From Candidatus Omnitrophota bacterium (GTDB lineage Bacteria; Omnitrophota; Omnitrophia; Omnitrophales; JACROU01): a stretch of 64,000 bases of DNA. The notes under the pieces are model-generated. The model had not been told where the DNA came from. It ran no database searches and saw nothing but the letters and a program-made list of their open reading frames with translations. The position numbers were made by a program, and so were the translations under genes. Shown in pieces: positions 1 to 64,000 of the stretch. The DNA is taken from NCBI GenBank assembly GCA_029261035.1, contig JAJDCD010000023.1:1-64000 (forward strand), read 5' to 3'. The stretch's first letter is position 1; each line of letters begins with the position of its first letter.

Positions 1-269
1 CGGAAGGAACCTCTCCAGGCGCTCAGACATGCTCGCCCTTTGGGCTGCGCAACTCGCGGCGGGTGAGGTTCCTTCCGACTCCTTCGTGTTAATAAGAACC
101 TTTGTGGTGGTGGGTGTTGCGAACAATATCTACATTGAGTAGCTCGTGTTCGCTTGGTATGATGTGTTTCATTATTATTTAAATAATGAAACGGTTTTTG
201 TTTTAGGAGTATAAACGTTTGCAGGGATAAAGGCGTTTGTTGAGGGTTATGTTTGGGTGAGGATTTATG
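1..269 (+). repeat. Three-hairpin intergenic repeat, copy A
   Basis: First of four near-complete plus-strand copies of a structured element; the window begins at its first base, so it may extend further left. Hairpin 1 (1-77) has a 13-bp perfect outer stem, CGGAAGGAACCTC against GAGGTTCCTTCCG, around a conserved interior with GGCGCTCAGACA on the left and CAACTCGCGGCG on the right and an apical GCCC-TTT-GGGC hairpin. Hairpin 2 is 119-153 and hairpin 3 is 166-192 (GTTTCATTATT against AATAATGAAAC). A conserved CAGGGATAAAGGCGTTTG box lies at 222-239 and the copy ends at a GGATTTAT motif near 261. A separate small hairpin, ACCTGCC-TGTT-GGCAGGT (283-300), follows in the queD leader. Confidence 0.85.
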
Positions 270-339
270 TTTTGCTCGCTGTACCTGCCTGTTGGCAGGT
301 AGGCGCTAACAGATATGAACTATTAAGCAAAGGATTCTT

Positions 340-750
340 ATGTTTCAGGTTACTAAGGTGATTCATTTTTGTTATGGTCATCGGTTGTTGAACTATGAGG
401 GGAAGTGTAAGCATCCTCATGGGCACAATGGAAGAGTTGAGATTGAGTTGTGTTCTGATCGATTGGACGATCGAGGAATGGTTTATGATTTTTCGGATAT
501 TTCTAAAAAGGTTAAGGTTTGGATTGATGAGAAATTGGATCATCAAATGTTGTTGTGTGAAAAAGACCCTATGGTTTCTTATTTAGAGGAACAGGAGGAG
601 CCTTTTTTCGTGATGAAAGAAAATCCTACAGCAGAGAATATTGCAAAACTTATCTTTGAATATACTGCTTCTTTAGGGCTTCCTATCACAAAGGTAACTT
701 TATGGGAAACCGAAAGTTCAAAGGCTGTTTATTCAGCTTCTAATGGATAA
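340..750 (+). CDS. queD: 6-carboxytetrahydropterin synthase-like protein (QueD/PTPS family)
   Basis: A zinc-dependent pterin enzyme of the 6-pyruvoyl-tetrahydropterin synthase family. QueD members convert dihydroneopterin triphosphate to 6-carboxytetrahydropterin, the second step towards the queuosine/7-deazaguanine precursor. The 136 residues fit the family. A first His sits in FCYGHR near residue 13. CKHPHGH at about 26-32 matches the QueD pattern C-x3-H-G-H, giving the catalytic Cys and two more zinc His. DHQMLL, PTAENIA and a late WETESSKAVY supply the other expected residues. ATG 340 is preceded by AAAGGA about 6 bases upstream. No other queuosine gene lies in the window, so QueD versus another PTPS subtype rests on the Cys motif alone. 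It converges with the flavin reductase gene, 31 bp away. Confidence 0.85.
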   Translation: MFQVTKVIHFCYGHRLLNYEGKCKHPHGHNGRVEIELCSDRLDDRGMVYDFSDISKKVKVWIDEKLDHQMLLCEKDPMVSYLEEQEEPFFVMKENPTAENIAKLIFEYTASLGLPITKVTLWETESSKAVYSASNG

Positions 751-781
751 GTGTTATAAAGAGCCTTTAAGGAAAATTATC

Positions 782-1258
782 TTATCCGCCGTAATGCCAG
801 GGTGTATCACGCATTCCTAATGAAGGAACATTTTCTCTCACTTCAGCTTCAATAACTTCAGCAAGATAAATCGTATGATCTCCTTCATCTAATTGATTTT
901 TAATTTCACATTCGATATACGCTGGCAATCCTTTAAGTATGGGAGCTCCTGTCGTTTTGATTTCAAACTCAAGGCCACCTAAAGTAGTTCCGTCTAGTTC
1001 AACAGGTTTAAAAAATGTTTCGGCAATATCTTTTTGTTCTCGATTCAGAAAATGAATGGCACACTTTTTTGTTTTTTCGATTAAAGCATGGGTGTGACTT
1101 TCTTTTCTAATTCCCATTGAAACCATTGGAGGGGTAAACGAAGCTTGGTTTAGCCAGCTTAGTGTGGCTCCACTGGCTTCCTCTCCATGTTTACAGGTTA
1201 TGATATAAAGCCCGCTAGAAATCATGCGGAGTGCTATTTTTTTTGCTTCTAAATCCAT
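782..1258 (-). CDS. Flavin reductase-like (FMN-binding split barrel) protein
   Basis: A 158-residue protein of the flavin reductase-like domain family. These bind FMN in a split beta-barrel and pass electrons from NAD(P)H to flavin or partner oxygenases; some act with rubredoxins or diflavin proteins. Family marks include the early SGLYIITCKHGEEASGAT region, where the segment after GAT normally contacts FMN, then SFTPPMVSMGI, and a central HTHALIEKTKKCAIHFLN. The partner is unknown. The start is well supported: AAAGGAG lies 6 bases before the ATG. A candidate -10 (TATACT) is about 25 bases upstream, in the 112-bp gap shared with the divergent ppc gene. Substrate cannot be told from sequence. 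Confidence 0.8.
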   Translation of the reverse strand: MDLEAKKIALRMISSGLYIITCKHGEEASGATLSWLNQASFTPPMVSMGIRKESHTHALIEKTKKCAIHFLNREQKDIAETFFKPVELDGTTLGGLEFEIKTTGAPILKGLPAYIECEIKNQLDEGDHTIYLAEVIEAEVRENVPSLGMRDTPWHYGG

Positions 1259-1352
1259 AATGAGCTCCTTTTCTATAGTATATATCCACTAGAAACGAGA
1301 AACCAGAGAAAAGAGAGGGTTCTTTTAGCGAAAAGTTCTAGATGCAAAAATA

Positions 1353-1361
1353 TGTTATAAT
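1353..1361 (+). promoter_or_regulatory. Extended -10 promoter of ppc, close to the start codon
   Basis: TG-T-TATAAT, a perfect extended -10 element, ends 9 bases before the ATG at 1371. No good -35 is visible, as is common with extended -10 sites. Initiation 6-8 bases downstream would leave a leader of only 1-3 nt, so ppc may be translated from a near-leaderless mRNA. No Shine-Dalgarno sequence is present. Confidence 0.6.
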
Positions 1362-1370
1362 TCCCAGCTT

Positions 1371-4202
1371 ATGAAGATACAAAAAGACCCATCCATAGAA
1401 GAAAGATTGAAGCCTTTAAAGAAGGATGTGAAGTTTTTAGGACACATTCTTGGAGAGGTAATTCAAGCCCAAGAGGGGAGCTCTATTTTTAAATTGGAGG
1501 AGCGAATCCGTAAGACTTCCATTGAGGTTCGTCGCAAGTTCAATAGCAAAAAAGAGAGCGAGCTGTTAAGTCTGATTCACCGAACAGATCCTCAGGTTGC
1601 TATTAAAATTATTCGAGCCTTTACGGTTTACTTCCAGTTGGTGAATTTAGCAGAAGAGAATTATCGAATTCGAAGAATTCGCCAGGATAAAAACTCTCTA
1701 CGCAAAGCAACTTTTAAGGGAATCATTCAGGTTTTACAGAAAGAGAAAGTTTCTTTAAAACAGATTCAGAAATTTATGTCGCAGATGTTTACTCGGCTTG
1801 TTTTGACAGCGCATCCTACTGAGGCGCAGAGGCGTTCTATTTTGACGAAATTAAGAAGAATCAGTGCTGCTTTGTTTGATTATGAAAACACGAGATTTAC
1901 TCCATTCGAGAAAAAAGAAATAGAGATTAATATTTATAAAGAAATAACGGCTCTTTGGCAAACGGATGAGCTTAGACGTAGGAAACGCACCGTAACGGAT
2001 GAGGTTAACAACGGGATTTATTATTTGGATGAAATTATTTTTGAAGTTTTACCAAAAGTTCATCAGCAATTAGAGAATGAATTAACAGCGATCTATGACG
2101 GTCCGGTTCAAGTGCCCAATCTATTGACCTTTGGGAGTTGGATTGGAGGAGACAGAGATGGAAACCCTAATCTAACACATAAAGAAACCATGTTCACTGC
2201 TCTTTTACACCAAGAGTTAATTTTGAAAAGATATATCAAAACAATCTCTCATTTAATTGATAGTTTTAGTCAGTCTTCAGACTTAGTTTCTGTTTCTGGA
2301 GAATTAAAAAGATCTTTAGAAAAAGACAAAAAAGAATTAAAAAAACATGGATTTGATTTTTTAGGGCATTTAGACAAAGAACCTTATAGAGCAAAGTTGG
2401 TTTATATTGAACGTAAGTTACAAGGAACCTTGGAAAGAGTAGAAGATAAAAAACGGTATTTTGAGTCTGGACAAAAAGAGAAGAGTAAATCTTACTTTTA
2501 TTACTCTATTTCAGATGATTTACTTGAAGATATAAAGGTGATGAGGAAAAGTTTGACAGCTTCGAAAGCTGAGATTCTGGCGACGGAAGAGTTGGATCCT
2601 TTTTTGAGAATGGTCCGTCTATTTGGTTTTAGTTTTGCTCCTTTGGAAATTAGAGATCACCGAGATTCTATTTTTCAAACAGTCAGTGAATTGGTATATC
2701 GAAAGAGTTCAGGAAAGACTCAATGGAAAAAACTGTCAGAGGATGAACGCGTTGAATACTTAACTAGAGATTTGTTAAAAAAACCTGATTTATTAAAGGA
2801 TTACGAAGGATTGAGCGCTAAAGTAACGGAAGTTTTACGAACCTTGGAAACGGTTCGTAATATTAAATCCTCTATGAGTTCAGGGGTGATTGATTCTTAT
2901 GTTTTAAGTATGACGGAGCAAGCAAGCGATATTTTATCTTTAGGGTGGCTCTTGCACGTTATGGGGCTGACAGAACAAGAAAATCATGGGCCTAAAGCGC
3001 TTCTCTCGATTGTTCCGCTATTTGAAACTGTGGATGTGATTCATCGATCTTCCCAAATTATGAAAGTTTTGTACAAAAATAAAGCGTACCAAAAAATTTT
3101 AAAAAACTGTGATAACCAACAGCAAATTATGTTGGGATATTCCGATAGTAATAAAGATGGGGGATTTGTAACTTCAAATTGGAAGTTATATAAAGCGCAG
3201 CAAGAATTGTGGAGCGTTTCAGAAAAATACAAAGTACAGATTATGTTTTTTCATGGACGGGGAGGGACGGTTGGGCGAGGTGGGGGTCCGACGAATAGAG
3301 CTATCTTAGCTCAGCCTCAGAACACTGTACGTGGGAAATTTAAAATGACAGAACAAGGTGAAATGATTTATTCTAAATTTTCAAATCCTTGGATTGCAGA
3401 ACGAAATTTAGAGTTGGTTATTTCTGCTGTTTTTGAAGCAAGTTTGTCTAAGAAACATTTAAAAACACATCCAAAGCAGAAGGTTTGGGAAGAGATTATG
3501 GAGCAGTTCTCGGATGTGGCACATCATACTTATCGAGATTTGATTTATAATGATCCTCAATTTTTGGAATATTTTTCTCAGGCGACACCGATACAGGAAA
3601 TTAGCTGTCATCAGATAGGTTCGAGACCTGCGTCTAGAAATTTTCAACAAAAAACGGTTTCCTCTATTGAGTCTTTAAGAGCTATTCCATGGGTTTTTGC
3701 TTGGAATCAATCCAGGCATACGGTTCCAGGTTGGTATGGTTTTGGTTCTGCTTATCGGGATTATCTTCGAAGTAATCCAAAAGGGGGCATTGAGGAGATT
3801 CGACAGATGTATCAAGAATGGCCTTTTTTTCAAGCAATGGTTGAATTGATGCAGTTGAGTATGAAGAAGGCAGATTTACATATAGCCAGGCAGTATTCCA
3901 ATTTAGTTTCTTCTAAAGCAATTCGAGATCGGATTTTTGGACGTATTGAAGAAGAATATCAATGGAGTAAAAAAGCGGTTCTGGAGTTGACACAGCAGAA
4001 AGAGTTGTTGGCAAATCGTCAGACGTTGCAAAATTCGATTCGTTTGAGAAATCCTTATGTGGATCCACTGAGTTATATTCAGATTAGTTGTTTAAAGAAG
4101 TTGAGGGCGCTTAGGGATAATTCGAGTAAGAAGGAGCAGTTGGAGAGGGCTGTTTTTTTGAGTATTAATGGGATTTCACAGGGGTTGAAGAATACGGGGT
4201 AA
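1371..4202 (+). CDS. ppc: Phosphoenolpyruvate carboxylase
   Basis: Carboxylates PEP with bicarbonate to give oxaloacetate and phosphate, an anaplerotic cytosolic step. At 943 residues it has the normal length for the bacterial-type enzyme. Catalytic and substrate motifs are intact: TAHPTEAQRRS near residue 146 (catalytic His), GDRDGNPN near 260, GYSDSNKDGG near 588, the glycine-rich FHGRGGTVGRGGGP near 630, and the closing KNTG that inserts its carboxyl end into the active site. The ATG follows an extended -10 so closely that the message may be nearly leaderless. The last 100 or so bases use G-ending codons far more than the middle of the gene, just before repeat copy B. Identity is secure. 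Confidence 0.98.
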   Translation: MKIQKDPSIEERLKPLKKDVKFLGHILGEVIQAQEGSSIFKLEERIRKTSIEVRRKFNSKKESELLSLIHRTDPQVAIKIIRAFTVYFQLVNLAEENYRIRRIRQDKNSLRKATFKGIIQVLQKEKVSLKQIQKFMSQMFTRLVLTAHPTEAQRRSILTKLRRISAALFDYENTRFTPFEKKEIEINIYKEITALWQTDELRRRKRTVTDEVNNGIYYLDEIIFEVLPKVHQQLENELTAIYDGPVQVPNLLTFGSWIGGDRDGNPNLTHKETMFTALLHQELILKRYIKTISHLIDSFSQSSDLVSVSGELKRSLEKDKKELKKHGFDFLGHLDKEPYRAKLVYIERKLQGTLERVEDKKRYFESGQKEKSKSYFYYSISDDLLEDIKVMRKSLTASKAEILATEELDPFLRMVRLFGFSFAPLEIRDHRDSIFQTVSELVYRKSSGKTQWKKLSEDERVEYLTRDLLKKPDLLKDYEGLSAKVTEVLRTLETVRNIKSSMSSGVIDSYVLSMTEQASDILSLGWLLHVMGLTEQENHGPKALLSIVPLFETVDVIHRSSQIMKVLYKNKAYQKILKNCDNQQQIMLGYSDSNKDGGFVTSNWKLYKAQQELWSVSEKYKVQIMFFHGRGGTVGRGGGPTNRAILAQPQNTVRGKFKMTEQGEMIYSKFSNPWIAERNLELVISAVFEASLSKKHLKTHPKQKVWEEIMEQFSDVAHHTYRDLIYNDPQFLEYFSQATPIQEISCHQIGSRPASRNFQQKTVSSIESLRAIPWVFAWNQSRHTVPGWYGFGSAYRDYLRSNPKGGIEEIRQMYQEWPFFQAMVELMQLSMKKADLHIARQYSNLVSSKAIRDRIFGRIEEEYQWSKKAVLELTQQKELLANRQTLQNSIRLRNPYVDPLSYIQISCLKKLRALRDNSSKKEQLERAVFLSINGISQGLKNTG

Positions 4203-4231
4203 AGGGAGAATTTGTGGGAAGTCTTAGTTGT

Positions 4232-4500
4232 CGGAAGGAACCTCTCCCGGCGCTCAGACATGCTCGCCCTTTGGGCTGCGCAACTCGCGTCGGGAGAGGT
4301 TCCTTCCTCCTCCTCGTTTTAATTACAACTTTTTGGGGTGGGGGTGTTGCGAACAAGATCTACATTGAGTAGCTCTTGTTCGCTTGGTATGATGTGTTTC
4401 ATTATTATTTAAATAATGAAACGCTTGTTTATTTTAGGGGTATAAATTTTTTCAGGGATAAAGGCGTTTGTTGGCGGTTGTGTTTATGTAGGATTTATTT
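4232..4500 (+). repeat. Three-hairpin intergenic repeat, copy B
   Basis: Occupies most of the 362-bp gap between ppc and the PP-loop gene, starting 30 bases after the ppc stop. Hairpin 1 is 4232-4308, with arms GGAAGGAACCTCTCCCG and its exact complement. Hairpin 2 is 4349-4383 (GCGAACAAGA against TCTTGTTCGC), hairpin 3 is 4396-4422, the CAGGGATAAAGGCGTTTG box is 4453-4470, and the end motif TAGGATTTATTT closes the copy. It closely matches copy A over its full length. The remaining 64 bases up to the TTG start show only the ribosome binding site. Confidence 0.87.
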
Positions 4501-4564
4501 TTATGGTACGAAAATCTAAAAGTTAATGGTTGATGGCTATTTGCTATAGAAGAGGAGAAGGGTT

Positions 4565-5563
4565 TTGAAGAAGAAGGCGGTTGCGTTATTGTCAGGGGGA
4601 TTGGATAGTAAGCTTGCGATTAGGATTGTTCAGGCGCAAGGGATTGAGATTGAGGCGCTTAGTTTTAAGACGCAGTTTAATTGCTGTAATGATGAGGCCG
4701 GTCAGGCGGCTCGAGAGCTGGGTGTGCCTGTGACGATGTTGTCTACAGATGAAGAGTATCTTCGTGTGGTTGAGAAGCCTAAGTATGGCTATGGTCGAGC
4801 GGTGAATCCTTGTACGGATTGTCGGATTTATATGTTTGCTTTGGCGGCTAAGTTTATGGAAAAGGTGGGAGCTTCTTTTATGATTTCAGGGGAGGTTATT
4901 GGGCAAAGGCCTAATTCTCAAATGAAACGGCAGTTGGAAATTATTGATCGAGATACGGGGTTGGGAGGGTTGTTGGTTCGTCCTTTGTCAGCAAAGTTAT
5001 TACCTCCTACGAAGCCAGAGATTGAAGGTATTTTAGATCGAGAAAAGTTGCATGGTATTTCGGGGCGCTCTAGAAAAGAGTTGATCCAAATGGCTCATGA
5101 TTTTGGAATGAAAGATATTCCTCAGCCTTCCACGGGTTGTTTGCTTACTGAGCCTGAAGTGGGTTTTCGAGTGAAAGATATTTTTAAAAATCAGAAAGAG
5201 TATACCCGTTGGGATTTTGATTTGGTTAAGTTTGGAAGACATTTTCGTTTGTCCGAAAATGCGAAGGTAATTTTAGGTAAGAGTGAAGAGCAGAATTTAA
5301 AGTTAGAAGCTTATTATGAAGAGGGGAAGTCTTCTCTATTTATTCCTAATAACTTTTATGGTCCTAGTGCGCTTCTTATTGGAGAGTTGACTGAGGAAAC
5401 TAAGGATTTGGCTATTAAGTTGTTGATGAATTATTCTAAAAAGCCGAGGGTTGAAGGGGAAGAGCCTGTTTTGGATTTTAAGACGGGTGGGGAAGAGAGT
5501 CAGGTTTCAGTGGCTGTGGGGACTTCTATTAATCCGGTTGATTATCAGTTGGAGCGGAAGTAA
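4565..5563 (+). CDS. PP-loop ATPase, tRNA-thiolation-like (MnmA/ThiI superfamily)
   Basis: A 332-residue adenine nucleotide alpha-hydrolase. The PP-loop SGGLDS is at residues 10-15 and binds ATP to activate a tRNA uridine for sulfur insertion in the MnmA and ThiI families. Cysteines suited to sulfur relay occur in NPCTDC near 82-87 and STGC near 192-195, and RSRKELI follows the central GISG. There is no N-terminal THUMP domain, so it is not a standard ThiI, and spacing differs from classical MnmA; the exact tRNA position is open. The start is a TTG at 4565, chosen because GAGGAG lies 8 bases upstream and no in-frame ATG precedes the PP-loop. Codon choice is strikingly G-rich at both ends. Repeats B and C flank it. 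Confidence 0.72.
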   Translation: MKKKAVALLSGGLDSKLAIRIVQAQGIEIEALSFKTQFNCCNDEAGQAARELGVPVTMLSTDEEYLRVVEKPKYGYGRAVNPCTDCRIYMFALAAKFMEKVGASFMISGEVIGQRPNSQMKRQLEIIDRDTGLGGLLVRPLSAKLLPPTKPEIEGILDREKLHGISGRSRKELIQMAHDFGMKDIPQPSTGCLLTEPEVGFRVKDIFKNQKEYTRWDFDLVKFGRHFRLSENAKVILGKSEEQNLKLEAYYEEGKSSLFIPNNFYGPSALLIGELTEETKDLAIKLLMNYSKKPRVEGEEPVLDFKTGGEESQVSVAVGTSINPVDYQLERK

Positions 5564-5595
5564 GGATTAGAGTTTGTTTGGGGGGTCTTAGTCGT

Positions 5596-5870
5596 CGGAA
5601 GGAATCTCTCCCGGCGCTCAGACATGCTCGCCCTTTGGGCTGCGCAACTCGCGGCGGGAGAGGTTCCTTCCGACTCCTTCGCGTTAATACAAATCTTTTT
5701 TGGTGTGGCGTGTTGCAAATAAGATCTACATCGAGTAGCTCTTATTCGCTTGGCATAGTGTGTTTCATTATTATTTAAATAATGAAACGCTTATTTGTTT
5801 GTGGGAATATAGCTGCTATCTGGGATAAAAGCATTCGTTGTATGGAACATTTGATTTAGGATTCATTTAG
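5596..5870 (+). repeat. Three-hairpin intergenic repeat, copy C
   Basis: Begins 33 bases after the PP-loop gene stop. Hairpin 1 is 5596-5672, hairpin 2 is 5715-5749 (one C-A mismatch in the stem), hairpin 3 is 5762-5788, then a diverged box TGGGATAAAAGCATTCG at 5821-5837 and the GATTTAGGATTCATTTAG end. It abuts copy E tail to tail near 5870. No gene follows on the plus strand, so the element cannot depend on a downstream reading frame. Confidence 0.85.
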
Positions 5871-6156
5871 TTCTTAAACCTAAATCCTAAATCAATATTT
5901 CTTATTGTCTGGTGGTGTAATCCCTGTGGTTACTTTAAATCGTTAATAATTAACTGGGGTTTCGTTATGAATAGCATAACGAAACACATTAGATCTCTGA
6001 AGACAAGGGCCCTCGATGGCGCTCTTGTCTTCAATTTCTTTTTTTTCTAACAAGTCGTTATAACTTCCGCAAAAATATAATATTCCCGCCACGAGTTCAC
6101 AAAAATCGTTCCTCAATTTTTGTGCTGTCTGAGCGCCGGGAATATTATATTTTTGC
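5871..6156 (-). repeat. Three-hairpin intergenic repeat, copy E, inverted
   Basis: Read on the minus strand this is the same architecture with different stems. Hairpin 1 has a perfect 20-bp stem (6069-6088 with 6137-6156) around conserved GGCGCTCAGACAG and AACTCGTGGCG, and its apical stem is CACAAAAAT/ATTTTTGTG. Hairpin 2 is 5999-6032 (GAAGACAAG/CTTGTCTTC, keeping a CATCGAG loop). Hairpin 3 is 5959-5985 (GTTTCGTTATG/CATAACGAAAC). The CAGGGATTA box is near 5915-5926 and the GATTTAGGATTTAG end is at 5879-5893. It starts about 33 bases after the arsC-like stop, so it too sits at a gene's 3' side. Confidence 0.85.
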
Positions 6157-6188
6157 TAATACCCCCACCCCTCAAATAAAATCAACCC

Positions 6189-6608
6189 TTAAACCAATTT
6201 TTGACTTACAAACTCTTCCATCTTTTCTTTGATTTGATCTCGCACTTTCTTGAAAAAGGCTGTTTGTTCTTCTTCTGTTCCTTCGGCATGTGCGGGGTCT
6301 TCAAAGCTGCAGTGAATGTGGGTGACGTTGCCTGGAAATATGGGACATGCTTCTTTAGCGTTGTCACAGACGGTGATGAGATAGTCGAATTCTACTTCTA
6401 AAAACTGGGTTAAGTTCTTAGGTTGGTTTGAAGTGATGTCAATATTGTCGTCATGCATAACTTTAATTGCTAGAGGATGGACCTCGGGGGCTGGTTTGGA
6501 GCCAGCGCTATGAACTTCAAAATTAGAGCCTCCAAAATGATTTAAATAGCCTTCGGCTATTTGGCTTCTACAGGAGTTTCCGGTACATAAAATAAGTACT
6601 TTTTTCAT
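6189..6608 (-). CDS. arsC: Arsenate reductase-like (thioredoxin-coupled, low-MW phosphatase fold)
   Basis: A 139-residue protein of the low-molecular-weight protein tyrosine phosphatase family, arsenate reductase branch. It carries the P-loop CTGNSCRS near residue 8. The pair of redox cysteines in CDNAKEACP near residues 80-90 separates thioredoxin-linked ArsC from true phosphatases. Known members reduce arsenate to arsenite through a Cys cascade. I take the ATG at 6608, directly before KKVLILCTGNS, over an upstream in-frame TTG that would add nine residues; AAGGGG lies about 12 bases before it. No arsenite pump or ArsR regulator is nearby, so it may serve general detoxification. It is divergent from giant gene 1. 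Confidence 0.85.
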   Translation of the reverse strand: MKKVLILCTGNSCRSQIAEGYLNHFGGSNFEVHSAGSKPAPEVHPLAIKVMHDDNIDITSNQPKNLTQFLEVEFDYLITVCDNAKEACPIFPGNVTHIHCSFEDPAHAEGTEEEQTAFFKKVRDQIKEKMEEFVSQKLV

Positions 6609-6727
6609 CTTTTTGTCTATCCCCTTTATTTTCAATTAGTTATGATTCTAACGGAATGGTTGAATTTAGTCGATAATCAAGTATTGTACTTTGAATGAGA
6701 CTCTTTGAAAAGAAGGGTTTCTTTTAT

Positions 6728-6756
6728 TTGACATAGGAAATGACGAGTGCTACTAT
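6728..6756 (+). promoter_or_regulatory. Consensus sigma70-type promoter of giant gene 1
   Basis: TTGACA (6728-6733), a 17-base spacer and TACTAT (6751-6756) match the housekeeping consensus closely. Initiation near 6763 would give a leader of about 60 nt containing a small hairpin, AAACCTTT-GGC-AAAAGGTTT (about 6765-6784), before the ATG at 6826. Confidence 0.75.
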
Positions 6757-6825
6757 TTTGGGATTAAACCTTTGGCAAAAGGTTTAGAATCTATATAAAT
6801 CAAGGGAAAAGGGCGGTTTTGATCC

Positions 6826-9800
6826 ATGAAAAGAATTAAAATTTTATCTATATTAATGAGCATGGTATTTGTTATGCAGACAGTTATTATTTCTCCTGTG
6901 ACAGCAAATCCAGAAGCATCAACTTTAGGAATTAAAATTTCTCCACAATTGGCTACAGTTAATATGTATGCCTCTAAACATTCTGAAGGCAAGAAAGTTT
7001 TCTTTATTCAGGATGCACATTCTAATTATGAAGCACAACAAAAAGTGAGAGATATTTTAAAAGAAATGGTTCCTCAACTTAAAACCCAAACAGTTTTGGT
7101 TGAAGGAGCGACGAAGTCTTTAGAACCGCGTGTTTTTGATTTTTCTGATTCCGAGATTATAAATAAGCAGGTTGCAGAAAAGTTGGCTCAAAAAGGGTTG
7201 GTTAATGGGGCGGAGCTTTTTATGTTGGAGCCTGAGGCTAAGGATGTCTCCTTTTTAGGCTTGGAGAAAGCGGAGCTTTATACTCAAGAGCGTGTCGCTT
7301 TTATGAATGTGATTCAATTGAAGAGTGAAACAACTCGTTTTATTTCTTTACTCGAAAGTCGTTTGGATGCCCTAAAAGCTCGAGTGTTTAATAGTAAGCT
7401 TAGAGAGTTAGATCGTAAATTTTCTGATTACAAAAAGAAAAAGATTTCTTTGCTGGCCTGGTTTCGTGCGTTAGATGCTATGACCTTAAAGAACCTGATA
7501 TACCCTTTAAATGATCCAAAGAACATCCGGGATTATCCCAACTTAGTACGTCTTGCCATCAGTAATGAAGCGTCCACACAAATAAGAACAGACCTTTTAG
7601 CAAAAGAGAAGAAAGAGCTTACGACTCTTTTGGCCACATACCCCGAACAACAACAGTTGCTTTCTTTGATAGGGACCAACCAAGTTTCTAGGATTAACGA
7701 AGAGAGTGTTGCGCGCCTTTTTGAAGTAGCAGAGAGCTTAGGCGTTGATTGGAATCAATTTTTGCATATAAGAAAGTCTTTTATTTCTCAGCTTCTAACT
7801 TCTGATATGGATGGAAACGAGCTGTTTAGAGAGATGGAGATTTTAAAAGAAAGCCTTTATTTTGAATTAGCAGAAACAGAAAAAGAGAAAAAGGTTATTC
7901 AATTAGAGCATGAGCTACGTATTCTAAAAGATCTTTTGTCCTTAGAATCCACCCGTGAGACGTGGAAAAAAATCTTGGCTGAACTTAGTCAAATCAGTCC
8001 TAACGACTGGATGCGCCGTTATCAAGAGTTGGAGTTAAGTTCTAAAGGGTTGGAGTTGGAACTGATGAAGAAAGCTCAGACGGCTTTTGAGAACGCCGTT
8101 CGTTTTTATGATTTTGCACGGGATCGTGAGCAAGTATTTGCTGAGCGTATTCGTCAAGCATTACAAAAAGAAAAAAGTGATTCTGTAATTGTGTTAAGTG
8201 GAGGGTTTCATACAGAAGGTTTGTATTTGGAGCTGATTAAAGATCCGATACAGTTTTCTGTGATTCAACCGCAGCTTAAAAGTAAAACGGATATTCAAAA
8301 CTATTATGATGCTGTTTTCGAATCCAGAGATTTGAGTTTTGTAACAGGTAAGATGGCAGCAGTTCCTTATGCAGAGCTAGACCCTGAGCAACCTGCGAAT
8401 GCTTGGGTACGCGCGCAGATTGCAACTGAACTTTTAAATGAAGTAAACACTGCAGAGTTTAATGAAGCCTACTTAAATCAAAACCCTCTATTTGAACGGG
8501 CTGGGGCCACAGTTGTTGTCGAAGAAGGAATCATTCGTCTGGAACAACAAGAAGCATCAAGCTTAGGATTTGATGGGAGTCGCTGGACTCAGGAGCTTAC
8601 AATTGCTGGTTTAAAAGGACAGATGCAAAAGCTCATTCAAGATGGATTTGGAACGGAAGGAACTAGTTTTGCTTTGGTTGAAAATCCAAATGATAAAACA
8701 AGTTCTCTTAATATTTCTGCCGAAAATAGACAAGTAGAAGTTTTTTATACAAAAGATAGAACAGTCAGAGATATTTTAGAAGCTTTAATTAATTATAGTC
8801 CTGCAAGCGATATCCCTGTGGTCTTTAGTGTTAAGTTGAACCAGCTTGCAGAAGAGTATTTTCCTGATCTTGCAAGAAGAAGTAAGGTGCCTACAGAAGC
8901 TCCAAAACCTAAAGAATCTGTTATCAAAAGCACTTCTACAGAATTGACTTTGGTAGATTTTGAAAAAGTAAGTGTAGACGGTATTGCTTTTAAACTGCAG
9001 CTTAATTTTTTGGTAACAACACCAAACCAAGTAGATGTAAGGTACATCCCTTTGGGTGGTAACAATGTCCAGATCACGGTTGAGTATGGGCCTAAGGCGG
9101 ATGCGAAAACCATTCTTAAAGCATTGCTCAACAACCCTCAAGTAAGAGATCGGGAAGATATCTATTCAGCATTTCAAGAATTGTCTCAAGCTCAAGCAAG
9201 CAGTTTGGGAGAGAATTTAAAAATATTATCGAATGCGGAAATTGTTTCTAAACTCAGTGCTGTCATTAATGAGAATAGGGTGGCTTCCACAAGAGTTACA
9301 CCACCTTTGGAGTTGGCTTTAATCACATCAGAAAATCAGACTCTAGGTAGACCTTCTACTATTAGTCGAAGTTATTTGAATTCGGATAAAATATTGGTAG
9401 AAAAAGTAACTGTTACAGCTCATCCTCAGGAATCTATTTTGGTAATTGCTAAATCTATAGAGAGCTATCCACTTAGAGTTAGAAATGCATCTTCAGCAAT
9501 GCCTTTGGATGTTCGTTCTGCTTTTTCGAGCCTAGCACAAGGAAAAAGCAAAGTTATTGCTACTCAGGAATTGCCAGAAAGTGTTAGAGCGAAGTTGGCT
9601 GAGGTTATAGATGCGTCTAGTATTTCCGAAGTAAGTGCTGAAAGTTCTGTTCCGGTGGCCGTTTCTCCAGAATCGAAAGCTAAACCTATAGCATTAGATG
9701 TTCAAAATCTTTCAACGCCTCTTTCTAGTGCAAATGAAACAATACAAGCATTAACAGCTGTTGGGAGTCAGCCTCAACTAGCAATAGGTGCATCTATTCA

Positions 9801-11532
9801 TTTTTCCCCTAATTTGCTTTTTGCTTTAGCGCCTCGACCTGTGAGTCCTGATGGAACTTTTGTTCAAGATGAAGCTATTTCTCGTGTTGCACTTCCAGAG
9901 GTTAAAGTAGCTCCAGGGCTTCTAGTTCAAGAGAATTCATCGTTCAATGTTACTGCGACTCCTGCATTAGTGCCGGTGATGCCAGGAAAAAGTATTTTAC
10001 CAGTAAACCCAACGCGCTTTTTTATTGGGGAAAATTTAAATGTTGTTGGAGAAACTCAAATTAGTTTGGGACAAAACTCAGTTCTTATTATTGGGAATAA
10101 TGTAAGACTAGAAAACTTACGGTTAAATGTGGGTGATAATCAAAGGCTTGTTATAGGAGATAATGCGGTTCTTTCTGGAGTGCTTATTTTATTTCCTTTG
10201 GACAATAGAGCCCGAGAACCATTTACTACGGAGACCACAACGAGTCCCTCTTTACCTCTGGCGGTGATATCATCAAACACACAAGCTGCTTTGAATTTGC
10301 CTTCTGTTGCCGTTGAGGCTAGCGGCCAGCTGCTAATCCCTGAGGGAAATACAAATGTGAGTTTTCCTGAAGTTATTGTGGGTCAGGATACTCAAGCAAC
10401 TGTTAATCCATCCACTGGCGAAGTGGATACAAGTGTTCCTGATGCAGAGCTTGTTTTACAAGCGCGTAGTTTGGGGTTCCCTCAAGCTGGATTGCCGCTA
10501 CCAACGGTGAATCGTGTTATACCCAACCCTCGTTTCCCAACAACTCCTAATTTTCCGACGGCAGATCGCATTGCACAGCTGGGTGGCGTCGTAAGCACTC
10601 CAGAGAGTTTTCTGGAATACTTGTCTTTGTTTAGAGCTACCATTCCAAATAAGCGATTCACTCTTGAAGAGCAAGTAGCGTTAGCGGAAGTGGCTTTAGA
10701 AGATTCAAGATTTGTGAACCCTTTGATTGCAGATGGAATCATTCGTATTGGTTTACAAGATCCCTCAGTGCAGCTTCAGAACATGGAGACAAGCTTGGGA
10801 CGTGTTCAAACTAATTTGCAAACAGAAATTTTAAAAGCAGTGATTTTGAAACTCAAAAATAATCGAGTTTCGGTTACTTTGGCCTTGAGTGATCCGAGTA
10901 GTGTCTTTTCATTAAACAACGATGCTTACAAACAAGCGGTTGAATTTCATCTTCAGAATAATCCAAATGCAACTTTTCAATTTGTCCATTTAGGCTCTGC
11001 TGAGGATATAGAAAAAATTGATGAGCAGTTTTATCGATTTGGAGAACGTTTTAAAGTTATCCCCGCCACGTCTCAAAATTGGCAAATAGCGTTAAAAGGA
11101 CTTATGGGAGAAGAGTTGTTGCAAGTGGTGCGACGCTTGCCTGCAGGTTTACCGATTAAAACATTACAGCAACTTTATGGGAATAAACACATTTCTGTTT
11201 TATTACCCGCTCCAGCTTGGAAACAGAATGTTGAGCTGCCTAGTGAGTCTATTGTTAAAGTAAGTTCACTAGCTCAGGATACAGACTTTTTTCAGAATGC
11301 AGACCAGAACTACGGTATCGTAAATGACGTTGCTTTCTTGGAAATTAGTTTGGCACAATTAGTTTCGCTTTTTGAAGGTAAAAATTTAGAATTGAGACAA
11401 GTTATTCCTGGGGAAGTTTTTATTTATGCAGATAATTTCTTCAGTTTAAATCGAGATCAAATGCTTCAAGGGCTCATTGATGATATTCATGAGCAAGCGA
11501 TCCAACTACAACGCTTGGCATATCAGGCATAG
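6826..11532 (+). CDS. Giant secreted protein 1 with shared DAH/GGFH N-terminal domain
   Basis: A 1568-residue protein I do not recognise as a named family. A Sec signal (MKRIKILS, then a hydrophobic run, cut likely after VTA near 27) is followed by the domain shared by all four giants: QDAH at 62-65, VEGA at 92-95, a LGLEK..LY motif near 145, and GGFH near 460. This looks like the ChaN/TraB/Tiki-type fold (inference). Beyond it, two related domains of about 100 residues at roughly 585-690 and 700-790 each pair a beta strand with TVRDILEAL or DAKTILKAL. A long Ser/Ala/Val-rich stretch follows, then a beta-helix-like segment near 1090-1125 with repeated IGDN-type turns. SLG motifs lie near 579, 794, 1215 and 1323. 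The final 245 residues resemble the tails of the other giants. Probably extracytoplasmic; function unknown. Confidence 0.8.
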   Translation: MKRIKILSILMSMVFVMQTVIISPVTANPEASTLGIKISPQLATVNMYASKHSEGKKVFFIQDAHSNYEAQQKVRDILKEMVPQLKTQTVLVEGATKSLEPRVFDFSDSEIINKQVAEKLAQKGLVNGAELFMLEPEAKDVSFLGLEKAELYTQERVAFMNVIQLKSETTRFISLLESRLDALKARVFNSKLRELDRKFSDYKKKKISLLAWFRALDAMTLKNLIYPLNDPKNIRDYPNLVRLAISNEASTQIRTDLLAKEKKELTTLLATYPEQQQLLSLIGTNQVSRINEESVARLFEVAESLGVDWNQFLHIRKSFISQLLTSDMDGNELFREMEILKESLYFELAETEKEKKVIQLEHELRILKDLLSLESTRETWKKILAELSQISPNDWMRRYQELELSSKGLELELMKKAQTAFENAVRFYDFARDREQVFAERIRQALQKEKSDSVIVLSGGFHTEGLYLELIKDPIQFSVIQPQLKSKTDIQNYYDAVFESRDLSFVTGKMAAVPYAELDPEQPANAWVRAQIATELLNEVNTAEFNEAYLNQNPLFERAGATVVVEEGIIRLEQQEASSLGFDGSRWTQELTIAGLKGQMQKLIQDGFGTEGTSFALVENPNDKTSSLNISAENRQVEVFYTKDRTVRDILEALINYSPASDIPVVFSVKLNQLAEEYFPDLARRSKVPTEAPKPKESVIKSTSTELTLVDFEKVSVDGIAFKLQLNFLVTTPNQVDVRYIPLGGNNVQITVEYGPKADAKTILKALLNNPQVRDREDIYSAFQELSQAQASSLGENLKILSNAEIVSKLSAVINENRVASTRVTPPLELALITSENQTLGRPSTISRSYLNSDKILVEKVTVTAHPQESILVIAKSIESYPLRVRNASSAMPLDVRSAFSSLAQGKSKVIATQELPESVRAKLAEVIDASSISEVSAESSVPVAVSPESKAKPIALDVQNLSTPLSSANETIQALTAVGSQPQLAIGASIHFSPNLLFALAPRPVSPDGTFVQDEAISRVALPEVKVAPGLLVQENSSFNVTATPALVPVMPGKSILPVNPTRFFIGENLNVVGETQISLGQNSVLIIGNNVRLENLRLNVGDNQRLVIGDNAVLSGVLILFPLDNRAREPFTTETTTSPSLPLAVISSNTQAALNLPSVAVEASGQLLIPEGNTNVSFPEVIVGQDTQATVNPSTGEVDTSVPDAELVLQARSLGFPQAGLPLPTVNRVIPNPRFPTTPNFPTADRIAQLGGVVSTPESFLEYLSLFRATIPNKRFTLEEQVALAEVALEDSRFVNPLIADGIIRIGLQDPSVQLQNMETSLGRVQTNLQTEILKAVILKLKNNRVSVTLALSDPSSVFSLNNDAYKQAVEFHLQNNPNATFQFVHLGSAEDIEKIDEQFYRFGERFKVIPATSQNWQIALKGLMGEELLQVVRRLPAGLPIKTLQQLYGNKHISVLLPAPAWKQNVELPSESIVKVSSLAQDTDFFQNADQNYGIVNDVAFLEISLAQLVSLFEGKNLELRQVIPGEVFIYADNFFSLNRDQMLQGLIDDIHEQAIQLQRLAYQA

Positions 11533-11534
11533 AT

Positions 11535-11641
11535 TCCCCCTGTCTCGTACGTAGTCGTTCGAGGGGGCTGTCATTCTGAGCGTAGCAAAGAATCTTGGGG
11601 TTTTAATTTGCTAAAGATCCTTCGCTACGCTCAGGATGACA
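11535..11641. repeat. Hairpin plus TGTCATT/ATGACA inverted repeat after giant gene 1
   Basis: Just after the stop codon, CCCCC...CGAGGGGG (about 11535-11566) can fold as a hairpin that may help terminate transcription. It is followed by a miniature inverted repeat at 11569-11641 with arms TGTCATTCTGAGCGTAGC and GCTACGCTCAGGATGACA. The arms resemble other TGTCAT-ended repeats at 15875, 47137 and 58221. The rest of the gap up to 11818 is A+T-rich and holds TATACT near 11733, a possible -10 for the next gene without a clear -35. Confidence 0.7.
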
Positions 11642-11818
11642 ACTAGAATTTAATTTTTCCCATATGCTATGGACTAAGTAACATCGACCTTTTTTACAGA
11701 CTTCTAACTTTCAGCCAACCTTTTTTTACTATATACTATCTTTAATAATTATTATTATGTAGAGGACTTTTTTAGAAATGGGATTCTATCCGCTCTACAC
11801 AAATAAATGAGGTAAATC

Positions 11819-12706
11819 ATGTTAAAAACGAATGAAAAAAAACTTGTTGAAATGGCTGTTCAGGGCAAGCCAGCAAGCGCCTACCAATGGGGAGCTTTTG
11901 AAGTAGGGCATGATGGAGTTCCTTATGCTTTTCCTTCTACGGGAGGGATTACTTACAATGTAAAGGTAGGAGACCCTGCATTTGGATGGGCGGGGGATCA
12001 TATTGAGGCGGGTGTTTCAACAATTCAAGATGAGAACAATCGCTCAAGTAAGGCTAATTCAGGTTATAACTTTTTGGCGTGTATTGGGAATGAAGCACGT
12101 ATTGTTTCTGGTGCGGCAAAGGGAAAAAAGGGGACAGTACTTGGGACCCATGGTGGTGTTGAGCATGTGATGATTGATTTTGATGCTAAAACTTTAGATC
12201 AAATGACGATGGATGACAAAATTTTAATTCGTACAAAAGGACAAGGGCTTCAGCTTCTAGATTATCCAGATGTCTTGACTTATAGTTTAGATCCTAGAGT
12301 GTTGCATAAAATGCCAATTAAAGAAACAAATGGTGTTCTTGAAGTGGGAGTGACAACCGTTGTTCCTGCTTGTGTGATGGGGTCGGGCATTGGCTCCATG
12401 AATATTGGAACGGGAGATTATGACATCATGACTCATGATGAAAAAATAGTAAAAAAATATAACTTAGATAAGTTATGTTTTGGAGATTTTGTTGCTATTA
12501 TGGATCATGATAACTCTTATGGAAGGACGTACAAGCAAGGTGCTGTTTCGATTTGTGTAGTTGTTCATAGTGATTGTGTCTTAGCAGGGCATGGGCCTGG
12601 GGTGACAACGGTGATGACAACCGCGAAGAAGAGTGGGATTGTTCCAAAGATAAATGCTAAGGCTAATTTGGGGCGGTTGTTGGGGATTGGACGGTTTAAG
12701 AAGTAG
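11819..12706 (+). CDS. DUF4438 family protein
   Basis: A 295-residue protein matching my memory of the DUF4438 family, known from Thermotogae and several uncultured phyla and without an assigned reaction. Visible marks are the glycine-rich start (GVPYAFPSTGG, GDPAFGW), GIGNEARIVSGAAKGKKG with a beta-barrel-like turn near residue 105, GVTTVVPACVMGSGIGSMNIGTGDYD in the middle, and HDNSYGRTYKQGA with VVHSDCVLAGHGPG near the end. There is no signal peptide or membrane segment, so it is probably cytosolic. A GAGG stretch lies just before the ATG. The last 50 bases switch to G-rich codons ahead of the partial repeat at 12738. It seems to be a single-gene unit. Confidence 0.75.
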   Translation: MLKTNEKKLVEMAVQGKPASAYQWGAFEVGHDGVPYAFPSTGGITYNVKVGDPAFGWAGDHIEAGVSTIQDENNRSSKANSGYNFLACIGNEARIVSGAAKGKKGTVLGTHGGVEHVMIDFDAKTLDQMTMDDKILIRTKGQGLQLLDYPDVLTYSLDPRVLHKMPIKETNGVLEVGVTTVVPACVMGSGIGSMNIGTGDYDIMTHDEKIVKKYNLDKLCFGDFVAIMDHDNSYGRTYKQGAVSICVVVHSDCVLAGHGPGVTTVMTTAKKSGIVPKINAKANLGRLLGIGRFKK

Positions 12707-12737
12707 TAGGTAAGTGGGATGTGTTCTCTGTTCGTCG

Positions 12738-12808
12738 TCGGAATGGTTTTGGTTCGGCGCTCAGACAGCACAAAAGTGACTGTCACCTTAGGTGACTGTC
12801 ACTTTTGT
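12738..12808 (+). repeat. Partial three-hairpin repeat (left arm) carrying the GTGACTGTCAC palindrome
   Basis: CGGAATGG and GGCGCTCAGACAGCAC match the left half of hairpin 1 in the complete copies, but the right arm is missing. Its apical part is a long hairpin, CAAAAGTGACTGTCACC-TTA-GGTGACTGTCACTTTTG (12771-12807), with a single central mismatch. Copy F at 52662 has the same kind of apical insert. Confidence 0.75.
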
Positions 12809-12827
12809 TAATGGGTACAGCCTATCC

Positions 12828-12899
12828 TTTGTCTAGGGGACACGCACTTTTGGCACAATTGCTTTCGCAATAGTTCCAAAAATCCATGTCCCCGACTTC
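12828..12899. repeat. 72-bp hairpin repeat, copy 1
   Basis: TTTGTCTAGGGGACACGCAC, CACAATTGCTTTCGCAAT and ATGTCCCCGACTTC form an imperfect hairpin (GGGGACA against TGTCCCC, with an inner AATTGC-TTT-CGCAAT). A close second copy is at 47260-47332. Copy 1 lies 60 bases before the DUF309 gene and copy 2 lies beside the alcohol dehydrogenase stop, so no common regulatory role is evident. Confidence 0.75.
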
Positions 12900-12955
12900 G
12901 ACTTCGTTTCTTTAATATTTTTAGCGATTTGCTAAAAGCGATGTAAAAAAAATGA

Positions 12956-13324
12956 ATGGTGATTGTGGAAAAATATGATCAGCGGTATGTTGAGTTTATA
13001 GAGTTATTTAATGAGAGGCGGTATTGGGATAGCCATGAAGTCCTAGAAGACTTGTGGTTGGAACAACGGGACAATCCCCACCGACTGTACTTTAAAGCAC
13101 TTATTCAGTTGGCAGGCTCTCTCTATCATGTAGAGAGAAGTAATTTTACTCCAGCTTGGTCTTTGTATCGCTCTGCTAGTAAGTATTTAGAAGAATTTCC
13201 TCCTGAGTGCTTAGGTCTGAAAGTAAAGCTTCTATTAGATGAAATGAGTATATTTATAAAATTTTGTGAAAATCAGGGCTTGAGAGACGGGCAGAAGTGG
13301 CCGATAATTAAAACTGGCTTTTAA
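12956..13324 (+). CDS. DUF309 family protein
   Basis: A 122-residue all-helical protein of the DUF309 family, whose function is unknown. The signature is the early F-N-E-R-R-Y-W-D-S-H-E-V-L-E-D-L-W stretch at about 17-33, containing the family's H-E-x-x-E-x-x-W core. A second helical segment, LYFKALIQLAGSLYHVERSN near residue 45, carries the conserved Gln/Ala face. The start is uncertain: ATG 12956 and GTG 12959 are in frame, another ATG at 12952 is out of frame, and no ribosome site is evident. It precedes the NRDE protein and glgC on the same strand with short gaps and could share their transcript. Confidence 0.8.
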   Translation: MVIVEKYDQRYVEFIELFNERRYWDSHEVLEDLWLEQRDNPHRLYFKALIQLAGSLYHVERSNFTPAWSLYRSASKYLEEFPPECLGLKVKLLLDEMSIFIKFCENQGLRDGQKWPIIKTGF

Positions 13325-13366
13325 TTTTTTAAAGGATTTACGCTATTTACAAGGAAGTACTGTTAT

Positions 13367-14152
13367 ATGTCATTACTTATTATAGGTCTTAGGACCTACC
13401 GAAACTTTCCTATTTGTATTGGATATAATCGAGAAGAAAATCCAAAACGAAAAACTTCTATGCCTAAATTGACGGAAGATAAGAAGTCTGTGATTGCAGG
13501 TTTGGACGCTTCTTCTGAGGGTACATGGGTAGGGTCTAATCAACACAACCTTGTGGTTGCTTTGGTTAATCGAAACGAAAAGCCGTTGGCTGCACAGAAA
13601 AAATCTAGAGGACAACTTGTATCTCAAGCTCTGGAGCTTGAGCATCCAGATAAAGTTTTAGCATTCCTTAAAAAGTCAGCAAAAGAAAGCAGACCTTTTA
13701 ATTTATTTTTTGGGAATATGAATGTTGCTTACTCTGCTCAATGGGATGGTAAGAAGTTAACCGCAAAAAAACTAGACAATGGCTATTATGTTATCCTTCC
13801 CGAAGGAATTAATCCTAAAAAAGATCCTTTTGTGAAGCACGTTGTCGAAAAAATGGAACATAATCCAGAAAGTGAATATATTCAAGAAGTTTACTTAGAT
13901 GAGTGGAGAGATATTTTTTTCCGTTTGATTCAATTATGTCGTGAGCATGAAGAGAGTAAAAATAATCCTGAAGAGAAAAAGAAGAAGGCTGTAGGGAAAA
14001 AGAAGGGAACACGTACTATTTCTTCCTCGTTGTTTGTGCTTGCAAATAGAGGTGTTCAATTTGGCTATTTATGGCATTTGACAGGATCTCCTTTAACAGG
14101 GACTTATCGTGATTTCTCAAAACATTTAAGAAAAATAGAAAGTACGAAATAA
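13367..14152 (+). CDS. NRDE family protein (TANGO2-like)
   Basis: A 261-residue member of the NRDE/TANGO2 family, found from bacteria to mammals and proposed to act in lipid or haem handling; no reaction is established. The usual near-N-terminal NRDE is here NREE (YNREEN, residues 20-25). It is followed by the family's GLDASSEGTWVGSN and ALVNRNE near 44-70. FNLFFGN near 105 and the closing GYLWHLTGSPL...FSKHL are also typical. There is a lysine-rich insert (EEKKKKAVGKKKG) near residue 205. An AAGGAAG sequence about 10 bases before ATG 13367 supports the start. glgC begins 7 bases after its stop, so the two are probably co-transcribed. Confidence 0.8.
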   Translation: MSLLIIGLRTYRNFPICIGYNREENPKRKTSMPKLTEDKKSVIAGLDASSEGTWVGSNQHNLVVALVNRNEKPLAAQKKSRGQLVSQALELEHPDKVLAFLKKSAKESRPFNLFFGNMNVAYSAQWDGKKLTAKKLDNGYYVILPEGINPKKDPFVKHVVEKMEHNPESEYIQEVYLDEWRDIFFRLIQLCREHEESKNNPEEKKKKAVGKKKGTRTISSSLFVLANRGVQFGYLWHLTGSPLTGTYRDFSKHLRKIESTK

Positions 14153-14159
14153 AAGATTT

Positions 14160-15416
14160 ATGAATAATCTTAAATGCATTATTTTGGGGGGTGGGCACGG
14201 AAAGAGACTTTATCCCTTAACCCAATTTCGTTCTAAGCCAGCGGTTCCTATCGGTACGAAGTACCGTCTTATTGACATTCCTATTAGCAACTCCCTTAAC
14301 TCTGGAATTAAAGATATTTATGTTTTAACCCAGTTTAATTCGGTTTCATTAAATAATCACATACACCAAACTTATAAGTTTGACTATTTCTCAGATACTA
14401 AAGTTCAGCTTTTGGCTGCAGAGCAGACCATGGGGAATATGAACTGGTTTCAAGGTACGGCCGATGCTGTAAGAAAACACATGACACACTATAGTTTGAA
14501 ACCTAATGATAATGTGCTCATTCTATCGGGAGATCATTTATATCGAATGGATTTTAATGAGGTGCTTCGCTTCCACATAGATAAAGATGCGGATATTACA
14601 CTTGCGGTGAACCCAGTCGAAGAGAAAGAAACGCGGCATTATGGGATTATGAACTTAGATGATGATGAGAGAATTGTCGATTTTAAGGAGAAGCCCAAAG
14701 AAAAGGCTCAGCTTAAAACAGTAGATTTGTCACCGGCATTAAAAAAGAGATATCACATTCCTCAAGATAAACCACACTACTTAGCTTCTATGGGCATTTA
14801 CATCTTTAAAGCTCGAATCTTAGAACAGCTCTTATTAGGGAATGAGTCTGATTTTGGGAAAGAAATTATTCCAAAAGCACTTTTTAAACATAAAGCGTAT
14901 GGTTACTATTTTAAAGATTATTGGCGTGATATTGGAACCATTGATAGTTTTTATGACTCATGTATGGAGTTGACAAAGACAGACTCTCAATTTAGTTTTT
15001 TAGCCCCACAAAAGATTTATACCCATCCTCGTTTTTTGCCTCCAACCACAATAGCTAAAAGTGTTATTGATCAAGCGGTTATTCCGGAGGGTTGTGTGCT
15101 TGAAGAGACTCATATAGAACGTTGTAGCGTTGGACTACGATCTATTTTAAAGAAAAACTCTCAAGTCGAAGATACGGTTTTAATGGGAGCGGATTATTAC
15201 GAGTGGAAAGTCCCTAAAAAATTCCCTCCAATTGGCATTGGAGAGAATACATTTATCCGTAAAGCTATTATTGATAAGAATGCACGTATTGGGAAAAATG
15301 TATCTATTCGTAATGAGAAAAATTTAGATAATTTTGATAGTTTGAACTATTGTATTCGAGATGGAATTGTTATTATTCCTAAGAATGGAATTATCCCCGA
15401 CGGCACAAAAATTTAG
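14160..15416 (+). CDS. glgC: Glucose-1-phosphate adenylyltransferase
   Basis: Makes ADP-glucose from ATP and glucose-1-phosphate, the committed step of bacterial glycogen synthesis. Over 418 residues it has the nucleotidyl-transferase N-terminus with GGGHGKRLYPLT at 9-20 (usually GGGxGTRL; Lys replaces Thr), KPAVPIGTKYRLIDIPISN, GTADAVR near 100, SGDHLYRMD near 120 (catalytic Asp) and KDYWRDIGTI near 255. A C-terminal left-handed beta-helix of hexapeptide repeats follows (RKAIIDKNARIGKNVSI). No glycogen synthase or branching enzyme is in the window. Its stop overlaps the stop of the convergent JAMM gene by two bases. Confidence 0.96.
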   Translation: MNNLKCIILGGGHGKRLYPLTQFRSKPAVPIGTKYRLIDIPISNSLNSGIKDIYVLTQFNSVSLNNHIHQTYKFDYFSDTKVQLLAAEQTMGNMNWFQGTADAVRKHMTHYSLKPNDNVLILSGDHLYRMDFNEVLRFHIDKDADITLAVNPVEEKETRHYGIMNLDDDERIVDFKEKPKEKAQLKTVDLSPALKKRYHIPQDKPHYLASMGIYIFKARILEQLLLGNESDFGKEIIPKALFKHKAYGYYFKDYWRDIGTIDSFYDSCMELTKTDSQFSFLAPQKIYTHPRFLPPTTIAKSVIDQAVIPEGCVLEETHIERCSVGLRSILKKNSQVEDTVLMGADYYEWKVPKKFPPIGIGENTFIRKAIIDKNARIGKNVSIRNEKNLDNFDSLNYCIRDGIVIIPKNGIIPDGTKI

Positions 15417-15835
15417 GAGAGTATTTGTATCTCTTCTTCTATAAATTGTTTTGACTCTTCATTTAAAATCCAAGATTGCATTTGTGAAAACTTCCCCTGA
15501 TTAATAGAGCAGATAACATAAGAGAAGATAGGCCACGCAAGGCTTCTGTCTGTTTCTGATGCCATTGACGGGTGGTCTGGGTGGGAATGATAAATACCTA
15601 TCACTTTTAACCCTTCATTTTCTGCAGCTTTTTCTATAGCAGCATACTGTTTTGGATCTAAATCATAGCGGTCATTTTTATGATCTGGGTTTAAGTTGCT
15701 GACAGGATAAAGCCGCTGAATTTCTTTTTTGGTGGGACCCCGTTTTCCTACAAGCAAACCGCATACTTCTTCAGGATACCCTTTTTGTGTGAGAGCTATT
15801 AACTCGCTGTGGATTTTATGGGGGAGCGTGAGCAT
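15413..15835 (-). CDS. JAMM/MPN zinc metallopeptidase
   Basis: A 140-residue single-domain protein of the JAB1/MPN/Mov34 family. The zinc-peptidase signature is complete: Glu in YPEEVCGLLVG near residue 20 and HSHPDHPSMASETD near 85-98 with both His and the Asp. Bacterial stand-alone members cleave small sulfur-carrier proteins or isopeptide bonds (Mec type); no ThiS/MoaD-like partner is adjacent. I chose the ATG at 15835, because AAAGGA lies 5 bases before it and MLTLPHKIH begins the domain; the longer reading frame runs into repeat sequence. It lies downstream of ilvD on the same strand, 175 bases away. Confidence 0.85.
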   Translation of the reverse strand: MLTLPHKIHSELIALTQKGYPEEVCGLLVGKRGPTKKEIQRLYPVSNLNPDHKNDRYDLDPKQYAAIEKAAENEGLKVIGIYHSHPDHPSMASETDRSLAWPIFSYVICSINQGKFSQMQSWILNEESKQFIEEEIQILS

Positions 15836-15874
15836 GAGCGTCCTTTGTGTGTTAGGGCCTTTGTTTCTCTGTGC

Positions 15875-15943
15875 TGTCATCCCCGCGAAAGCGGGGATCC
15901 AGAGTTAAATATAACTGGATTCCCGATCAAGTCGGGAATGACA
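15875..15943. repeat. TGTCAT...ATGACA miniature inverted repeat
   Basis: TGTCATCCCCGCGAAAGCGGGGATCC and GGATTCCCGATCAAGTCGGGAATGACA form two internal hairpins (CCCCGC-GAAA-GCGGGG and TCCCGA-TCAAG-TCGGGA) between TGTCAT and ATGACA ends. It sits in the gap between ilvD and the JAMM gene. The same end sequences recur at 11569, 47137 and 58221. Confidence 0.75.
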
Positions 15944-16010
15944 AAAGTTCAACAAAAACTTTTTATCTATCCGCTCTACGCTAAACGCTATGCACTAGTA
16001 ATCAAAGGGT

Positions 16011-17684
16011 TTAACAGGTAATAGCCCCTTGAGAAGCAGAAGAAACGAGTTTTGCATACTTAGCCATGACACCTGTTTCGTAACGAGGTTTAGGAGCTTT
16101 CCAAGTTTTAAGACGTTTTTTAATTTCTGCTTGGCTTAAAAGAACATCAATTTTTCTTTTTGTGATATCCAAACGAATAATATCACCTGTTCGAACAGCG
16201 GCAATGGTTCCACCTGCAGCTGCTTCAGGAGCAACGTGTCCTACCATAAACCCACGAGTCGCACCAGAAAATCGACCGTCTGTAATGAGCGCTACGGTTT
16301 CACCCAAGCCTTCCCCTACAAGAGCAGCAGTTACTCCTAGCATTTCTCTCATACCAGGACCACCCTTTGGGCCTTCGTAGCGAATAACGACAACGTCGCC
16401 TGCGATAATCTTTTTTTGTTTCACTGCACGAAAAGCGTCTTCTTCACAGTTAAAAACCTTTGCAGGACCTTCGTGGAATACTTTTTTGTAACCGGCAACT
16501 TTAATTACAGAGCCTTCAGGGGATAAGTTCCCTTTTAAAATAACAAGTCCACCTGTAGCTTTGATTGGGTCTTTCAGTGATCGAATTACTTTTTGCCCTT
16601 TGCGTTCTGTGGCTTTTGCTGCTTCTTGAGCAATGGTTTTCCCTGTGACGGTCATACAAGCTTTATGCAGCAGTTTCGCATCCAGCATTCGTTTTGCAAC
16701 AAGGCGAATTCCACCGGCTTTATAAACGTCACTTGCTACATATTTTCCACCGGGTTTTAAATCCCCGAGAAGAGGGGTTCGTTTACTGATACGATCGAAA
16801 TCCGAAATAGATAAATTAATTTTCATTTCATGAGCAATAGCTAGAAGGTGAAGAACAGAGTTTGTAGATCCTCCTGTCATGGCAACAGCGGCAATAGCAT
16901 TTTCTAGCGATTTTTTAGTAATCACTTTGCTTGGACGAATATCTTTTTTTAGAACGTCCATGATGAGCTTTCCTGTTTCAAAACAAGCTTTGTCTTTTGC
17001 TTTAGACATTGCAGGGATTGCATTGACACCCATAGGGGAAATGCCCATAACCTCAAATGCTGTAGACATGGTATTTGCCGTAAATTGACCCCCACAAGAA
17101 CCTGCTGCTGGGCAAGCGACATCTTCTAATTTTTCAAATTCTTTCTTTGATATTTTCTTTGCGGAGTATTGGCCAACAGCTTCAAAAACATCTTGGATGG
17201 TAACGTCACAGTCTTTATATTTACCAGGATCAATAGATCCACCATAAATCATAAGGGAGGGGACATCCATACGGCATAGCGCCATTACGGTTCCTGGAAT
17301 AGTTTTGTCACAACCAGAAATAGCAACGATCCCATCAAAATAATGACCTCGAGCTACAAGTTCAATCGAGTCAGCAACTACTTCACGGCTAATTAAGGAA
17401 GTTTTCATTCCTTCGGTCCCCATAGTAATTCCGTCAGAGATAGCAATGGTATTAAATTCAATAGGGGTTCCGCCTGCTTTTCGAATGCCATCCTTAATTT
17501 TTTCGGAAAGGCGTCTAAGATGAAAGTTGCAAGGGGTGGTTTCGATCCAGGTATTGGCAACACCAATCATAGGACGATAGATATCTTTATTTTTAAGCCC
17601 CATTGCTTTTAGCATGGCTCGAGCAGGAGCTCGGCTAGGACCTTCTGTAATAGTAGCGCTATTTTTATTTAATTTCTTACTCAT
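16011..17684 (-). CDS. ilvD: Dihydroxy-acid dehydratase
   Basis: Dehydrates 2,3-dihydroxy-isovalerate and its ethyl homologue to 2-oxo acids, the third common step of valine, leucine and isoleucine synthesis. The 557 residues fit the IlvD/Edd family. Fe-S cluster cysteines are visible in TTPCNFHL (near 52), SGCDKTIPG (near 124) and [16 protein letters not shown] (near 190-205). The [19 protein letters not shown] stretch near 470 is diagnostic. AAGGAT upstream of ATG 17684 supports the start. It lies 114 bases downstream of the transketolase halves on the same strand and may share their transcript. No other branched-chain genes are present here. Confidence 0.97.
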
Positions 17685-17798
17685 GAGGATATCCTTTATT
17701 TATTAATATGGCTTAAGAATTTAAGGGATTAAAAATGAAACGGAGTTTTTTTGAGACCCTTTGGCAAGCTCAGGGTTACAACAAGCTTGTCTTTGTTG

Positions 17799-18785
17799 TT
17801 ATTTTTTACGTTTGACGACTTTTTCAGCAGCTTCGACAATTTTCTCTGCAGTTAAACCATACTTTACCATGAGCTCGGCTGGTTTCCCGGATTCTGCATA
17901 AGTGTCTTGAACACCCACATACTCTTGTGGGGCAGGAGCATTTTCGGCTAATACTTTTGAGACCAAAGTGCCGAGGCCGCCAAAAATAGAATGTTCTTCT
18001 GCGGTAACAACAGCGCCAGTTCTTTGAGCCTCTTCTGTGAGAAGGGCTACGTCAATAGGTTTGAGTGTGTGAATATCGATAACAGAAGCACTAATACCTT
18101 TGTCTTTCAGTTGCTCGTGCGCTTCTAAAGCTTCCCAAACAAGAAGTCCTGTTGCTACGATAACGACATCATTTCCATCTCGAAGTTTAATTCCTTTGCC
18201 CATTTCAAATTTTTGATTTTCATCATGAACGATTGGTGCATTGGGTCTTCCTGTACGCATAAAAACAGGGCCGTCATACTTGAGTGCTTGTCTTACTAAA
18301 GCACGGGCAGAGGCTTCATCTGAAGGGTTGAGCACAGTAAAATTAGGGAGGCTGGACATTAACGCAAAATCTTCTATTGCTTGTTGGCTGACGCCATCTT
18401 CGCCAACACTGATTCCTCCATGAGAAGCAATGACCTTAACATTTGTTTTTGAGTAAGCGACGGCAAGGCGTAATTGGTCGTACCCTTTACAGGTAATAAA
18501 ACAAGAAAAGCTGGAGCATATAGGAATAAGTCCACAAGAGGCAAGGCCACTAGCGGCGCCTACAATGTTGGCTTCTCCAATACCAAAGTTATAAAAACGT
18601 TCTGGGAACTTTTCAGCAAAGAAAACAGTCTTTGTTGATTTGGATAGATCTCCATCTAAAACGACAATTTTATCGTTTGTTTCCGCAAGGACAGCTAATT
18701 CTTTTCCGTAAGCGTCCCGAGTAGCCATTCCCATCTTTTTTTCTAATTTTGGTTTTGTTGTAGAATCTGTCATCATTTTTCCCAT
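17799..18785 (-). CDS. Transketolase, C-terminal subunit
   Basis: The pyrimidine-binding and C-terminal half of a split transketolase. Together with the adjacent N-terminal subunit it would move two-carbon ketol units between sugar phosphates in the pentose phosphate pathway. At 328 residues it has MATRDAYGKELAVLAE, then IVVLDGDLSKS, FYNFGIGEANIVGAASGLA with the catalytic Glu that protonates the thiamine pyrimidine, and SHGGISVGEDGVSQQAIEDF. The C-terminal domain contains HTLKPID and EEHSIFGGLGTLV. An in-frame ATG at 18785 with a CGGA upstream is used; a start at MMTDS is also possible. The N-terminal subunit ends 48 bases upstream. Confidence 0.93.
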   Translation of the reverse strand: MGKMMTDSTTKPKLEKKMGMATRDAYGKELAVLAETNDKIVVLDGDLSKSTKTVFFAEKFPERFYNFGIGEANIVGAASGLASCGLIPICSSFSCFITCKGYDQLRLAVAYSKTNVKVIASHGGISVGEDGVSQQAIEDFALMSSLPNFTVLNPSDEASARALVRQALKYDGPVFMRTGRPNAPIVHDENQKFEMGKGIKLRDGNDVVIVATGLLVWEALEAHEQLKDKGISASVIDIHTLKPIDVALLTEEAQRTGAVVTAEEHSIFGGLGTLVSKVLAENAPAPQEYVGVQDTYAESGKPAELMVKYGLTAEKIVEAAEKVVKRKK

Positions 18786-18833
18786 TCCGATTTTTTGTTA
18801 AATAGAGATAAATTAATTTTTATTGGCCGAAGG

Positions 18834-19658
18834 CTATTCGCCAAGTTCTACTAAAGCAGCTTTTAGCTCATCGTCTGTAGGAGCCACACCATGAAAATGA
18901 TTGTTGTGTTCCATGAAGGAAACCCCTTGTCCTTTGACGGTATGTGCAATAATAATTTGAGGTTTATCTTCTACGGTTCGTGCCCATTCAAAAGCACTTA
19001 GAATTTCACTGGTATTGTGGCCGTTAATTTCGCGGACAGCAAATCCAAAGGCGCGCCATTTTTCATCCATAGGGTGCATATCTAAGACGACTTTAACTGA
19101 GTCATCAAGTTGAAATTTATTATAATCTAAGATGACACAAACATTATTCAGTTTGTGGAACGCGGTAAACATGGCGGCTTCCCAAACTTGTCCTTCATTA
19201 CATTCTCCGTCACCTACCATGACGTAAGTGCGGTAATCTTTTTTTGCCATGCGAGCAGCTAAAGCATGTCCAATTCCGATGGAGAGCCCTTGTCCCAAAG
19301 AACCTGTCGAGGCTTCAATACCTGGAAGGGACGTTACAACAGGGTGTCCTTGGAGACGGCTGTTTATTTGTCTAAGCGTTAAAAGCTCTTCCGTAGGGAA
19401 GTAACCACTTAAGGCAAGTGCAGCATAAAGCGCTGGTACTCCGTGCCCTTTACTAAAGATAAAACGATCTCTATCTTCCCATTCAGGGTTTTTAGGGTCA
19501 TGATTTAATTCATTAAAAAACAACGTTGCAATAATATCGGTTGCTGAAAGAGAGCTGCCAGGATGCCCTGAAGCTGCTTTGTGGATCATGCGTACAATTT
19601 CTCTACGCATAAGTAGAGCTTTTTCTTCAATTTGAGATATAGAGAGTTTTTCAGTCAT
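18834..19658 (-). CDS. Transketolase, N-terminal subunit
   Basis: The thiamine-diphosphate-binding half of a split transketolase (about 274 residues). Visible marks are SGHPGSSLSATDIIATLFF near 35, with the His that contacts substrate, SKGHGVPALYAAL near 73, and the ThDP/metal motif GDGECNEGQVWEA near 152, equivalent to GDG-x(22-28)-N, with LDYNKFQ supplying the Asn. HNHFHGVAPTDDEL lies near the end. Split transketolases are common in archaea, thermophiles and uncultured phyla. I prefer ATG 19658; an in-frame GTG at 19667 would add three residues, and neither has a strong ribosome site. It is the first gene of a probable operon with the C-terminal half and ilvD. Confidence 0.93.
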   Translation of the reverse strand: MTEKLSISQIEEKALLMRREIVRMIHKAASGHPGSSLSATDIIATLFFNELNHDPKNPEWEDRDRFIFSKGHGVPALYAALALSGYFPTEELLTLRQINSRLQGHPVVTSLPGIEASTGSLGQGLSIGIGHALAARMAKKDYRTYVMVGDGECNEGQVWEAAMFTAFHKLNNVCVILDYNKFQLDDSVKVVLDMHPMDEKWRAFGFAVREINGHNTSEILSAFEWARTVEDKPQIIIAHTVKGQGVSFMEHNNHFHGVAPTDDELKAALVELGE

Positions 19659-19770
19659 AGTCTTCACTTGTTTTGTAGAGTTAAAAGGCCGTAAAAAAGA
19701 GCCCCAATCATACTAAAAATACATCAAAAAAACAACGTAAAAACCAACCTTTTTGAGGGGTTTATGGAGA

Positions 19771-22700
19771 TTAAGCCATAACTGCAACGAGGCGTTTAGC
19801 TTTCATGAGCTGAATTAAGCCTGTGAGGACGCTCTCAGAGAGGGTGAAGCTGCCATCAGAGTCTTTTTCAAAAAGACCATCGGTTTCTAAGCCGAGGGCG
19901 AGATAGGCCGAGGCCATGGCATGAGCGGCTGCATACTCTTCGTCTTTGGAGAATTTGTCTGAATTGTATTTAAGGCGTTTTACATCTTCTCCCAAATCGG
20001 ATTTGAACTCCGAGCTGACTAAAGCCACATTTTCCGGAGACAGATTACTAAGTCCAGCTTTTCTAAGCATGGGACGAATAAATTGAGCGGCTCTTTGATT
20101 AATTAGATTTTGAACATCATATTCATTTAAAGATGAAAGCCCTTGAGAAGCATCTATTTGAGCTATTTTTGGATAAAACACAAATCCCATTCTTTTTCTT
20201 TGGAATAGGTTTGGATATGCTTTATTCAAACGATTTGCTTTTTGTCTGTTACCAATAAGGAAAAATAGTGCGGCACGGTCCGAGTTATAAATTTGATTTG
20301 TCTCTGCGGTTTCAAAACGTTTCACAAGGTCTTCATTTAGGGGCATAAAAACAGTTCCGACGCGATCTCCTTTGTAGTTCGTAACGCCATCCATAATTTG
20401 TTGCGCTGCCTTGTTTACATCTATGACATTTGCTTGAATAGTAGTAGGGAATGAGGTGGGCGCATTCATATTTAATTCAGTCTTGATGGAAGGAAGGATG
20501 TTATTAAAATAATCTTCAATGAAGGCGTTAGGAGTTTCAAACTCTCCTAAGATTGCTCTCATAACCCATTCGCTCAAAGTAACAGGGATTTTGTTGTCTA
20601 AGGAGTTTAAAGGAAGGGGTTGTAGCCCTGTTGGCAGTTCTTCAATATCAATTCCAGACAATAGCGTATAGACTTGGGCCCCTAAAGAAGAGGCGGAAAT
20701 GCGTGTTCGATTTCGATATTCATTCATTAATTCGTTGACGTTTGAAATACGACTAGAGATAGGGGAAGCAAGCGCTTGTGTTCGTTGAAAACCAGGAACG
20801 TTAACTCGAAGAGTTTGTCCACGGCCTGTCGGAGTAGTAGCTGATGAAGCTGCTTGTCCAACTCCTGTACTTTCATCTAAAGTTGTTTGCCATGTCGCTA
20901 TGGCTTTGATTAATTGGGAAACATCTTGTGCCATAAGATCTAAAGAGGCATATCGGTTTAGAGGGTTGGCATTCAATGCTTGATCTACAATCGTGTCCAA
21001 ACGCTCTGTGAGTTCTTTAGGTAAGGATACCCCTCGACGTTCAAGTATCAAACTTGGACGTTCATATTTAAGCTTTTGTCGAAGCATTGTGGTAGCAATG
21101 CCATCAAACTCATTTTTTTGTGTAAAATCGATTTCGTAGGGCAATCGACCGGTTAAAGCTTGGTACAGACTGACCCCTAAGGCATAAATATCAGAGCGTT
21201 GACTTTCTTTTCTGATGTATTGTTGATACTCGTCAATTTGATCTATATTGATGAGTCCTGCATTCCATAGGTCTTGAGTGGTTTGCCCTATTAATTCAGG
21301 AGCCATAAATTCTGGGGTTCCGTATATGATTTCTTCTTCTTTAATTTCGGAGCTCCATTTAAATAGGCCTAAGTCAATGACAACAACATTACCGTCTATA
21401 TCCATAATCAAATTAGCAGGTTTGATGTCCCTGTGAACACCCTCTCCTTTATCAGGATGTTTGGCTTTTGAGTGAAGTTCAAATAGGGCTGTTGCTGCTT
21501 TAACTCCAAAAATATCTAAAAGATCTTTGAGCATAGTTAATTTTGCGTCTTGTTTTCCAACAAAAAGAAGTTGGTTTTCTGTGATCAAGTTTAAAGGCTT
21601 TCCTTCAATAAACTCCATAGCATAACTATTTCCATTTTCGGCAACATATCTGGGAATAGACTGAATACCTGCTTGAGAGGTGAGGTAAGAGTGGTTTTCT
21701 TTCTCTTTTTTAAATAGATCAACATTGTAAGGATTTGTTTGCTCGATCAGTTGTTTTATTGCTAAAAGTTGGCCGTCGGCGCGTTCCACTAAGTAAACAG
21801 CACCAAAACCCCCCACACCAAGAGAGCGAAGGACTTTAGCTTTGACGGCGCCTAGAGATTCAGCTTGTACTTGGATCTCATTTATTTGCTCTGAAAGAAA
21901 TTCTGGAGCAAAGCCTACTTCTTCTAAGGCGTTCCGTATCTCTGCTGGATCCTGAGGGTTGAAGCTCTCAAAGGCTGTTAATTGGGGGGGGGCTTGATAA
22001 AGGTTTGCCATTTGTCCTAACGATTGAGCTTGAATAACTTCATCCAGTAAGCGGTCTGTTTCATAGATCTTCACTCGATCAAATTCAAAGAAATTAAATC
22101 CATTAAAGGAAACGCGAATGAAGGGCTCTAAAACGTTATTGAGTTTAGCCATTCTCTGTTTGGCAAAGATTTGTTGGGCACGTTCTGGAGAATCGCGAGA
22201 GAGTTGTGTGAAGAGGGTTCTCAGAGTATCTGTTAATTTATTTTTGAGTATTTTTTTGTACTCTTCATAAGGCTCATTATAATCTATAGGACTAATCTTT
22301 AAACTTTCATAAAAATCATCGGACCAATTGAGATCTTTTACCTGTAAGGGAAAGATTTTATTCAAAAGCGTTTTAACTGCTTTTTCTAACATTGCAGGAG
22401 CCAATGCCGGGGAAGCCAACTCAACTAAGGCGGCCCTGGAAATAGGCGTGCCCGTAATTTGATATCCAAATTGTTGAAATAGAAATCTAACTAGGTCTTT
22501 GTTGATGCTATTTTCTGAATAGTCTAGCCCAGAAAGAAAATCGGTTAACATTTCTTGAAATTCATCTAAACCTTCAATGCCTGTCTCCGCTACTTCGTCT
22601 GAACTATCCAACTCATCTAAATCTTCCAACTCCTCAATTTTCATCTCCTCTACTTCCCATTCTTTTTCTTGCAATTGAGCTTCACCCAATACGCTTAAGT

Positions 22701-25700
22701 CTATTTTTTCAAAAATATCTTTAAGGTCTTCTGCTTCTGTATAAAAAGCCTCGAATTCGGAGCTGGAAATAGGTTGTAAACCTTTGCTTTCCAGCGCGTA
22801 ATTAAGGGCGTATAAGATTTCCCAACGCACTATTTCTGCTTCTAGCTTTTTATCTAAGTCCTGAAGGATAGAATAATTGGCTAGGGGATTTCCGCTAAGA
22901 GCTACATAGAACAGGTCTACAAGGCTTTCGGGAATAACATCTAAGGAGAGGTTGACATCGATTTCGAATTTTCTAGCCAAATCACTCCTTACATTCTTTA
23001 GATAATTTTCAAATACAGTTCCAAATCTTTCTCGATTTAGTTCATTCTTTTGAGAGAGTTTTCTTAAGGAAAGGCTCATAGCTTGAAGACCGCGGAATTC
23101 ATTGATGTTTATAGTTTCGTTTGTAGTTCGACTTAAAATAGCATTGAGGGCTTGCTCTAGCTGTTCTTTCATCATATCGGATACGATTCTTTCCAACCGT
23201 TTTTCCAATTGGCGTGCTGCGGATCTATTTTTAGGGTTGGGACTCAAAAGGGTGGTGATAGCATCTTGAAGCCTTTGTGGAAAAGAGAAGTCAGCGACAC
23301 CAGACTCTTTTAAGCTTTGGTCTAAAGATTGAATATCCTGAGGCTGTATCCCTGCGATTTTCTTTTTTGCTTGGTCCTTGCTTAATCCAATGAGGTCGAA
23401 AGGAAGTTTTCCAGTCAACAAGTGATGGAAGACAACTCCAAGTGAAAACATGTCTGACTTTTGAGATACTTCCCGTATGTTTCCGGCGGCCATTTCTGGG
23501 GAGTTGTAAGCAATAGACCCTCGTCGGGTATTCTCGGGTAGAGTTTGTGTTTCTTCTTGTGTGATGGCTAAACCTAAATCGAAAAGTCGGACAGTTCCGT
23601 AGGTATCTATATAAAAGTTTTCTAATTTGAAGTCGTTGTTAATTTGGCCCGTTTGAGCTTGGTAATTTTGTACAGCTTTGGCGATGGCAAGCATATCAAA
23701 AACACGCGTAAATAAAGAGGCGGATTCATAATCTTTTATAGTGTTAGGAAAAACGTTTCTATTAGCGAAATATTTATCATCAAGAAATACCCCGCCTTCT
23801 AATAGCTCTATCGCAATATAAGGCTGTTTCCATTTTATGGAGCTTTCGGGATCTGTCACCACTTCGTAATTTTGCTCATAGATACGTACCACATGAGGGG
23901 ACTTTTCCGCGGCTTTTAAGATCTGAGCTTCACGGGCAAAAACACGAGTTGCTCTTTGTAAGGCTTCCTTACGACTCCCTAATTCTCGGGTTAACATTCT
24001 AAGGTAACGGTTGGAAGGTCTTTTGACTGCGACCATTGGAATATTTGTGCCGAGTGTTTTAATGGGAGCTTCTAATTCTACGCGGTCGATAACTCCCATT
24101 GATCCTTCTCCGATACTTTGAGAGGTTTTTACATTGGCTTTTGTGACAACTCTTTTGTCGCCGAGAGATTGGGCACTGAAAATACTTTCTTCAAATGGAG
24201 ACGTTGGGAATTTTTCAAAATCATCTTCCTCCTCTAGGAGAGGTAGGGTGGTGAAAGTAGTGTGTTCAGCAGAACCTCTTTCTCTATCCTGTCGGGCTTT
24301 GTAGCGTTTAAGAATAGAATCAAGAAATTTATCGTCTGATTTTTTTTCAGGAGCTTCTTTTTTTTCATCAAGAGGCGCTATATTGAAAAAATCCAAATCA
24401 ACATCGGCAAAGGTTTCTTCTTTTTCGATCACTCGTTTAGGCTTTACAATTTCATTGACAGAAATCGTAATATTGTTGGTGTTTATTATCTCTATAATTT
24501 GACCGAGTTCTCTTATTAAGCTCTCCGTTGAGGGACGTTCTTCAGGCCGCATGCGAACCGCTTTGTACATCAACTCAACCAAAGGATTTAATACTTCTTC
24601 AGGAATTGTTAATTCAATACTTCCAAATTCTTTCATGTCGCTTAAGAATTTTTCTTTAAAATCTTCTAAGGAAATGGGACTTTTACCCTTATTTAAAACA
24701 TCATCAAAATAGAGTCTCATTATGCTGAAATCTGTTCCGTAAGGGGCTGTTCCAGTAAACAAGAAATAAAGATTGACCCCCCAAGCATAAATGTCTGCTT
24801 TTTCGTCAATAGCATTAAGTTCACCTACTAACATTTCTGGAGAAATATTGATTAAACTTCCAATTTCTTTTGTTATGGAGCCCTTTCGAATTGCTTCTTT
24901 GGTTTGGGCCAGACCAAAATCAATTATTTTGACATTGCCATCTGACGTTAAGAGGGTATTGCCTAGTTTTAAATCTAGATGCACAATACCTTTAGAATGA
25001 ATATAGCTTAGGCCTTTGGCAAATTCTTGCATAATTTGAAGACGGTCTTTAAAGCCATATTCTTGAAATTGGCTATACAAATCAGAGGTATCCCCTGAGC
25101 CTTCTTTTTTAAAGATCAGCTCTATGAGCTCTTTGCCTTCGACAAGCTCCATCAATAGATACTCTGTTTCTTTTAAATTATCTGGAAGCTCTTGTTCGAA
25201 AGAAAGATCCGTCATTTTCCCATCTGTAATATATTCAGGGATGTAAGGAGAACCTTTCAGTCGTTCTAAAAGAGTAGATTCATTATTAAAACGGATCCTA
25301 GATTTTTCAGCGTCTTCGTAGGGACCCGGGGTATTGGTTTTTAATGCGAAATGACGATCTATATTAGAGATATCAAAGACAGTTCCTTGGGTGCCTTGCC
25401 CTAAGCGTCTTTCGACTGAGAGTGTTCCTAGAGCATTGGCAACGACGGTTTCTTCCAAAATAAAACTTTTGCCAGGCTCTACGAATTCTTCAACAGAATC
25501 AGCAGCAAAAATAGGTGGTGCAGCCGCTTGCCTTGGAGGCGGGAGAGTCTCTCCCGTAATAGCCGTTTGATTTCCAGTGACAGAAACGTAGTTTGGCACT
25601 CCATCCAGAGTTTCACCGGCGTCCTCTTGTGAATCAATAAATGTAAGAGGTATTCTGGGGTCAGTAACAATATCTACATATTGAATGCGAACACTATCAG

Positions 25701-28700
25701 GGGAGTCTATTGTCAAATCTGAGATAGCGGTTATGATTTGATCTAGTTGTTTAATCGCAGAAACGAGATCTATTCGATCGTCTTTTTCTGGATCCATCAG
25801 CTTTTGGATTATGTGAATGATGCGTTCAAAAATTTCTTTTGGAATAATTAGTTCTAGCCCAAAATCTTCTAAATCAGATTTGAAATTTGTGCTTAGCACT
25901 TTTTCTAACAAAACAGAAACTTTAGAAGGGTCATTTGGGAATCTTACTTGGAGTTGTTTTTTCTCTTCTGTTTTATTGAAAATTCTTTGGGCCAGCTCTG
26001 GAAGAGAATTACCGGTTATAGGCAGGCTGCCTGTTAAAATTTTGTAAGCCAATACACCTAATGCATAAATGTCGGACTTTTCACTATTTGCGTTAGCGTC
26101 ACTTACTATCATTTCGGGGGAATAGTAGTACGGAGTTCCAACAGCCACACCTTCTCTTTCTTTTGTGTCCAATTTTCTAGCGAGCCCAAAATCAAGCAAC
26201 CTTACCTCTCCCGAAGCTGTTTTCATCAAGTTTGCAGCTTTGATGTCTTGATGTATGGTTCCCTTAACGTGTGTTGATAGAATAGCTTTAGCGGCTTCTC
26301 GTATAGTCTCTAGCCGGTCCAAGAGATCATAGGAAGAAACATCTGGGTTCGAATATTTTTGTTCTAAATTTTCTCCTTCAACAAGTTCCATGACAATAAA
26401 TAGATCATTGTCTTCGAACGGGATATTTTCTATTTCAAACTGGAGCTGAGACAGGGTTCCATATTCAATGATTTTGGGAATGTAGGGGGATTCGTCGAGT
26501 TCTTGCATGAATTTTCCTTCATTAATAAATCGAGTTCTTTGTCTTTCGTTGGCAGATTGTGCATTCTTCATTACTTTTAGAACAAACCGTTTATCTCCTT
26601 GCTGTAATTCGTATACGATACCCATTCCGCCTCTTCCTAGTTCTTTAACAATGGTGTAACTGCCTAGGCTGAAGCCATCGGCTGATTGAATGTCTACATT
26701 AGTTTGAACTAAGGAATCTGCTTTTGGTTCAACGAGTTTTTGAATGGAAGTTATGTTTTCAGCAGGAAAGGCTTTTATTTGCTCTGGGCCAGCGTCATCT
26801 ATGAGCTGAATTGTTTTTTCTAATCCTTCAATGGCTTCATCAATATTAAGACGGCCTTCTGGTGTTGCATTGAGAAGACCCGTTATTAAGTTGATGAGGC
26901 TATCAAAAATAGTTTCTGGAATAAAAACCTGTGTCTTTGCTCTATTAACTAAGTCACTATGGAATTGGTATCTCCACTCTTCCCGTAAAATTTCTATCCC
27001 TTTGTTTGCATCCTGGTTAAGTCGGCGGTGTTGTTTAACAAGCATTTCTTCAATACTTCTTCCTTTAATGGCAGGGTGACCGGTAAGGATCTGATAGAGG
27101 ATAGCACCCAGAGAATAAACATCGCTCGGTTCTAGAGCTTTTGTTTCTCCGCGTAATAACATTTCTGGAGAAACTGTTTGGATTGTTCCAACTGTTCTTA
27201 GTTGATTCCCAAATTCAGCTAAATCTTCTTTTGTTATTGCCAGTCCAAAATCGAGAAGTTTTACATTTCCATTGGCATCCAGGATGAAGTTGGATGGCTT
27301 AACGTCTCTATGAAGGATTCCTCGTTTCTGAACATCTTTAATGGCTTTGGCTGCTTCGAGAATTGCTTTAAGTCGACTGGAAAGATCAAACTGTTGATAG
27401 CTGAGATGCATTGCCTGCTTGTTAATAAACTGATCTTCAAAGGTTTGTCCGGAAACAAGTTCCATAATTAAGTAAAGGTCGTTTGGGTTCAGTTGAATTT
27501 TATCTGAGCTTACAGTTAGGTCCCTAACGGAGCCGCTTTCGAATGTGTCTGCAACATAAGGGGAGGTGCTTAGTAATTTTTGTAGGCTAATTTCTCTTTG
27601 GACTTTTTGAGGGTCTCTTTGGCTGGAATCAAAGATTTTCATTGCATAGGACTTGTCTCCTTGTCTCAAAGCATAAATAACTCCTTGAGCGCCTCTTCCA
27701 ATTTCATGTTCGATTGTGTAAGACCCTAAAGAGTTTGCCGTGCTTACTTCAACATCAAGGCTTGAAGTCAAAGCAATAGGAATCGAAGTAGGTGTGCCGT
27801 CAATAGAGATGGTTACGGTTCCAACTTGAGAATAGTTGTTGGAAACATTTTTAATTCCTTCTCGTAAGTCCGAATTTTCTGAAGTGGGGAGGATAGCTAT
27901 TTCAAATAATGTTCCTTCGTTATTGGAAGCCGTGATGATGTTTCCTTCTGTTTTTATTGGAGTTAAGGAGCCGTCAAGCGATTCGATAATGGAATTAACT
28001 GTATCCGTTGAAATAACCACATCCGTTGTGGCCACTTCAATGCTGGTGTTGACACTCACAAATAAAAACTGAGAGTTATCTTCCAGAGGATGAGCGGTTT
28101 TAAACAGAACATTCTCTGGGGAAGGTTGCTTGAGTAGTCTGTCTGCCGTTTTTTTATCTACGAGTGATGTGATGATGTTAACTGAGACCCCATTAATATT
28201 AAATTGCATTCCATTGTTCATAGTTTGACGGCCTGCAATATTTTTCTTTGAAGCATTTGATACAGCAGCAGAATAAGCAGATACGGTGCTGGGAGCCAAT
28301 TGACTTAGAAGGCTTTCGGTAAGCATAAAGGTGCTCTGAGCCGTAGGGGAGCCCTCAACGAAGCTGCTTCCAGGTTTCGTTGTGAAGTAGCTTACAGCTT
28401 TTTCCAGGTCTTTGTTTTTTCCGGCAAGGGTTCTCCAATAAAGAGAGGCGTCTTGGTCTAATCCGACTTGAGGTACCAGTAACGCATAGGCTGTATTGGA
28501 GTCTTTAAAATAGTCTGTTAATTCTTTGGCATGAAAACCGCCTACGACTAAAAAAGCTGTTTTGTCATTTTGGTTTTTCATTAGTTGGTTTAAATTTTTG
28601 AAAAGCTCCTTGTTTCGTTTTAGGGCACTTTCATAAAAATTTTCCGCTTCTCTCAAAACTAAAACAGATTCATAAAAATTGTCTTCAACTTGATAGCTCA

Positions 28701-29967
28701 TTAAATACTCTTTGAAATACTGATTTAGAACTTTCCAGTAATTGGAATCGGTTAAAGTTTTTTTGTGCGATTTAAAATAAGCGTATTCTTCATCGGTTAC
28801 TTCCAATACCCATAGTTTTTCTATTAAACGAAGCATCCGGTCTCGTTCCGCAATATTTTTTTCTCTGCCGCTTTCGCTAAACGCATTAATGAGGAGAAGG
28901 TAGATGTCTTCTAGGTCCGTAAAAAATCGATCAGCATCTATGGAAAGAGTAGAATTTAAATAAGTGATATATTTGTTTGTTTCATTTAAAACTTTAGGAT
29001 GAGCCGGTGCTTGACGAAGCATTTGTTCTAGATTTTGGACAAACAGGCGCCCCTCTTGTTTGGATTCAAAAGAAAAGGGAGAGCGAAACACCCCTAAAGA
29101 TTGAAGTTCTTGAGTGAGCTGGGGTTTATTTATTTTGTTTTCAATATCAATCAGGTTTTTCATCGTTTGATAAGAAGAAAAGCGGCTAAGAGAAATATTT
29201 TTTACTTTAGCTAAGCCCTCTAAGCTAACAAAGTGCTCTTTAATACTTTGTGGATTTTTTTCAAAATGCTTGATGGTTTCATCCAGTTTTTTTAGAAAGT
29301 AGGAAAATGCTCTCCGCTTTAATTCATCAATTGCTTTTCGGAGGAGGGGGAGATCAAATTGAATGCGTTGTTTTTTTTTCTCAGCATTTTTAAAAGCCAT
29401 TACATTTTGATTATATAAAGAAATATCCTCGATGCCGAAAAGGCGTGCGTTTGGATTGTAGTTTGCCTTGTAATATTCAGAGCCATCGAGCTTGCCTTCA
29501 TTAAGTAAAAAATCAGAAATAGCTCTGCGAGCTTTGTCGATGGGATTGGCTGTTAAAACAGAGTAATCCAGTTTTTTCTGGACGTTGGTTCCTTCCAGAG
29601 CAACTAAGGGAGCTTGGTTTGGGAAAAGCTGAGGAGCCTTTTTTGTTAAATAATCATAAATTTTTGCTGTAGAGTATTGAGCTTTAATATTATTGTGAGG
29701 GTCTTGCATCACAAAGATAAGACGATCTACTTTTTTATCAGGAACAAAAACTTCTGTGATGAAACCGAATTTGTCAGGGATCGATATGTTATTGAGTGTG
29801 TCTTTCAGTCCAGAGAAGGAAATATTTGTTTTGTTAACAGGAGTTAGATAAGAACTTTGAGCAGAAACCGGACCTGTGGCAAATACACTTTGAAGAAGAA
29901 AAAAGCAGAGTGTAAGCCAAGCGATTGTTCGCTTCCAAATTGTAATGGGCCGAGAGTTGCGAATCAT
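19771..29967 (-). CDS. Giant secreted protein 2 with five Ser/Thr-kinase-like domains
   Basis: At 3398 residues this is the largest gene in the window. A Sec signal (basic start, hydrophobic AWLTLCFFLLQSVFA, cut near VSA at 36) leads into the shared giant-protein domain: QDPH at 88-91, LEGT near 126, FGIEDISLY near 176, GGFH near 478. Five protein-kinase-like domains follow. K1 (about 748-1050) has HRDVKPSN and DFG. K2 (1099-1400) has HQDIKAAN and DFG. K3 (1509-1840) has HLDLKLGN and DFG. K4 (1933-2240) has NNDFKLEN and DLG. K5 (2706-3010) has HRDIKPAN and DLG. Each keeps the ATP-binding Lys, catalytic Asp and Mg-binding Asn. SLG/ALG motifs stand before every kinase domain and the C-terminal region. 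An acidic helical stretch (2250-2620) separates K4 from K5. Targets and ATP source outside the membrane are unknown. Confidence 0.85.
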   Translation of the reverse strand: MIRNSRPITIWKRTIAWLTLCFFLLQSVFATGPVSAQSSYLTPVNKTNISFSGLKDTLNNISIPDKFGFITEVFVPDKKVDRLIFVMQDPHNNIKAQYSTAKIYDYLTKKAPQLFPNQAPLVALEGTNVQKKLDYSVLTANPIDKARRAISDFLLNEGKLDGSEYYKANYNPNARLFGIEDISLYNQNVMAFKNAEKKKQRIQFDLPLLRKAIDELKRRAFSYFLKKLDETIKHFEKNPQSIKEHFVSLEGLAKVKNISLSRFSSYQTMKNLIDIENKINKPQLTQELQSLGVFRSPFSFESKQEGRLFVQNLEQMLRQAPAHPKVLNETNKYITYLNSTLSIDADRFFTDLEDIYLLLINAFSESGREKNIAERDRMLRLIEKLWVLEVTDEEYAYFKSHKKTLTDSNYWKVLNQYFKEYLMSYQVEDNFYESVLVLREAENFYESALKRNKELFKNLNQLMKNQNDKTAFLVVGGFHAKELTDYFKDSNTAYALLVPQVGLDQDASLYWRTLAGKNKDLEKAVSYFTTKPGSSFVEGSPTAQSTFMLTESLLSQLAPSTVSAYSAAVSNASKKNIAGRQTMNNGMQFNINGVSVNIITSLVDKKTADRLLKQPSPENVLFKTAHPLEDNSQFLFVSVNTSIEVATTDVVISTDTVNSIIESLDGSLTPIKTEGNIITASNNEGTLFEIAILPTSENSDLREGIKNVSNNYSQVGTVTISIDGTPTSIPIALTSSLDVEVSTANSLGSYTIEHEIGRGAQGVIYALRQGDKSYAMKIFDSSQRDPQKVQREISLQKLLSTSPYVADTFESGSVRDLTVSSDKIQLNPNDLYLIMELVSGQTFEDQFINKQAMHLSYQQFDLSSRLKAILEAAKAIKDVQKRGILHRDVKPSNFILDANGNVKLLDFGLAITKEDLAEFGNQLRTVGTIQTVSPEMLLRGETKALEPSDVYSLGAILYQILTGHPAIKGRSIEEMLVKQHRRLNQDANKGIEILREEWRYQFHSDLVNRAKTQVFIPETIFDSLINLITGLLNATPEGRLNIDEAIEGLEKTIQLIDDAGPEQIKAFPAENITSIQKLVEPKADSLVQTNVDIQSADGFSLGSYTIVKELGRGGMGIVYELQQGDKRFVLKVMKNAQSANERQRTRFINEGKFMQELDESPYIPKIIEYGTLSQLQFEIENIPFEDNDLFIVMELVEGENLEQKYSNPDVSSYDLLDRLETIREAAKAILSTHVKGTIHQDIKAANLMKTASGEVRLLDFGLARKLDTKEREGVAVGTPYYYSPEMIVSDANANSEKSDIYALGVLAYKILTGSLPITGNSLPELAQRIFNKTEEKKQLQVRFPNDPSKVSVLLEKVLSTNFKSDLEDFGLELIIPKEIFERIIHIIQKLMDPEKDDRIDLVSAIKQLDQIITAISDLTIDSPDSVRIQYVDIVTDPRIPLTFIDSQEDAGETLDGVPNYVSVTGNQTAITGETLPPPRQAAAPPIFAADSVEEFVEPGKSFILEETVVANALGTLSVERRLGQGTQGTVFDISNIDRHFALKTNTPGPYEDAEKSRIRFNNESTLLERLKGSPYIPEYITDGKMTDLSFEQELPDNLKETEYLLMELVEGKELIELIFKKEGSGDTSDLYSQFQEYGFKDRLQIMQEFAKGLSYIHSKGIVHLDLKLGNTLLTSDGNVKIIDFGLAQTKEAIRKGSITKEIGSLINISPEMLVGELNAIDEKADIYAWGVNLYFLFTGTAPYGTDFSIMRLYFDDVLNKGKSPISLEDFKEKFLSDMKEFGSIELTIPEEVLNPLVELMYKAVRMRPEERPSTESLIRELGQIIEIINTNNITISVNEIVKPKRVIEKEETFADVDLDFFNIAPLDEKKEAPEKKSDDKFLDSILKRYKARQDRERGSAEHTTFTTLPLLEEEDDFEKFPTSPFEESIFSAQSLGDKRVVTKANVKTSQSIGEGSMGVIDRVELEAPIKTLGTNIPMVAVKRPSNRYLRMLTRELGSRKEALQRATRVFAREAQILKAAEKSPHVVRIYEQNYEVVTDPESSIKWKQPYIAIELLEGGVFLDDKYFANRNVFPNTIKDYESASLFTRVFDMLAIAKAVQNYQAQTGQINNDFKLENFYIDTYGTVRLFDLGLAITQEETQTLPENTRRGSIAYNSPEMAAGNIREVSQKSDMFSLGVVFHHLLTGKLPFDLIGLSKDQAKKKIAGIQPQDIQSLDQSLKESGVADFSFPQRLQDAITTLLSPNPKNRSAARQLEKRLERIVSDMMKEQLEQALNAILSRTTNETININEFRGLQAMSLSLRKLSQKNELNRERFGTVFENYLKNVRSDLARKFEIDVNLSLDVIPESLVDLFYVALSGNPLANYSILQDLDKKLEAEIVRWEILYALNYALESKGLQPISSSEFEAFYTEAEDLKDIFEKIDLSVLGEAQLQEKEWEVEEMKIEELEDLDELDSSDEVAETGIEGLDEFQEMLTDFLSGLDYSENSINKDLVRFLFQQFGYQITGTPISRAALVELASPALAPAMLEKAVKTLLNKIFPLQVKDLNWSDDFYESLKISPIDYNEPYEEYKKILKNKLTDTLRTLFTQLSRDSPERAQQIFAKQRMAKLNNVLEPFIRVSFNGFNFFEFDRVKIYETDRLLDEVIQAQSLGQMANLYQAPPQLTAFESFNPQDPAEIRNALEEVGFAPEFLSEQINEIQVQAESLGAVKAKVLRSLGVGGFGAVYLVERADGQLLAIKQLIEQTNPYNVDLFKKEKENHSYLTSQAGIQSIPRYVAENGNSYAMEFIEGKPLNLITENQLLFVGKQDAKLTMLKDLLDIFGVKAATALFELHSKAKHPDKGEGVHRDIKPANLIMDIDGNVVVIDLGLFKWSSEIKEEEIIYGTPEFMAPELIGQTTQDLWNAGLINIDQIDEYQQYIRKESQRSDIYALGVSLYQALTGRLPYEIDFTQKNEFDGIATTMLRQKLKYERPSLILERRGVSLPKELTERLDTIVDQALNANPLNRYASLDLMAQDVSQLIKAIATWQTTLDESTGVGQAASSATTPTGRGQTLRVNVPGFQRTQALASPISSRISNVNELMNEYRNRTRISASSLGAQVYTLLSGIDIEELPTGLQPLPLNSLDNKIPVTLSEWVMRAILGEFETPNAFIEDYFNNILPSIKTELNMNAPTSFPTTIQANVIDVNKAAQQIMDGVTNYKGDRVGTVFMPLNEDLVKRFETAETNQIYNSDRAALFFLIGNRQKANRLNKAYPNLFQRKRMGFVFYPKIAQIDASQGLSSLNEYDVQNLINQRAAQFIRPMLRKAGLSNLSPENVALVSSEFKSDLGEDVKRLKYNSDKFSKDEEYAAAHAMASAYLALGLETDGLFEKDSDGSFTLSESVLTGLIQLMKAKRLVAVMA
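21984..21992 (-). repeat. C9 homopolymer inside giant gene 2
   Basis: A run of nine C on the coding strand (G9 on the plus strand) encodes part of QAPPQL, between kinase domains K4 and K5. Runs of this length can slip during replication. A one-base change would truncate the protein before K5 and the C-terminal region. Confidence 0.8.
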
Positions 29968-30006
29968 CTCATTACTCCTCTTAAGCCCAGCTGTTGCCCC
30001 TAATTA

Positions 30007-30035
30007 AGTATAATTTATAAAGTCTTTAATTACAA
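30007..30035 (-). promoter_or_regulatory. Promoter of giant gene 2
   Basis: On the minus strand, TTGTAA (30030-30035), a 17-base spacer and TATACT (30007-30012) form a good sigma70-type promoter. It lies about 40 bases before ATG 29967, which also has an AGGAG site 7 bases upstream. Confidence 0.72.
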
Positions 30036-30107
30036 ATGGTATTTTAACTGGTTTTAATAATGTAAGCCCATTTAAATAAAGGGTTTACAGCTTAATAAAA
30101 CATGGAA

Positions 30108-30154
30108 CCCACAAACAGGCCCGGGCCTAGAGGAGGCCCGGGCCTGTTTGTGGG
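30108..30154 (-). terminator. Long G+C-rich hairpin after giant gene 3
   Basis: CCCACAAACAGGCCCGGGCCT and its exact complement, separated by five bases, make a 21-bp perfect stem. It begins 6 bases after the stop codon of giant gene 3 and lies 140 bases before the start of giant gene 2. No long T-tract follows in the direction of transcription, so efficient intrinsic termination is likely but not certain. A weaker hairpin, GTAAGCCC/GGGTTTAC, lies at 30062-30089. Confidence 0.72.
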
Positions 30155-30159
30155 GGGTT

Positions 30160-33100
30160 TTACGCGCTGGTTTGTAAAGCGATCTGAGTTGCAAAGCGTG
30201 CCATAAGCTGGTTCAGAAGAGCCTCTGTCGGCCTGGATAGGACCCAAATACCTAGGCCCCCTTGATAATTTTGATTAAAAAGACCTTCGACATTGCCTTT
30301 GATGAGGGCGAAGACAGAGCGAGATATGACTCCGAGATCCAGCTCTCCTTGAGCGACAAATTTCATGGCTTTGGGAGCTCTTGAGCTAATCTCACTGACA
30401 TTGATATTTCCTGTTGCAGATTGATCGTTGAATACAACTCCAATAAAGCTGGGGCTGTATTTGTGATAAATGGGTTTTATTTTTGAGGCGGATTTTTTTA
30501 GTTGGAGTTCTAATTTTGGATTTTCGGGAATGATGAGTTGCTTTTGTGTAATGTGTTTTTGTAGTAACCCTTCAGGGTCCCGTTGATACAACTCATTTAT
30601 AATTTCTTCTCTGGATAAGTCATCATCAACGACTGTGATAGAGAGACCTTCTATTGAAGATAAAAGGAGTGATAAGTCTGAAAACAAGATACCTTTTTTC
30701 AAGGCAGACCAAAAAACAAGGAGCTCGTAAGGACCTTCTTGTTGTCCCACAATGGAAGAAACTTGGTTTCTATTTTGTTGAAATCGATTCGCGCTAAGGA
30801 AAGAGTCTAAATATAAACTCGTTTGAATTGTTGGAATGGTTTTTGTTTCTAAAATAGGAACTCCCAAACTCTTTGCTTTTGATGAGCTGTTCCACGCTTT
30901 TTTATAGGAAGCTGCAAGATAGGGTCTCCATGAGAGGTAGATATCTGAATATTTAATTTGTTCTGGGGCACTATCAGATTCCAGGAAACTAAAAGCAGAG
31001 GCTAAAAGATACAGCCCTTGGTGTTTAAACCCTAGAACTTGACTCTGGTAGAAGGACATTTGTGATAGGTTTCCTTCAATAATAAATTTAACTCCGCTTT
31101 CACTTAACACGATTCCTGATCTTGAAGCAAAGGTGACACTAATTTCGTTTGTTTCCTTGTTGTGAACAAAGCTTGCATTTGGATTCTGCTGAGCTCGGAC
31201 TGCCTGTCGAGCCCAAAAATCAAGGTTGGTGGAGCTGTTTTTAATTGCAGAACTTTCTTGAAAGCTTGAGGGAGGAGTTTGGAGGACTATGGATAGGGCA
31301 ACCCTATTTTCCCATTTTCTTCTTTCCCATTTATTTCTAAAATCCGAATTGCGTGTTGGAGTTTTTCTTGCCCGGATGGGTTTAAAGAGTTCGGCATCTT
31401 CTTCAGACATCCGGCGAATTTTGGATACCTGACTTTTGGCACCCTCATGAATGACAGTTGTGTTAGCGCGATCTAAAATTTGAGAATGTAAACTCTTTAT
31501 TTCTTGTATAGGGTCTACTTCATCAACTTCTAAGTAGCCGGAATCCAGACGTAAGCGACTGGGATAATTTTCCCCTAACATAAAACGGTTGCTGAGTAAT
31601 GCTGCAGATAAAATAGTTCGTTCTAATGGATCTTCAATAAGTAACGCCTCTTCTTTTCCTGTTGATGGTTTGTGGATACGGTATACGGCATAGTTGTTCG
31701 TCGGGTTCGTTAATTGTAGAAAGGGATGAATCGATATGAAAGTAAAAGGCCCGACAATCACATAATCAAAACTTTCTTTAAGTTCGTCTAATTCATTCGT
31801 GCTTTTTCTGATTTGCATATCTGAGAATTTAAAGTCAATTATTTTTTGAGCCTCGTTTTCTACAGGAGAAATATTGAGTTGGATGTTCCATGGAGATGAA
31901 GGGTGAAAGAGTTCCCAGAGTGTAGAAACTAACTCATTATTCTCTAACACTTTTTCTTTGGGAAGTAGGGATAGTTTTTGATCTTCTTCTAATCTTTTGT
32001 TTTGGATTCGAATCAGCATATTAACGAAATCAACCAAGGCTTCATTCCAATCGGATCTTTCATTTCCGGGTTTTTCGTTGAATAAGCGAGAAGCTGGAGA
32101 TAATAAAAGTCTGTTCACGGCTTTCTGGTTTAAAGTATCTTGCTTGCCTTCAGCAACTGTTCTTAGGATTTGGTTCATTGCGCTTTGTGTCTGGGTGATC
32201 AGACCACGCTCTGTGAGACGAAGCATTTGTAATGAGGCATCTTCTGAGGAACTCATTTGTTGATAAGCTTTTAATGCTGGATCTAAGTTATTTCCAAAGG
32301 CAATAAAGGCCCCAAGAGCAAATTTTACCTCTTCTAGAATTTCATCTAACTCTCTTAGAGTTTTTGGTTTTTCTTTTGGCGTAGTAACAGAGAATGTGAG
32401 AACTTTATTTCCGGGGGACTTTGCTATTTCATCTTCCTGGTCTTGGAGCAATACGTCAATTCCGCCTGCTTTGCTTGTTCGTCCAGGTTGATATCCAAAA
32501 AGAATAATAGCTTTTCCTTCTAATTTTTTGATTTCTTGCCGAATCTTCTCAGATACGTTGTCGCCTGCGTTATAGGAGAGTTCAACGGTTAGTGTTTCAT
32601 CTTCAAAAATCTGAGGAAACTTTTTTAAGAGACTTTCAAAAAACAAATTAGAAATAATTTTCTGATCTTTTCCCCAAAAGCCTTGCCAATGAGCTCTGAA
32701 TTTAGAAAAGTGAAAGCCTTGCTGTTCCTTCACTCCAAATAATACGATATTGCTATTTTCAACAAGAACATAGGGTGGATGATTAGAATCAAAAGTGGAT
32801 TGTAGTTGTTCTCTCTTTTCTTCAAATTGATCCATGTCGACTTGAGATAACTCTTGTAGTAATTCATAAAGAACGAAAAGGAGAACATCCGAATAAATAA
32901 CGTTCTTACTTTTGTTGTAGTTCATCTGAGAGACTAAATTTGTATATTGGGCGGCCACGAGAGTTGAAAAATAAGATGTTGGAATAAGGAGTCGAAGGAC
33001 TTCTTCTGTCGATTTTTCTGTATACATACTATTGATTGGCCATTCTTCTCCAACGCCCATATTCTCAAATAGAACAGTATCACCGATACTATCTTTTGGA

Positions 33101-34758
33101 GAAAACCCCTCTATTAACTTTTGAACAATGAGTCCGATGTTTGGGGTTGGAGTCTTAAATGTTTGGGCAATTTCTCCCATGCTAGAACCCGTAGTTGTTA
33201 AATCTGTTTTCGCCAACTCTGCTAATAAAGAATCCCTGAAAGAGTCTGGATTTGACTTGATGGGCTTAAGAGCGGAAGGGAACCGGATCGTAGATTTATT
33301 TTCTAAGGGGGCCTTAAAGTGGAGTTTAAGCACGTTATCTTCTAAAGGAACTCGGTGGTCATGAGCGTGAGCCCATTGAGGGCTCCATTGGGAAGAAGAT
33401 ATATTGTATTGATTTAAGAAGTGCTTGATATGTAGCGTATGAAACCCGCCGGAGATAAGGATAGCCTTTTTTAACCCATTTTCCTTCATATAACTCACTA
33501 GGTTTTGTCCCATTATGAAACTACGTAATTCTGCAAAAGAATAAAAATTGTGCGCATTGATGAGGATGGGCTCGAGTTTATTTAAAAGGGTTAGGACTTG
33601 GGTTTCTTTAGAGGGTAGTAAAGATAGGTCTGAGATTAATTTTGCCAACGAATGTTTTTGTTCCAGAGAATGTAGCAAATCTTTTTCTTGAGCTGTTAGT
33701 TCTCCAAGGCACATTTTTCTTGTTAAATGGAGTTGCCACTTTAAATAAGTGTAGATTTTCTGTTCTTTATTTTGGGCGAGAGCAAGGTGGAGTTTCCAAA
33801 TCAAAGTTTCAATTTCGCTAAATAGAGAAGAGCTCACATTTGTTTGAAGCATGTCTGTAATTTCTTTTTTTATTTTTATTTGTGGATAAGAAGAGATATC
33901 TACCTTATGTTTCATTGCAAGTTCGTGCCATAACACAATGGGGTCTGTTTCGGTTTCTTGACGGAGGTATTTTTTTTCTAAAGGAGTTAACAGGGGTGAT
34001 AATTTTATTTTTAGTTGTTTTAACTCTTGATTCATAACAGGAATATTCATCTCTTGAAAAGAAGCCATAATTTGTCGGAGTTGAAAATAACTGTTTTCAG
34101 CTTTGATATATATCCGTTTCCAACGGATTAAAGGATCTGTTTTCTCATACCAATGGAGAAGAGTTATTTTGCCTTCAATTAGTTTTTGGTAATTATTGAG
34201 AACGGTTTTCATCGTTTTGTGGTTATTAGATTTAAAAGGCTCTGCTAAAAGGGATTCAAGCTGATTGAGTTTTCTAATGGCGTCATATTTATTCTGAAGT
34301 AATTGTTGATATTGACTTAAATTTTGAGAATAGATTTTCTTATCTTCAATACCGTAGAGAGTGAAGGGAAGGGGGCTTTGAAAATAAGCATGCTCTGCAG
34401 CTCCCAACGTCCCTTCTTTTACAAATGAATTAATTGCAGTCATGAGATTTTTTTCAGAACTAAGCTGTTTATAGGTTTCCCCGTCAATGAGGCCGGAAGC
34501 CCCTTCCATTCCAACTAGGAGGATATTTTCTTCGGAAACGAGGTTGACAATCTGTTGGGATAATTGTTCCTGAGCAGCCAAGGATGTGTGAGCATCTTCT
34601 AGAATGTAAATGGATATATCCGAAGAATAGGGTTCTGGACTATGAGGTGCTAAGGTGTTTTCTTGGGAAAACCCCTGGGGTGTGGGCCCTAAAATGAAGA
34701 TTATTGCCAAGATCAAACAGCAATATTTATCTAAGAGTACCCATGTCCGCTTTTTCAC
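30160..34758 (-). CDS. Giant secreted protein 3 with shared DAH/GGFH N-terminal domain
   Basis: About 1532 residues, not a named family. I chose the GTG at 34758 because AAGGA lies 7 bases upstream and translation then starts KKRTW followed by a hydrophobic CLILAIIFILG, a clean Sec signal; an ATG at 34785 would add nine residues without a ribosome site. The shared domain shows EDAH near 50, MEGASGL near 84, YGIEDKKIY near 136 and GGFH near 438. Downstream is mostly predicted soluble alpha/beta sequence without a motif I can name. An SSMG motif occurs near 525 and AKSLG near 1300, the latter opening a C-terminal region of about 230 residues that ends in a helix finishing TSA. It is tandem with giant gene 2 but separated by a strong hairpin. 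Extracytoplasmic; role unknown. Confidence 0.78.
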   Translation of the reverse strand: MKKRTWVLLDKYCCLILAIIFILGPTPQGFSQENTLAPHSPEPYSSDISIYILEDAHTSLAAQEQLSQQIVNLVSEENILLVGMEGASGLIDGETYKQLSSEKNLMTAINSFVKEGTLGAAEHAYFQSPLPFTLYGIEDKKIYSQNLSQYQQLLQNKYDAIRKLNQLESLLAEPFKSNNHKTMKTVLNNYQKLIEGKITLLHWYEKTDPLIRWKRIYIKAENSYFQLRQIMASFQEMNIPVMNQELKQLKIKLSPLLTPLEKKYLRQETETDPIVLWHELAMKHKVDISSYPQIKIKKEITDMLQTNVSSSLFSEIETLIWKLHLALAQNKEQKIYTYLKWQLHLTRKMCLGELTAQEKDLLHSLEQKHSLAKLISDLSLLPSKETQVLTLLNKLEPILINAHNFYSFAELRSFIMGQNLVSYMKENGLKKAILISGGFHTLHIKHFLNQYNISSSQWSPQWAHAHDHRVPLEDNVLKLHFKAPLENKSTIRFPSALKPIKSNPDSFRDSLLAELAKTDLTTTGSSMGEIAQTFKTPTPNIGLIVQKLIEGFSPKDSIGDTVLFENMGVGEEWPINSMYTEKSTEEVLRLLIPTSYFSTLVAAQYTNLVSQMNYNKSKNVIYSDVLLFVLYELLQELSQVDMDQFEEKREQLQSTFDSNHPPYVLVENSNIVLFGVKEQQGFHFSKFRAHWQGFWGKDQKIISNLFFESLLKKFPQIFEDETLTVELSYNAGDNVSEKIRQEIKKLEGKAIILFGYQPGRTSKAGGIDVLLQDQEDEIAKSPGNKVLTFSVTTPKEKPKTLRELDEILEEVKFALGAFIAFGNNLDPALKAYQQMSSSEDASLQMLRLTERGLITQTQSAMNQILRTVAEGKQDTLNQKAVNRLLLSPASRLFNEKPGNERSDWNEALVDFVNMLIRIQNKRLEEDQKLSLLPKEKVLENNELVSTLWELFHPSSPWNIQLNISPVENEAQKIIDFKFSDMQIRKSTNELDELKESFDYVIVGPFTFISIHPFLQLTNPTNNYAVYRIHKPSTGKEEALLIEDPLERTILSAALLSNRFMLGENYPSRLRLDSGYLEVDEVDPIQEIKSLHSQILDRANTTVIHEGAKSQVSKIRRMSEEDAELFKPIRARKTPTRNSDFRNKWERRKWENRVALSIVLQTPPSSFQESSAIKNSSTNLDFWARQAVRAQQNPNASFVHNKETNEISVTFASRSGIVLSESGVKFIIEGNLSQMSFYQSQVLGFKHQGLYLLASAFSFLESDSAPEQIKYSDIYLSWRPYLAASYKKAWNSSSKAKSLGVPILETKTIPTIQTSLYLDSFLSANRFQQNRNQVSSIVGQQEGPYELLVFWSALKKGILFSDLSLLLSSIEGLSITVVDDDLSREEIINELYQRDPEGLLQKHITQKQLIIPENPKLELQLKKSASKIKPIYHKYSPSFIGVVFNDQSATGNINVSEISSRAPKAMKFVAQGELDLGVISRSVFALIKGNVEGLFNQNYQGGLGIWVLSRPTEALLNQLMARFATQIALQTSA

Positions 34759-34886
34759 TATAGTATCCTTATAAGTTAAAACCATTCAGGAAATGTACCA
34801 CAGAGAGCACCTAAACACAAACTAGATATTGGTTTACGTCTACAGTGCTAAGTCTTTTCCCAACAGTGCTTTATCTTATAGAAGTA

Positions 34887-34895
34887 TGCTATACT
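34887..34895 (+). promoter_or_regulatory. Extended -10 promoter of the DUF2079-like gene
   Basis: TG-C-TATACT lies 48 bases before the chosen ATG at 34944. It is placed so that the upstream part of the long reading frame starting at 34845 falls partly before the likely transcript start. This supports the shorter protein. Confidence 0.6.
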
Positions 34896-34943
34896 AAATC
34901 GTTTTTTTCCATCTCAAACCTAGAATTTAGTAAGGAATTCCCT

Positions 34944-36551
34944 ATGAAGCGTGTATTAAGTGGATTTTCGCTCTACTTGAGCTTAGCTTTTTTACTATTG
35001 GCTGCGTATTTGGCTGTTGTTGGCTTCCCAGCTCCTGAGTGGTTGAACTTTGTTCATTTAAAAAACTGCCGCAAACCCTTTGAATTTTTTCTTTTATTCT
35101 ATTTGCTCTCAATTTTTATCCACCCTAACCGCGCTCAAAAGTGGGAGGGTCTTAAGACATTTCTATCAGGTAAGGCGGCTTTCGTAGGTCTTCTGCTTTT
35201 GTATTTCATTCTTTTTTTATGGCATGAGATTGCTGAATACTTGGCGATGGAAATTAATTTTATTCCATTTGGGTTTTACGATTATATGTTGTACTACTTT
35301 CCACAAGGGAAAATTAATTACACAGGTTTTCTTCATGGGTTTTACCATATTAACAATGTGTTATATCTGTTAATGCCTGTTTGGTTGTTATTTCAATCCA
35401 GCCTTGTTCTTATTGTTGCGTATCCGTTATTGATTGTGTTGGCGGGAGTGCCTCTTTATGCATTAGCAAAACATTATTTTCAAAAAAGTTTCATTCCTAT
35501 TCTTATTGTATTTCTCTTTTTTAATTTTCGGTACCTTCAAAATATGTTGCATATGAATTTCACGGTTGAGATTTTTTACCCGCTCTTTTTCTTTTCTTTA
35601 GTTTATTTCGCTGTCTCTGTGCGCTGGTTTTGGTATTTCTTATTTTTGTTTTTGTCGCTTTCGATTAAAGAAGATGCACCTTTTTATTTGTGTTCGTTTG
35701 GTTTCTTAATGCTGTTTATGAAAGGGAAGCGTATTCCAGGTTTGTTGACGATTGTTCTTTCGGGGGCTTATTTTTATTGGATTAATCATGTTTTTGTTGT
35801 TTGGACCGACAGCGATATTTTCACAGCGGTTTCCAGAAATTTTAAAGAGTATGGATCTTCTTCTTTTGATATCTTGAAGTATGGGGCTACTCATATTCCG
35901 GAAATGGTTCAGCAGTTTTTAGGGACAGAAGATGCTTGGAAGACGTTGTCCAAGGCATTAAGACGGTTTTTGTTTATTCCATTGTTGTCGCCCTGGTTTT
36001 TAGCCGCCTTAGGGGCTTTGTTTCCTTTGTTTGTTCGAGGGGGAGAAAATTTTTTACAGTTACGTTTTCAATATGCGGCACCGTTTATTGGGTTTTTATT
36101 TCCTGCATTTATAGATGGGTTGAGACGGTTTGCGGGGTGGCTGGATAAAAGACAGTTCTCTAAAGAGAATGTTTTGTCCGTACTTTTAATCATTTTGCTT
36201 TTTATGAATGGGGGAAATTATCGTGTTCCTTCTTGGGATGTTGAGGACGTGAAAACAATTCGAATGGCGCGGGAGATTCCGGAAGGGAAGACGGTGGTTA
36301 CGCATGGGCATTTGTTGCCTTATATTGGGTATCGGGATCCAAATTTCTTTTTTCAAGAACCTCTTGAAGCAGAGACGCATCCATTGCATTCCGTTTATGA
36401 AAATGCAGATGTTTATTTGATTGCTAAAAATGTGAATCCTTATCCGATGTCGGAGGGTTTTGTTGAGAAGAAGATTGGGAAGTTTATGGATAGGGAGGAT
36501 TATGTTTTGGAGTATGAGGATGGGGTGCGGTATTTGTTTGTTAAGAAGTGA
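34944..36551 (+). CDS. DUF2079-like multi-pass membrane protein
   Basis: About 535 residues with roughly ten hydrophobic segments in the first 430 residues and a soluble C-terminal tail of about 100. It resembles DUF2079 membrane proteins, which share features with GT-C glycosyltransferases; the loop SLSIKEDAPFYL near 235 carries the family's K-E-D motif, and QYAAPFIGFLFPAF near 385 is typical of the region before the tail. No lipid-linked sugar pathway genes are nearby, so substrate is unknown. ATG 34944 is preferred over an in-frame start at 34845: it has TAAGGA 8 bases upstream, begins MKRVLSG before the first membrane helix, and lies downstream of the promoter. The last 150 bases are rich in G-ending codons, followed by repeat D. 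Confidence 0.72.
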   Translation: MKRVLSGFSLYLSLAFLLLAAYLAVVGFPAPEWLNFVHLKNCRKPFEFFLLFYLLSIFIHPNRAQKWEGLKTFLSGKAAFVGLLLLYFILFLWHEIAEYLAMEINFIPFGFYDYMLYYFPQGKINYTGFLHGFYHINNVLYLLMPVWLLFQSSLVLIVAYPLLIVLAGVPLYALAKHYFQKSFIPILIVFLFFNFRYLQNMLHMNFTVEIFYPLFFFSLVYFAVSVRWFWYFLFLFLSLSIKEDAPFYLCSFGFLMLFMKGKRIPGLLTIVLSGAYFYWINHVFVVWTDSDIFTAVSRNFKEYGSSSFDILKYGATHIPEMVQQFLGTEDAWKTLSKALRRFLFIPLLSPWFLAALGALFPLFVRGGENFLQLRFQYAAPFIGFLFPAFIDGLRRFAGWLDKRQFSKENVLSVLLIILLFMNGGNYRVPSWDVEDVKTIRMAREIPEGKTVVTHGHLLPYIGYRDPNFFFQEPLEAETHPLHSVYENADVYLIAKNVNPYPMSEGFVEKKIGKFMDREDYVLEYEDGVRYLFVKK

Positions 36552-36665
36552 GTTGGGTTGATGCCCAGGGAATGTTCTTCGGTGCTCAGACAGCATTGAC
36601 CCGAAGGGTCATAGCAACGCTTCGTGCCTGCCTGCCGTTAGGTAGGGCGGTGAAAGTGGTTGGGC

Positions 36666-36930
36666 GACCTTATCATTCTCCCGGCGCTCAAACATGCTCG
36701 GCCTTTGGCCTGCGCAACTCGCGGCGGGAGAATGCTAAGGTCTCTTAAGTTATTACTTTGTGGGGGAGTTAGAGGGGTTGGCAAAAGAAGTGCATCGAGC
36801 ACTTATTTTGCCTTGGTTTAATGTGTTTCGTTATTTTATTAATAACGAAACGCTTGTTAGTTGTTAGCGGTTTTTGGTGATTCAGGGATAAAGGCGTTTA
36901 GGGCAATGAGGGGTTGATTTAGGATTTATT
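36666..36930 (+). repeat. Three-hairpin intergenic repeat, copy D, with compensating stem changes
   Basis: Same order of parts as copies A-C but with altered, still complementary stems. Hairpin 1 is GACCTTATCATTCTCCCG (36666-36683) against 36725-36742. Its apical stem is GGCC-TTT-GGCC instead of GCCC-TTT-GGGC. Hairpin 2 is 36780-36812 (GGCAAAA...TTTTGCC around ATCGA). Hairpin 3 is 36824-36851, where A-T pairs of copy A become G-C (GTTTCGTTATT/AATAACGAAAC). The CAGGGATAAAGGCGTTT box is at 36883-36899 and the TTAGGATTTATTT end follows. A degenerate extra hairpin 1 (CGGTGCTCAGACAGC...GCAACGCTTCG) lies at about 36575-36625. Together they fill most of the 431-bp gap. Confidence 0.85.
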
Positions 36931-36950
36931 TTTTATCTCCTTCATATTTT

Positions 36951-36959
36951 TGTTATAAT
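36951..36959 (+). promoter_or_regulatory. Extended -10 promoter of the ferredoxin gene
   Basis: TG-T-TATAAT lies 23 bases before the ATG at 36983. It is downstream of repeat copy D, so the repeat would not be in the ferredoxin transcript; this argues against a 5'-leader riboswitch role for the repeat here. Confidence 0.65.
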
Positions 36960-36982
36960 CCTTTGCTTCGAAAGGGATCAAA

Positions 36983-37318
36983 ATGGATTTAGTTAGTGTT
37001 ATACAAAAAGCTCCTCGTAAAAAGGAGCCGCCTCGGGTGGCTGTTATTGACCAGAGTGGTTGTACGGGTTGTGAGGCTTGCATACAATTCTGTCCTGTAG
37101 ATTGTATCGAGATCTCTCCGGGCCCTGATTTTCCTGATATGGGGAAGCTGGTTGAGGTGGATCTTACGCGTTGTATTGGTTGTCAGTTGTGTGCTAAGAA
37201 TTGCCCTTGGGATACGATTCCTATGATTAAATATGCTGAGGCAGAAACTGTTGCTAAGGAAACAACCCTTCGTTCTGTATGTTTTCCAGACGTTATTAAG
37301 CCAGATGCATCCTCTTAA
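36983..37318 (+). CDS. Ferredoxin with two [4Fe-4S] clusters
   Basis: A 111-residue bacterial-type ferredoxin. Two cluster motifs are plain: CTGCEACIQFCP near 27-38 and CIGCQLCAKNCP near 63-74, each C-x2-C-x2-C-x3-C-P, with an additional Cys four residues after the first motif. N- and C-terminal extensions of about 25 and 35 residues flank them. It likely carries low-potential electrons in the cytosol; the partner is unknown. AAAGGGA 8 bases before the ATG supports the start. The MqnA/MqnD-family gene begins 30 bases after its stop, so the two form a small operon. Confidence 0.9.
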   Translation: MDLVSVIQKAPRKKEPPRVAVIDQSGCTGCEACIQFCPVDCIEISPGPDFPDMGKLVEVDLTRCIGCQLCAKNCPWDTIPMIKYAEAETVAKETTLRSVCFPDVIKPDASS

Positions 37319-37348
37319 TTTTTATACTTATTTTTAAGGAGTACTTCA

Positions 37349-38227
37349 ATGTCAGTTCAAATGTTAAAGTCTAAGAAAAAGAAAACTGCTCAACAATTGA
37401 TTCGTGTGGGTCATTCCCCTGATGCGGATGATGCATTTATGTTTTATGGAATTAAATATGGGAATGTAAATACCCACGGTTTAAAATTGGTCGATGTGAT
37501 TGAGGAAATTGAACTGTTGAATCAAAGAGCGCTTCGTTGCGAACTTGAAGTGACTGCAATTTCAGTACATGCCTTTTCTTTTCTTGCGGATTTTTATGAC
37601 ATTATGAGTTGTGGTGTCAGTATGGGGGATGGTTATGGGCCTCGTTTGGTGTGCCGTAAGAAGGCTAAGTTTAAAAGTTTAAAGGGGAAGGTTGTTGCGG
37701 TTCCAGGGCGCTTCACAACCGCTTATCTTCTACTGAAACTTTGGGGCAAGGGTGATGGAGAGATTCGTTTTCTTCCCTTTGATAAAATTGTTCCTGCAGT
37801 TCAAAAAGGGGAAGTAGATTACGGTTTAGTGATTCACGAAGGACAAATTCTTTTTGAAGAGTATGGTCTTAAAAGTATTGTTGATTTAGGAACTTGGTGG
37901 ATGGAAAAAACAAAATTACCTGTTCCTTTAGGTATTGATGTTGTTCGAAAAGATTTAGGAGCACCTCTGCAAAAGAAAGTTACAAAAATTCTTCATTCCA
38001 GCATTGAGTATGGATTGAAGAATCGTGACAAAGCCATTAAGTATGCATTGAAATACGGCCGGGGTATGGACGTGGGGACTGCAGATCAATTTGTCGGCAT
38101 GTATGTCAATAATTGGACTCGAGACTTAGGCCCCAAAGGAAAAAAGGCTATTACCGAAGTCCTAAGCAGAGCGGCCAAAGCCAATCTCATCCCAAAAGTG
38201 AACTTCAAAATCATACAAGCGAAATAG
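37349..38227 (+). CDS. MqnA/MqnD-family protein (menaquinone pathway or solute-binding-like)
   Basis: A 292-residue protein with the periplasmic-binding-protein fold used by MqnA and MqnD of the futalosine menaquinone route. It begins RVGHSPDADDAFMFYGI near 19-35, matching the family's S-P-x-x-D-x-F start, then LRCELEVTAISVHAF near 70, GYGPRLV near 105 and PGRFTTAYLLL near 125. There is no signal peptide, which fits an enzyme rather than a transporter lipoprotein. I cannot separate MqnA, MqnD and uncharacterised paralogues by eye, and no other mqn gene is in view. AAGGAG 9 bases before ATG is a strong ribosome site. The stop codon is embedded in a palindromic repeat, and the last 20 codons are unusually rich in C and A. 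Confidence 0.75.
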   Translation: MSVQMLKSKKKKTAQQLIRVGHSPDADDAFMFYGIKYGNVNTHGLKLVDVIEEIELLNQRALRCELEVTAISVHAFSFLADFYDIMSCGVSMGDGYGPRLVCRKKAKFKSLKGKVVAVPGRFTTAYLLLKLWGKGDGEIRFLPFDKIVPAVQKGEVDYGLVIHEGQILFEEYGLKSIVDLGTWWMEKTKLPVPLGIDVVRKDLGAPLQKKVTKILHSSIEYGLKNRDKAIKYALKYGRGMDVGTADQFVGMYVNNWTRDLGPKGKKAITEVLSRAAKANLIPKVNFKIIQAK

Positions 38228-38278
38228 TGACTGTCACCAGGCTGCGTACCCGCAGGCCATGGTGACTGTCACTATTTC
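38221..38278. repeat. GTGACTGTCAC double palindrome at a stop codon
   Basis: GAAATAGTGACTGTCACCA and TGGTGACTGTCACTATTTC flank an inner hairpin (GCTGCG...CGCAGG). The TAG stop of the MqnA/MqnD-family gene (38225-38227) is inside the left arm. A copy differing at only about three positions over 48 bases lies at 47065-47116, directly after the next gene's stop. Confidence 0.85.
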
Positions 38279-38306
38279 ATATTTTGCCGTGAAGCACTCA
38301 ACAGCC

Positions 38307-38425
38307 TGTCATCCCAGGTCTTTTAGTTGTCATTGCGAGGCAATAGCAATGGAGCCGTGGCAATCTCGGGAAACAGTGACAGTCACTGTTGAAGGTAGGC
38401 ATAGTGGAGCCGAAGCAATCTCATG
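38307..38425. repeat. Mixed repeat remnants: TGTCATT fragments and AACAGTGACAGTCACTGTT
   Basis: This stretch contains TGTCATCCCAGG, TTGTCATTGCGAGGCAATAGCAATGGAGCC and GCAATCTCGGG pieces, recognisable as fragments of the TGTCATT family also seen at 58221. It also contains a perfect palindrome, AACAGTGACAGTCACTGTT, at 38372-38390. A near repeat of TGGAGCCGAAGCAATCTC follows at about 38405. No gene is present. The rest of the 306-bp gap holds only the promoter candidate at 38476. Confidence 0.6.
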
Positions 38426-38475
38426 AAGGCAACTTAACATAATATAAATAAACAACTTATGTTAAAAATATCGAT

Positions 38476-38504
38476 TTGACATACCCTATTCTAGCTGTTA
38501 CCCT
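38476..38504 (+). promoter_or_regulatory. Candidate promoter of giant gene 4
   Basis: TTGACA at 38476-38481 is a perfect -35; 17 bases later TACCCT is a weak -10 that keeps the TAnnnT pattern. The ATG at 38534 has no Shine-Dalgarno sequence. An alternative -10 is the TATAAA near 38524, which would make the mRNA nearly leaderless. Confidence 0.45.
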
Positions 38505-38533
38505 TCCTTTCTAATTTAATACTATATAAATAT

Positions 38534-41500
38534 ATGACTATGACACAGATTAAAAAACCCATATCCATCATTTTAGCTTTATGCTTTTTGTTTACCTTAG
38601 TACCGGCAGAGTCCGTCTACGCTAAGCATCCCCCTATTTACTTAAGTTCCGTTCCTGCGGTTCCAGAGGAGTGGGCTTCAGTAAAACGCTTTTCTCCTTC
38701 CAAAGCCTCTATGGGTAGAATCTATTTATTAGAAGATGCTCATGGTTACATTGAAGCACAAGAACGCGTTTTGGATTTGCTTTCCTTCCTGGAAGAAAAA
38801 ACCCAAGTAGAGCTGGTCGGTGTCGAAGGAAGCTCGGAAGATTTTAATCTATTACTCTTCAGAAGTTTTCCTAATCTAGAAAAGAAGAAAAGTTGGGTTC
38901 GAAACAAAGTGAGGGAAGGAGAACTTTCTGGGGCTGATGGTGCAGCGATTCTGAGCAACCAGCCCATGAAATACTTTGGTATTGAAGATGAGCAACTGTA
39001 TCAAAAAAACCTCAATCGTTACTTTGATGTTCAACAACAAAAACCAAATAAGCAAATAGAGGCATTCGAAGAAAAACTGGATAAACAGTTATCTAGTAAA
39101 CTGTCAACCACACTTCTAGAAGTTTTGAATTTAGAAGAAAGACTGCTTCATCAAGACCAGGCTCCCTATGAATGGATGAAACAACTTTGTTCTTATCAAG
39201 AAATACTTCAGGCACCTAAGAAGTTATCTCATATCTTTTCTCTCATCAAGCGTACTGAAAACGATGAAAACTTCCACGAACCACTTCCAAAACTCGAACC
39301 AGAAATATTTTTAGAAATAAAGGATTACTTTACCGAATTAAAACAAAAACTGATTCGGAGTGAAGATGAGGCAAACTTACTTAAAAGAAGAGACCAGTTT
39401 TTAAGACTAAAACAGTTGCGTGACTTAAAACTAACACGTCAAGAGTGGGAAAATTTAAACAAAGATTTTGATGAACTTAGGGAGTTTTTTGAGATTCAAC
39501 GTTCTTATTACCAAACAGCCATTAAACGAGAACGATCTTTTGTTAAAAGTGCTCTAAATCAAATGGAAAGCACAAAACAGAAGGAAACCATTCTTCATGT
39601 TGGGGGTTTTCATACCCAAGGCTTAAAAGAAGCATTTTTGAATAAGAACTATGAAGTTGTTCAAATAACGCCAAAGTGGAAAAAAGAAAGAGAAAGCACA
39701 TATCAAGAAAGAATGAATTTGATTGCAAGCAGCAAGAGTTCCTTGAAAGAACCTTCTCTTGTGGGTGCCAACCTTTTAAGAGGCAGGGTCGAAGGAGATG
39801 TTCTGCAAGATTGGCTGAGTCATAACAATGCGGTTGAGTGGGGAGTTCAACTTATTTTTTCTGCTTATCGTTTGAGACAACATAAAGAAAAAAAGCTATT
39901 TGATTTGTTGGACAGGCTCACGAATCATTTAGATTCCACCACACCACGCCACGAAGGTGTAGCGTCAGCGAAAAACGGTGGATCAGTTCTAAAAGGAACA
40001 GAAAAGCTAATGACTAATGGTTATGAGTTGACCGCTAGTTTAAGTGAAGATGAAAAGGTTGTTGGAGCCAGTTTAGGTGTGAAGTTTTCAGAGAAGAAGA
40101 TCTTGATTGGAAGAATAAGAACGGGTTTCAGACAAATTGAGGAAGGTAGAGTGGAAAGAGTGGAGATTGGAGATGTGAGTTTGATTGTGCAAAAGAAAAC
40201 AGGTAGAAGTAACCATTCTTTTCCAACTCCAGATGGAGATCGTGTTAGAAAGTCCGTTAATTTTATTGCTTATGAAAATTTAGATGTAATTGAACTTACT
40301 ATTGTTAAGGGTGTTGAAGGTCAAATTACTTTAGAATTTTCTCATCAGAAAAAAGGAGAGGAGCCGAAAGTATCCAAAGTCCTTTGGAATGGAAAAGAAT
40401 ACGAAAGGGTTCTCAATAATAAAGAAAAAGAAAAACAGGCATTAATCAAAAAAATTAGAAAAGCATATCAGCAGATTAAAAGCGGAGCAGCAGAGGTAGG
40501 GGTTGGCGATATTGAGCCTTTGGTAAATCTAAAGTTTGGTTGGTTGTATAGAACATTTCCAACACCGGACGGAGGCGCTTTGAAAGATAAAAAGCCAGGT
40601 TTTAACGGTAGGAATATTAAGTCAATGGACCTTAAATTAATTGCCGCCGAGAACGGAGAAATTATTTTTGAACTGAGCTATGTAACAAAGTTGGGTGAAA
40701 CGGAAAAAACAATAATGTATTGGAAAGAGAATAGTTTGTTATCTGAAAAAGACTACCACTTAAACAAAATTATGAATGGGTTTAAGGACTTGAAAGCAGG
40801 TAACGAGAGAGTGCTTGTTGGAGGTATTGATTTTTTTGTGCGTAAGAAGCAAGGGGTCTTGTCTCATCTATTTCCTTCACCCGATGGGGAGCCTTTAGGA
40901 GAAGGGACATCTATTAGAAGTGGTCCTGATATTAAAACTCTCACATTATCTCTGCTAAAAGACAAAGCGAATCAAATATTTTTGGAGCTTCACTATACAA
41001 AAGAAAACGATGAAGAAGGGGTTTCAACACTTGTTTGGCATAACGGTAAGTATGTTCTTCCCATAAAACTACTGGATCAAAAATTCAGACAAGGTTTTTC
41101 AGATATTGAAGCAGGAGGAAGTAAGTTTGATATTGGAGAAGTTAGCCCTTTTTTTAACAAGGATTATGGTGTGTCTAGGCATACATTTCCTACTCCTAAA
41201 GGAACTGTTAAGAGAAATAGCCTTGTTCGTTTAGAGAAAAATCTGGACAGAGTAGAGCTTAAGCTTTTGAAAGTTGATGATGGGAGCCTTGTTCTTGAAT
41301 TTGAATATGAATTAAAAGGAGGGGCAAAGGGAAGTAAAAAAGTTTTTTGGAATGGAAGCAAATATGAAGCGGATGTAGAAAAAGCGGTTCGAAAAGTTAA
41401 AGAAGCATATAAAAAAGTTTATGCAGGAGAGCAAAAAGTAGTTATCGGTGATGCTAGTTTGTTAGTAAGTAAAGAAAGAGCTCATTTATATAGGGTATTT

Positions 41501-44500
41501 CCTATGCCTGATGGAAATCCACGAAGAGGATCACGTAATATTGGGATGCAATTGAATGTTCAGGAAATTGCTCTTACAGTACATCGGGGCGAGAACGGAC
41601 ATCCTACACTGGAATTTTTGTATAAAAAAGATGAAGAGGAGAAGATTCTTAAAATTTATTGGAATGGAACTTTATTTGAGACGGAAAAAGAACGGCTTAT
41701 CAACAAAATAAGAGCAGGGTTTGAACAGGTTAAAACACAGGGTCAAGAAGTTAGTATTGGTGATGTGAGTCTTCTTGTGAGTAAAACATCAGGAGGATTA
41801 CAAAAGACCTTCCCAACTCCGGATGGAGGACAAATAGACAAGCCAAAAAGATTTGGAATTAGTGAAGATTTGGAGCTGATAGAACTTACTATCGAAAAAG
41901 ATGCTCAGAGCCAAAACATTTTATTGAGATTTGACGCTAGAAAAGTAGGTGAAACTCGTTGGAGTAAACCTGTTGTTTTAGTTTGGGATGGTACAAAATT
42001 TACAACAGATCGAACTAAAAACGAAGTAAATAAAGAGTTAGTCGTACAAAAAATCAAAAATGCATTTCTTGAACTCCAAAAAGAAAAGAAGAGCATTGAC
42101 ATAGGAAATGTTACCCAACTGGTTGGATCTAAAGTAGGATACCTCTATAACATTTTCCCTACTCCGGACGGAAATAAAGTGGGAAAGCCAACAACTGTAG
42201 GTCTTGGCGTTAACATTGAATCAATTAGCCTAAAAATAGAAAAAGACGAGGAGCTTGTTTTAATATTTACTGTAAAGGGAAAAAATAAAGAGACAAAAGC
42301 AGTTCGTGTTTATTGGAATGGTAAAAATTATGAAAAAGAATATAGCCGATTTTTAAGAAAAGTAAGAGAAGGGTTTCGTCTGATTTCAAAATCTGGTACG
42401 ACAGTAGTTGAATTAGGAGATGTGAGTCGAATTGTGAATACGCAAGGAGGAACTGTTTATAAAACCTTCCCTACGCCGGATGGAGCTACTATAGGAAAGA
42501 ATTTCTCTTTAGGGACTGGGGGAAAGGTTCAAGGTATTGCGTTAACCTTAAGAAAAGAAATCAAAACTGGGAGAATATTGTTAGAGTTTAATTATACAAA
42601 AATAAAAACAAAAAATGTTTTAAGAACACAGACTCTTTATTGGAATCCAAAAATTAAAACTTATTTGCCTTATGTCAAAGAAACCCAACAAGAAGTTTAT
42701 GAATTTAATCTCGAGGATGAGTTTGACGGAGCAAGTTTGGGGGATCAGTTTGATCAAAAGAAATTCGTGATTGAGCGAATTCAAAAAGCATATAAGCAAA
42801 TTGCAGACGGGAAACAAAAGGTAGATGTTGGAGATGTTAGTGCTCTCATTGATTTAAAAAAGGGTTTGTTTATTCCCCGATTTCCTGCCCCTGATGGAAG
42901 TAAGAAGCATGGAGCTCAGGCAGTTGGAATAGGACATCATGTGAAGAGGGTTTTATTAACTTTGTTGAAGGAAAATGAGACCTTAGTTTTTAAATTCACT
43001 TATTTAAAAGAGGGTAGTAGTCAGTACCAGGAAACAAAATTGTATTGGAATGGAACTAATTTTCTTCTGACACCGAAGTGGACTAGAGTGAAAATTTATA
43101 ACGCATTTGATGCTATTAAGCCAGGAGAAACTATAAGCATTGGAGATGTTAGCTCTGTTACGAACAAAGAAAGGGGCTGTTTGCTTAAGACCTTTCCTCT
43201 TCCTAATGGAGGGCGCTTAGGGAAAAACCAAACCATTCTGAGTCAAAAGAATAATGATGTTATTAGTTTGAAAGTAATAAAAGAAACGGAAGAATTAATA
43301 CTGGAATTTAGTTATTCCTCAAAAAATGACAATAAAGTGAGGCGAACTCGAATTTATTGGAATGGTTCAGCGTATGAATTAGAGCAGGACTGGAAGATTC
43401 GAAGAATAAAAGAAGCTTATAAAAAACTAAAAGAAGGGGAAGTTAAAGATATTGGAGATGTGTCTTCCGTTATTAATATAGAACGGGGGCTATTTCAAAG
43501 TGCTTTCCCCACCCCTGATGGTAGAAGGATAAAAAAAGTTTATACAGCAGCAATAGGAGCTGATTCCAAACAAGTTTGGATGAGGGTCAGAAAAGAAAAT
43601 GGAGATTTAACCTTAGAGCTTGATTACGTGAAAGAGAAAGAGAAAGGAACGCAAATTTTATATTGGAACGGAAAAAAATTTGAAACGGATTTTGAAAGAA
43701 AAATACGAAATATTCAGGAAGGTTTTCAGCGTGTTCTAGAAGATAAGACTTCAGTTTTTTCTGTTTTAAATATTGATTTTTTAGTGAATCAGAAGTATGG
43801 ATACTTTTTGCGAAGGTTTCCAACTCCGAATGGGCGCCAAATTGGAAATGCAAAATTGCCAGGATTTGGATTGAATGTCAGAAACATACAGTTAGATGTT
43901 ATTAAAGAAGATAGTGAAATGGTGCTTAGCTTTAATTATGACAAAGAAGGAAAAGATACAAAAAGTACATTGAAACTGTATTGGGACGGACATAAGTATT
44001 TGTCCGAAGAAGAAAAAAAAGGCGAAAATAACTCAAAAGAAGTTTTGATTAGAAAGATTCGTAAAGGGTATGAAGTATTACAAAAAGACGAAAAACAAAG
44101 CATAGAAATAGGGGATATCTCTTTGCTTGTTAGCATGCAAAGAGGAAAATTCAGATCTTTCTTTCCTACTCCCGAAGGAGGGAAATTAAAAACTATGGCT
44201 TCGTTATATACAGGAGTGCGTTTAGAATCTTTAACATTAAACCTTAAAAGAGAGGGTGAGGATATCGTTTTAGAGCTTAGCTTTAAAAGACAGGGAGATA
44301 CTTCTTTGAAAAACATCCAGCTTTATTGGAATGGCACTGAATTTGAACAGTTTAAGGGAAAAAGAAGCAAGATGAATGAAAAGCAGGATTTGTTAAAAAG
44401 GATAGCGGATGGATTGAAGAAGGTTCGCAAGCAAGAAGAAGACACGGTTGACATTGGAGATGTTAGCTCTGTAATGAATATGAAGTTTGGTATGATTGCT

Positions 44501-47068
44501 ATGGTTTTTCCTGCCCCGAATGGAGGGAAAGTAGGTTTTCAAAAAACATTAGGTATGGGAAAAGTAGAAGTAATTACTTTAGAGATAACAAGAGAGTCAG
44601 AAGAGTTGGTTTTGCTATTTAAATATGAGGGAAAAAATAAGAATGGAATGGCTAAACTTTATTGGACAGGTCAGGAGTATGTAACAGGGCAGCAAAGACA
44701 GATGGAATTTGTGCGAACCAGTTACGAAAAGCTTGAAAGAGGGGATGAAGTAAGAATTCAAATAGAAGAGCATGAGTTTTTAATTAATAAAAGACATGGG
44801 TTTTTACAGGGAAGTTTTCCTACTCCTGATGGAAAAGAGATAGGAGAAATGTTGTTTCCATCTATGGGAGAAAATGTGGAGTATTTAGATTTTTTTCTAA
44901 TAAAAGAAGAAAGTACGATTTTACTTGAATTCCACTCACGTCAAAAAGGAAAAAAAGAAACGATTATTTCTAGACTTTATTGGAATGGAACAGAGTTTGA
45001 AAGTGATAAAGATATTGAGGTTGGAAAAATCAAAGAGGGGTTTGAATTTCTCTCAAGGGGAATACAGCAAAGGTTTAATGTTGGTCCCTTAAATGAATTG
45101 ATTTCTAAAGGATATGGGAAGCTTCAAGCTGATTTTCCCACCCCTGATGGCAATAAAGTAGGTAGGGTGAAGCCTATGAGCTTAGGACCGAATTTTAAAG
45201 AAATTAGTTTAGAAATATTATTAGAAGAAGGGCAAATAGTTTTGTTTTTTACTTATACAGGCGAAGGAGAAAAAGAGCAAAGGCAAGGAAAAATGTATTG
45301 GGTCCACGATAAGTATTTAACTGAAAAGGAGATGCAAAAACATCGATTAGCTGAAGCGGTTAAAGCGGTTTATAACGGAAGTTTAGATCAATATGAAGTT
45401 GAGGATGTAGTCCTTTATGTGAATAAATCAGTGGGACGACTTAACAGAAGCTTCCCAACTCCCGAAGATGGGGTCGTTGGTAAAATGAAAACAATCGGCA
45501 TAGGAAAGCCGAATGCAGAAGTGAAATTTACAGTTAAAAGAGATGTAAAAACTCAAAAGTTACAACTAGTCTTCAAGTACAGGAAAGAAGGAGAGGTGGG
45601 CTTTAGAGAGGGTCCTGTAATCTTAACTTGGAATGGAACAGAATATGAAACGCCCAAAGAGATAGAGTTGCGTTTAATTAGAGAGGGTTTCCAAACGATT
45701 CAGAATGGAAATCTGAAATCTGTAAGAGTAGGAGAGCTCAACGAATTAGTCTCAAAAGAATATGGAAAACTACAGGGAGATTTTCCTACTCCTGACGGAA
45801 ATAAGATTAAAAGAATAAAATCCTTACGGATGGGCCCTAAACATAGCTATATTGCTTTAGAAATTACCAAAGAAGAAGGTGGGATAGTTTTAATTTTTGA
45901 TTACATCTTGCATGGGACAGCGGAAATAAAAAAAGGGAAGCTTTATTGGATTGATGGCACTTATTTAACTGAAAAAGAGTTTCAAAAGCATAGATTAATT
46001 AAAGCGATTGATGACGTTAATAACGGAGCTCTTTCTTTTGCTGAAATAACAAAACTGGATTATTTTTTAAATTTTAATTATGGGGTTTTGAACGAGACAT
46101 TCCCAACTCCGATAGGAACGAAAATAGGAAAACAACAATCACTTGGAATAGGGGGTCTTCTGGAATCAGTGAAACTAATTGTAGAAAAGGAAATAAGGAC
46201 TCAAAGATTGTTGCTAAAGTTTATTTATAAACGGAAGGGAGAAGCTGATTATCATCCTGAACCCGTCATTTTGTTTTGGAATAAAAAAACAAACAAGTAT
46301 GAAAAATATGTTCGCGAAGTTCAACAAGATGTTTATGAATTTGATCCCAATGAGGAGTTTGAGGGAATGAGTTTGGGAACTCGGTTAGAACGTTACCCCA
46401 AACCAATTCAGGAGGCTTTAAGGCTTGTTAACTTTTTAGATCGAGAAAATATAAATTTAGATTTTTTAGGGCAATATGTGAAACAAATTAGAACGACTGT
46501 AGCGGATCCGTCTGTTTATCAAATTATGGATGTGGTTACGTTTAAAGATCGGATTCGAGATGAAGAGTCTTTGTTAAAGATGGTTCGTATGATTGAGGAT
46601 GGCGGAAAAATTGAAGTGGCTTATAGTGAAGAGGAGCGAGAAGAAGTTCGAGGTTTCTTGAAAAAAGGTGGCTTGCTTCATGGATCATTTAAACATTATT
46701 TCAGAGATGTTTTTGTCCCATACTCAGAATTAGGAAAATCGAATCTGTCTAATTTGATCAAGGTTGTGTTGGTTGATGAGAAGAATATGGGAAGATTGAA
46801 TCAGCTAGAAGAAGACTTTTTTAAGGTGGGTTATGAGAGTCGGTGGTTGGATTATATTCCTGGAATGACAAGCATGCTTTCCAATATCAGCATTGAGGCG
46901 GCTCGAATGAAACGAGAAGGAGTGCCAGATCAATTGGCCCAATATGTTCAAAGTTTTTATGAGACGGGAACAAGCTTCTCTCTTCAGGGAGGAGTCTTGT
47001 TTTTGGATGTGGTTGAAATGTTGAAGACGAGTATTGTAAGGGATCGAATGATTGCGAGGGCGGCGTAG
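38534..47068 (+). CDS. Giant secreted protein 4 with 19 FPTPDG repeats
   Basis: A 2844-residue protein with a Sec signal (hydrophobic SIILALCFLFTLV, cut near VYA at 32). The shared giant-protein domain follows: EDAH near 68, VEGS near 96, FGIEDEQLY near 150, GGFH near 357. A tandem array fills about residues 520-2595, with nineteen units of roughly 105 residues. Each has a helix (I..GF..I..G), V-x-I-G-D-V-S.LV, an aromatic-P-T-P-D-G turn and strands ending in YWNGT.YE. The array is split 8 + 11 by a boundary module (QQEVYEF...EFDGASLG near 1395-1405) that recurs at the end (QQDVYEF...EFEGMSLG near 2600-2612). A C-terminal region of about 230 residues closes it. I do not recognise the repeat; a surface or adhesive role is a guess. 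Flanked by direct repeats. Confidence 0.82.
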   Translation: MTMTQIKKPISIILALCFLFTLVPAESVYAKHPPIYLSSVPAVPEEWASVKRFSPSKASMGRIYLLEDAHGYIEAQERVLDLLSFLEEKTQVELVGVEGSSEDFNLLLFRSFPNLEKKKSWVRNKVREGELSGADGAAILSNQPMKYFGIEDEQLYQKNLNRYFDVQQQKPNKQIEAFEEKLDKQLSSKLSTTLLEVLNLEERLLHQDQAPYEWMKQLCSYQEILQAPKKLSHIFSLIKRTENDENFHEPLPKLEPEIFLEIKDYFTELKQKLIRSEDEANLLKRRDQFLRLKQLRDLKLTRQEWENLNKDFDELREFFEIQRSYYQTAIKRERSFVKSALNQMESTKQKETILHVGGFHTQGLKEAFLNKNYEVVQITPKWKKERESTYQERMNLIASSKSSLKEPSLVGANLLRGRVEGDVLQDWLSHNNAVEWGVQLIFSAYRLRQHKEKKLFDLLDRLTNHLDSTTPRHEGVASAKNGGSVLKGTEKLMTNGYELTASLSEDEKVVGASLGVKFSEKKILIGRIRTGFRQIEEGRVERVEIGDVSLIVQKKTGRSNHSFPTPDGDRVRKSVNFIAYENLDVIELTIVKGVEGQITLEFSHQKKGEEPKVSKVLWNGKEYERVLNNKEKEKQALIKKIRKAYQQIKSGAAEVGVGDIEPLVNLKFGWLYRTFPTPDGGALKDKKPGFNGRNIKSMDLKLIAAENGEIIFELSYVTKLGETEKTIMYWKENSLLSEKDYHLNKIMNGFKDLKAGNERVLVGGIDFFVRKKQGVLSHLFPSPDGEPLGEGTSIRSGPDIKTLTLSLLKDKANQIFLELHYTKENDEEGVSTLVWHNGKYVLPIKLLDQKFRQGFSDIEAGGSKFDIGEVSPFFNKDYGVSRHTFPTPKGTVKRNSLVRLEKNLDRVELKLLKVDDGSLVLEFEYELKGGAKGSKKVFWNGSKYEADVEKAVRKVKEAYKKVYAGEQKVVIGDASLLVSKERAHLYRVFPMPDGNPRRGSRNIGMQLNVQEIALTVHRGENGHPTLEFLYKKDEEEKILKIYWNGTLFETEKERLINKIRAGFEQVKTQGQEVSIGDVSLLVSKTSGGLQKTFPTPDGGQIDKPKRFGISEDLELIELTIEKDAQSQNILLRFDARKVGETRWSKPVVLVWDGTKFTTDRTKNEVNKELVVQKIKNAFLELQKEKKSIDIGNVTQLVGSKVGYLYNIFPTPDGNKVGKPTTVGLGVNIESISLKIEKDEELVLIFTVKGKNKETKAVRVYWNGKNYEKEYSRFLRKVREGFRLISKSGTTVVELGDVSRIVNTQGGTVYKTFPTPDGATIGKNFSLGTGGKVQGIALTLRKEIKTGRILLEFNYTKIKTKNVLRTQTLYWNPKIKTYLPYVKETQQEVYEFNLEDEFDGASLGDQFDQKKFVIERIQKAYKQIADGKQKVDVGDVSALIDLKKGLFIPRFPAPDGSKKHGAQAVGIGHHVKRVLLTLLKENETLVFKFTYLKEGSSQYQETKLYWNGTNFLLTPKWTRVKIYNAFDAIKPGETISIGDVSSVTNKERGCLLKTFPLPNGGRLGKNQTILSQKNNDVISLKVIKETEELILEFSYSSKNDNKVRRTRIYWNGSAYELEQDWKIRRIKEAYKKLKEGEVKDIGDVSSVINIERGLFQSAFPTPDGRRIKKVYTAAIGADSKQVWMRVRKENGDLTLELDYVKEKEKGTQILYWNGKKFETDFERKIRNIQEGFQRVLEDKTSVFSVLNIDFLVNQKYGYFLRRFPTPNGRQIGNAKLPGFGLNVRNIQLDVIKEDSEMVLSFNYDKEGKDTKSTLKLYWDGHKYLSEEEKKGENNSKEVLIRKIRKGYEVLQKDEKQSIEIGDISLLVSMQRGKFRSFFPTPEGGKLKTMASLYTGVRLESLTLNLKREGEDIVLELSFKRQGDTSLKNIQLYWNGTEFEQFKGKRSKMNEKQDLLKRIADGLKKVRKQEEDTVDIGDVSSVMNMKFGMIAMVFPAPNGGKVGFQKTLGMGKVEVITLEITRESEELVLLFKYEGKNKNGMAKLYWTGQEYVTGQQRQMEFVRTSYEKLERGDEVRIQIEEHEFLINKRHGFLQGSFPTPDGKEIGEMLFPSMGENVEYLDFFLIKEESTILLEFHSRQKGKKETIISRLYWNGTEFESDKDIEVGKIKEGFEFLSRGIQQRFNVGPLNELISKGYGKLQADFPTPDGNKVGRVKPMSLGPNFKEISLEILLEEGQIVLFFTYTGEGEKEQRQGKMYWVHDKYLTEKEMQKHRLAEAVKAVYNGSLDQYEVEDVVLYVNKSVGRLNRSFPTPEDGVVGKMKTIGIGKPNAEVKFTVKRDVKTQKLQLVFKYRKEGEVGFREGPVILTWNGTEYETPKEIELRLIREGFQTIQNGNLKSVRVGELNELVSKEYGKLQGDFPTPDGNKIKRIKSLRMGPKHSYIALEITKEEGGIVLIFDYILHGTAEIKKGKLYWIDGTYLTEKEFQKHRLIKAIDDVNNGALSFAEITKLDYFLNFNYGVLNETFPTPIGTKIGKQQSLGIGGLLESVKLIVEKEIRTQRLLLKFIYKRKGEADYHPEPVILFWNKKTNKYEKYVREVQQDVYEFDPNEEFEGMSLGTRLERYPKPIQEALRLVNFLDRENINLDFLGQYVKQIRTTVADPSVYQIMDVVTFKDRIRDEESLLKMVRMIEDGGKIEVAYSEEEREEVRGFLKKGGLLHGSFKHYFRDVFVPYSELGKSNLSNLIKVVLVDEKNMGRLNQLEEDFFKVGYESRWLDYIPGMTSMLSNISIEAARMKREGVPDQLAQYVQSFYETGTSFSLQGGVLFLDVVEMLKTSIVRDRMIARAA
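40084..46320 (+). repeat. Coding tandem array: 19 units of about 310-340 bp
   Basis: FPTPDG-like turns are encoded near 40219, 40557, 40870, 41187, 41500, 41813, 42153, 42472, 42886, 43195, 43506, 43820, 44164, 44507, 44819, 45135, 45453, 45783 and 46100. Spacing is 309-343 bp except for 414 bp between units 8 and 9, where the boundary module is inserted. Variants include FPSPDG, FPMPDG, FPAPDG and FPTPEG. The DNA copies are well diverged, so this is an old array. Confidence 0.88.
45018..46310 (+). repeat. Duplicated two-unit block within the array (units 16-17 and 18-19)
   Basis: Units 16 and 18 share NELIS/NELVS, YGKLQ.DFPTPDGNK and YLTEKE.QKHRL. Units 17 and 19 share a diverged start (YVN or FLNFNYG), V-K-R/K-E-x-x-T-Q-K/R-L and PVIL.WN. 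The most economical reading is duplication of a roughly 650-bp two-unit block after the array formed. Confidence 0.75.
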
Positions 47069-47116
47069 TGACTGTCACCAGGCTGCGTTCTCGCAGACCA
47101 TGGTGACTGTCACTAC
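47065..47116. repeat. GTGACTGTCAC double palindrome after giant gene 4
   Basis: GTAGTGACTGTCACCA and TGGTGACTGTCACTAC flank GGCTGCGTTCTCGCAGACC. The TAG stop of giant gene 4 lies in the left arm. It is a direct-repeat partner of 38221-38278, about 8.84 kb away. Confidence 0.85.
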
Positions 47117-47136
47117 GTTTTTTGGCAAATGAGTTA

Positions 47137-47250
47137 TGTCATTCCCTTGGAATGCGGTAATCCAGCGTTGGATGACAGAGGGTGTTTTTTATAGGAGTGC
47201 TTAGTATTTAAGTTACAGTGCCATTGTGCCAGGTCTAAAGACCTGGCACG
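47137..47250. repeat. TGTCATT repeat and terminator-like hairpin
   Basis: A short TGTCATTCCC...GGATGACA inverted repeat (47137-47177) is followed by GTGCCAGGTCT-AAAG-ACCTGGCAC (about 47227-47250), a clean hairpin lying between the convergent ends of giant gene 4 and the alcohol dehydrogenase gene. The second may terminate either strand, although no T-tract follows. Confidence 0.6.
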
Positions 47251-47259
47251 ACAGTCGGA

Positions 47260-47332
47260 CCTTTGTCTAGGGGACACGCACTTTTGTCACAATTGCTCTC
47301 GCAATGGTTACAAAAGTTTATGTCCCCGGCTT
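47260..47332. repeat. 72-bp hairpin repeat, copy 2
   Basis: CTTTGTCTAGGGGACACGCAC, CACAATTGCTCTCGCAATGG and TATGTCCCCGGCTTCC match copy 1 at 12828-12899 with few differences. It ends 15 bases before the alcohol dehydrogenase stop codon (minus strand). Confidence 0.75.
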
Positions 47333-47347
47333 CCTTTTTGTTTTTCT

Positions 47348-48379
47348 TTATACTATCTTCAGCACAATCTTTCCGAAGTTTTTTCTGTCTAGCATGTGTT
47401 GATGGGCTTCCTTTGCTGCTTCGAGTGGGAATACTTTATCGATGACGGGTTTGAAGGTTCCTTCTTCTACTTTTTTTATGACTTCGAGTAACTCTGAGAG
47501 ACCTCCCATATAATTTCCCATGATGGACTGTTGTTTCATGAATAAAAACCGAAGATCGATTTTAACTTCGGGGCCCGTGGTTGCTCCGCAAGTAACAAGA
47601 CGTCCTCTTTTTGATAGGGAAGCCATGCTTTCTTCCCATGTAGCAGGCCCTACGTGTTCGAAAACTACGTTCACGCCTTTTCCTTCAGTAATGTCTAAAA
47701 CTTTTTCTGATATTTTTTCTGTGGAGTAATTAATTGTATGATCTGCTCCGAGATCTGTGGCGAGTTTTAATTTTTCGTCATTTCCTGCTGTTGCGATAAC
47801 GTTTGCTCCAATAGACTTTGCAATTTGAATTGCCGCGATTCCAATTCCACTGCCCGCTGCTTGGATTAAAACGCTTTCGCTTTGAATTAATTTGGCTTGA
47901 GTCACAAGCATGTGCCATGAGGTGAGGAATGTAAGTGGAATCGAAGCCCACTCTTCGAAGGTGAGTTTATCTGAAATTGGAATAATGTTTCGTGCGGGAC
48001 ATTTAACCAATTCGGCATAGCCGCCGTCTCTTAGAAAGCCCATTATTTTGTAACTGTCGCACATACTGTCCCAACCGCTTGTGCATGAATCACAAGTACC
48101 GCAAGAAACTCCGGGAGCGATAAGAACTCGGTCGCCGGGTTTAATCCCTTCAACTTCAGCACCTACTTCTTCGACAATACCTGCAGAGTCACATCCTAAA
48201 ATATGAGGAAGAGGAATGGGAACGCCTGGCATGCCTAAGCGAGTCCAAATATCTAAATGATTTAAGGCACAAGCATGATTGCGGACGAGCACTTCCTTTT
48301 CGTTAATCGTTGGATCGTTTACGTCCCCGTATTGCATTACATCTACTTCACCGTGTTGATCAAAATAAACTGCTTTCAT
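47348..48379 (-). CDS. Zinc-type alcohol dehydrogenase / quinone oxidoreductase family protein
   Basis: A 343-residue medium-chain dehydrogenase/reductase. The catalytic-zinc region shows NHLDIW (near 41; Asp in place of the usual Cys-adjacent pattern) and HILGCDSAGIV (near 60-70). A complete structural-zinc loop follows, CGTCDSCTSGWDSMC near 94-108. The Rossmann domain carries AAGSGIGIAAIQIAK near 170-185, then GADHTINYS. It resembles NAD(P)H-dependent alcohol dehydrogenases or quinone/enoyl reductases; substrate cannot be assigned. AAAGGAG 6 bases before ATG supports the start. The gene stands alone, downstream of the MFS gene and separated from it by a hairpin. Confidence 0.85.
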   Translation of the reverse strand: MKAVYFDQHGEVDVMQYGDVNDPTINEKEVLVRNHACALNHLDIWTRLGMPGVPIPLPHILGCDSAGIVEEVGAEVEGIKPGDRVLIAPGVSCGTCDSCTSGWDSMCDSYKIMGFLRDGGYAELVKCPARNIIPISDKLTFEEWASIPLTFLTSWHMLVTQAKLIQSESVLIQAAGSGIGIAAIQIAKSIGANVIATAGNDEKLKLATDLGADHTINYSTEKISEKVLDITEGKGVNVVFEHVGPATWEESMASLSKRGRLVTCGATTGPEVKIDLRFLFMKQQSIMGNYMGGLSELLEVIKKVEEGTFKPVIDKVFPLEAAKEAHQHMLDRKNFGKIVLKIV

Positions 48380-48466
48380 GTTTTCTCCTTTGTTTATGGC
48401 TTATAGCTATTAGTCTTTAGCTTTTAGCAGAAACTTTTCTTTTTGTTATACTCCATTATCTTTTAA

Positions 48467-48492
48467 GGGGGCCAGGCCTTGGGGTCTGGCCC
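48467..48492 (-). terminator. Terminator-like hairpin between MFS and alcohol dehydrogenase genes
   Basis: GGGCCAGGCC-TTGG-GGTCTGGCCC forms a stable stem about 24 bases downstream of the MFS stop codon on the minus strand. The only T-rich stretch nearby precedes it in that direction (plus-strand AAAA is absent), so termination strength is uncertain. Confidence 0.5.
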
Positions 48493-48515
48493 AAATACGG
48501 TCTTTTGTCATAAAA

Positions 48516-49715
48516 TCACTTTTGATTATTAGCTTTTAGTAACAATATAATTCCTACAGTCAGAACTACTATTAATTCTAAAATTGCGATTCTGAAATTG
48601 AATTGATCTGCAATTAAAGCAAAAAGGGCCATGGAAAAGCAAGAAAGTTTTGTTGTCATTCCATAGATCCCAAAAAATTCCCCAATTTTTTCTTTTGGAG
48701 AAATTTGAATTAAATATTTGCGACCCGAGGTCCAAATGCCAGCAAAGCTAAAGGATCCAAAAAGAATAACGCTGGATAAGGCTATAATTGGGTTTGGGGC
48801 GATGGTGAGTATGATGAGACAAATCCAAAGAGAAAGGGCAGAGAAAAAAAGAATTTTAAAAGCACCCACGCGGTCTGTAATAAAAGCGAGAGTAAATCCA
48901 AAAATAGCAGCGGCTAAGTTAGATCCAATAAGAATGAGGATGACCGAGCCTTGTTCTAGTCCAAAAGTGAATTTCAAAAAAACAGAAAGCCAAAGAATGA
49001 CGGCGTTCATCGCTTCAAGAATAAAAAAATGAGCTACAAAAAAATAAAAAACTTTTTTGTGATGAGGGATTTCTAATAATGTATGAGTTACTTCTTTGAA
49101 GTATTTACTGACATCTTTAAAACTAAAAGGCTCTGGGTTTGTGACTCTTCTTTCAGGAACATTCATAAATAGAGGTATTGCGGCCAGAAAATAAAAAATG
49201 CCGACCATTGGAAAAACAAAACGGGTTCCTAAGTAGTTTTGCACTAAGTAAGCCAATGGCAGAGCTAGAAGAACTCCCGTATAGCCTAAACCTGTTCCAA
49301 CTCCTGAAACCCAACCCTGTTTTTCGGGTGGGCTCACAACGGGAAGAAGTGAGTTGTAAAAGACCAGGCTGAGAAGAAATGAAAAATGAGCGACGGAAAA
49401 GAATACGAGTAGCCATATCAGTTGAGAAGAAAGACCTAAAAAAGCTGTAAAAAAACAGGTGAGACAGGTACTGATAAGGAGGTAAAACTTTGTTTTTCCG
49501 GTTCTGTCTGCTACGGCACCCATGGCTGGAGAGAAAACCCCAGCAAGAATCATCACTAGAGAAGCGGTTAAGCCTAATGAGGCCTTCCATTCTGTGATCG
49601 ATGTGACATAAAGGGGGAGAAATAAGGTCACAATCGCAGCAGAATAGAGGGTGTTGGCCAAGTCATACAGGGCCCAACTAGTGGTTTTCTTGTGGTCGAG
49701 TTGCTGGCTATCCAT
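48516..49715 (-). CDS. MFS transporter, UMF1/Atg22-like
   Basis: About 399 residues with twelve predicted membrane helices. The N-terminus WALYDLANTLYSAAIVTLFLP is the hallmark of the UMF1/Atg22-like MFS family, in yeast linked to vacuolar amino acid efflux; bacterial substrates are unknown. The MFS loop between helices 2 and 3 appears as GAVADRTGKTKF near 60-70. I use ATG 49715 (MDSQQLDHKK) because it matches the family start; the longer frame from 49784 crosses a TATACT that ends 8 bases before this ATG. That -10 implies a nearly leaderless message. The nuo operon is divergent from it. Confidence 0.83.
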   Translation of the reverse strand: MDSQQLDHKKTTSWALYDLANTLYSAAIVTLFLPLYVTSITEWKASLGLTASLVMILAGVFSPAMGAVADRTGKTKFYLLISTCLTCFFTAFLGLSSQLIWLLVFFSVAHFSFLLSLVFYNSLLPVVSPPEKQGWVSGVGTGLGYTGVLLALPLAYLVQNYLGTRFVFPMVGIFYFLAAIPLFMNVPERRVTNPEPFSFKDVSKYFKEVTHTLLEIPHHKKVFYFFVAHFFILEAMNAVILWLSVFLKFTFGLEQGSVILILIGSNLAAAIFGFTLAFITDRVGAFKILFFSALSLWICLIILTIAPNPIIALSSVILFGSFSFAGIWTSGRKYLIQISPKEKIGEFFGIYGMTTKLSCFSMALFALIADQFNFRIAILELIVVLTVGIILLLKANNQK

Positions 49716-49723
49716 AGGGATGC

Positions 49724-49729
49724 AGTATA
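49724..49729 (-). promoter_or_regulatory. Candidate -10 of the MFS gene
   Basis: TATACT on the minus strand, 8 bases before ATG 49715, with no recognisable -35. If used, the leader is essentially absent, as proposed for ppc. Confidence 0.4.
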
Positions 49730-49775
49730 TATAAAAAACCCTTATGTTTATAGGACTTTTTAACCTTATTTTCCC

Positions 49776-49804
49776 TTCACACAAGTCTCTTTTCAGGGTA
49801 CAAT
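49776..49804 (+). promoter_or_regulatory. Promoter of the nuoA-I operon
   Basis: TTCACA (49776-49781), a 17-base spacer and TACAAT (49799-49804) match the sigma70 consensus at 5 of 6 and 5 of 6 positions. The predicted leader of about 60 nt includes a small hairpin around GCGGCTA-TTT-AGTCGC. Confidence 0.7.
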
Positions 49805-49871
49805 ACTCAGCTTATCTAGCGGCTATTTAGTCGCCTTTAGGATTTTAACTGATTCAATTTATAGGTTATTC

Positions 49872-50222
49872 ATGAATGAAGCTGTACTGATATTTACTCT
49901 TATTTTCTCTGCTTTGATTGTAGGAACCTTACTGGGATTACATCTTTTATTGAGTCCAAAGAACCCTAACTCAGTAAAGTCCGCTCCTTTTGAGTGCGGA
50001 AAGGACCCAATTTCTGAGCCTAAAGGGCGATTATCGGTACGATTTTATATTGTTGCGATGCTTTTTCTTATTTTTGATATCGAACTTGTGTTTCTTTATC
50101 CCTGGGCTGTTTTGTTTAGAGATTTAGGGGTTGTTGGATTTTTGGACATGCTTGTCTTTATTGTTATTTTGATGACAGGCTTTATTTATGCCTGGAAAAA
50201 GGGAGCTTTAAAATGGAGCTAA
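49872..50222 (+). CDS. nuoA: NADH-quinone oxidoreductase subunit A
   Basis: A 116-residue membrane subunit of respiratory complex I with three hydrophobic helices (about 5-28, 62-82, 92-108). The conserved loop between helices 1 and 2, FECGKDPISEPKGRLSVRFY, is characteristic; it helps shape the quinone channel entrance. EL in FDIELVFLYPWA near 70-80 gives the conserved Glu of helix 2. First gene of a nine-gene plus-strand operon; its end overlaps nuoB by 10 bases, implying coupled translation. The ribosome site is weak (TAGGTT). Confidence 0.95.
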   Translation: MNEAVLIFTLIFSALIVGTLLGLHLLLSPKNPNSVKSAPFECGKDPISEPKGRLSVRFYIVAMLFLIFDIELVFLYPWAVLFRDLGVVGFLDMLVFIVILMTGFIYAWKKGALKWS

Positions 50223-50737
50223 CTGCCCCACAAAAAGAAAATATTCAAAAAATTGAACACTCTAACTTGTTTACTCCTGGTTTTTTTAGCTCAAAGGTAT
50301 CTGAGGTTGTGGGTTGGGCAAGAAAGAATTCGATCTTTCAGTTTCCAATGGTAACGGCTTGTTGTGGAATGGAATACATGTCTGTTGCTTGTTCTCATTA
50401 TGATATCGATCGTTTTGGAGCGGGTTTTCCTCGTTTTAGTCCGCGTCAATCCGATGTTCTCTTTGTGGTTGGAACCATTAGTCATAAGATGGCGCCTGTG
50501 ATGAAACGTATTTATGAACAGATGACAGAACCTAAGTGGGTTGTTGCCTTTGGCGTGTGTACTTGTACCGGGGGTTTTTATGATAATTATGCAACGGTTC
50601 AGGGGATCGATACGATTATTCCTGTCGATGTGTATATCCCTGGATGTCCTCCAAGACCAGAGACTGTGATTGATGGACTTATTAAACTTCAAGAAAAAAT
50701 TGAACACTCTGGTTTCGAATCCAGACCTGGAAAGTAA
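50213..50737 (+). CDS. nuoB: NADH-quinone oxidoreductase subunit B
   Basis: A 174-residue peripheral subunit that holds cluster N2, the last Fe-S centre before quinone. Its cysteines are visible: the tandem pair in TACCGMEY near residue 50, VCTCTGG near 117 and PGCPPRPE near 146. The C-terminal end is short relative to E. coli NuoB. The ATG lies within the last codons of nuoA and nuoC follows 8 bases after the stop, consistent with a compact A-B-C-D segment. Confidence 0.97.
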   Translation: MELTAPQKENIQKIEHSNLFTPGFFSSKVSEVVGWARKNSIFQFPMVTACCGMEYMSVACSHYDIDRFGAGFPRFSPRQSDVLFVVGTISHKMAPVMKRIYEQMTEPKWVVAFGVCTCTGGFYDNYATVQGIDTIIPVDVYIPGCPPRPETVIDGLIKLQEKIEHSGFESRPGK

Positions 50738-50745
50738 TCTAAAAA

Positions 50746-51228
50746 ATGACTGATTTAATAGAAGTAATTCAAAATAAATTCCCAGATTTAGTCGAGTCTT
50801 CTCATAGCCAATGTGGCGACCAGACCGTTGTGCTCAAAAAAGAAGGTCTTTTAACGGTAATGAAGTACGTTCAACATGAGCCTTCTCTTCATTTCAATAT
50901 GTTGATGGATCTTACGGCTGTAGATTACTGGGCTCAACTTAGAAAACCTCGCTTTGATGTGGTTTATCATTTGTATTCAACAACAAAAAATCATCGATTG
51001 CGTATTAAAGTTCAAGTAAGTGAAAAAGAGTGTGAAGTAGATTCGTTAACTTCTTTTTGGCCATCCGCGAATTGGTTTGAAAGAGAAGTGTGGGATATGT
51101 TTGGCGTTAAATTTAAGGGCCATCCAAATATGAAACGTATTTTGATGTACGAAGAGTTTAAAGGGCATCCGTTGAGAAAAGATTATATGTATAACAAAAG
51201 ACAACCTCTTGTGGGGCCTGTGAATTAA
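50746..51228 (+). CDS. nuoC: NADH-quinone oxidoreductase subunit C
   Basis: A 160-residue, 30-kDa-type subunit of the complex I peripheral arm. Diagnostic sequence near the end is ANWFEREVWDMFGVKFKGHPNMKRILM and the G-HPLRKDY motif, which packs against NuoD and NuoB. It is separate from nuoD, unlike the NuoCD fusion of E. coli. The last ten residues are short and polar. The gap to nuoD is 35 bases with AAAGGAAAAA before the next ATG. Confidence 0.96.
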   Translation: MTDLIEVIQNKFPDLVESSHSQCGDQTVVLKKEGLLTVMKYVQHEPSLHFNMLMDLTAVDYWAQLRKPRFDVVYHLYSTTKNHRLRIKVQVSEKECEVDSLTSFWPSANWFEREVWDMFGVKFKGHPNMKRILMYEEFKGHPLRKDYMYNKRQPLVGPVN

Positions 51229-51263
51229 GTACGGAAGTCTGATAGTTATAGAAAAAGGAAAAA

Positions 51264-52637
51264 ATGAGCGAATATTCAAAATTAGATGTAACTCAAGAAA
51301 CGATTGATGCTGAGACGGAAGGGATGACGATCAATATGGGTCCTGCCCATCCCGCTATGCATGGTGTTGTCCGTCTGATTATGAATTTAGATGGGGAACG
51401 CATCCGTAAAGTGGATGTTGAGATTGGTTATTTGCATCGAGCGTTTGAAAAGTCGGCAGAGCAAGCCGGTTATCTGCAGGTGATTCCTTATACGGATCGT
51501 TTAAATTATGTGTCTCCACTGATTAATAATTTTGGTTATGCGAGTGCCGTTGAAAAACTGATGGGCATTGAAACTACAGAACGTTGCCAATTTATTCGTG
51601 TGATCATGAGTGAAATTTCTCGTGTTTCGGATCATTTAACTTGTGTAGGAGCTTCAGCGATGGAGTTGGGAGCTTTTACGGCATTTCTGTATTTAATGAA
51701 AGCTAGAGAATATTTGTACGAGCTTGTTGAAGAAGTTACAGGGGCGCGCCTCACAATTTCTTATGTGCGCATCGGAGGGGTTAAGGCAGATTTTCCAGAA
51801 GGTTTTAAGGGAAGAGCGCTTAATGCGATTAAAGAAGTACGAAAAGTTTTAAAAGAAACAAATCAGCTGTTAACGCGTAATCGAATTTTTATGGATCGTT
51901 TAGAAGGAATAGGTCTGATCTCTCAGGAAGATGCGATTGCTCATGGAATTACAGGGCCGTTTCTTCGTTCGACAGGTTGTGATTTTGATTTAAGAAAAGC
52001 GAGTCCTTATTGGGTGTACGACCGTATTGATTTTGATGTCCCAGTTGGAAGTCGCGGAGATAACTATGACCGTTACTTAGTCCGTTTAGAAGAAATGGAA
52101 CAAAGTATGCGTATTATTGAAAAAGCATTCGCATTGATGAAAGAAGGAAGTATTCGCGTAGATGCTCAAGGAAAAGAAATTCCTGCATCTTTGATGGTGG
52201 ACGAAGCCAAGATGGGAAACACAAAAGGTTTCTGGCAGTTCGAACCTCAGGTGGACCCTACGCTAGAAGGAACCGCGAAAAAAAATCAGAAAGCTATTTA
52301 TCCGGATGTTGAAGATAAGAAAGAATTCATGTTGCCGGCGAAAGAAAATACATACGGCAATATTGAAGGGCTCATGAATCATTTTAAATTGATCATGATT
52401 GGTCATGGTACGAGTCCTCCTAAAGGGGAAGTTTATTTTCCTGTTGAGGGAGGGAACGGAGAGCTTGGTTTTTATGTTGTGAGCGATGGGACGGATCGTC
52501 CTTATCGAGTGCGAGTGCATCCTCCTTGCTTTCCTATTATGTCGGCTCTTCCTAAGATGTTGGAAGGGGACATGGTGGCGGATGTGATTGCGACGTTTGG
52601 TTCGGTGAATATGATTGCGGGGGAGTTGGATAGGTAG
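51264..52637 (+). CDS. nuoD: NADH-quinone oxidoreductase subunit D
   Basis: The 49-kDa quinone-site subunit, related to hydrogenase large subunits but lacking Ni ligands. NMGPAHPAMHGVVRL near residue 25 and RVRVHPPCFPIMSALPKML near 415 frame the quinone cavity. The closing GSVNMIAGELDR is nearly universal. At 457 residues it is about 50 longer than usual: an extra segment (about 305-355, rich in Lys and Glu) lies between the KEGSIRVDA and NIEGLMNHFK motifs, where most family members have a short loop. The last 100 bases use G-rich codons before repeat copy F. Confidence 0.96.
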   Translation: MSEYSKLDVTQETIDAETEGMTINMGPAHPAMHGVVRLIMNLDGERIRKVDVEIGYLHRAFEKSAEQAGYLQVIPYTDRLNYVSPLINNFGYASAVEKLMGIETTERCQFIRVIMSEISRVSDHLTCVGASAMELGAFTAFLYLMKAREYLYELVEEVTGARLTISYVRIGGVKADFPEGFKGRALNAIKEVRKVLKETNQLLTRNRIFMDRLEGIGLISQEDAIAHGITGPFLRSTGCDFDLRKASPYWVYDRIDFDVPVGSRGDNYDRYLVRLEEMEQSMRIIEKAFALMKEGSIRVDAQGKEIPASLMVDEAKMGNTKGFWQFEPQVDPTLEGTAKKNQKAIYPDVEDKKEFMLPAKENTYGNIEGLMNHFKLIMIGHGTSPPKGEVYFPVEGGNGELGFYVVSDGTDRPYRVRVHPPCFPIMSALPKMLEGDMVADVIATFGSVNMIAGELDR

Positions 52638-52661
52638 ATGTGGGGTTTGAAAGTTGCGTCG

Positions 52662-52800
52662 TCGGAATTATATTTCCCCGGCGCTCAGACAGCACAAAAG
52701 TGACTGTCACCTGGGGTGACCGTCACTTTTGTGAACTCGCGGCGGGGAAATATAATTCCTCCTCCTAGAGAACCAAACGTCTCGTTTTTTATTGGTTTAG
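52662..52800 (+). repeat. Three-hairpin repeat, truncated copy F
   Basis: Hairpin 1 has a perfect 16-bp stem (GGAATTATATTTCCCC, 52664-52679, with 52744-52759) around conserved GGCGCTCAGACAG and GAACTCGCGGCG. Its apical stem is CACAAAAGTGAC...GTCACTTTTGTG, built on the GTGACTGTCAC palindrome. A weak hairpin 2 (AACCAA...TTGGTT, 52771-52797) follows. Hairpin 3 and the CAGGGATAA box are absent. It lies between nuoD and nuoE, inside the operon. Confidence 0.8.
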
Positions 52801-52837
52801 GGCGAGGTGCTTCGCGCAATATGTTTTGCTAATAGCT

Positions 52838-52917
52838 AGTGACTGTCACTTTTGCTTAGTTGAAAATAGTGGAAGAGATTGGCGGTGACAGTCACTGAAG
52901 TGACAGTCACCTAAAAA
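52838..52917. repeat. Two-palindrome module upstream of nuoE
   Basis: AGTGACTGTCACT (52838-52851), about 35 unique bases, then GGTGACAGTCACTGAAGTGACAGTCACC (split here as GGTGACAGTCACT-GA-AGTGACAGTCACC, 52884-52911) and TAAAAAGCTATAG. The same order of parts occurs at 54744-54830 before nuoG. It lies directly before the nuoE ribosome site (AAAGGAA). Confidence 0.75.
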
Positions 52918-52937
52918 GCTATAGACAAAGGAATATA

Positions 52938-53402
52938 ATGGAAATACCTGAAGAGTTAAAGAAGAAGTGGGATGAGGCTGTGGCGCGGTATGAGGAGAAG
53001 AGGGCTGCTTTGCTTCCTGTGTTGAGATTAAGCCAAGATCATTTTGGGTATATTTCTGCAGAGGTGGAAGAGGCTGTTGCTCATTATATGGGGACGACAC
53101 CTGTTCATATTCGGGAAGTGGTTACTTTTTATGAGCTTTTTCATACGAAGCCTGTGGGTAAGAACAATATTCAATTCTGCCATACGCTTGCTTGTAACTT
53201 GAATGGTTGTGAGCCGTTGATTAAACAGCTGAAAGAAAAGATTGGAATTAAAGAAGGGGAGACCTCTTCCGATGGGAAGTATTCTTTTTCTAGAGCAGAG
53301 TGTTTAGGGGCTTGTGAGATGGCTCCAATGATGAAAATCAACAAAGACATTTATGGTCCGTTGGATAAAGATAAACTAAACGAGATTATTGAGAACCTCT
53401 AA
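52938..53402 (+). CDS. nuoE: NADH-quinone oxidoreductase subunit E
   Basis: The 24-kDa thioredoxin-like subunit holding a [2Fe-2S] cluster. Its 154 residues include helices at the start (EELKKKWDEAVARYEEKRAA), then the family PVLRLSQDHFGYIS near 30. Cluster cysteines are in FCHTLAC near 75-80 and CLGACEMAPM near 115. AAAGGAA before the ATG supports the start. It is separated from nuoD by a 300-bp repeat cluster, so it may have separate control. The first 60 bases use G-rich codons. Confidence 0.95.
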   Translation: MEIPEELKKKWDEAVARYEEKRAALLPVLRLSQDHFGYISAEVEEAVAHYMGTTPVHIREVVTFYELFHTKPVGKNNIQFCHTLACNLNGCEPLIKQLKEKIGIKEGETSSDGKYSFSRAECLGACEMAPMMKINKDIYGPLDKDKLNEIIENL

Positions 53403-53411
53403 GTTTTAATG

Positions 53412-53437
53412 GGGGACTGTCCCTTCGGGACTGTCCC
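53412..53437. repeat. GGGACTGTCCC double palindrome between nuoE and nuoF
   Basis: GGGACTGTCCC-TTC-GGGACTGTCCC starts 10 bases after the nuoE stop. It is the same 5-1-5 design as the GTGACTGTCAC palindromes with two base pairs changed, and may act as a hairpin within the operon message. Confidence 0.65.
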
Positions 53438-53466
53438 AGACTAAGTCTAGAAGGCAACTATTAATT

Positions 53467-54744
53467 ATGACGGAAAAATTAATTACAAAATATTTAGAAC
53501 TTACGGATGCGAATAAAATAGATGTGTTTGAATCTAAGGACGGCTATAGCCGTATCCAAAAAGTCTTAAAAGAATTAAAGCCAGAAGAAGTGGTTGATGA
53601 AGTTAAAAAATCAAACCTTCGAGGGTTGGGTGGAGCTGGTTTCTCTACTGGGATGAAGTGGAGCTTTATTCCTAAGGATGGAAAGAAACCTGTTTATCTT
53701 GTTTGTAATTGTGATGAGGCTGAGCCGGGCACTTTTAAAGACAGACATATTGTTACATCGACACCTCATTTATTGTTAGAGGGGATGATGATTGCTGCTT
53801 TTGCTGTTAATGCACATAAAGCTTACATATTTATTCGGGGTGAGTACGAACGTCCGTACGAACGTCTGGCAAAAGCGGTTGAAGAAGCTTACGCAAAAGG
53901 GTATTTAGGAAAAAATATTTTTGGTAGTGGTTATGATTTGGACATTGTTGTGCATCAAGGTGCTGGCGCTTATATTTGCGGAGAAGAATCGGCATTACTT
54001 GAAGCTCTTGAAGGAAAAAAAGGTTGGCCCAGATTAAAACCTCCTTTCCCTGCCGTTGTTGGGTTGTTTGGCTGCCCTACGGTGATCAACAATGTTGAGA
54101 CTTTATCGTATTTGCCTTTAGTGATGCAAGGTGGGGCAGATTGGTTTTCGAAATTAGCCGGAGAAGAAAAGTCTGGAGGAACGCGTCTTTTTTGTGTGAG
54201 TGGACACGTCAATAAACCTGGAATTTATGAGCTCCCTGTTGATACAACGTTAAGATCTTTGATTTATGATCATGCCGGAGGAATCCGAGGGGGTAAGCAA
54301 TTAAAAGCAGTTGTCCCTGGGGGTATTTCTGCCCCGATATTAAGTGCTGAAGAAATTGATGTCAAAATGGATTTCGATTCTTTGAGAGCTGCTGGAACCA
54401 TGGCGGGATCTGGGGGTGTGATGGTGATGGATGAAGATACCAATATGGTAGAAGCGTTGATGGTTGCTTCTCGTTTTTTTGCTCACGAATCTTGCGGCCA
54501 GTGTTCTCCTTGTCGTGAAGGAAGTGCCTGGCTTTATAAAATTGTGAAACGTATTAATGAAGGTGAAGGCCGTGTTGAGGACTTAGATAGTATGTTGTCT
54601 ATTGCAGGTAATATTTCTGGAACGACTATTTGTGCGTTAGGGGATGCTGCAGCAATGCCTGTCACAAGTTATATTAAAAAATTTAGAAGTGATTTTGAAG
54701 ATTATATTAGTGACTGTCACTTGCCTGTGGAAACACAGAGCTAA
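53467..54744 (+). CDS. nuoF: NADH-quinone oxidoreductase subunit F
   Basis: The 51-kDa NADH- and FMN-binding subunit, 425 residues. GLGGAGFSTGMKWSFIP near 56-72 and CNCDEAEPGTFKDR near 80-95 form the FMN and NADH sites. GAGAYICGEESALLEALEG near 163-181 is the second glycine-rich region. Cluster N3 ligands are SCGQCSPCREG near 340-350 plus the Cys of TTICALGDAAAMP near 381. The final ten residues (beginning DCHL) are encoded by an AGTGACTGTCACT palindrome, so the repeat has become part of the coding sequence. It is one of two Fe-S flavin modules with nuoE and nuoG. Confidence 0.97.
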   Translation: MTEKLITKYLELTDANKIDVFESKDGYSRIQKVLKELKPEEVVDEVKKSNLRGLGGAGFSTGMKWSFIPKDGKKPVYLVCNCDEAEPGTFKDRHIVTSTPHLLLEGMMIAAFAVNAHKAYIFIRGEYERPYERLAKAVEEAYAKGYLGKNIFGSGYDLDIVVHQGAGAYICGEESALLEALEGKKGWPRLKPPFPAVVGLFGCPTVINNVETLSYLPLVMQGGADWFSKLAGEEKSGGTRLFCVSGHVNKPGIYELPVDTTLRSLIYDHAGGIRGGKQLKAVVPGGISAPILSAEEIDVKMDFDSLRAAGTMAGSGGVMVMDEDTNMVEALMVASRFFAHESCGQCSPCREGSAWLYKIVKRINEGEGRVEDLDSMLSIAGNISGTTICALGDAAAMPVTSYIKKFRSDFEDYISDCHLPVETQS

Positions 54745-54830
54745 GTGACTGTCACTATTAGGGCATAGAAAAAATTAGAGAAAGACGGTGACAGTCACTA
54801 AAGTGACAGTCACCTAAAAGCCAATAGCTA
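54709..54830. repeat. Palindrome cluster from nuoF 3' end to nuoG leader
   Basis: Contains AGTGACTGTCACT in the nuoF coding sequence (54709-54721), AGTGACTGTCACT overlapping just after the TAA stop (54744-54756), and GGTGACAGTCACT-AA-AGTGACAGTCACC (54787-54814) followed by TAAAAGCCAATAGCTATAGG. The last two parts repeat the module found before nuoE. They fill nearly all of the 103-bp gap to nuoG. Confidence 0.78.
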
Positions 54831-54847
54831 TAGGAGTTCGAAGAGTT

Positions 54848-56476
54848 ATGCCAAAAGTTACCATTGATGGTCATGAGATAGAGGTTTCTCAGGGAACAAC
54901 AATCATGCAAGCCACAAAACAGTTAGCAATTGAAGTGCCTTATTATTGTTGGCACCCAGGGCTTTCTGTTGCGGGAAATTGTCGTATGTGTCTTGTGGAT
55001 GTTGAAGGTCCTCCAAAGCCTCAAATTGCGTGTTACACCCAGGTTACTGAGGGAATGGTAGTCCATACGCAGTCTGAGAAGGCGAAGAAAGCACGTAAAG
55101 GAACTTTGGAGTTTTTGCTTTCGAATCATCCTTTGGATTGTCCCGTATGTGACCAAGCTGGAGAGTGTGACCTACAAAATTTTTATATGGATCACGGGCA
55201 ATATGATTCTCGATTTGATGAACAAAAACACAAAAAGAAAAAAGCTCAGCCCGTAGGGGAAAACGTGATGTTGGATCAAGAGCGCTGTGTTCTTTGTTCT
55301 CGCTGTGTTCGGTTTTGTGATGAAATTACAGGTACCGGAGAACTGGGTATTGTGAATCGAGGAAGTCATGAAGAGATTACCGTGTTTCCTGGCAAAGAGG
55401 TCAATAATGCTTACTCAGGTAATGTTGTTGATATTTGTCCTGTCGGGGCTTTAACGGATCGTGATTTTCGTTTTAAATGTCGTGTTTGGTATCTTTCCAG
55501 TCAAGACTCGGTATGTCCGGGGTGTTCTCAAGGTTGTAACATTCGTATTGATTCTAATTTATCTCGACCTCAGCATGGAGAGGGTGAGCGAGTGATGCGT
55601 TTAAAGCCAAGAGAAAACTTGAACGTGAATGATTACTGGATGTGTGACGAGGGTCGTTATAACTATAATTTTATTGATCGTAATCGTATTCAAACAGCTT
55701 CTCGAGTTAAAGAAGGGGTTGTTGAAGAAATTTTATTTGAGGATGCAGTTGATTCTTTGGCAAGTGTTTTAGGAGATGCAGTTAGAGAGCAGAGACATGG
55801 ACGTATCGGGGTTCTTGTTTCAACGCAGTTGACCAACGAAGATCTTTTCTTTGTTAAAAAGTTCTTCAAAACTAATCTGGGGATGGATGCAGTAGAATCT
55901 CGTTTTTCATTTCCTGAAGGAAGTAGTGATGACTTTTTGATTAAAGCAGATAAAAGCCCAAATACAGCAGGGGCACAAGCTTTAGAAGTAATTGCTTCTG
56001 GAACGTATCAATCTGGGGAAGATCTAATTGATAAAACGATTGCAGGAGAGTTTGATGTTTTAATTTCTTTCGGAGTCGATATTGATGGGTTGCTAGGAAA
56101 AGAAAAATTAGATGCGATTCTTGAGAAAGTAACATTACTTGCTTATGTTGGCAGTAATCACAATGAAACATCTAAAAAAGCACAGTTGGTTATTCCGAGT
56201 ACGGTTTATGCAGAAAAAGATGGAACCTTTACCAATGTTCATGGAAGGGTTCAGCGTATTTGGCCTGCATTTCCTCCTTTAGGACAAGCTAGACCCGAAT
56301 GGCAGATTATTTGTGACCTTTCAGAAAAGACAGGTTTCTCTGTGTCTGCAGATGATGCGGAATCTATTTTTAGTGAAATCACACAAACAGTTTCTTCTTT
56401 TCAAGGGTTGAGTTATGAAAAACTAGGAAAAGAAGGAAGTCTATTGAGCACAGTTAAAGAAACTGTAGAGAAATAG
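54848..56476 (+). CDS. nuoG: NADH-quinone oxidoreductase subunit G, short form
   Basis: The Fe-S-rich 75-kDa-type subunit at 542 residues, well short of the roughly 900 of E. coli. An N-terminal [2Fe-2S] domain has PYYCWHPGLSVAGNCRMC near 35-52 and a later Cys near 67. The His-ligated cluster has C-P-x-C-D-x-A-G-E-C near 100-110. Two [4Fe-4S] motifs, ERCVLCSRCVRFC and VDICPVGAL, lie between 145 and 205. A molybdopterin-oxidoreductase-like segment follows (VCPGCSQGCNI near 222), but the rest of that domain is truncated, as in several phyla with compact NuoG. GGAG before the ATG is the ribosome site. nuoH follows 12 bases after. Confidence 0.95.
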   Translation: MPKVTIDGHEIEVSQGTTIMQATKQLAIEVPYYCWHPGLSVAGNCRMCLVDVEGPPKPQIACYTQVTEGMVVHTQSEKAKKARKGTLEFLLSNHPLDCPVCDQAGECDLQNFYMDHGQYDSRFDEQKHKKKKAQPVGENVMLDQERCVLCSRCVRFCDEITGTGELGIVNRGSHEEITVFPGKEVNNAYSGNVVDICPVGALTDRDFRFKCRVWYLSSQDSVCPGCSQGCNIRIDSNLSRPQHGEGERVMRLKPRENLNVNDYWMCDEGRYNYNFIDRNRIQTASRVKEGVVEEILFEDAVDSLASVLGDAVREQRHGRIGVLVSTQLTNEDLFFVKKFFKTNLGMDAVESRFSFPEGSSDDFLIKADKSPNTAGAQALEVIASGTYQSGEDLIDKTIAGEFDVLISFGVDIDGLLGKEKLDAILEKVTLLAYVGSNHNETSKKAQLVIPSTVYAEKDGTFTNVHGRVQRIWPAFPPLGQARPEWQIICDLSEKTGFSVSADDAESIFSEITQTVSSFQGLSYEKLGKEGSLLSTVKETVEK

Positions 56477-56488
56477 TTAGAGGAACGT

Positions 56489-57580
56489 ATGAGTGTCGTA
56501 TTTATCCAATCAACATTACAACTTGTAGCCGTCTTCGCTTTTTTTATGGGAGTTCTGTCTTTGGCAGGGCTTCTAACTTGGGTTGAGAGAAAGCAAAGTG
56601 CCGTTATGCAAGATCGTATTGGAGCTAACCGAGCGGAGATTTTTGGATTTCGTTTTTTTGGTTTATTTCATATTATTGCAGATGCGATTAAGATGTTAAC
56701 CAAAGAGAGCTTTATTCCCGCAAAAGCAGATAAGTTTTTATATCAGCTTGCACCCATTATTTCTGTTTTTTTTGCCTTGATTACTTTTGCAGCGATTCCT
56801 TTCGGCAATGATCTGAAATTTGGAGAGTATGTCGTTCCTCTTCAAGGGCTTGATTTCAATGTGGGTCTTCTCTTTATTTTTGCGATGTTATCTATCGCGG
56901 TCTATGGAGTTATATTGGCCGGCTTTTCTTCGCAAAGTAACTTTTCTTTTTTAGGAGGTTTACGAGCAACCTCTCAGTTACTTGCTTACGAAATGGCCAT
57001 GGGAATTTCGATTATAGGCTTGGTTATGTGTTATGGATCTTTGAATTTAAATGAATTGGTTCATTCCCAGGGGGATTATTTGTGGGGTTGGTTACCAAAG
57101 TGGGGATTTTTTTTACAGCCTTTAGGCTTTATTATTTTTCTTATTGCAGGGATTGCAGAAAGTAAGCGAGTTCCTTTTGATATTCCAGAAGGAGAGTCTG
57201 AAATTGTAGGGTACTTTGTGGAATACAGTGGAATGCGATTCGGCTTATTTTTCTTAACAGATTTCTTGGAAACAATTTTAATTTCTTGTTTGGCGGCAGT
57301 TCTTTTTTTTGGCGGCTGGCAGGTTCCAGGGCTTTTTGAGGACGGTTTTCATTTTTGGAATGGGGTTGTCTGGAATTTACCTTCATTTGTAGTTACAATC
57401 ATTGGTGTTTTTGCTTTTATTTTTAAAATTGCTTTCTTTTGTTGGTTTTTAATGACGATTCGTTGGACATTGCCTCGATTCCGTTATGATCAATTGATGC
57501 ATTTGGGATGGAAAATTCTATTTCCACTCTCTATTGCAAATATTCTTATTACAGGAACCGTCATTCTTTTATTAAGCTAA
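56489..57580 (+). CDS. nuoH: NADH-quinone oxidoreductase subunit H
   Basis: The membrane subunit next to the quinone site, 363 residues with about eight to nine helices. Key loops are present: LTWVERKQSAVMQDRIGANRA near 28-48, LLAYEMAMGIS near 165, and AESKRVPFDIPEGESEIVGYFVEYSGMRFG near 226-255, the acidic loop that forms the quinone channel. RWTLPRFRYDQLMHLGWK near the end is also diagnostic. AGAGGAA lies 8 bases before ATG. It couples the peripheral and membrane arms. Confidence 0.97.
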   Translation: MSVVFIQSTLQLVAVFAFFMGVLSLAGLLTWVERKQSAVMQDRIGANRAEIFGFRFFGLFHIIADAIKMLTKESFIPAKADKFLYQLAPIISVFFALITFAAIPFGNDLKFGEYVVPLQGLDFNVGLLFIFAMLSIAVYGVILAGFSSQSNFSFLGGLRATSQLLAYEMAMGISIIGLVMCYGSLNLNELVHSQGDYLWGWLPKWGFFLQPLGFIIFLIAGIAESKRVPFDIPEGESEIVGYFVEYSGMRFGLFFLTDFLETILISCLAAVLFFGGWQVPGLFEDGFHFWNGVVWNLPSFVVTIIGVFAFIFKIAFFCWFLMTIRWTLPRFRYDQLMHLGWKILFPLSIANILITGTVILLLS

Positions 57581-57617
57581 ATTAGCGCTAAAGAGAAAGT
57601 GTTAGACAGAGGACGTT

Positions 57618-58178
57618 ATGGCAACAATACAAGTTGAACGAAAAAAAATGAATTTGTTGGAGCGGATATATCTTCCGGAAATTATCCGAGGGTTTAGGAT
57701 TACAACATTTCACTTCTTTAGGAATCTTTTATTTCATCTGTTTCGAGCATTTGGATTTAAAAATTTCAAAGGTGCAGTTACGTTCCAATATCCAGAAGAA
57801 CAAAGGCCTTTGTCTGACCGTTTAAGAACGCGTCATCGTCTCATGCAAAGGGAAGATGGGTCTCCTCGTTGTGTGGCTTGTATGATGTGCGAAACCGTAT
57901 GTCCTGCTAAGTGTATCTACATTGAAGCTGCAGAACATCCAGATCCGAACATTGAAAAGATTCCTGCGAGTTTTGATATTGATTTAGGAAAATGTGTGTA
58001 TTGTGGTTTTTGTGTTGAAGCTTGTCCTGAAGATGCGATTCGTATGGATACTAAAATTTTAGATATCGCGTCATTAACGAGAGGCGGACTTTATTACACA
58101 ATGGAAGAACTTCTCCACCCAGAACAGCATGGCGCTAAAATAGAAGAAGCACGTAATAAGGTTCTCCCACCAAAGTAG
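57618..58178 (+). CDS. nuoI: NADH-quinone oxidoreductase subunit I
   Basis: The 23-kDa ferredoxin-like subunit carrying clusters N6a and N6b. Over 186 residues an N-terminal amphipathic helix segment (LLERIYLPEIIRGFRITTFHFFRN) is followed by two motifs, CVACMMCETVCPAKCI near 93-108 and CVYCGFCVEACPEDAI near 132-147. It is the last gene of the plus-strand half of the complex; nuoN on the other strand ends 202 bases downstream. The gap contains a TGTCATT repeat. Confidence 0.96.
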   Translation: MATIQVERKKMNLLERIYLPEIIRGFRITTFHFFRNLLFHLFRAFGFKNFKGAVTFQYPEEQRPLSDRLRTRHRLMQREDGSPRCVACMMCETVCPAKCIYIEAAEHPDPNIEKIPASFDIDLGKCVYCGFCVEACPEDAIRMDTKILDIASLTRGGLYYTMEELLHPEQHGAKIEEARNKVLPPK

Positions 58179-58220
58179 CCATCAATTGTTAGCTAAAAAC
58201 AAAACTATTATTCCAATAAA

Positions 58221-58348
58221 TGTCATTGCGAAGCATAGACTAAAGAGTTGAAGCAATCTCGGATAAAAAGATTTCTTTTGCTTGAGATTGCCGCGGCTCA
58301 TTTGCTTGCACCTCCTGCCCAACAAGATGGCGGACAGGCGTAATGACA
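58221..58348. repeat. TGTCATT...AATGACA repeat between the converging nuo halves
   Basis: TGTCATTGCGAAGC and GGCGTAATGACA ends enclose GAAGCAATCTCGG...GAGATTGCCGCGG internal arms. It is the longest member of the TGTCAT-ended family here and sits exactly where nuoA-I and nuoJ-N converge. Bidirectional termination or a rearrangement scar are both possible. Confidence 0.7.
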
Positions 58349-58380
58349 GGCTTTTAACGTATTTGCTGATATCTATTAGC

Positions 58381-59799
58381 TTAGAAAAGGCTTGTTGCAG
58401 CTTGCTGACATAAGTGAATAAATGGACCCGGAACAACTCCCAAGATAACTACGAAACCAACCGTTAAATAAAGAGAAATTTGAGTGGATAGAGGAATGTT
58501 AATAGGAGAAGTGTCTTTGGGTTTTTCAAGAAACATTTTTCCAACAATAGAAAGATAGTAATAAGCGCTTAAGATAGCCATAAAAATTCCAATCACAGCT
58601 AACCATAAAAAACCTTCATTAACAGCGCTGTACAGCACAAGTAGTTTTGCAACAAAGCCACTGGTGGGTGGGATGCCTGTTAAAGACAATAGAGAAACAA
58701 AAAGACATGTCGCAAGCATTGGAGACTTTTCTTTTAAGCCTTCATATTCGATGACACGATCATTTTCGGAATGATTTGCAAGTAATGAAAGCACAAAAAA
58801 AGCAGCTAAGTTTGTTGCGATTAAACTAAAGAGATAAAAAAGTACAAATCCTACTCCAATAGCATCGGAAGCTAAAAACCCCATTAGAATAAAGCCAGCA
58901 TGAGACATGCTTGAGAATCCAAACAACCTCTTAATATTTTTCTGTGGAATGGCTGCAAAGTTTGCGTAAACCAATGTAGCAGCGATGATGACCGCAAAAA
59001 TAATAGAAATCTGATTTTGGATTGGCAAAAAGATTTCATAGAAGATTCTCAAAAAAATTGTTATAGCGGCTGTTTTTGAAGCAATAGAAAAGAAGGCGGT
59101 AACAGGTGTTGGCGAACCTTCGTAAACATCTGGAGCCCAAACTTGAAAAGGAACAATGGCCATCTTAAATGTTAGAGAAATAAAGATAAAAAGAAAACCT
59201 ACAATGAGCAAAGTTTGATCGGATCCGCTAGAGAGCAAAGCATTTTTAATCGTTAGGATGTCTAAGCTAGCAGAACCTCCATAAATTAAACTCATCCCTA
59301 AGAGCCCAAAAGCAGTAGAGATAGCTCCAAATATTAAGTATTTGATACCTGCTTCAATCGATGCTCGTGCATGCTTTAGGTAAGAGGTCATGATATAACT
59401 GGAAAAAGTAATAATTTCGAGGCCAATAAAGATGAGTAAGAGGTTGGTGCTGGAGACACCGAAGCTCATGCCGATAATGGCGGCAATGAGAAGAAGATAA
59501 AACTCTCCTTGTCCGCCTACTAGTTTCGTTGCGTAGGTACGAATCATTAGAGATAGAAAAAAACCAATAATGAGAAATAAAACTTTTGCCAATTTAGAAA
59601 ATTCATCTTGAACATACATTCCTTCAAACAGGGATCCGGATTCGTTCCAAAAGAAAATTTGAGCAACTAAAGCTAAAAGAAAACCCAAAGCGGTTAGTAT
59701 GCCCAGAAGAGATCTTTTATTTTTAGACAGAAGTAAATCTGAAAATAGAACAATAAATAAGGTGGCAATGAGAAATATTTCAGTAATCATTAAAAACAT
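58381..59799 (-). CDS. nuoN: NADH-quinone oxidoreductase subunit N
   Basis: An antiporter-like proton-pumping membrane subunit, 472 residues and about thirteen to fourteen helices. Marks are the helix-5 stretch LIFIGLEIITFSSYIM with the conserved Glu near 128, KLAIVPFQVWAPDVYEGSP-type sequence (here KMAIVPFQ...) near 213-228 with the proton-channel Lys, and LFGFSSMSHAGFI near 294. It is the last gene of the minus-strand JKLMN operon, 5 bases after nuoM. ATG 59799 and an in-frame ATG three codons later are both possible. Confidence 0.95.
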   Translation of the reverse strand: MFLMITEIFLIATLFIVLFSDLLLSKNKRSLLGILTALGFLLALVAQIFFWNESGSLFEGMYVQDEFSKLAKVLFLIIGFFLSLMIRTYATKLVGGQGEFYLLLIAAIIGMSFGVSSTNLLLIFIGLEIITFSSYIMTSYLKHARASIEAGIKYLIFGAISTAFGLLGMSLIYGGSASLDILTIKNALLSSGSDQTLLIVGFLFIFISLTFKMAIVPFQVWAPDVYEGSPTPVTAFFSIASKTAAITIFLRIFYEIFLPIQNQISIIFAVIIAATLVYANFAAIPQKNIKRLFGFSSMSHAGFILMGFLASDAIGVGFVLFYLFSLIATNLAAFFVLSLLANHSENDRVIEYEGLKEKSPMLATCLFVSLLSLTGIPPTSGFVAKLLVLYSAVNEGFLWLAVIGIFMAILSAYYYLSIVGKMFLEKPKDTSPINIPLSTQISLYLTVGFVVILGVVPGPFIHLCQQAATSLF

Positions 59800-59804
59800 A
59801 ATGC

Positions 59805-61313
59805 TTATATGAGCTCAGAATTTGTCTTAAGCTCTTCTCCTTTTTCTATGATCTTTAATTGTGTTAATCCATTTTCAAAATCTTTGAGTGCCAGCGTGGG
59901 ACAAAAACCAATTAAGAGCAAAAAGCCAATAAGAAGAAGGAACGGCACTTTACAAAAAAGACTTTTAACAGGTTCTTCTGTATTTTGGTGACTTTCTTTA
60001 ATGGGACCAAAGAAAATATTTCGAATTGCCCTAAACATATAAATTGCAGTTAATAGGACGCATATCAGAACTCCAATGGTCAGCCATTGATATTGATTCC
60101 AAACGGCAAATAAGATAACAAGTTCGCCTGCAAAGTTTGCAAACCCAGGAACGCTGGATGCGGCAAGTGCGGCTAAAGAGAAGCAGGTTGCGGTGAAAGG
60201 CCAATTAATTGCAAGCCCTCCTAAAGCATCAATCTGTGTTGTTCCCATTTTTCTTTCAACCAGTTCTGCAATCAGAAAGAGCAGTGCGACAAGCAACCCA
60301 TGAGAAAACATTACGAGCATAGCTCCTGCTGTACCTAAACTTGTAAAACAGGCGAGTCCAATAATAACAAAACCCATATGGCTTGAACTGGAATACCCAA
60401 TTAAATTTCTTAATTCTTTTTGCGCTAGAGCAATAAAACCGACGTAAACCAAATTCATCATAATCCACAAAGCAAGCCAAGGCATCCAAAGGGCTGCTGC
60501 ATCTGGCAACATAAGAAGTCCAAAGCGAATGAGCCCATAAGCACCTACTTTTTTAAGGACACCGGCAAGAAGCATACTTCCAGCGGTAGGAGCAGAAGAA
60601 TAACCAATAGGTCCCCACGCATGAAAAGGCCACACAGCAGAAAGAATTCCAAACCCGATTAAAAAGAAAGCGAAGAGCTTATGCTGAAGGGCTAAGCTTA
60701 AAGGGTTTGCTTGAAGATGTGCGCCGAGTTGAACCATATCCATTGTTTGAATGGCAGGTAAAAAATACAATCCGAGAAGGCCGACCAAAACAAATGCAGA
60801 AGCTAAAATCGCGTAGAGTGTAAATTGCATTGCTGCAAATTTTTTCTCTCCCCGACCCCAGTTGCTAATAAGAGGGTAAGAAACTAAAGCTTCAATTTCT
60901 AAAAAGAGAAAGAAGAAAAACAAATTAACAGATAAGAATGTGCCGTAAGCACCTAAAGTGAGTAAAAGGTATAAAAGGTAAAATCCTTTAGCGTCTTTTT
61001 GAATAGAGCTACACGCATATAGCCCAGCAAAGCTGACTAAAGAAGTTAAAACAATAAGCCAAACATTAATTCCATCGACCCCTAAGTGAAGATTGATTTC
61101 AGGGGTTTGAATCCATGATAATTGGGAGATGAATTGAAAGCTCGTGTTTGTTCTGTCTAATTTTAAAAGGACAAATAGAGCGAGTGCTAAACAAGCTGAG
61201 GAGCTAATCCAAGCTATGGTTTTGATTAGCTTCAATTGAGAAGAAGGGACTAAGGCCATTAAAGCCAGAGAAGCCATTGGGATTGCAATAAAGTAAAAAG
61301 ATAAATCAATCAT
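59805..61313 (-). CDS. nuoM: NADH-quinone oxidoreductase subunit M
   Basis: An antiporter-like proton-pumping subunit, 502 residues with about fourteen helices. FFFLFLEIEALVSYPLI near 134 supplies the conserved Glu of helix 5, and AVWPFHAWGPIGYSSAPTAGSMLLAGVLKKVGAYG near 223-257 contains the functional Lys. LIGYSSSSHMGFV near 303 and the late PGFANFAGE motif are typical of NuoM. A charged tail of about 25 residues rich in Glu and Lys is cytoplasmic. nuoN follows 5 bases after its stop and nuoL precedes it by 11 bases. Confidence 0.96.
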   Translation of the reverse strand: MIDLSFYFIAIPMASLALMALVPSSQLKLIKTIAWISSSACLALALFVLLKLDRTNTSFQFISQLSWIQTPEINLHLGVDGINVWLIVLTSLVSFAGLYACSSIQKDAKGFYLLYLLLTLGAYGTFLSVNLFFFFLFLEIEALVSYPLISNWGRGEKKFAAMQFTLYAILASAFVLVGLLGLYFLPAIQTMDMVQLGAHLQANPLSLALQHKLFAFFLIGFGILSAVWPFHAWGPIGYSSAPTAGSMLLAGVLKKVGAYGLIRFGLLMLPDAAALWMPWLALWIMMNLVYVGFIALAQKELRNLIGYSSSSHMGFVIIGLACFTSLGTAGAMLVMFSHGLLVALLFLIAELVERKMGTTQIDALGGLAINWPFTATCFSLAALAASSVPGFANFAGELVILFAVWNQYQWLTIGVLICVLLTAIYMFRAIRNIFFGPIKESHQNTEEPVKSLFCKVPFLLLIGFLLLIGFCPTLALKDFENGLTQLKIIEKGEELKTNSELI

Positions 61314-61324
61314 AAAGAGTCTCG

Positions 61325-63187
61325 CTATAATTTAAATAAAATAACAACTAAAGTAAAAATAACTACAATTTGAACTGCAAGAATCAAAGCGTACGTTTGT
61401 ACATTGCCCGTTAATAATTTTCTAGAAACATTTCCTACTTGGTAAACAACGATCCCTGTCCAGTGACTGAGAGCTTTAATAGCAATCCACTCGTTTGTAA
61501 TATCGCAGAGGCGAGCAAAGGGTTGTTGGATTTTGGAAACGTAAAAATTATAAATTTCATCTATAAAATATTTTCTTTCAAATAGTGTGTAAAGAGGACC
61601 TAATCCTTTAGATAAAGGATCTTGAGATTGAGTTTTCCTCCCGTAAATTAAGTAGGAAGAAATAAGTCCGAATAAAATAACTCCTGTTGAAATGAGAGCG
61701 AGAAAATTTCCTTCAGTGCCATGATGAGATTCATGAGCAGCTCTTCCTAAGAGTTCTGGAATTCCAAAGAACCCTGCGAAGATGGAGAAAAAAGATAAAA
61801 CAATTAAAGGAAAGAGCAGAATAAAAGGAGATTCATGAATGTCGCTTGGTTTTCTTTGTGGGCCTAAAAAGGTGAGGCTAAAAACTCTCCCCATATAAAA
61901 CGAGGTTAGAAATGTTGTTCCTAAAACAACAATGAAAGCGAGCATGGAATGTCCATGCGCGAGTGTTAAGATTTCTTCTTTACTAAAAAACCCTGATGTT
62001 GGAAACAGACCGCAAAGAGCAAGAGTTCCGATTAAAAATGTGAGTGTGGTGATAGGCATCTTTTTTGAAAGGCCACCCATTTCAAATAAGTTCTGGGTAT
62101 GCACCGCATGAATGATACAGCCTGAGCCTAAGAATAAAAGGGCTTTAAAAAATCCATGTGTGAGCAGGTGATACATTCCCGAAACGGGTCCTGCGAGACC
62201 CATGGCGAGTACCATAAACCCGAGTTGACTCATCGTAGAGAATGCGAGCACACGTTTGATATCGCTTTGGCAAACCGCCATTGTTGCTGCTGTAATCGCT
62301 GAAAGACCCCCGATTATCGCAACAATAGTAAGTAATTCTTCAGAAATCGTAAAGATGAAAAAAGTTCTGGCTAGTAAATAAACACCTGCGGCAACCATGG
62401 TTGCCGCATGGATTAAAGCGCTGACGGGTGTGGGTCCTTCCATAGCGTCTGGCAACCAAACGTGTAATGGAAGTTGAGCGGACTTACCAATAACACCACA
62501 TAAAATAAGAAGTCCTGCTAAAAGAATAGCTCCAGAAGAGATGACGCCTAGTTGAACTTGAGTGGGAATACTTTGAGCGAGCCCTGCAAAGTCAACGGTT
62601 CTAGAAACTCCAGTTGGATCAGAAAGAAACCACAAAAATAAAATTCCTAATATAAAACCAAAATCACCAACGCGATTAACTAAAAAAGCTTTTTTACTGG
62701 CGTCAGCAGCACTGTCTTTTGAAAACCAAAAACCAATTAAAAGATAAGAAGCAAGCCCAACTAATTCCCAGAAAATAAAGGTTTGAACAAAATTATTAGA
62801 AAACACAATGCCGAGCATAGCCGATGCGAAAAGTGCTAAGTAAGCAAAAAATCGAGAGTAGCCTTTATCTTCTTCCATATAACCCATCGAGAAAATAAAA
62901 ATAAGACTTCCTACTCCAGAAACCAATAACCCCATCAAAATAGAGAGTTGATCGAACAGAAGCCCCAGTTCAAAGTGAAGCCCCATTATAGAAATCCAAG
63001 GAACGGATATAACTTGAGGAAAACTGCTTGGATTGGATTGCATTTGCATGAAGAGTTGAACAATCAATACGAACGGAATAAGAAGGCTACCCACAGAAAT
63101 CCATCCACACAGCTTTTTCCATCGAAACAGAAAAAGACTGATTAAAGCAAAGCCTATAAGTGGAGAAAGAATGATGAGTGAAGTCAT
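61325..63187 (-). CDS. nuoL: NADH-quinone oxidoreductase subunit L
   Basis: The largest proton-pumping membrane subunit, 620 residues with about sixteen helices and the lateral C-terminal helix. FIFWELVGLASYLLIGFW near 133-150 holds the helix-5 Glu, and SAQLPLHVWLPDAMEGPTPVSALIHAATMVAAGVYLL near 235-271 contains the Lys of the proton path. LAFSTMSQLGFM near 313 and FPTSGFFSKEEIL near 398 are diagnostic. Its ATG overlaps the last base of nuoK's stop, implying translational coupling. The segment after 560 runs along the membrane arm. Confidence 0.97.
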   Translation of the reverse strand: MTSLIILSPLIGFALISLFLFRWKKLCGWISVGSLLIPFVLIVQLFMQMQSNPSSFPQVISVPWISIMGLHFELGLLFDQLSILMGLLVSGVGSLIFIFSMGYMEEDKGYSRFFAYLALFASAMLGIVFSNNFVQTFIFWELVGLASYLLIGFWFSKDSAADASKKAFLVNRVGDFGFILGILFLWFLSDPTGVSRTVDFAGLAQSIPTQVQLGVISSGAILLAGLLILCGVIGKSAQLPLHVWLPDAMEGPTPVSALIHAATMVAAGVYLLARTFFIFTISEELLTIVAIIGGLSAITAATMAVCQSDIKRVLAFSTMSQLGFMVLAMGLAGPVSGMYHLLTHGFFKALLFLGSGCIIHAVHTQNLFEMGGLSKKMPITTLTFLIGTLALCGLFPTSGFFSKEEILTLAHGHSMLAFIVVLGTTFLTSFYMGRVFSLTFLGPQRKPSDIHESPFILLFPLIVLSFFSIFAGFFGIPELLGRAAHESHHGTEGNFLALISTGVILFGLISSYLIYGRKTQSQDPLSKGLGPLYTLFERKYFIDEIYNFYVSKIQQPFARLCDITNEWIAIKALSHWTGIVVYQVGNVSRKLLTGNVQTYALILAVQIVVIFTLVVILFKL

Positions 63188-63489
63188 TATTGTTTTAAAT
63201 CCGTAAAGTCTGTTACATCGATTGTTTTTTGAGTTCTAAAAAGTAAAATACAAATAGCCAGTCCTATGGCAACTTCTCCGGCGGCAATGGCCATAGAGAA
63301 TAGGGTGACAATTTGGCCTTCCAAATTACCATGAGCTTGAGAGAAAACAACAAAACTTAAATTCACAGCATTAAATAAGAGTTCTATAGAAAGTAAAACT
63401 AAAATTGCATTTTTTCGTGTAAAAATGCCAATCAGACCAATGGCAAAGAGAACGAAAGCGACTGTTAAATAATGAGATAAAGGAATCAT
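63187..63489 (-). CDS. nuoK: NADH-quinone oxidoreductase subunit K
   Basis: A 100-residue, three-helix membrane subunit. LIGIFTRKNAILVLLSIELLFNAVNL near 18-44 carries the conserved Glu of helix 2, and AIAAGEVAIGLAI near 67-79 carries the second conserved Glu of helix 3; both are on the proton path. It is tightly packed between nuoJ (the next base upstream) and nuoL (overlapping by one base). Length and spacing match the family. Confidence 0.96.
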   Translation of the reverse strand: MIPLSHYLTVAFVLFAIGLIGIFTRKNAILVLLSIELLFNAVNLSFVVFSQAHGNLEGQIVTLFSMAIAAGEVAIGLAICILLFRTQKTIDVTDFTDLKQ

Positions 63490-63987
63490 TTACAAATCTT
63501 TCTTCGCTAAAACTACCGAGCCAATAATGGCTACGAGCAAAATTAAAGATAAAAGTTCAAATGGAAGTAAGTATTTTGAAAATAAGAGTTTTCCTAAGCT
63601 TTCAACGGTACCTTCAACTAATACGATGTTTTCAGACGTAGTTTCTTTGAAAGAACGAACCAACATAAAAAGTCCTGCAAGAGAAAGAATGCTCAGTCCA
63701 AGACTTAGGCCATAGCGAACCGGATTTTTCCAGAAAACAGGAGACTCATTGTTGTATCCAAGCAACATGAGTACAAATAGAAACAGGACTAAAATAGCGC
63801 CAGCATACAGAGTGATATGGATTATGGCGACGAAATAAGCCTTTAAAAGCAGAAAAAGGATAGCTAAAGAGAACATGCCTACAAGAAAGCTCAGCACGCA
63901 ATAAACGGGATTTCTTAAAGTTATCGCTAAAAGTGCCGAAAATAGCAGGATACTCGAAAATAAATAAAAGGATGTTGTTTCTAGCAT
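63490..63987 (-). CDS. nuoJ: NADH-quinone oxidoreductase subunit J
   Basis: A 165-residue membrane subunit with five helices. NPVYCVLSFLVGMFSLAILFLLLKAYFVAIIHITLYAGAILVLFLFV from about 25 contains the conserved helix-3 region with IHITLYAGAI, where a pi-bulge is known in complex I. It is the first recognisable gene of the minus-strand operon, and its promoter must be beyond the window edge or in a longer upstream gene. AGAGGG close before the ATG is a possible ribosome site. The last 12 bases of the window hold nothing else. Confidence 0.93.
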   Translation of the reverse strand: MLETTSFYLFSSILLFSALLAITLRNPVYCVLSFLVGMFSLAILFLLLKAYFVAIIHITLYAGAILVLFLFVLMLLGYNNESPVFWKNPVRYGLSLGLSILSLAGLFMLVRSFKETTSENIVLVEGTVESLGKLLFSKYLLPFELLSLILLVAIIGSVVLAKKDL

Positions 63988-64000
63988 AGCCCTCTGAACC

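What the first reader, a model, noticed from the sequence alone, without database searches (positions are those of the whole stretch)
6826..47068. A shared N-terminal domain links four giant secreted proteins
Seen: all four giants follow their signal peptide with the same ordered motifs over 290-400 residues. These are D-A/P-H in a QDAH, QDPH or EDAH context; hydrophobics then E-G (LVEGA, ALEGT, GMEGA, GVEGS); G.L.GAE...P then GIED..LY..N (GLEK in giant 1); L.LT..E...L; FY..A..R...F; and G-G-F-H near the end. The cargo after it is unrelated between the proteins. Known: ChaN/TraB/Tiki-type proteins also use an early Glu/His motif and a late G-x-x-H. Inference: a metal-dependent, possibly peptidase-like domain defining a secreted giant-protein family, previously undescribed as far as I know.
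Basis: partly seen in the sequence, partly recalled or inferred. Interest (0 to 1): 0.85.

Follow-up and report, generated by a model that had tools for sequence, protein, structure and literature searches.

The report
Shared front domain of giant proteins
Four giant proteins in this stretch of DNA begin with the same enzyme-like domain, which heads about 45 giant exported proteins in this bacterium and many more across its phylum; many of these giants are strung from separate modules by a repeated five-letter tag, so a group of proteins thought to have little in common now has shared, testable parts.

Summary
The four N-terminal regions are homologous. The same domain heads about 45 genes (15% of this genome) and occurs in 143 of 285 sampled genomes of the phylum (Omnitrophota), on open frames up to 35,113 codons. 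Two AlphaFold models (pLDDT 87, 90) match ChaN, HopBA1, EreC and Bcr135: the TIKI/EreA/ChaN superfamily. The pattern D-x-H(28)E...R(28)H agrees with the 2His/2Glu site of the TIKI endopeptidase RRSP. So 'ChaN/TraB/Tiki-like' holds, 'peptidase-like' is reasonable, 'metal-dependent' is unsupported.

The domain led to more. This genome's giants are almost cysteine-free (37 Cys in 143,085 residues) and share a C-terminal end (...AA). Their cargo (kinases, PPDK and others) is punctuated about every 400 residues by a pentapeptide: [AG]xSLG here (228 copies, 1 inside an N domain), R[SA]ExR in sister families. No motif falls inside a Pfam domain (0 of 99; 9.9 expected). Synonymous codons vary, so selection acts on protein.

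Best reading: exported modular chains, probably polyproteins processed or recognised at these tags, headed by a TIKI-type hydrolase. Cleavage and substrate are inferred, not shown.

The parts
6826..11532 (+). giant 1 (1568 aa): signal-peptide-like N terminus, TIKI/ChaN-like domain, cargo, C-terminal tag
6901..8385 (+). N-terminal TIKI/EreA/ChaN-like domain of giant 1 (residues 26-520)
7012..7020 (+). D63-A-H65 of giant 1, first active-site motif
   Evidence: H65 in 45/45 and D63 in 39/45 paralogs
7102..7104 (+). E93 of giant 1, 28 residues after H65
   Evidence: 45/45 paralogs; same spacing as His-3902/Glu-3930 of RRSP and His-85/Glu-113 of Bcr135, PMC6254334
8125..8127 (+). R434 of giant 1, 28 residues before the late His
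   Evidence: 44/44 aligned paralogs; cf. Arg-4001 of RRSP
8200..8211 (+). G459-G-F-H462 of giant 1, late active-site motif
   Evidence: GG and H in 44/44 aligned paralogs
8554..8568 (+). punctuation motif ASSLG, first after the N domain of giant 1
   Evidence: enrichment
9196..9210 (+). punctuation motif ASSLG of giant 1
10462..10476 (+). punctuation motif ARSLG of giant 1
11350..11532 (+). C-terminal tag region of giant 1, ends ...LAYQA
19771..29967 (-). giant 2 (3398 aa): N domain followed by five protein kinase modules
28318..29880 (-). N-terminal TIKI/EreA/ChaN-like domain of giant 2 (residues 30-550)
20878..27732 (-). five kinase modules of giant 2 (about residues 746-3030); in each an SLG/ALG motif lies 11-19 residues before the glycine loop
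   Evidence: Pfam Pkinase E 1e-157; motif positions
27724..27738 (-). punctuation motif ANSLG before kinase 1 of giant 2
26662..26676 (-). punctuation motif GFSLG before kinase 2 of giant 2
25426..25440 (-). degenerate motif ANALG before kinase 3 of giant 2
24160..24174 (-). punctuation motif AQSLG before kinase 4 of giant 2
22015..22029 (-). punctuation motif AQSLG of giant 2
21850..21864 (-). punctuation motif AESLG before kinase 5 of giant 2
20680..20694 (-). punctuation motif ASSLG after kinase 5 of giant 2
19771..19953 (-). C-terminal tag region of giant 2, ends ...LVAVMA
30160..34785 (-). giant 3 (1541 aa)
33346..34674 (-). N-terminal TIKI/EreA/ChaN-like domain of giant 3 (residues 38-480)
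33175..33189 (-). degenerate motif GSSMG after the N domain of giant 3
30862..30876 (-). punctuation motif AKSLG of giant 3
30160..30342 (-). C-terminal tag region of giant 3, ends ...ALQTSA
38534..47068 (+). giant 4 (2844 aa): N domain, 19 repeats of about 104 aa carrying FPxPxG, C-terminal tag
38633..39763 (+). N-terminal TIKI/EreA/ChaN-like domain of giant 4 (residues 34-410)
38735..38743 (+). D68-A-H70 of giant 4
39602..39613 (+). G357-G-F-H360 of giant 4
40064..40078 (+). punctuation motif GASLG of giant 4
42728..42742 (+). punctuation motif GASLG of giant 4
46364..46378 (+). punctuation motif GMSLG of giant 4
46886..47068 (+). C-terminal tag region of giant 4, ends ...MIARAA

Best explanation
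The shared region is a new family of the TIKI/EreA/ChaN hydrolase superfamily. It is the standard N-terminal module, right after the signal peptide, of a large family of exported giants in Omnitrophota. The giants behave as polyprotein-like chains: export signal, TIKI-type domain, cargo modules of about 400 residues, and a short C-terminal tag ending in AA. In this lineage the modules are separated by a conserved pentapeptide ([VSAI][ESKQ][AG]x-S-L-G). The most likely working: the chain is exported without cysteines; a protease recognises the pentapeptides and frees or loosens the modules outside the cytoplasm; the TIKI-type domain is an active hydrolase, plausibly an endopeptidase, acting on its own chain or on a shared target at the surface. 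Shown: homology, fold of two copies (predicted), conserved active-site pattern, copy number, punctuation, its avoidance of domain interiors, cysteine exclusion, C-terminal tag. Inferred: export route, cleavage at the motif, catalytic activity, substrate, and delivery into or onto other cells.
For: Homology of the four; about 45 own copies, 15% of the genome; 54/58 relatives and 143/285 genomes of the phylum. Fold: ChaN, HopBA1, EreC and Bcr135 are among the top rows for both models; PF04187 hits the domain in five giants. Active site: D63-A-H65, E93 at +28, R434, H462 at +28 from it, kept in all aligned paralogs except for the Asp (39/45); RRSP uses Glu-3900/His-3902, Glu-3930, His-4030 and needs Arg-4001 (PMC6254334). 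Punctuation: A.SLG 173 in 145,155 aa of giants vs 5 in 85,226 aa of other genes; [AG].SLG 227 in cargo vs 1 in N domains, RSE.R 136 vs 0; 0/99 inside Pfam domains, 9.9 expected; 65 vs 225 expected inside homologous stretches; a complete transketolase starts 1-5 residues after RSExR. Protein-level constraint: 213 distinct 15-mers among 228 copies; only in frame; motif Ser on AGY in one lineage and TCN in the other. Export: 45/46 with a hydrophobic N terminus; Cys 0.026% vs 0.4% in other secreted-like and 1.3% in cytosolic-like genes. C-end: 45/46 end in A vs 20/271 controls.
Against: No cleavage, protease or activity has been demonstrated. The motif differs between lineages (SLG, R[SA]ExR) and none was found in some lineages that carry the N domain (G048, G057, G003). 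Three own giants have the motif and C-end but no N domain, so the domain is not needed in cis for the punctuation. The residue correspondence with RRSP rests on spacing and alignment, not on a superposition seen here. VIA Z of 8-10 is moderate. The first acidic residue is Asp, where RRSP has Glu.
Confidence: 0.5

Rival explanations
1. The pentapeptide is a binding or docking tag, not a cleavage site: each module is gripped by a carrier or surface scaffold, and the giants stay intact as multi-enzyme surface chains.
For: Motif between modules, conserved at the protein level, lineage-specific; one RSExR-lineage giant carries dockerin domains.
Against: Short hydrophilic linker context and the small-residue [VSAI]x[AG] pattern look more like a protease site; no scaffold receptor was sought or found.
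Confidence: 0.3
2. The N domain is a binding domain of the ChaN kind (haem or another ligand) that anchors or signals, without catalysis.
For: ChaN is a top structural match and PF04187 is the one Pfam family with repeated weak hits that also agrees with the fold.
Against: The full His/Glu/His plus Arg set of the catalytic branch is invariant in 82 diverse domains and kept in all aligned own paralogs, more than a scaffold would need.
Confidence: 0.2
3. The punctuation is a scar of module shuffling (DNA-level recombination or uptake sequence), not a functional site.
For: The motif Ser codon is biased to AGY in this genome (77% vs 36%), so many copies share descent.
Against: 213 distinct 15-mers of 228; the DNA word is enriched only in frame and not antisense.
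Confidence: 0.05
4. The giants are long adhesins or surface coats and the N domain merely helps export; the enzyme-like modules are decayed.
For: Giant ORFs of the phylum have been read as adhesins (PMC10066038); repeats in giant 4.
Against: Kinase modules of giant 2 mostly keep HRD/DFG-like motifs; transketolase, PPDK and dehydrogenase modules still match Pfam strongly.
Confidence: 0.15

Closest known systems
TIKI/EreA/ChaN hydrolase superfamily (ChaN 2g5g, HopBA1 5t09, EreC 6xcs/6xcq, Bcr135 3b55, RRSP 5w6l, Tiki, TraB)
   Same: Parallel beta-sheet core with the invariant residues at the strand ends; D/E-x-H, Glu 28 residues later, late His, Arg about 28 residues before it
   Different: First acidic residue is Asp; long all-helical insertion of up to about 260 residues between the Glu and the Arg; below the Pfam PF04187 cut-off; N-terminal module of exported giants
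Giant ORFs of Omnitrophota (Seymour et al. 2023, PMC10066038; Kizina et al. 2022, 'Ca. Velamenicoccus archaeovorus')
   Same: Very long ORFs in the same phylum
   Different: Described there as poorly conserved with few annotated domains, often with transmembrane helices; here a shared N domain, punctuation, cysteine exclusion and C-end are found, and most own giants lack internal TM segments
MARTX multi-effector toxins
   Same: Several enzymatic modules in one exported chain, with a TIKI-fold endopeptidase (RRSP) among known MARTX effectors
   Different: No cysteine protease is possible in nearly cysteine-free chains; N-terminal signal peptide present; repeated pentapeptides between modules; TIKI domain is always N-terminal
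Viral and prohormone polyproteins
   Same: Modules separated by short recurrent recognition sites in linkers
   Different: Bacterial, exported, about 45 different chains per genome; cleavage not shown

Membership tests
[quoted passage not shown]
   Two models, pLDDT 86.7 and 90.4; 2g5g, 5t09, 6xcs/6xcq and 2rad/3b55 at Z 7.9-9.6
TIKI/EreA/ChaN superfamily | 2His/2Glu catalytic set: E-x-H, Glu at +28, late His | tested here: met
   D63-A-H65, E93, H462; the first acid is Asp instead of Glu; numbering compared with PMC6254334, no superposition
Pfam PF04187 (ChaN) | score over the curated cut-off of 27.7 bits | tested here: not met
   14.3 bits for giant 1, 20.4-25.5 bits for five giants elsewhere
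ChaN | haem binding | not testable with these tools
   needs biochemistry
Tiki metalloproteases | metal-dependent activity | not testable with these tools
   RRSP of the same superfamily is metal-independent (PMC6254334)
MARTX toxins | cysteine protease domain that releases effectors | tested here: not met
   37 Cys in 143,085 residues; 23 of 46 giants have none
RTX type I secretion substrates | no N-terminal signal peptide | tested here: not met
   45/46 have a hydrophobic N-terminal segment
proteolytically processed polyproteins | recurrent site at module boundaries | tested here: met
proteolytically processed polyproteins | cleavage at the site | not testable with these tools
   needs proteomics

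The most novel reading that the evidence does not exclude
A bacterial order exports a large fraction of its coding capacity as cysteine-free polyproteins: tens of different giant precursors per genome, each headed by a TIKI-type hydrolase and cut at lineage-specific pentapeptides (AxSLG, R[SA]ExR) into free enzymes (kinases, transketolases and others) that act outside the cell or inside a partner or prey cell.
Probability: 0.4. Interest if true: 0.95.

Novelty: new variant of a known kind. Interest (0 to 1): 0.85.

Why it matters
Giant ORFs of Omnitrophota have been described as poorly conserved and functionally opaque (PMC10066038). A shared N-terminal hydrolase-like domain, a punctuation code, a C-end signature and near-total cysteine exclusion turn them into a defined, searchable family, give exact points at which to cut them into expressible modules, and predict a dedicated export and processing system. 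If the chains are processed, this would be a polyprotein economy in free-living bacteria and a possible toolkit of predatory or symbiotic nanobacteria.

Tried and rejected
Metal-dependence: cannot be inferred, dropped. A universal punctuation motif: rejected, since SLG is absent from giants of other lineages, which led to RSExR and to [ML]LAP at the N-domain end of another lineage. DNA uptake or recombination word: rejected by codon diversity and frame specificity. The idea that internal module ends resemble the C-terminal tag: rejected, 1 of 208 pre-motif segments hit the C-end profile. Sequence search of solved structures with the domain profile: only helical chance matches such as calmodulins and troponins. 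Foldseek alone: best E 0.011 (EreC), inconclusive without the VIA second look. True PF04187/PF05139 members in Omnitrophota as alignment partners: too few. Plasmids: no match; viral contigs: one match, L246. Operon partners of the window giants: neighbours are housekeeping genes. The processing protease was not identified.

Full report
CHECK OF THE OBSERVATION. Their N-terminal regions (residues 26-520, 30-550, 38-480 and 34-410) are homologous by pairwise phmmer at E 1e-22 to 3e-11. Identity to giant 1 is only about 20%, so without the common columns the likeness is easily missed. No Pfam or NCBIfam model covers the region; giant 1 has a sub-threshold ChaN hit (PF04187, 14.3 bits against a cut-off of 27.7) over the GGFH end.

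HOW MANY. A profile of the four finds 57 matches in the own genome, which merge into 45 genes. Together these are about 139,600 residues, or 15% of the 2.70-Mb assembly. In a contiguous sample of 424 kb (window plus the next 360 kb) there are 20 ORFs of 1000 aa or more: 14 carry the domain, 3 (1938, 2064 and 2784 aa, adjacent to each other) lack it but share the punctuation and C-end described below, and 3 look like ordinary proteins. Among 58 relatives 54 have it, with 1 to 40 matches each and open frames up to 35,113 codons. In 285 genomes spread over the phylum 143 have it. All but one of the 80 best named loci are titled Omnitrophota, Omnitrophica or Omnitrophus; the other is titled only 'Bacterium'. 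Some families have a single stand-alone copy of 520-550 aa. In L108, L129, L133 and L138 such a stand-alone gene lies 3-55 bases upstream of a separate large secreted ORF, so domain and cargo can be separate polypeptides.

WHAT THE DOMAIN IS. With an 82-sequence alignment AlphaFold2 gives confident models for giant 4 (pLDDT 86.7) and giant 1 (90.4); giants 2 and 3 were not folded. The second-look aligner puts ChaN (2g5g, Z 9.6 and 8.8), HopBA1 (5t09, 9.6 and 9.1), EreC (6xcs/6xcq, 8.2-9.6) and Bcr135 (2rad/3b55, 7.9-8.4) among the top rows for both models, with RRSP (5w6l) at 7.2 for giant 4. HopBA1, Bcr135, ChaN and RRSP are listed as TIKI superfamily members in PMC6254334. The Pfam ChaN model independently hits the same domain in five giants of other genomes at E 1e-5 to 4e-4. 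The invariant residues sit at the ends of adjacent strands in both models: D-A-H after the first core strand, VEG after the second, GxE after the third, GGFH after the fourth. RRSP uses Glu-3900-x-His-3902, Glu-3930 and His-4030 and needs Arg-4001; Bcr135 uses His-85 and Glu-113 (PMC6254334). The H-to-E distance is 28 in all of these and in giants 1 and 4, and Arg to late His is 29 in RRSP and 28 here. In 45 own paralogs H65 and E93 are kept in all, and R434, GG and H462 in all 44 that align there. That every paralog keeps the active site argues for an enzyme that each giant needs, but the substrate is unknown. Metal-dependence does not follow.

PUNCTUATION. Translating the giants showed a recurrent ASLG-like word. 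A.SLG occurs 173 times in 145,155 residues of 46 giants and 5 times in 85,226 residues of other genes. The consensus is [VSAI][ESKQ][AG][SAQKN]SLG. With A or G in front it occurs 227 times in cargo and once inside an N domain. Its median spacing is about 400 residues. Inside stretches shared between giants it is found 65 times against 225 expected, while starts of such stretches lie next to it 47 times against 17. In giant 2 each of the five kinase modules has an SLG or ALG motif 11-19 residues before its glycine loop. Giants from other lineages lack it but have their own word: RSE[LVAI]R, 80 times in 48,918 residues of genome G021, also G032 and G018, and RSEAR/RAEVR in G004. RSE.R is found 136 times in cargo and never in N domains. 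In one giant (L237) a complete transketolase fits between two RSExR sites, beginning 1-5 residues after the first. Over 14 giants scanned with Pfam, 0 of 99 motifs fall inside a matched domain against 9.9 expected (1 of 2000 simulations as low).

The motif is a protein feature. 228 copies use 213 different 15-base sequences, and the DNA word is enriched only in frame, not in other frames or antisense. The motif serine is coded by AGY in 77% here, against 36% for other S-L-G, but by TCN in 97% in G021. Since AGY and TCN cannot interchange by one step, this suggests long purifying selection on the serine within each lineage and separate origins of the two motifs (inference).

OTHER SHARED FEATURES. 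45 of 46 giants have a hydrophobic N-terminal segment and most lack internal TM segments (a hydropathy criterion, not a trained predictor). Cysteine is almost excluded: 37 in 143,085 residues (0.026%), against 0.4% in other secreted-like and 1.3% in cytosolic-like genes of the same contig. The same holds for sister families (0.00-0.15%), but not for the more distant genomes G048 and G057 (0.35-0.45%), in which no punctuation was found. The exception is G003, cysteine-free without a motif found so far. The C termini share a short hairpin-helix-like end finishing in AA (36/46) or A (45/46), against 6 and 20 of 271 control genes; the profile also hits C termini of giants elsewhere but hardly any internal segment.

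CARGO. Protein kinases (giant 2, and two in C24:210-219 kb), PPDK/PEP-utilising domains, ARMT1-like phosphatase, AprA-like methyltransferase, metallophosphatase, DnaJ, HTH, LRR and HEAT domains, HD, response regulator, transketolase, glutamate dehydrogenase-like, PLP enzyme, sugar kinase, PP2C and dockerin. Many of these use ATP or cytosolic substrates, which is odd for exported proteins and suggests action inside a partner or prey cell, or a moonlighting surface role; this is inference.

MECHANISM. The simplest model that unites these facts is an exported polyprotein: kept free of cysteines for export, carrying an enzyme that each giant needs at the front, a common end at the back, and lineage-specific recognition sites between modules. 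I put cleavage at the sites somewhat ahead of docking, because the sites are short, lie in hydrophilic linkers, and here have small residues two apart before the S-L-G. The processing enzyme is unknown. The N domain is a candidate, but three giants have the sites without the domain and could only be served in trans.

COMPARISON WITH WHAT IS KNOWN. Seymour et al. (PMC10066038) counted giant ORFs over 20 kb in several Omnitrophota classes and called those of Velamenicoccia poorly conserved with few annotated domains. A survey of huge proteins (PMC11573180) notes the phylum but no COG assignment. A preprint on giant genes in predatory bacteria, cited by PMC12057145, is not held and could describe parts of this. 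Text searches of the held papers found no polyprotein reading and no use of RSELR in this sense. Hence: the domain is a new family of a known superfamily, and the punctuated architecture appears undescribed as far as these sources reach.

LIMITS. Genes were called mechanically; long giants were read partly (20 kb per stretch); motif tests within one genome share ancestry; fold predicted for two of four copies; no residue-level superposition; Pfam coverage of the scanned cargo is about 9%.

Noticed in passing
window 38534-47068 (giant 4, residues about 563-2523): 19 repeats of about 104 residues carrying FPxPxG and usually a downstream YWNG-like motif; a second giant of the genome (C16:280558-294198) has 7 similar FPxPxG motifs. 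No confident Pfam family.
   Followed up: partly
G000:C16:204493-228490 (L149, L150): Three adjacent giants (2064, 2784, 1938 aa) without the N domain: signal peptide, about 25 residues, then an SLG motif (ASSLG, AASLG or AKSLG) and cargo, with the same C-end.
   Followed up: partly
L108, L129, L133, L138: The N domain as a stand-alone secreted protein of 516-532 aa, 3-55 bases upstream of a separate large secreted ORF.
   Followed up: partly
L084-L132 (lineage with [ML]LAP after the N domain): Most giants of this lineage have [ML]LAP near the N-domain end, and HExxH zincin-like motifs are about ten times more frequent than expected in the giants of the 80 phylum loci (30 vs 2.9).
   Followed up: partly
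G003 giants (L257-L259): Nearly cysteine-free cargo (0.02%) but neither known punctuation motif; a third motif may exist.
   Followed up: no
L237 (G018), residues 1371-2094: A complete transketolase embedded in an exported giant, related to the housekeeping transketolase half at window 18834-19667.
   Followed up: partly
L246 (IMG/VR contig IMGVR_UViG_3300045144_000334): One contig of the viral collection encodes the N domain; it may be a misassigned Omnitrophota fragment.
   Followed up: no
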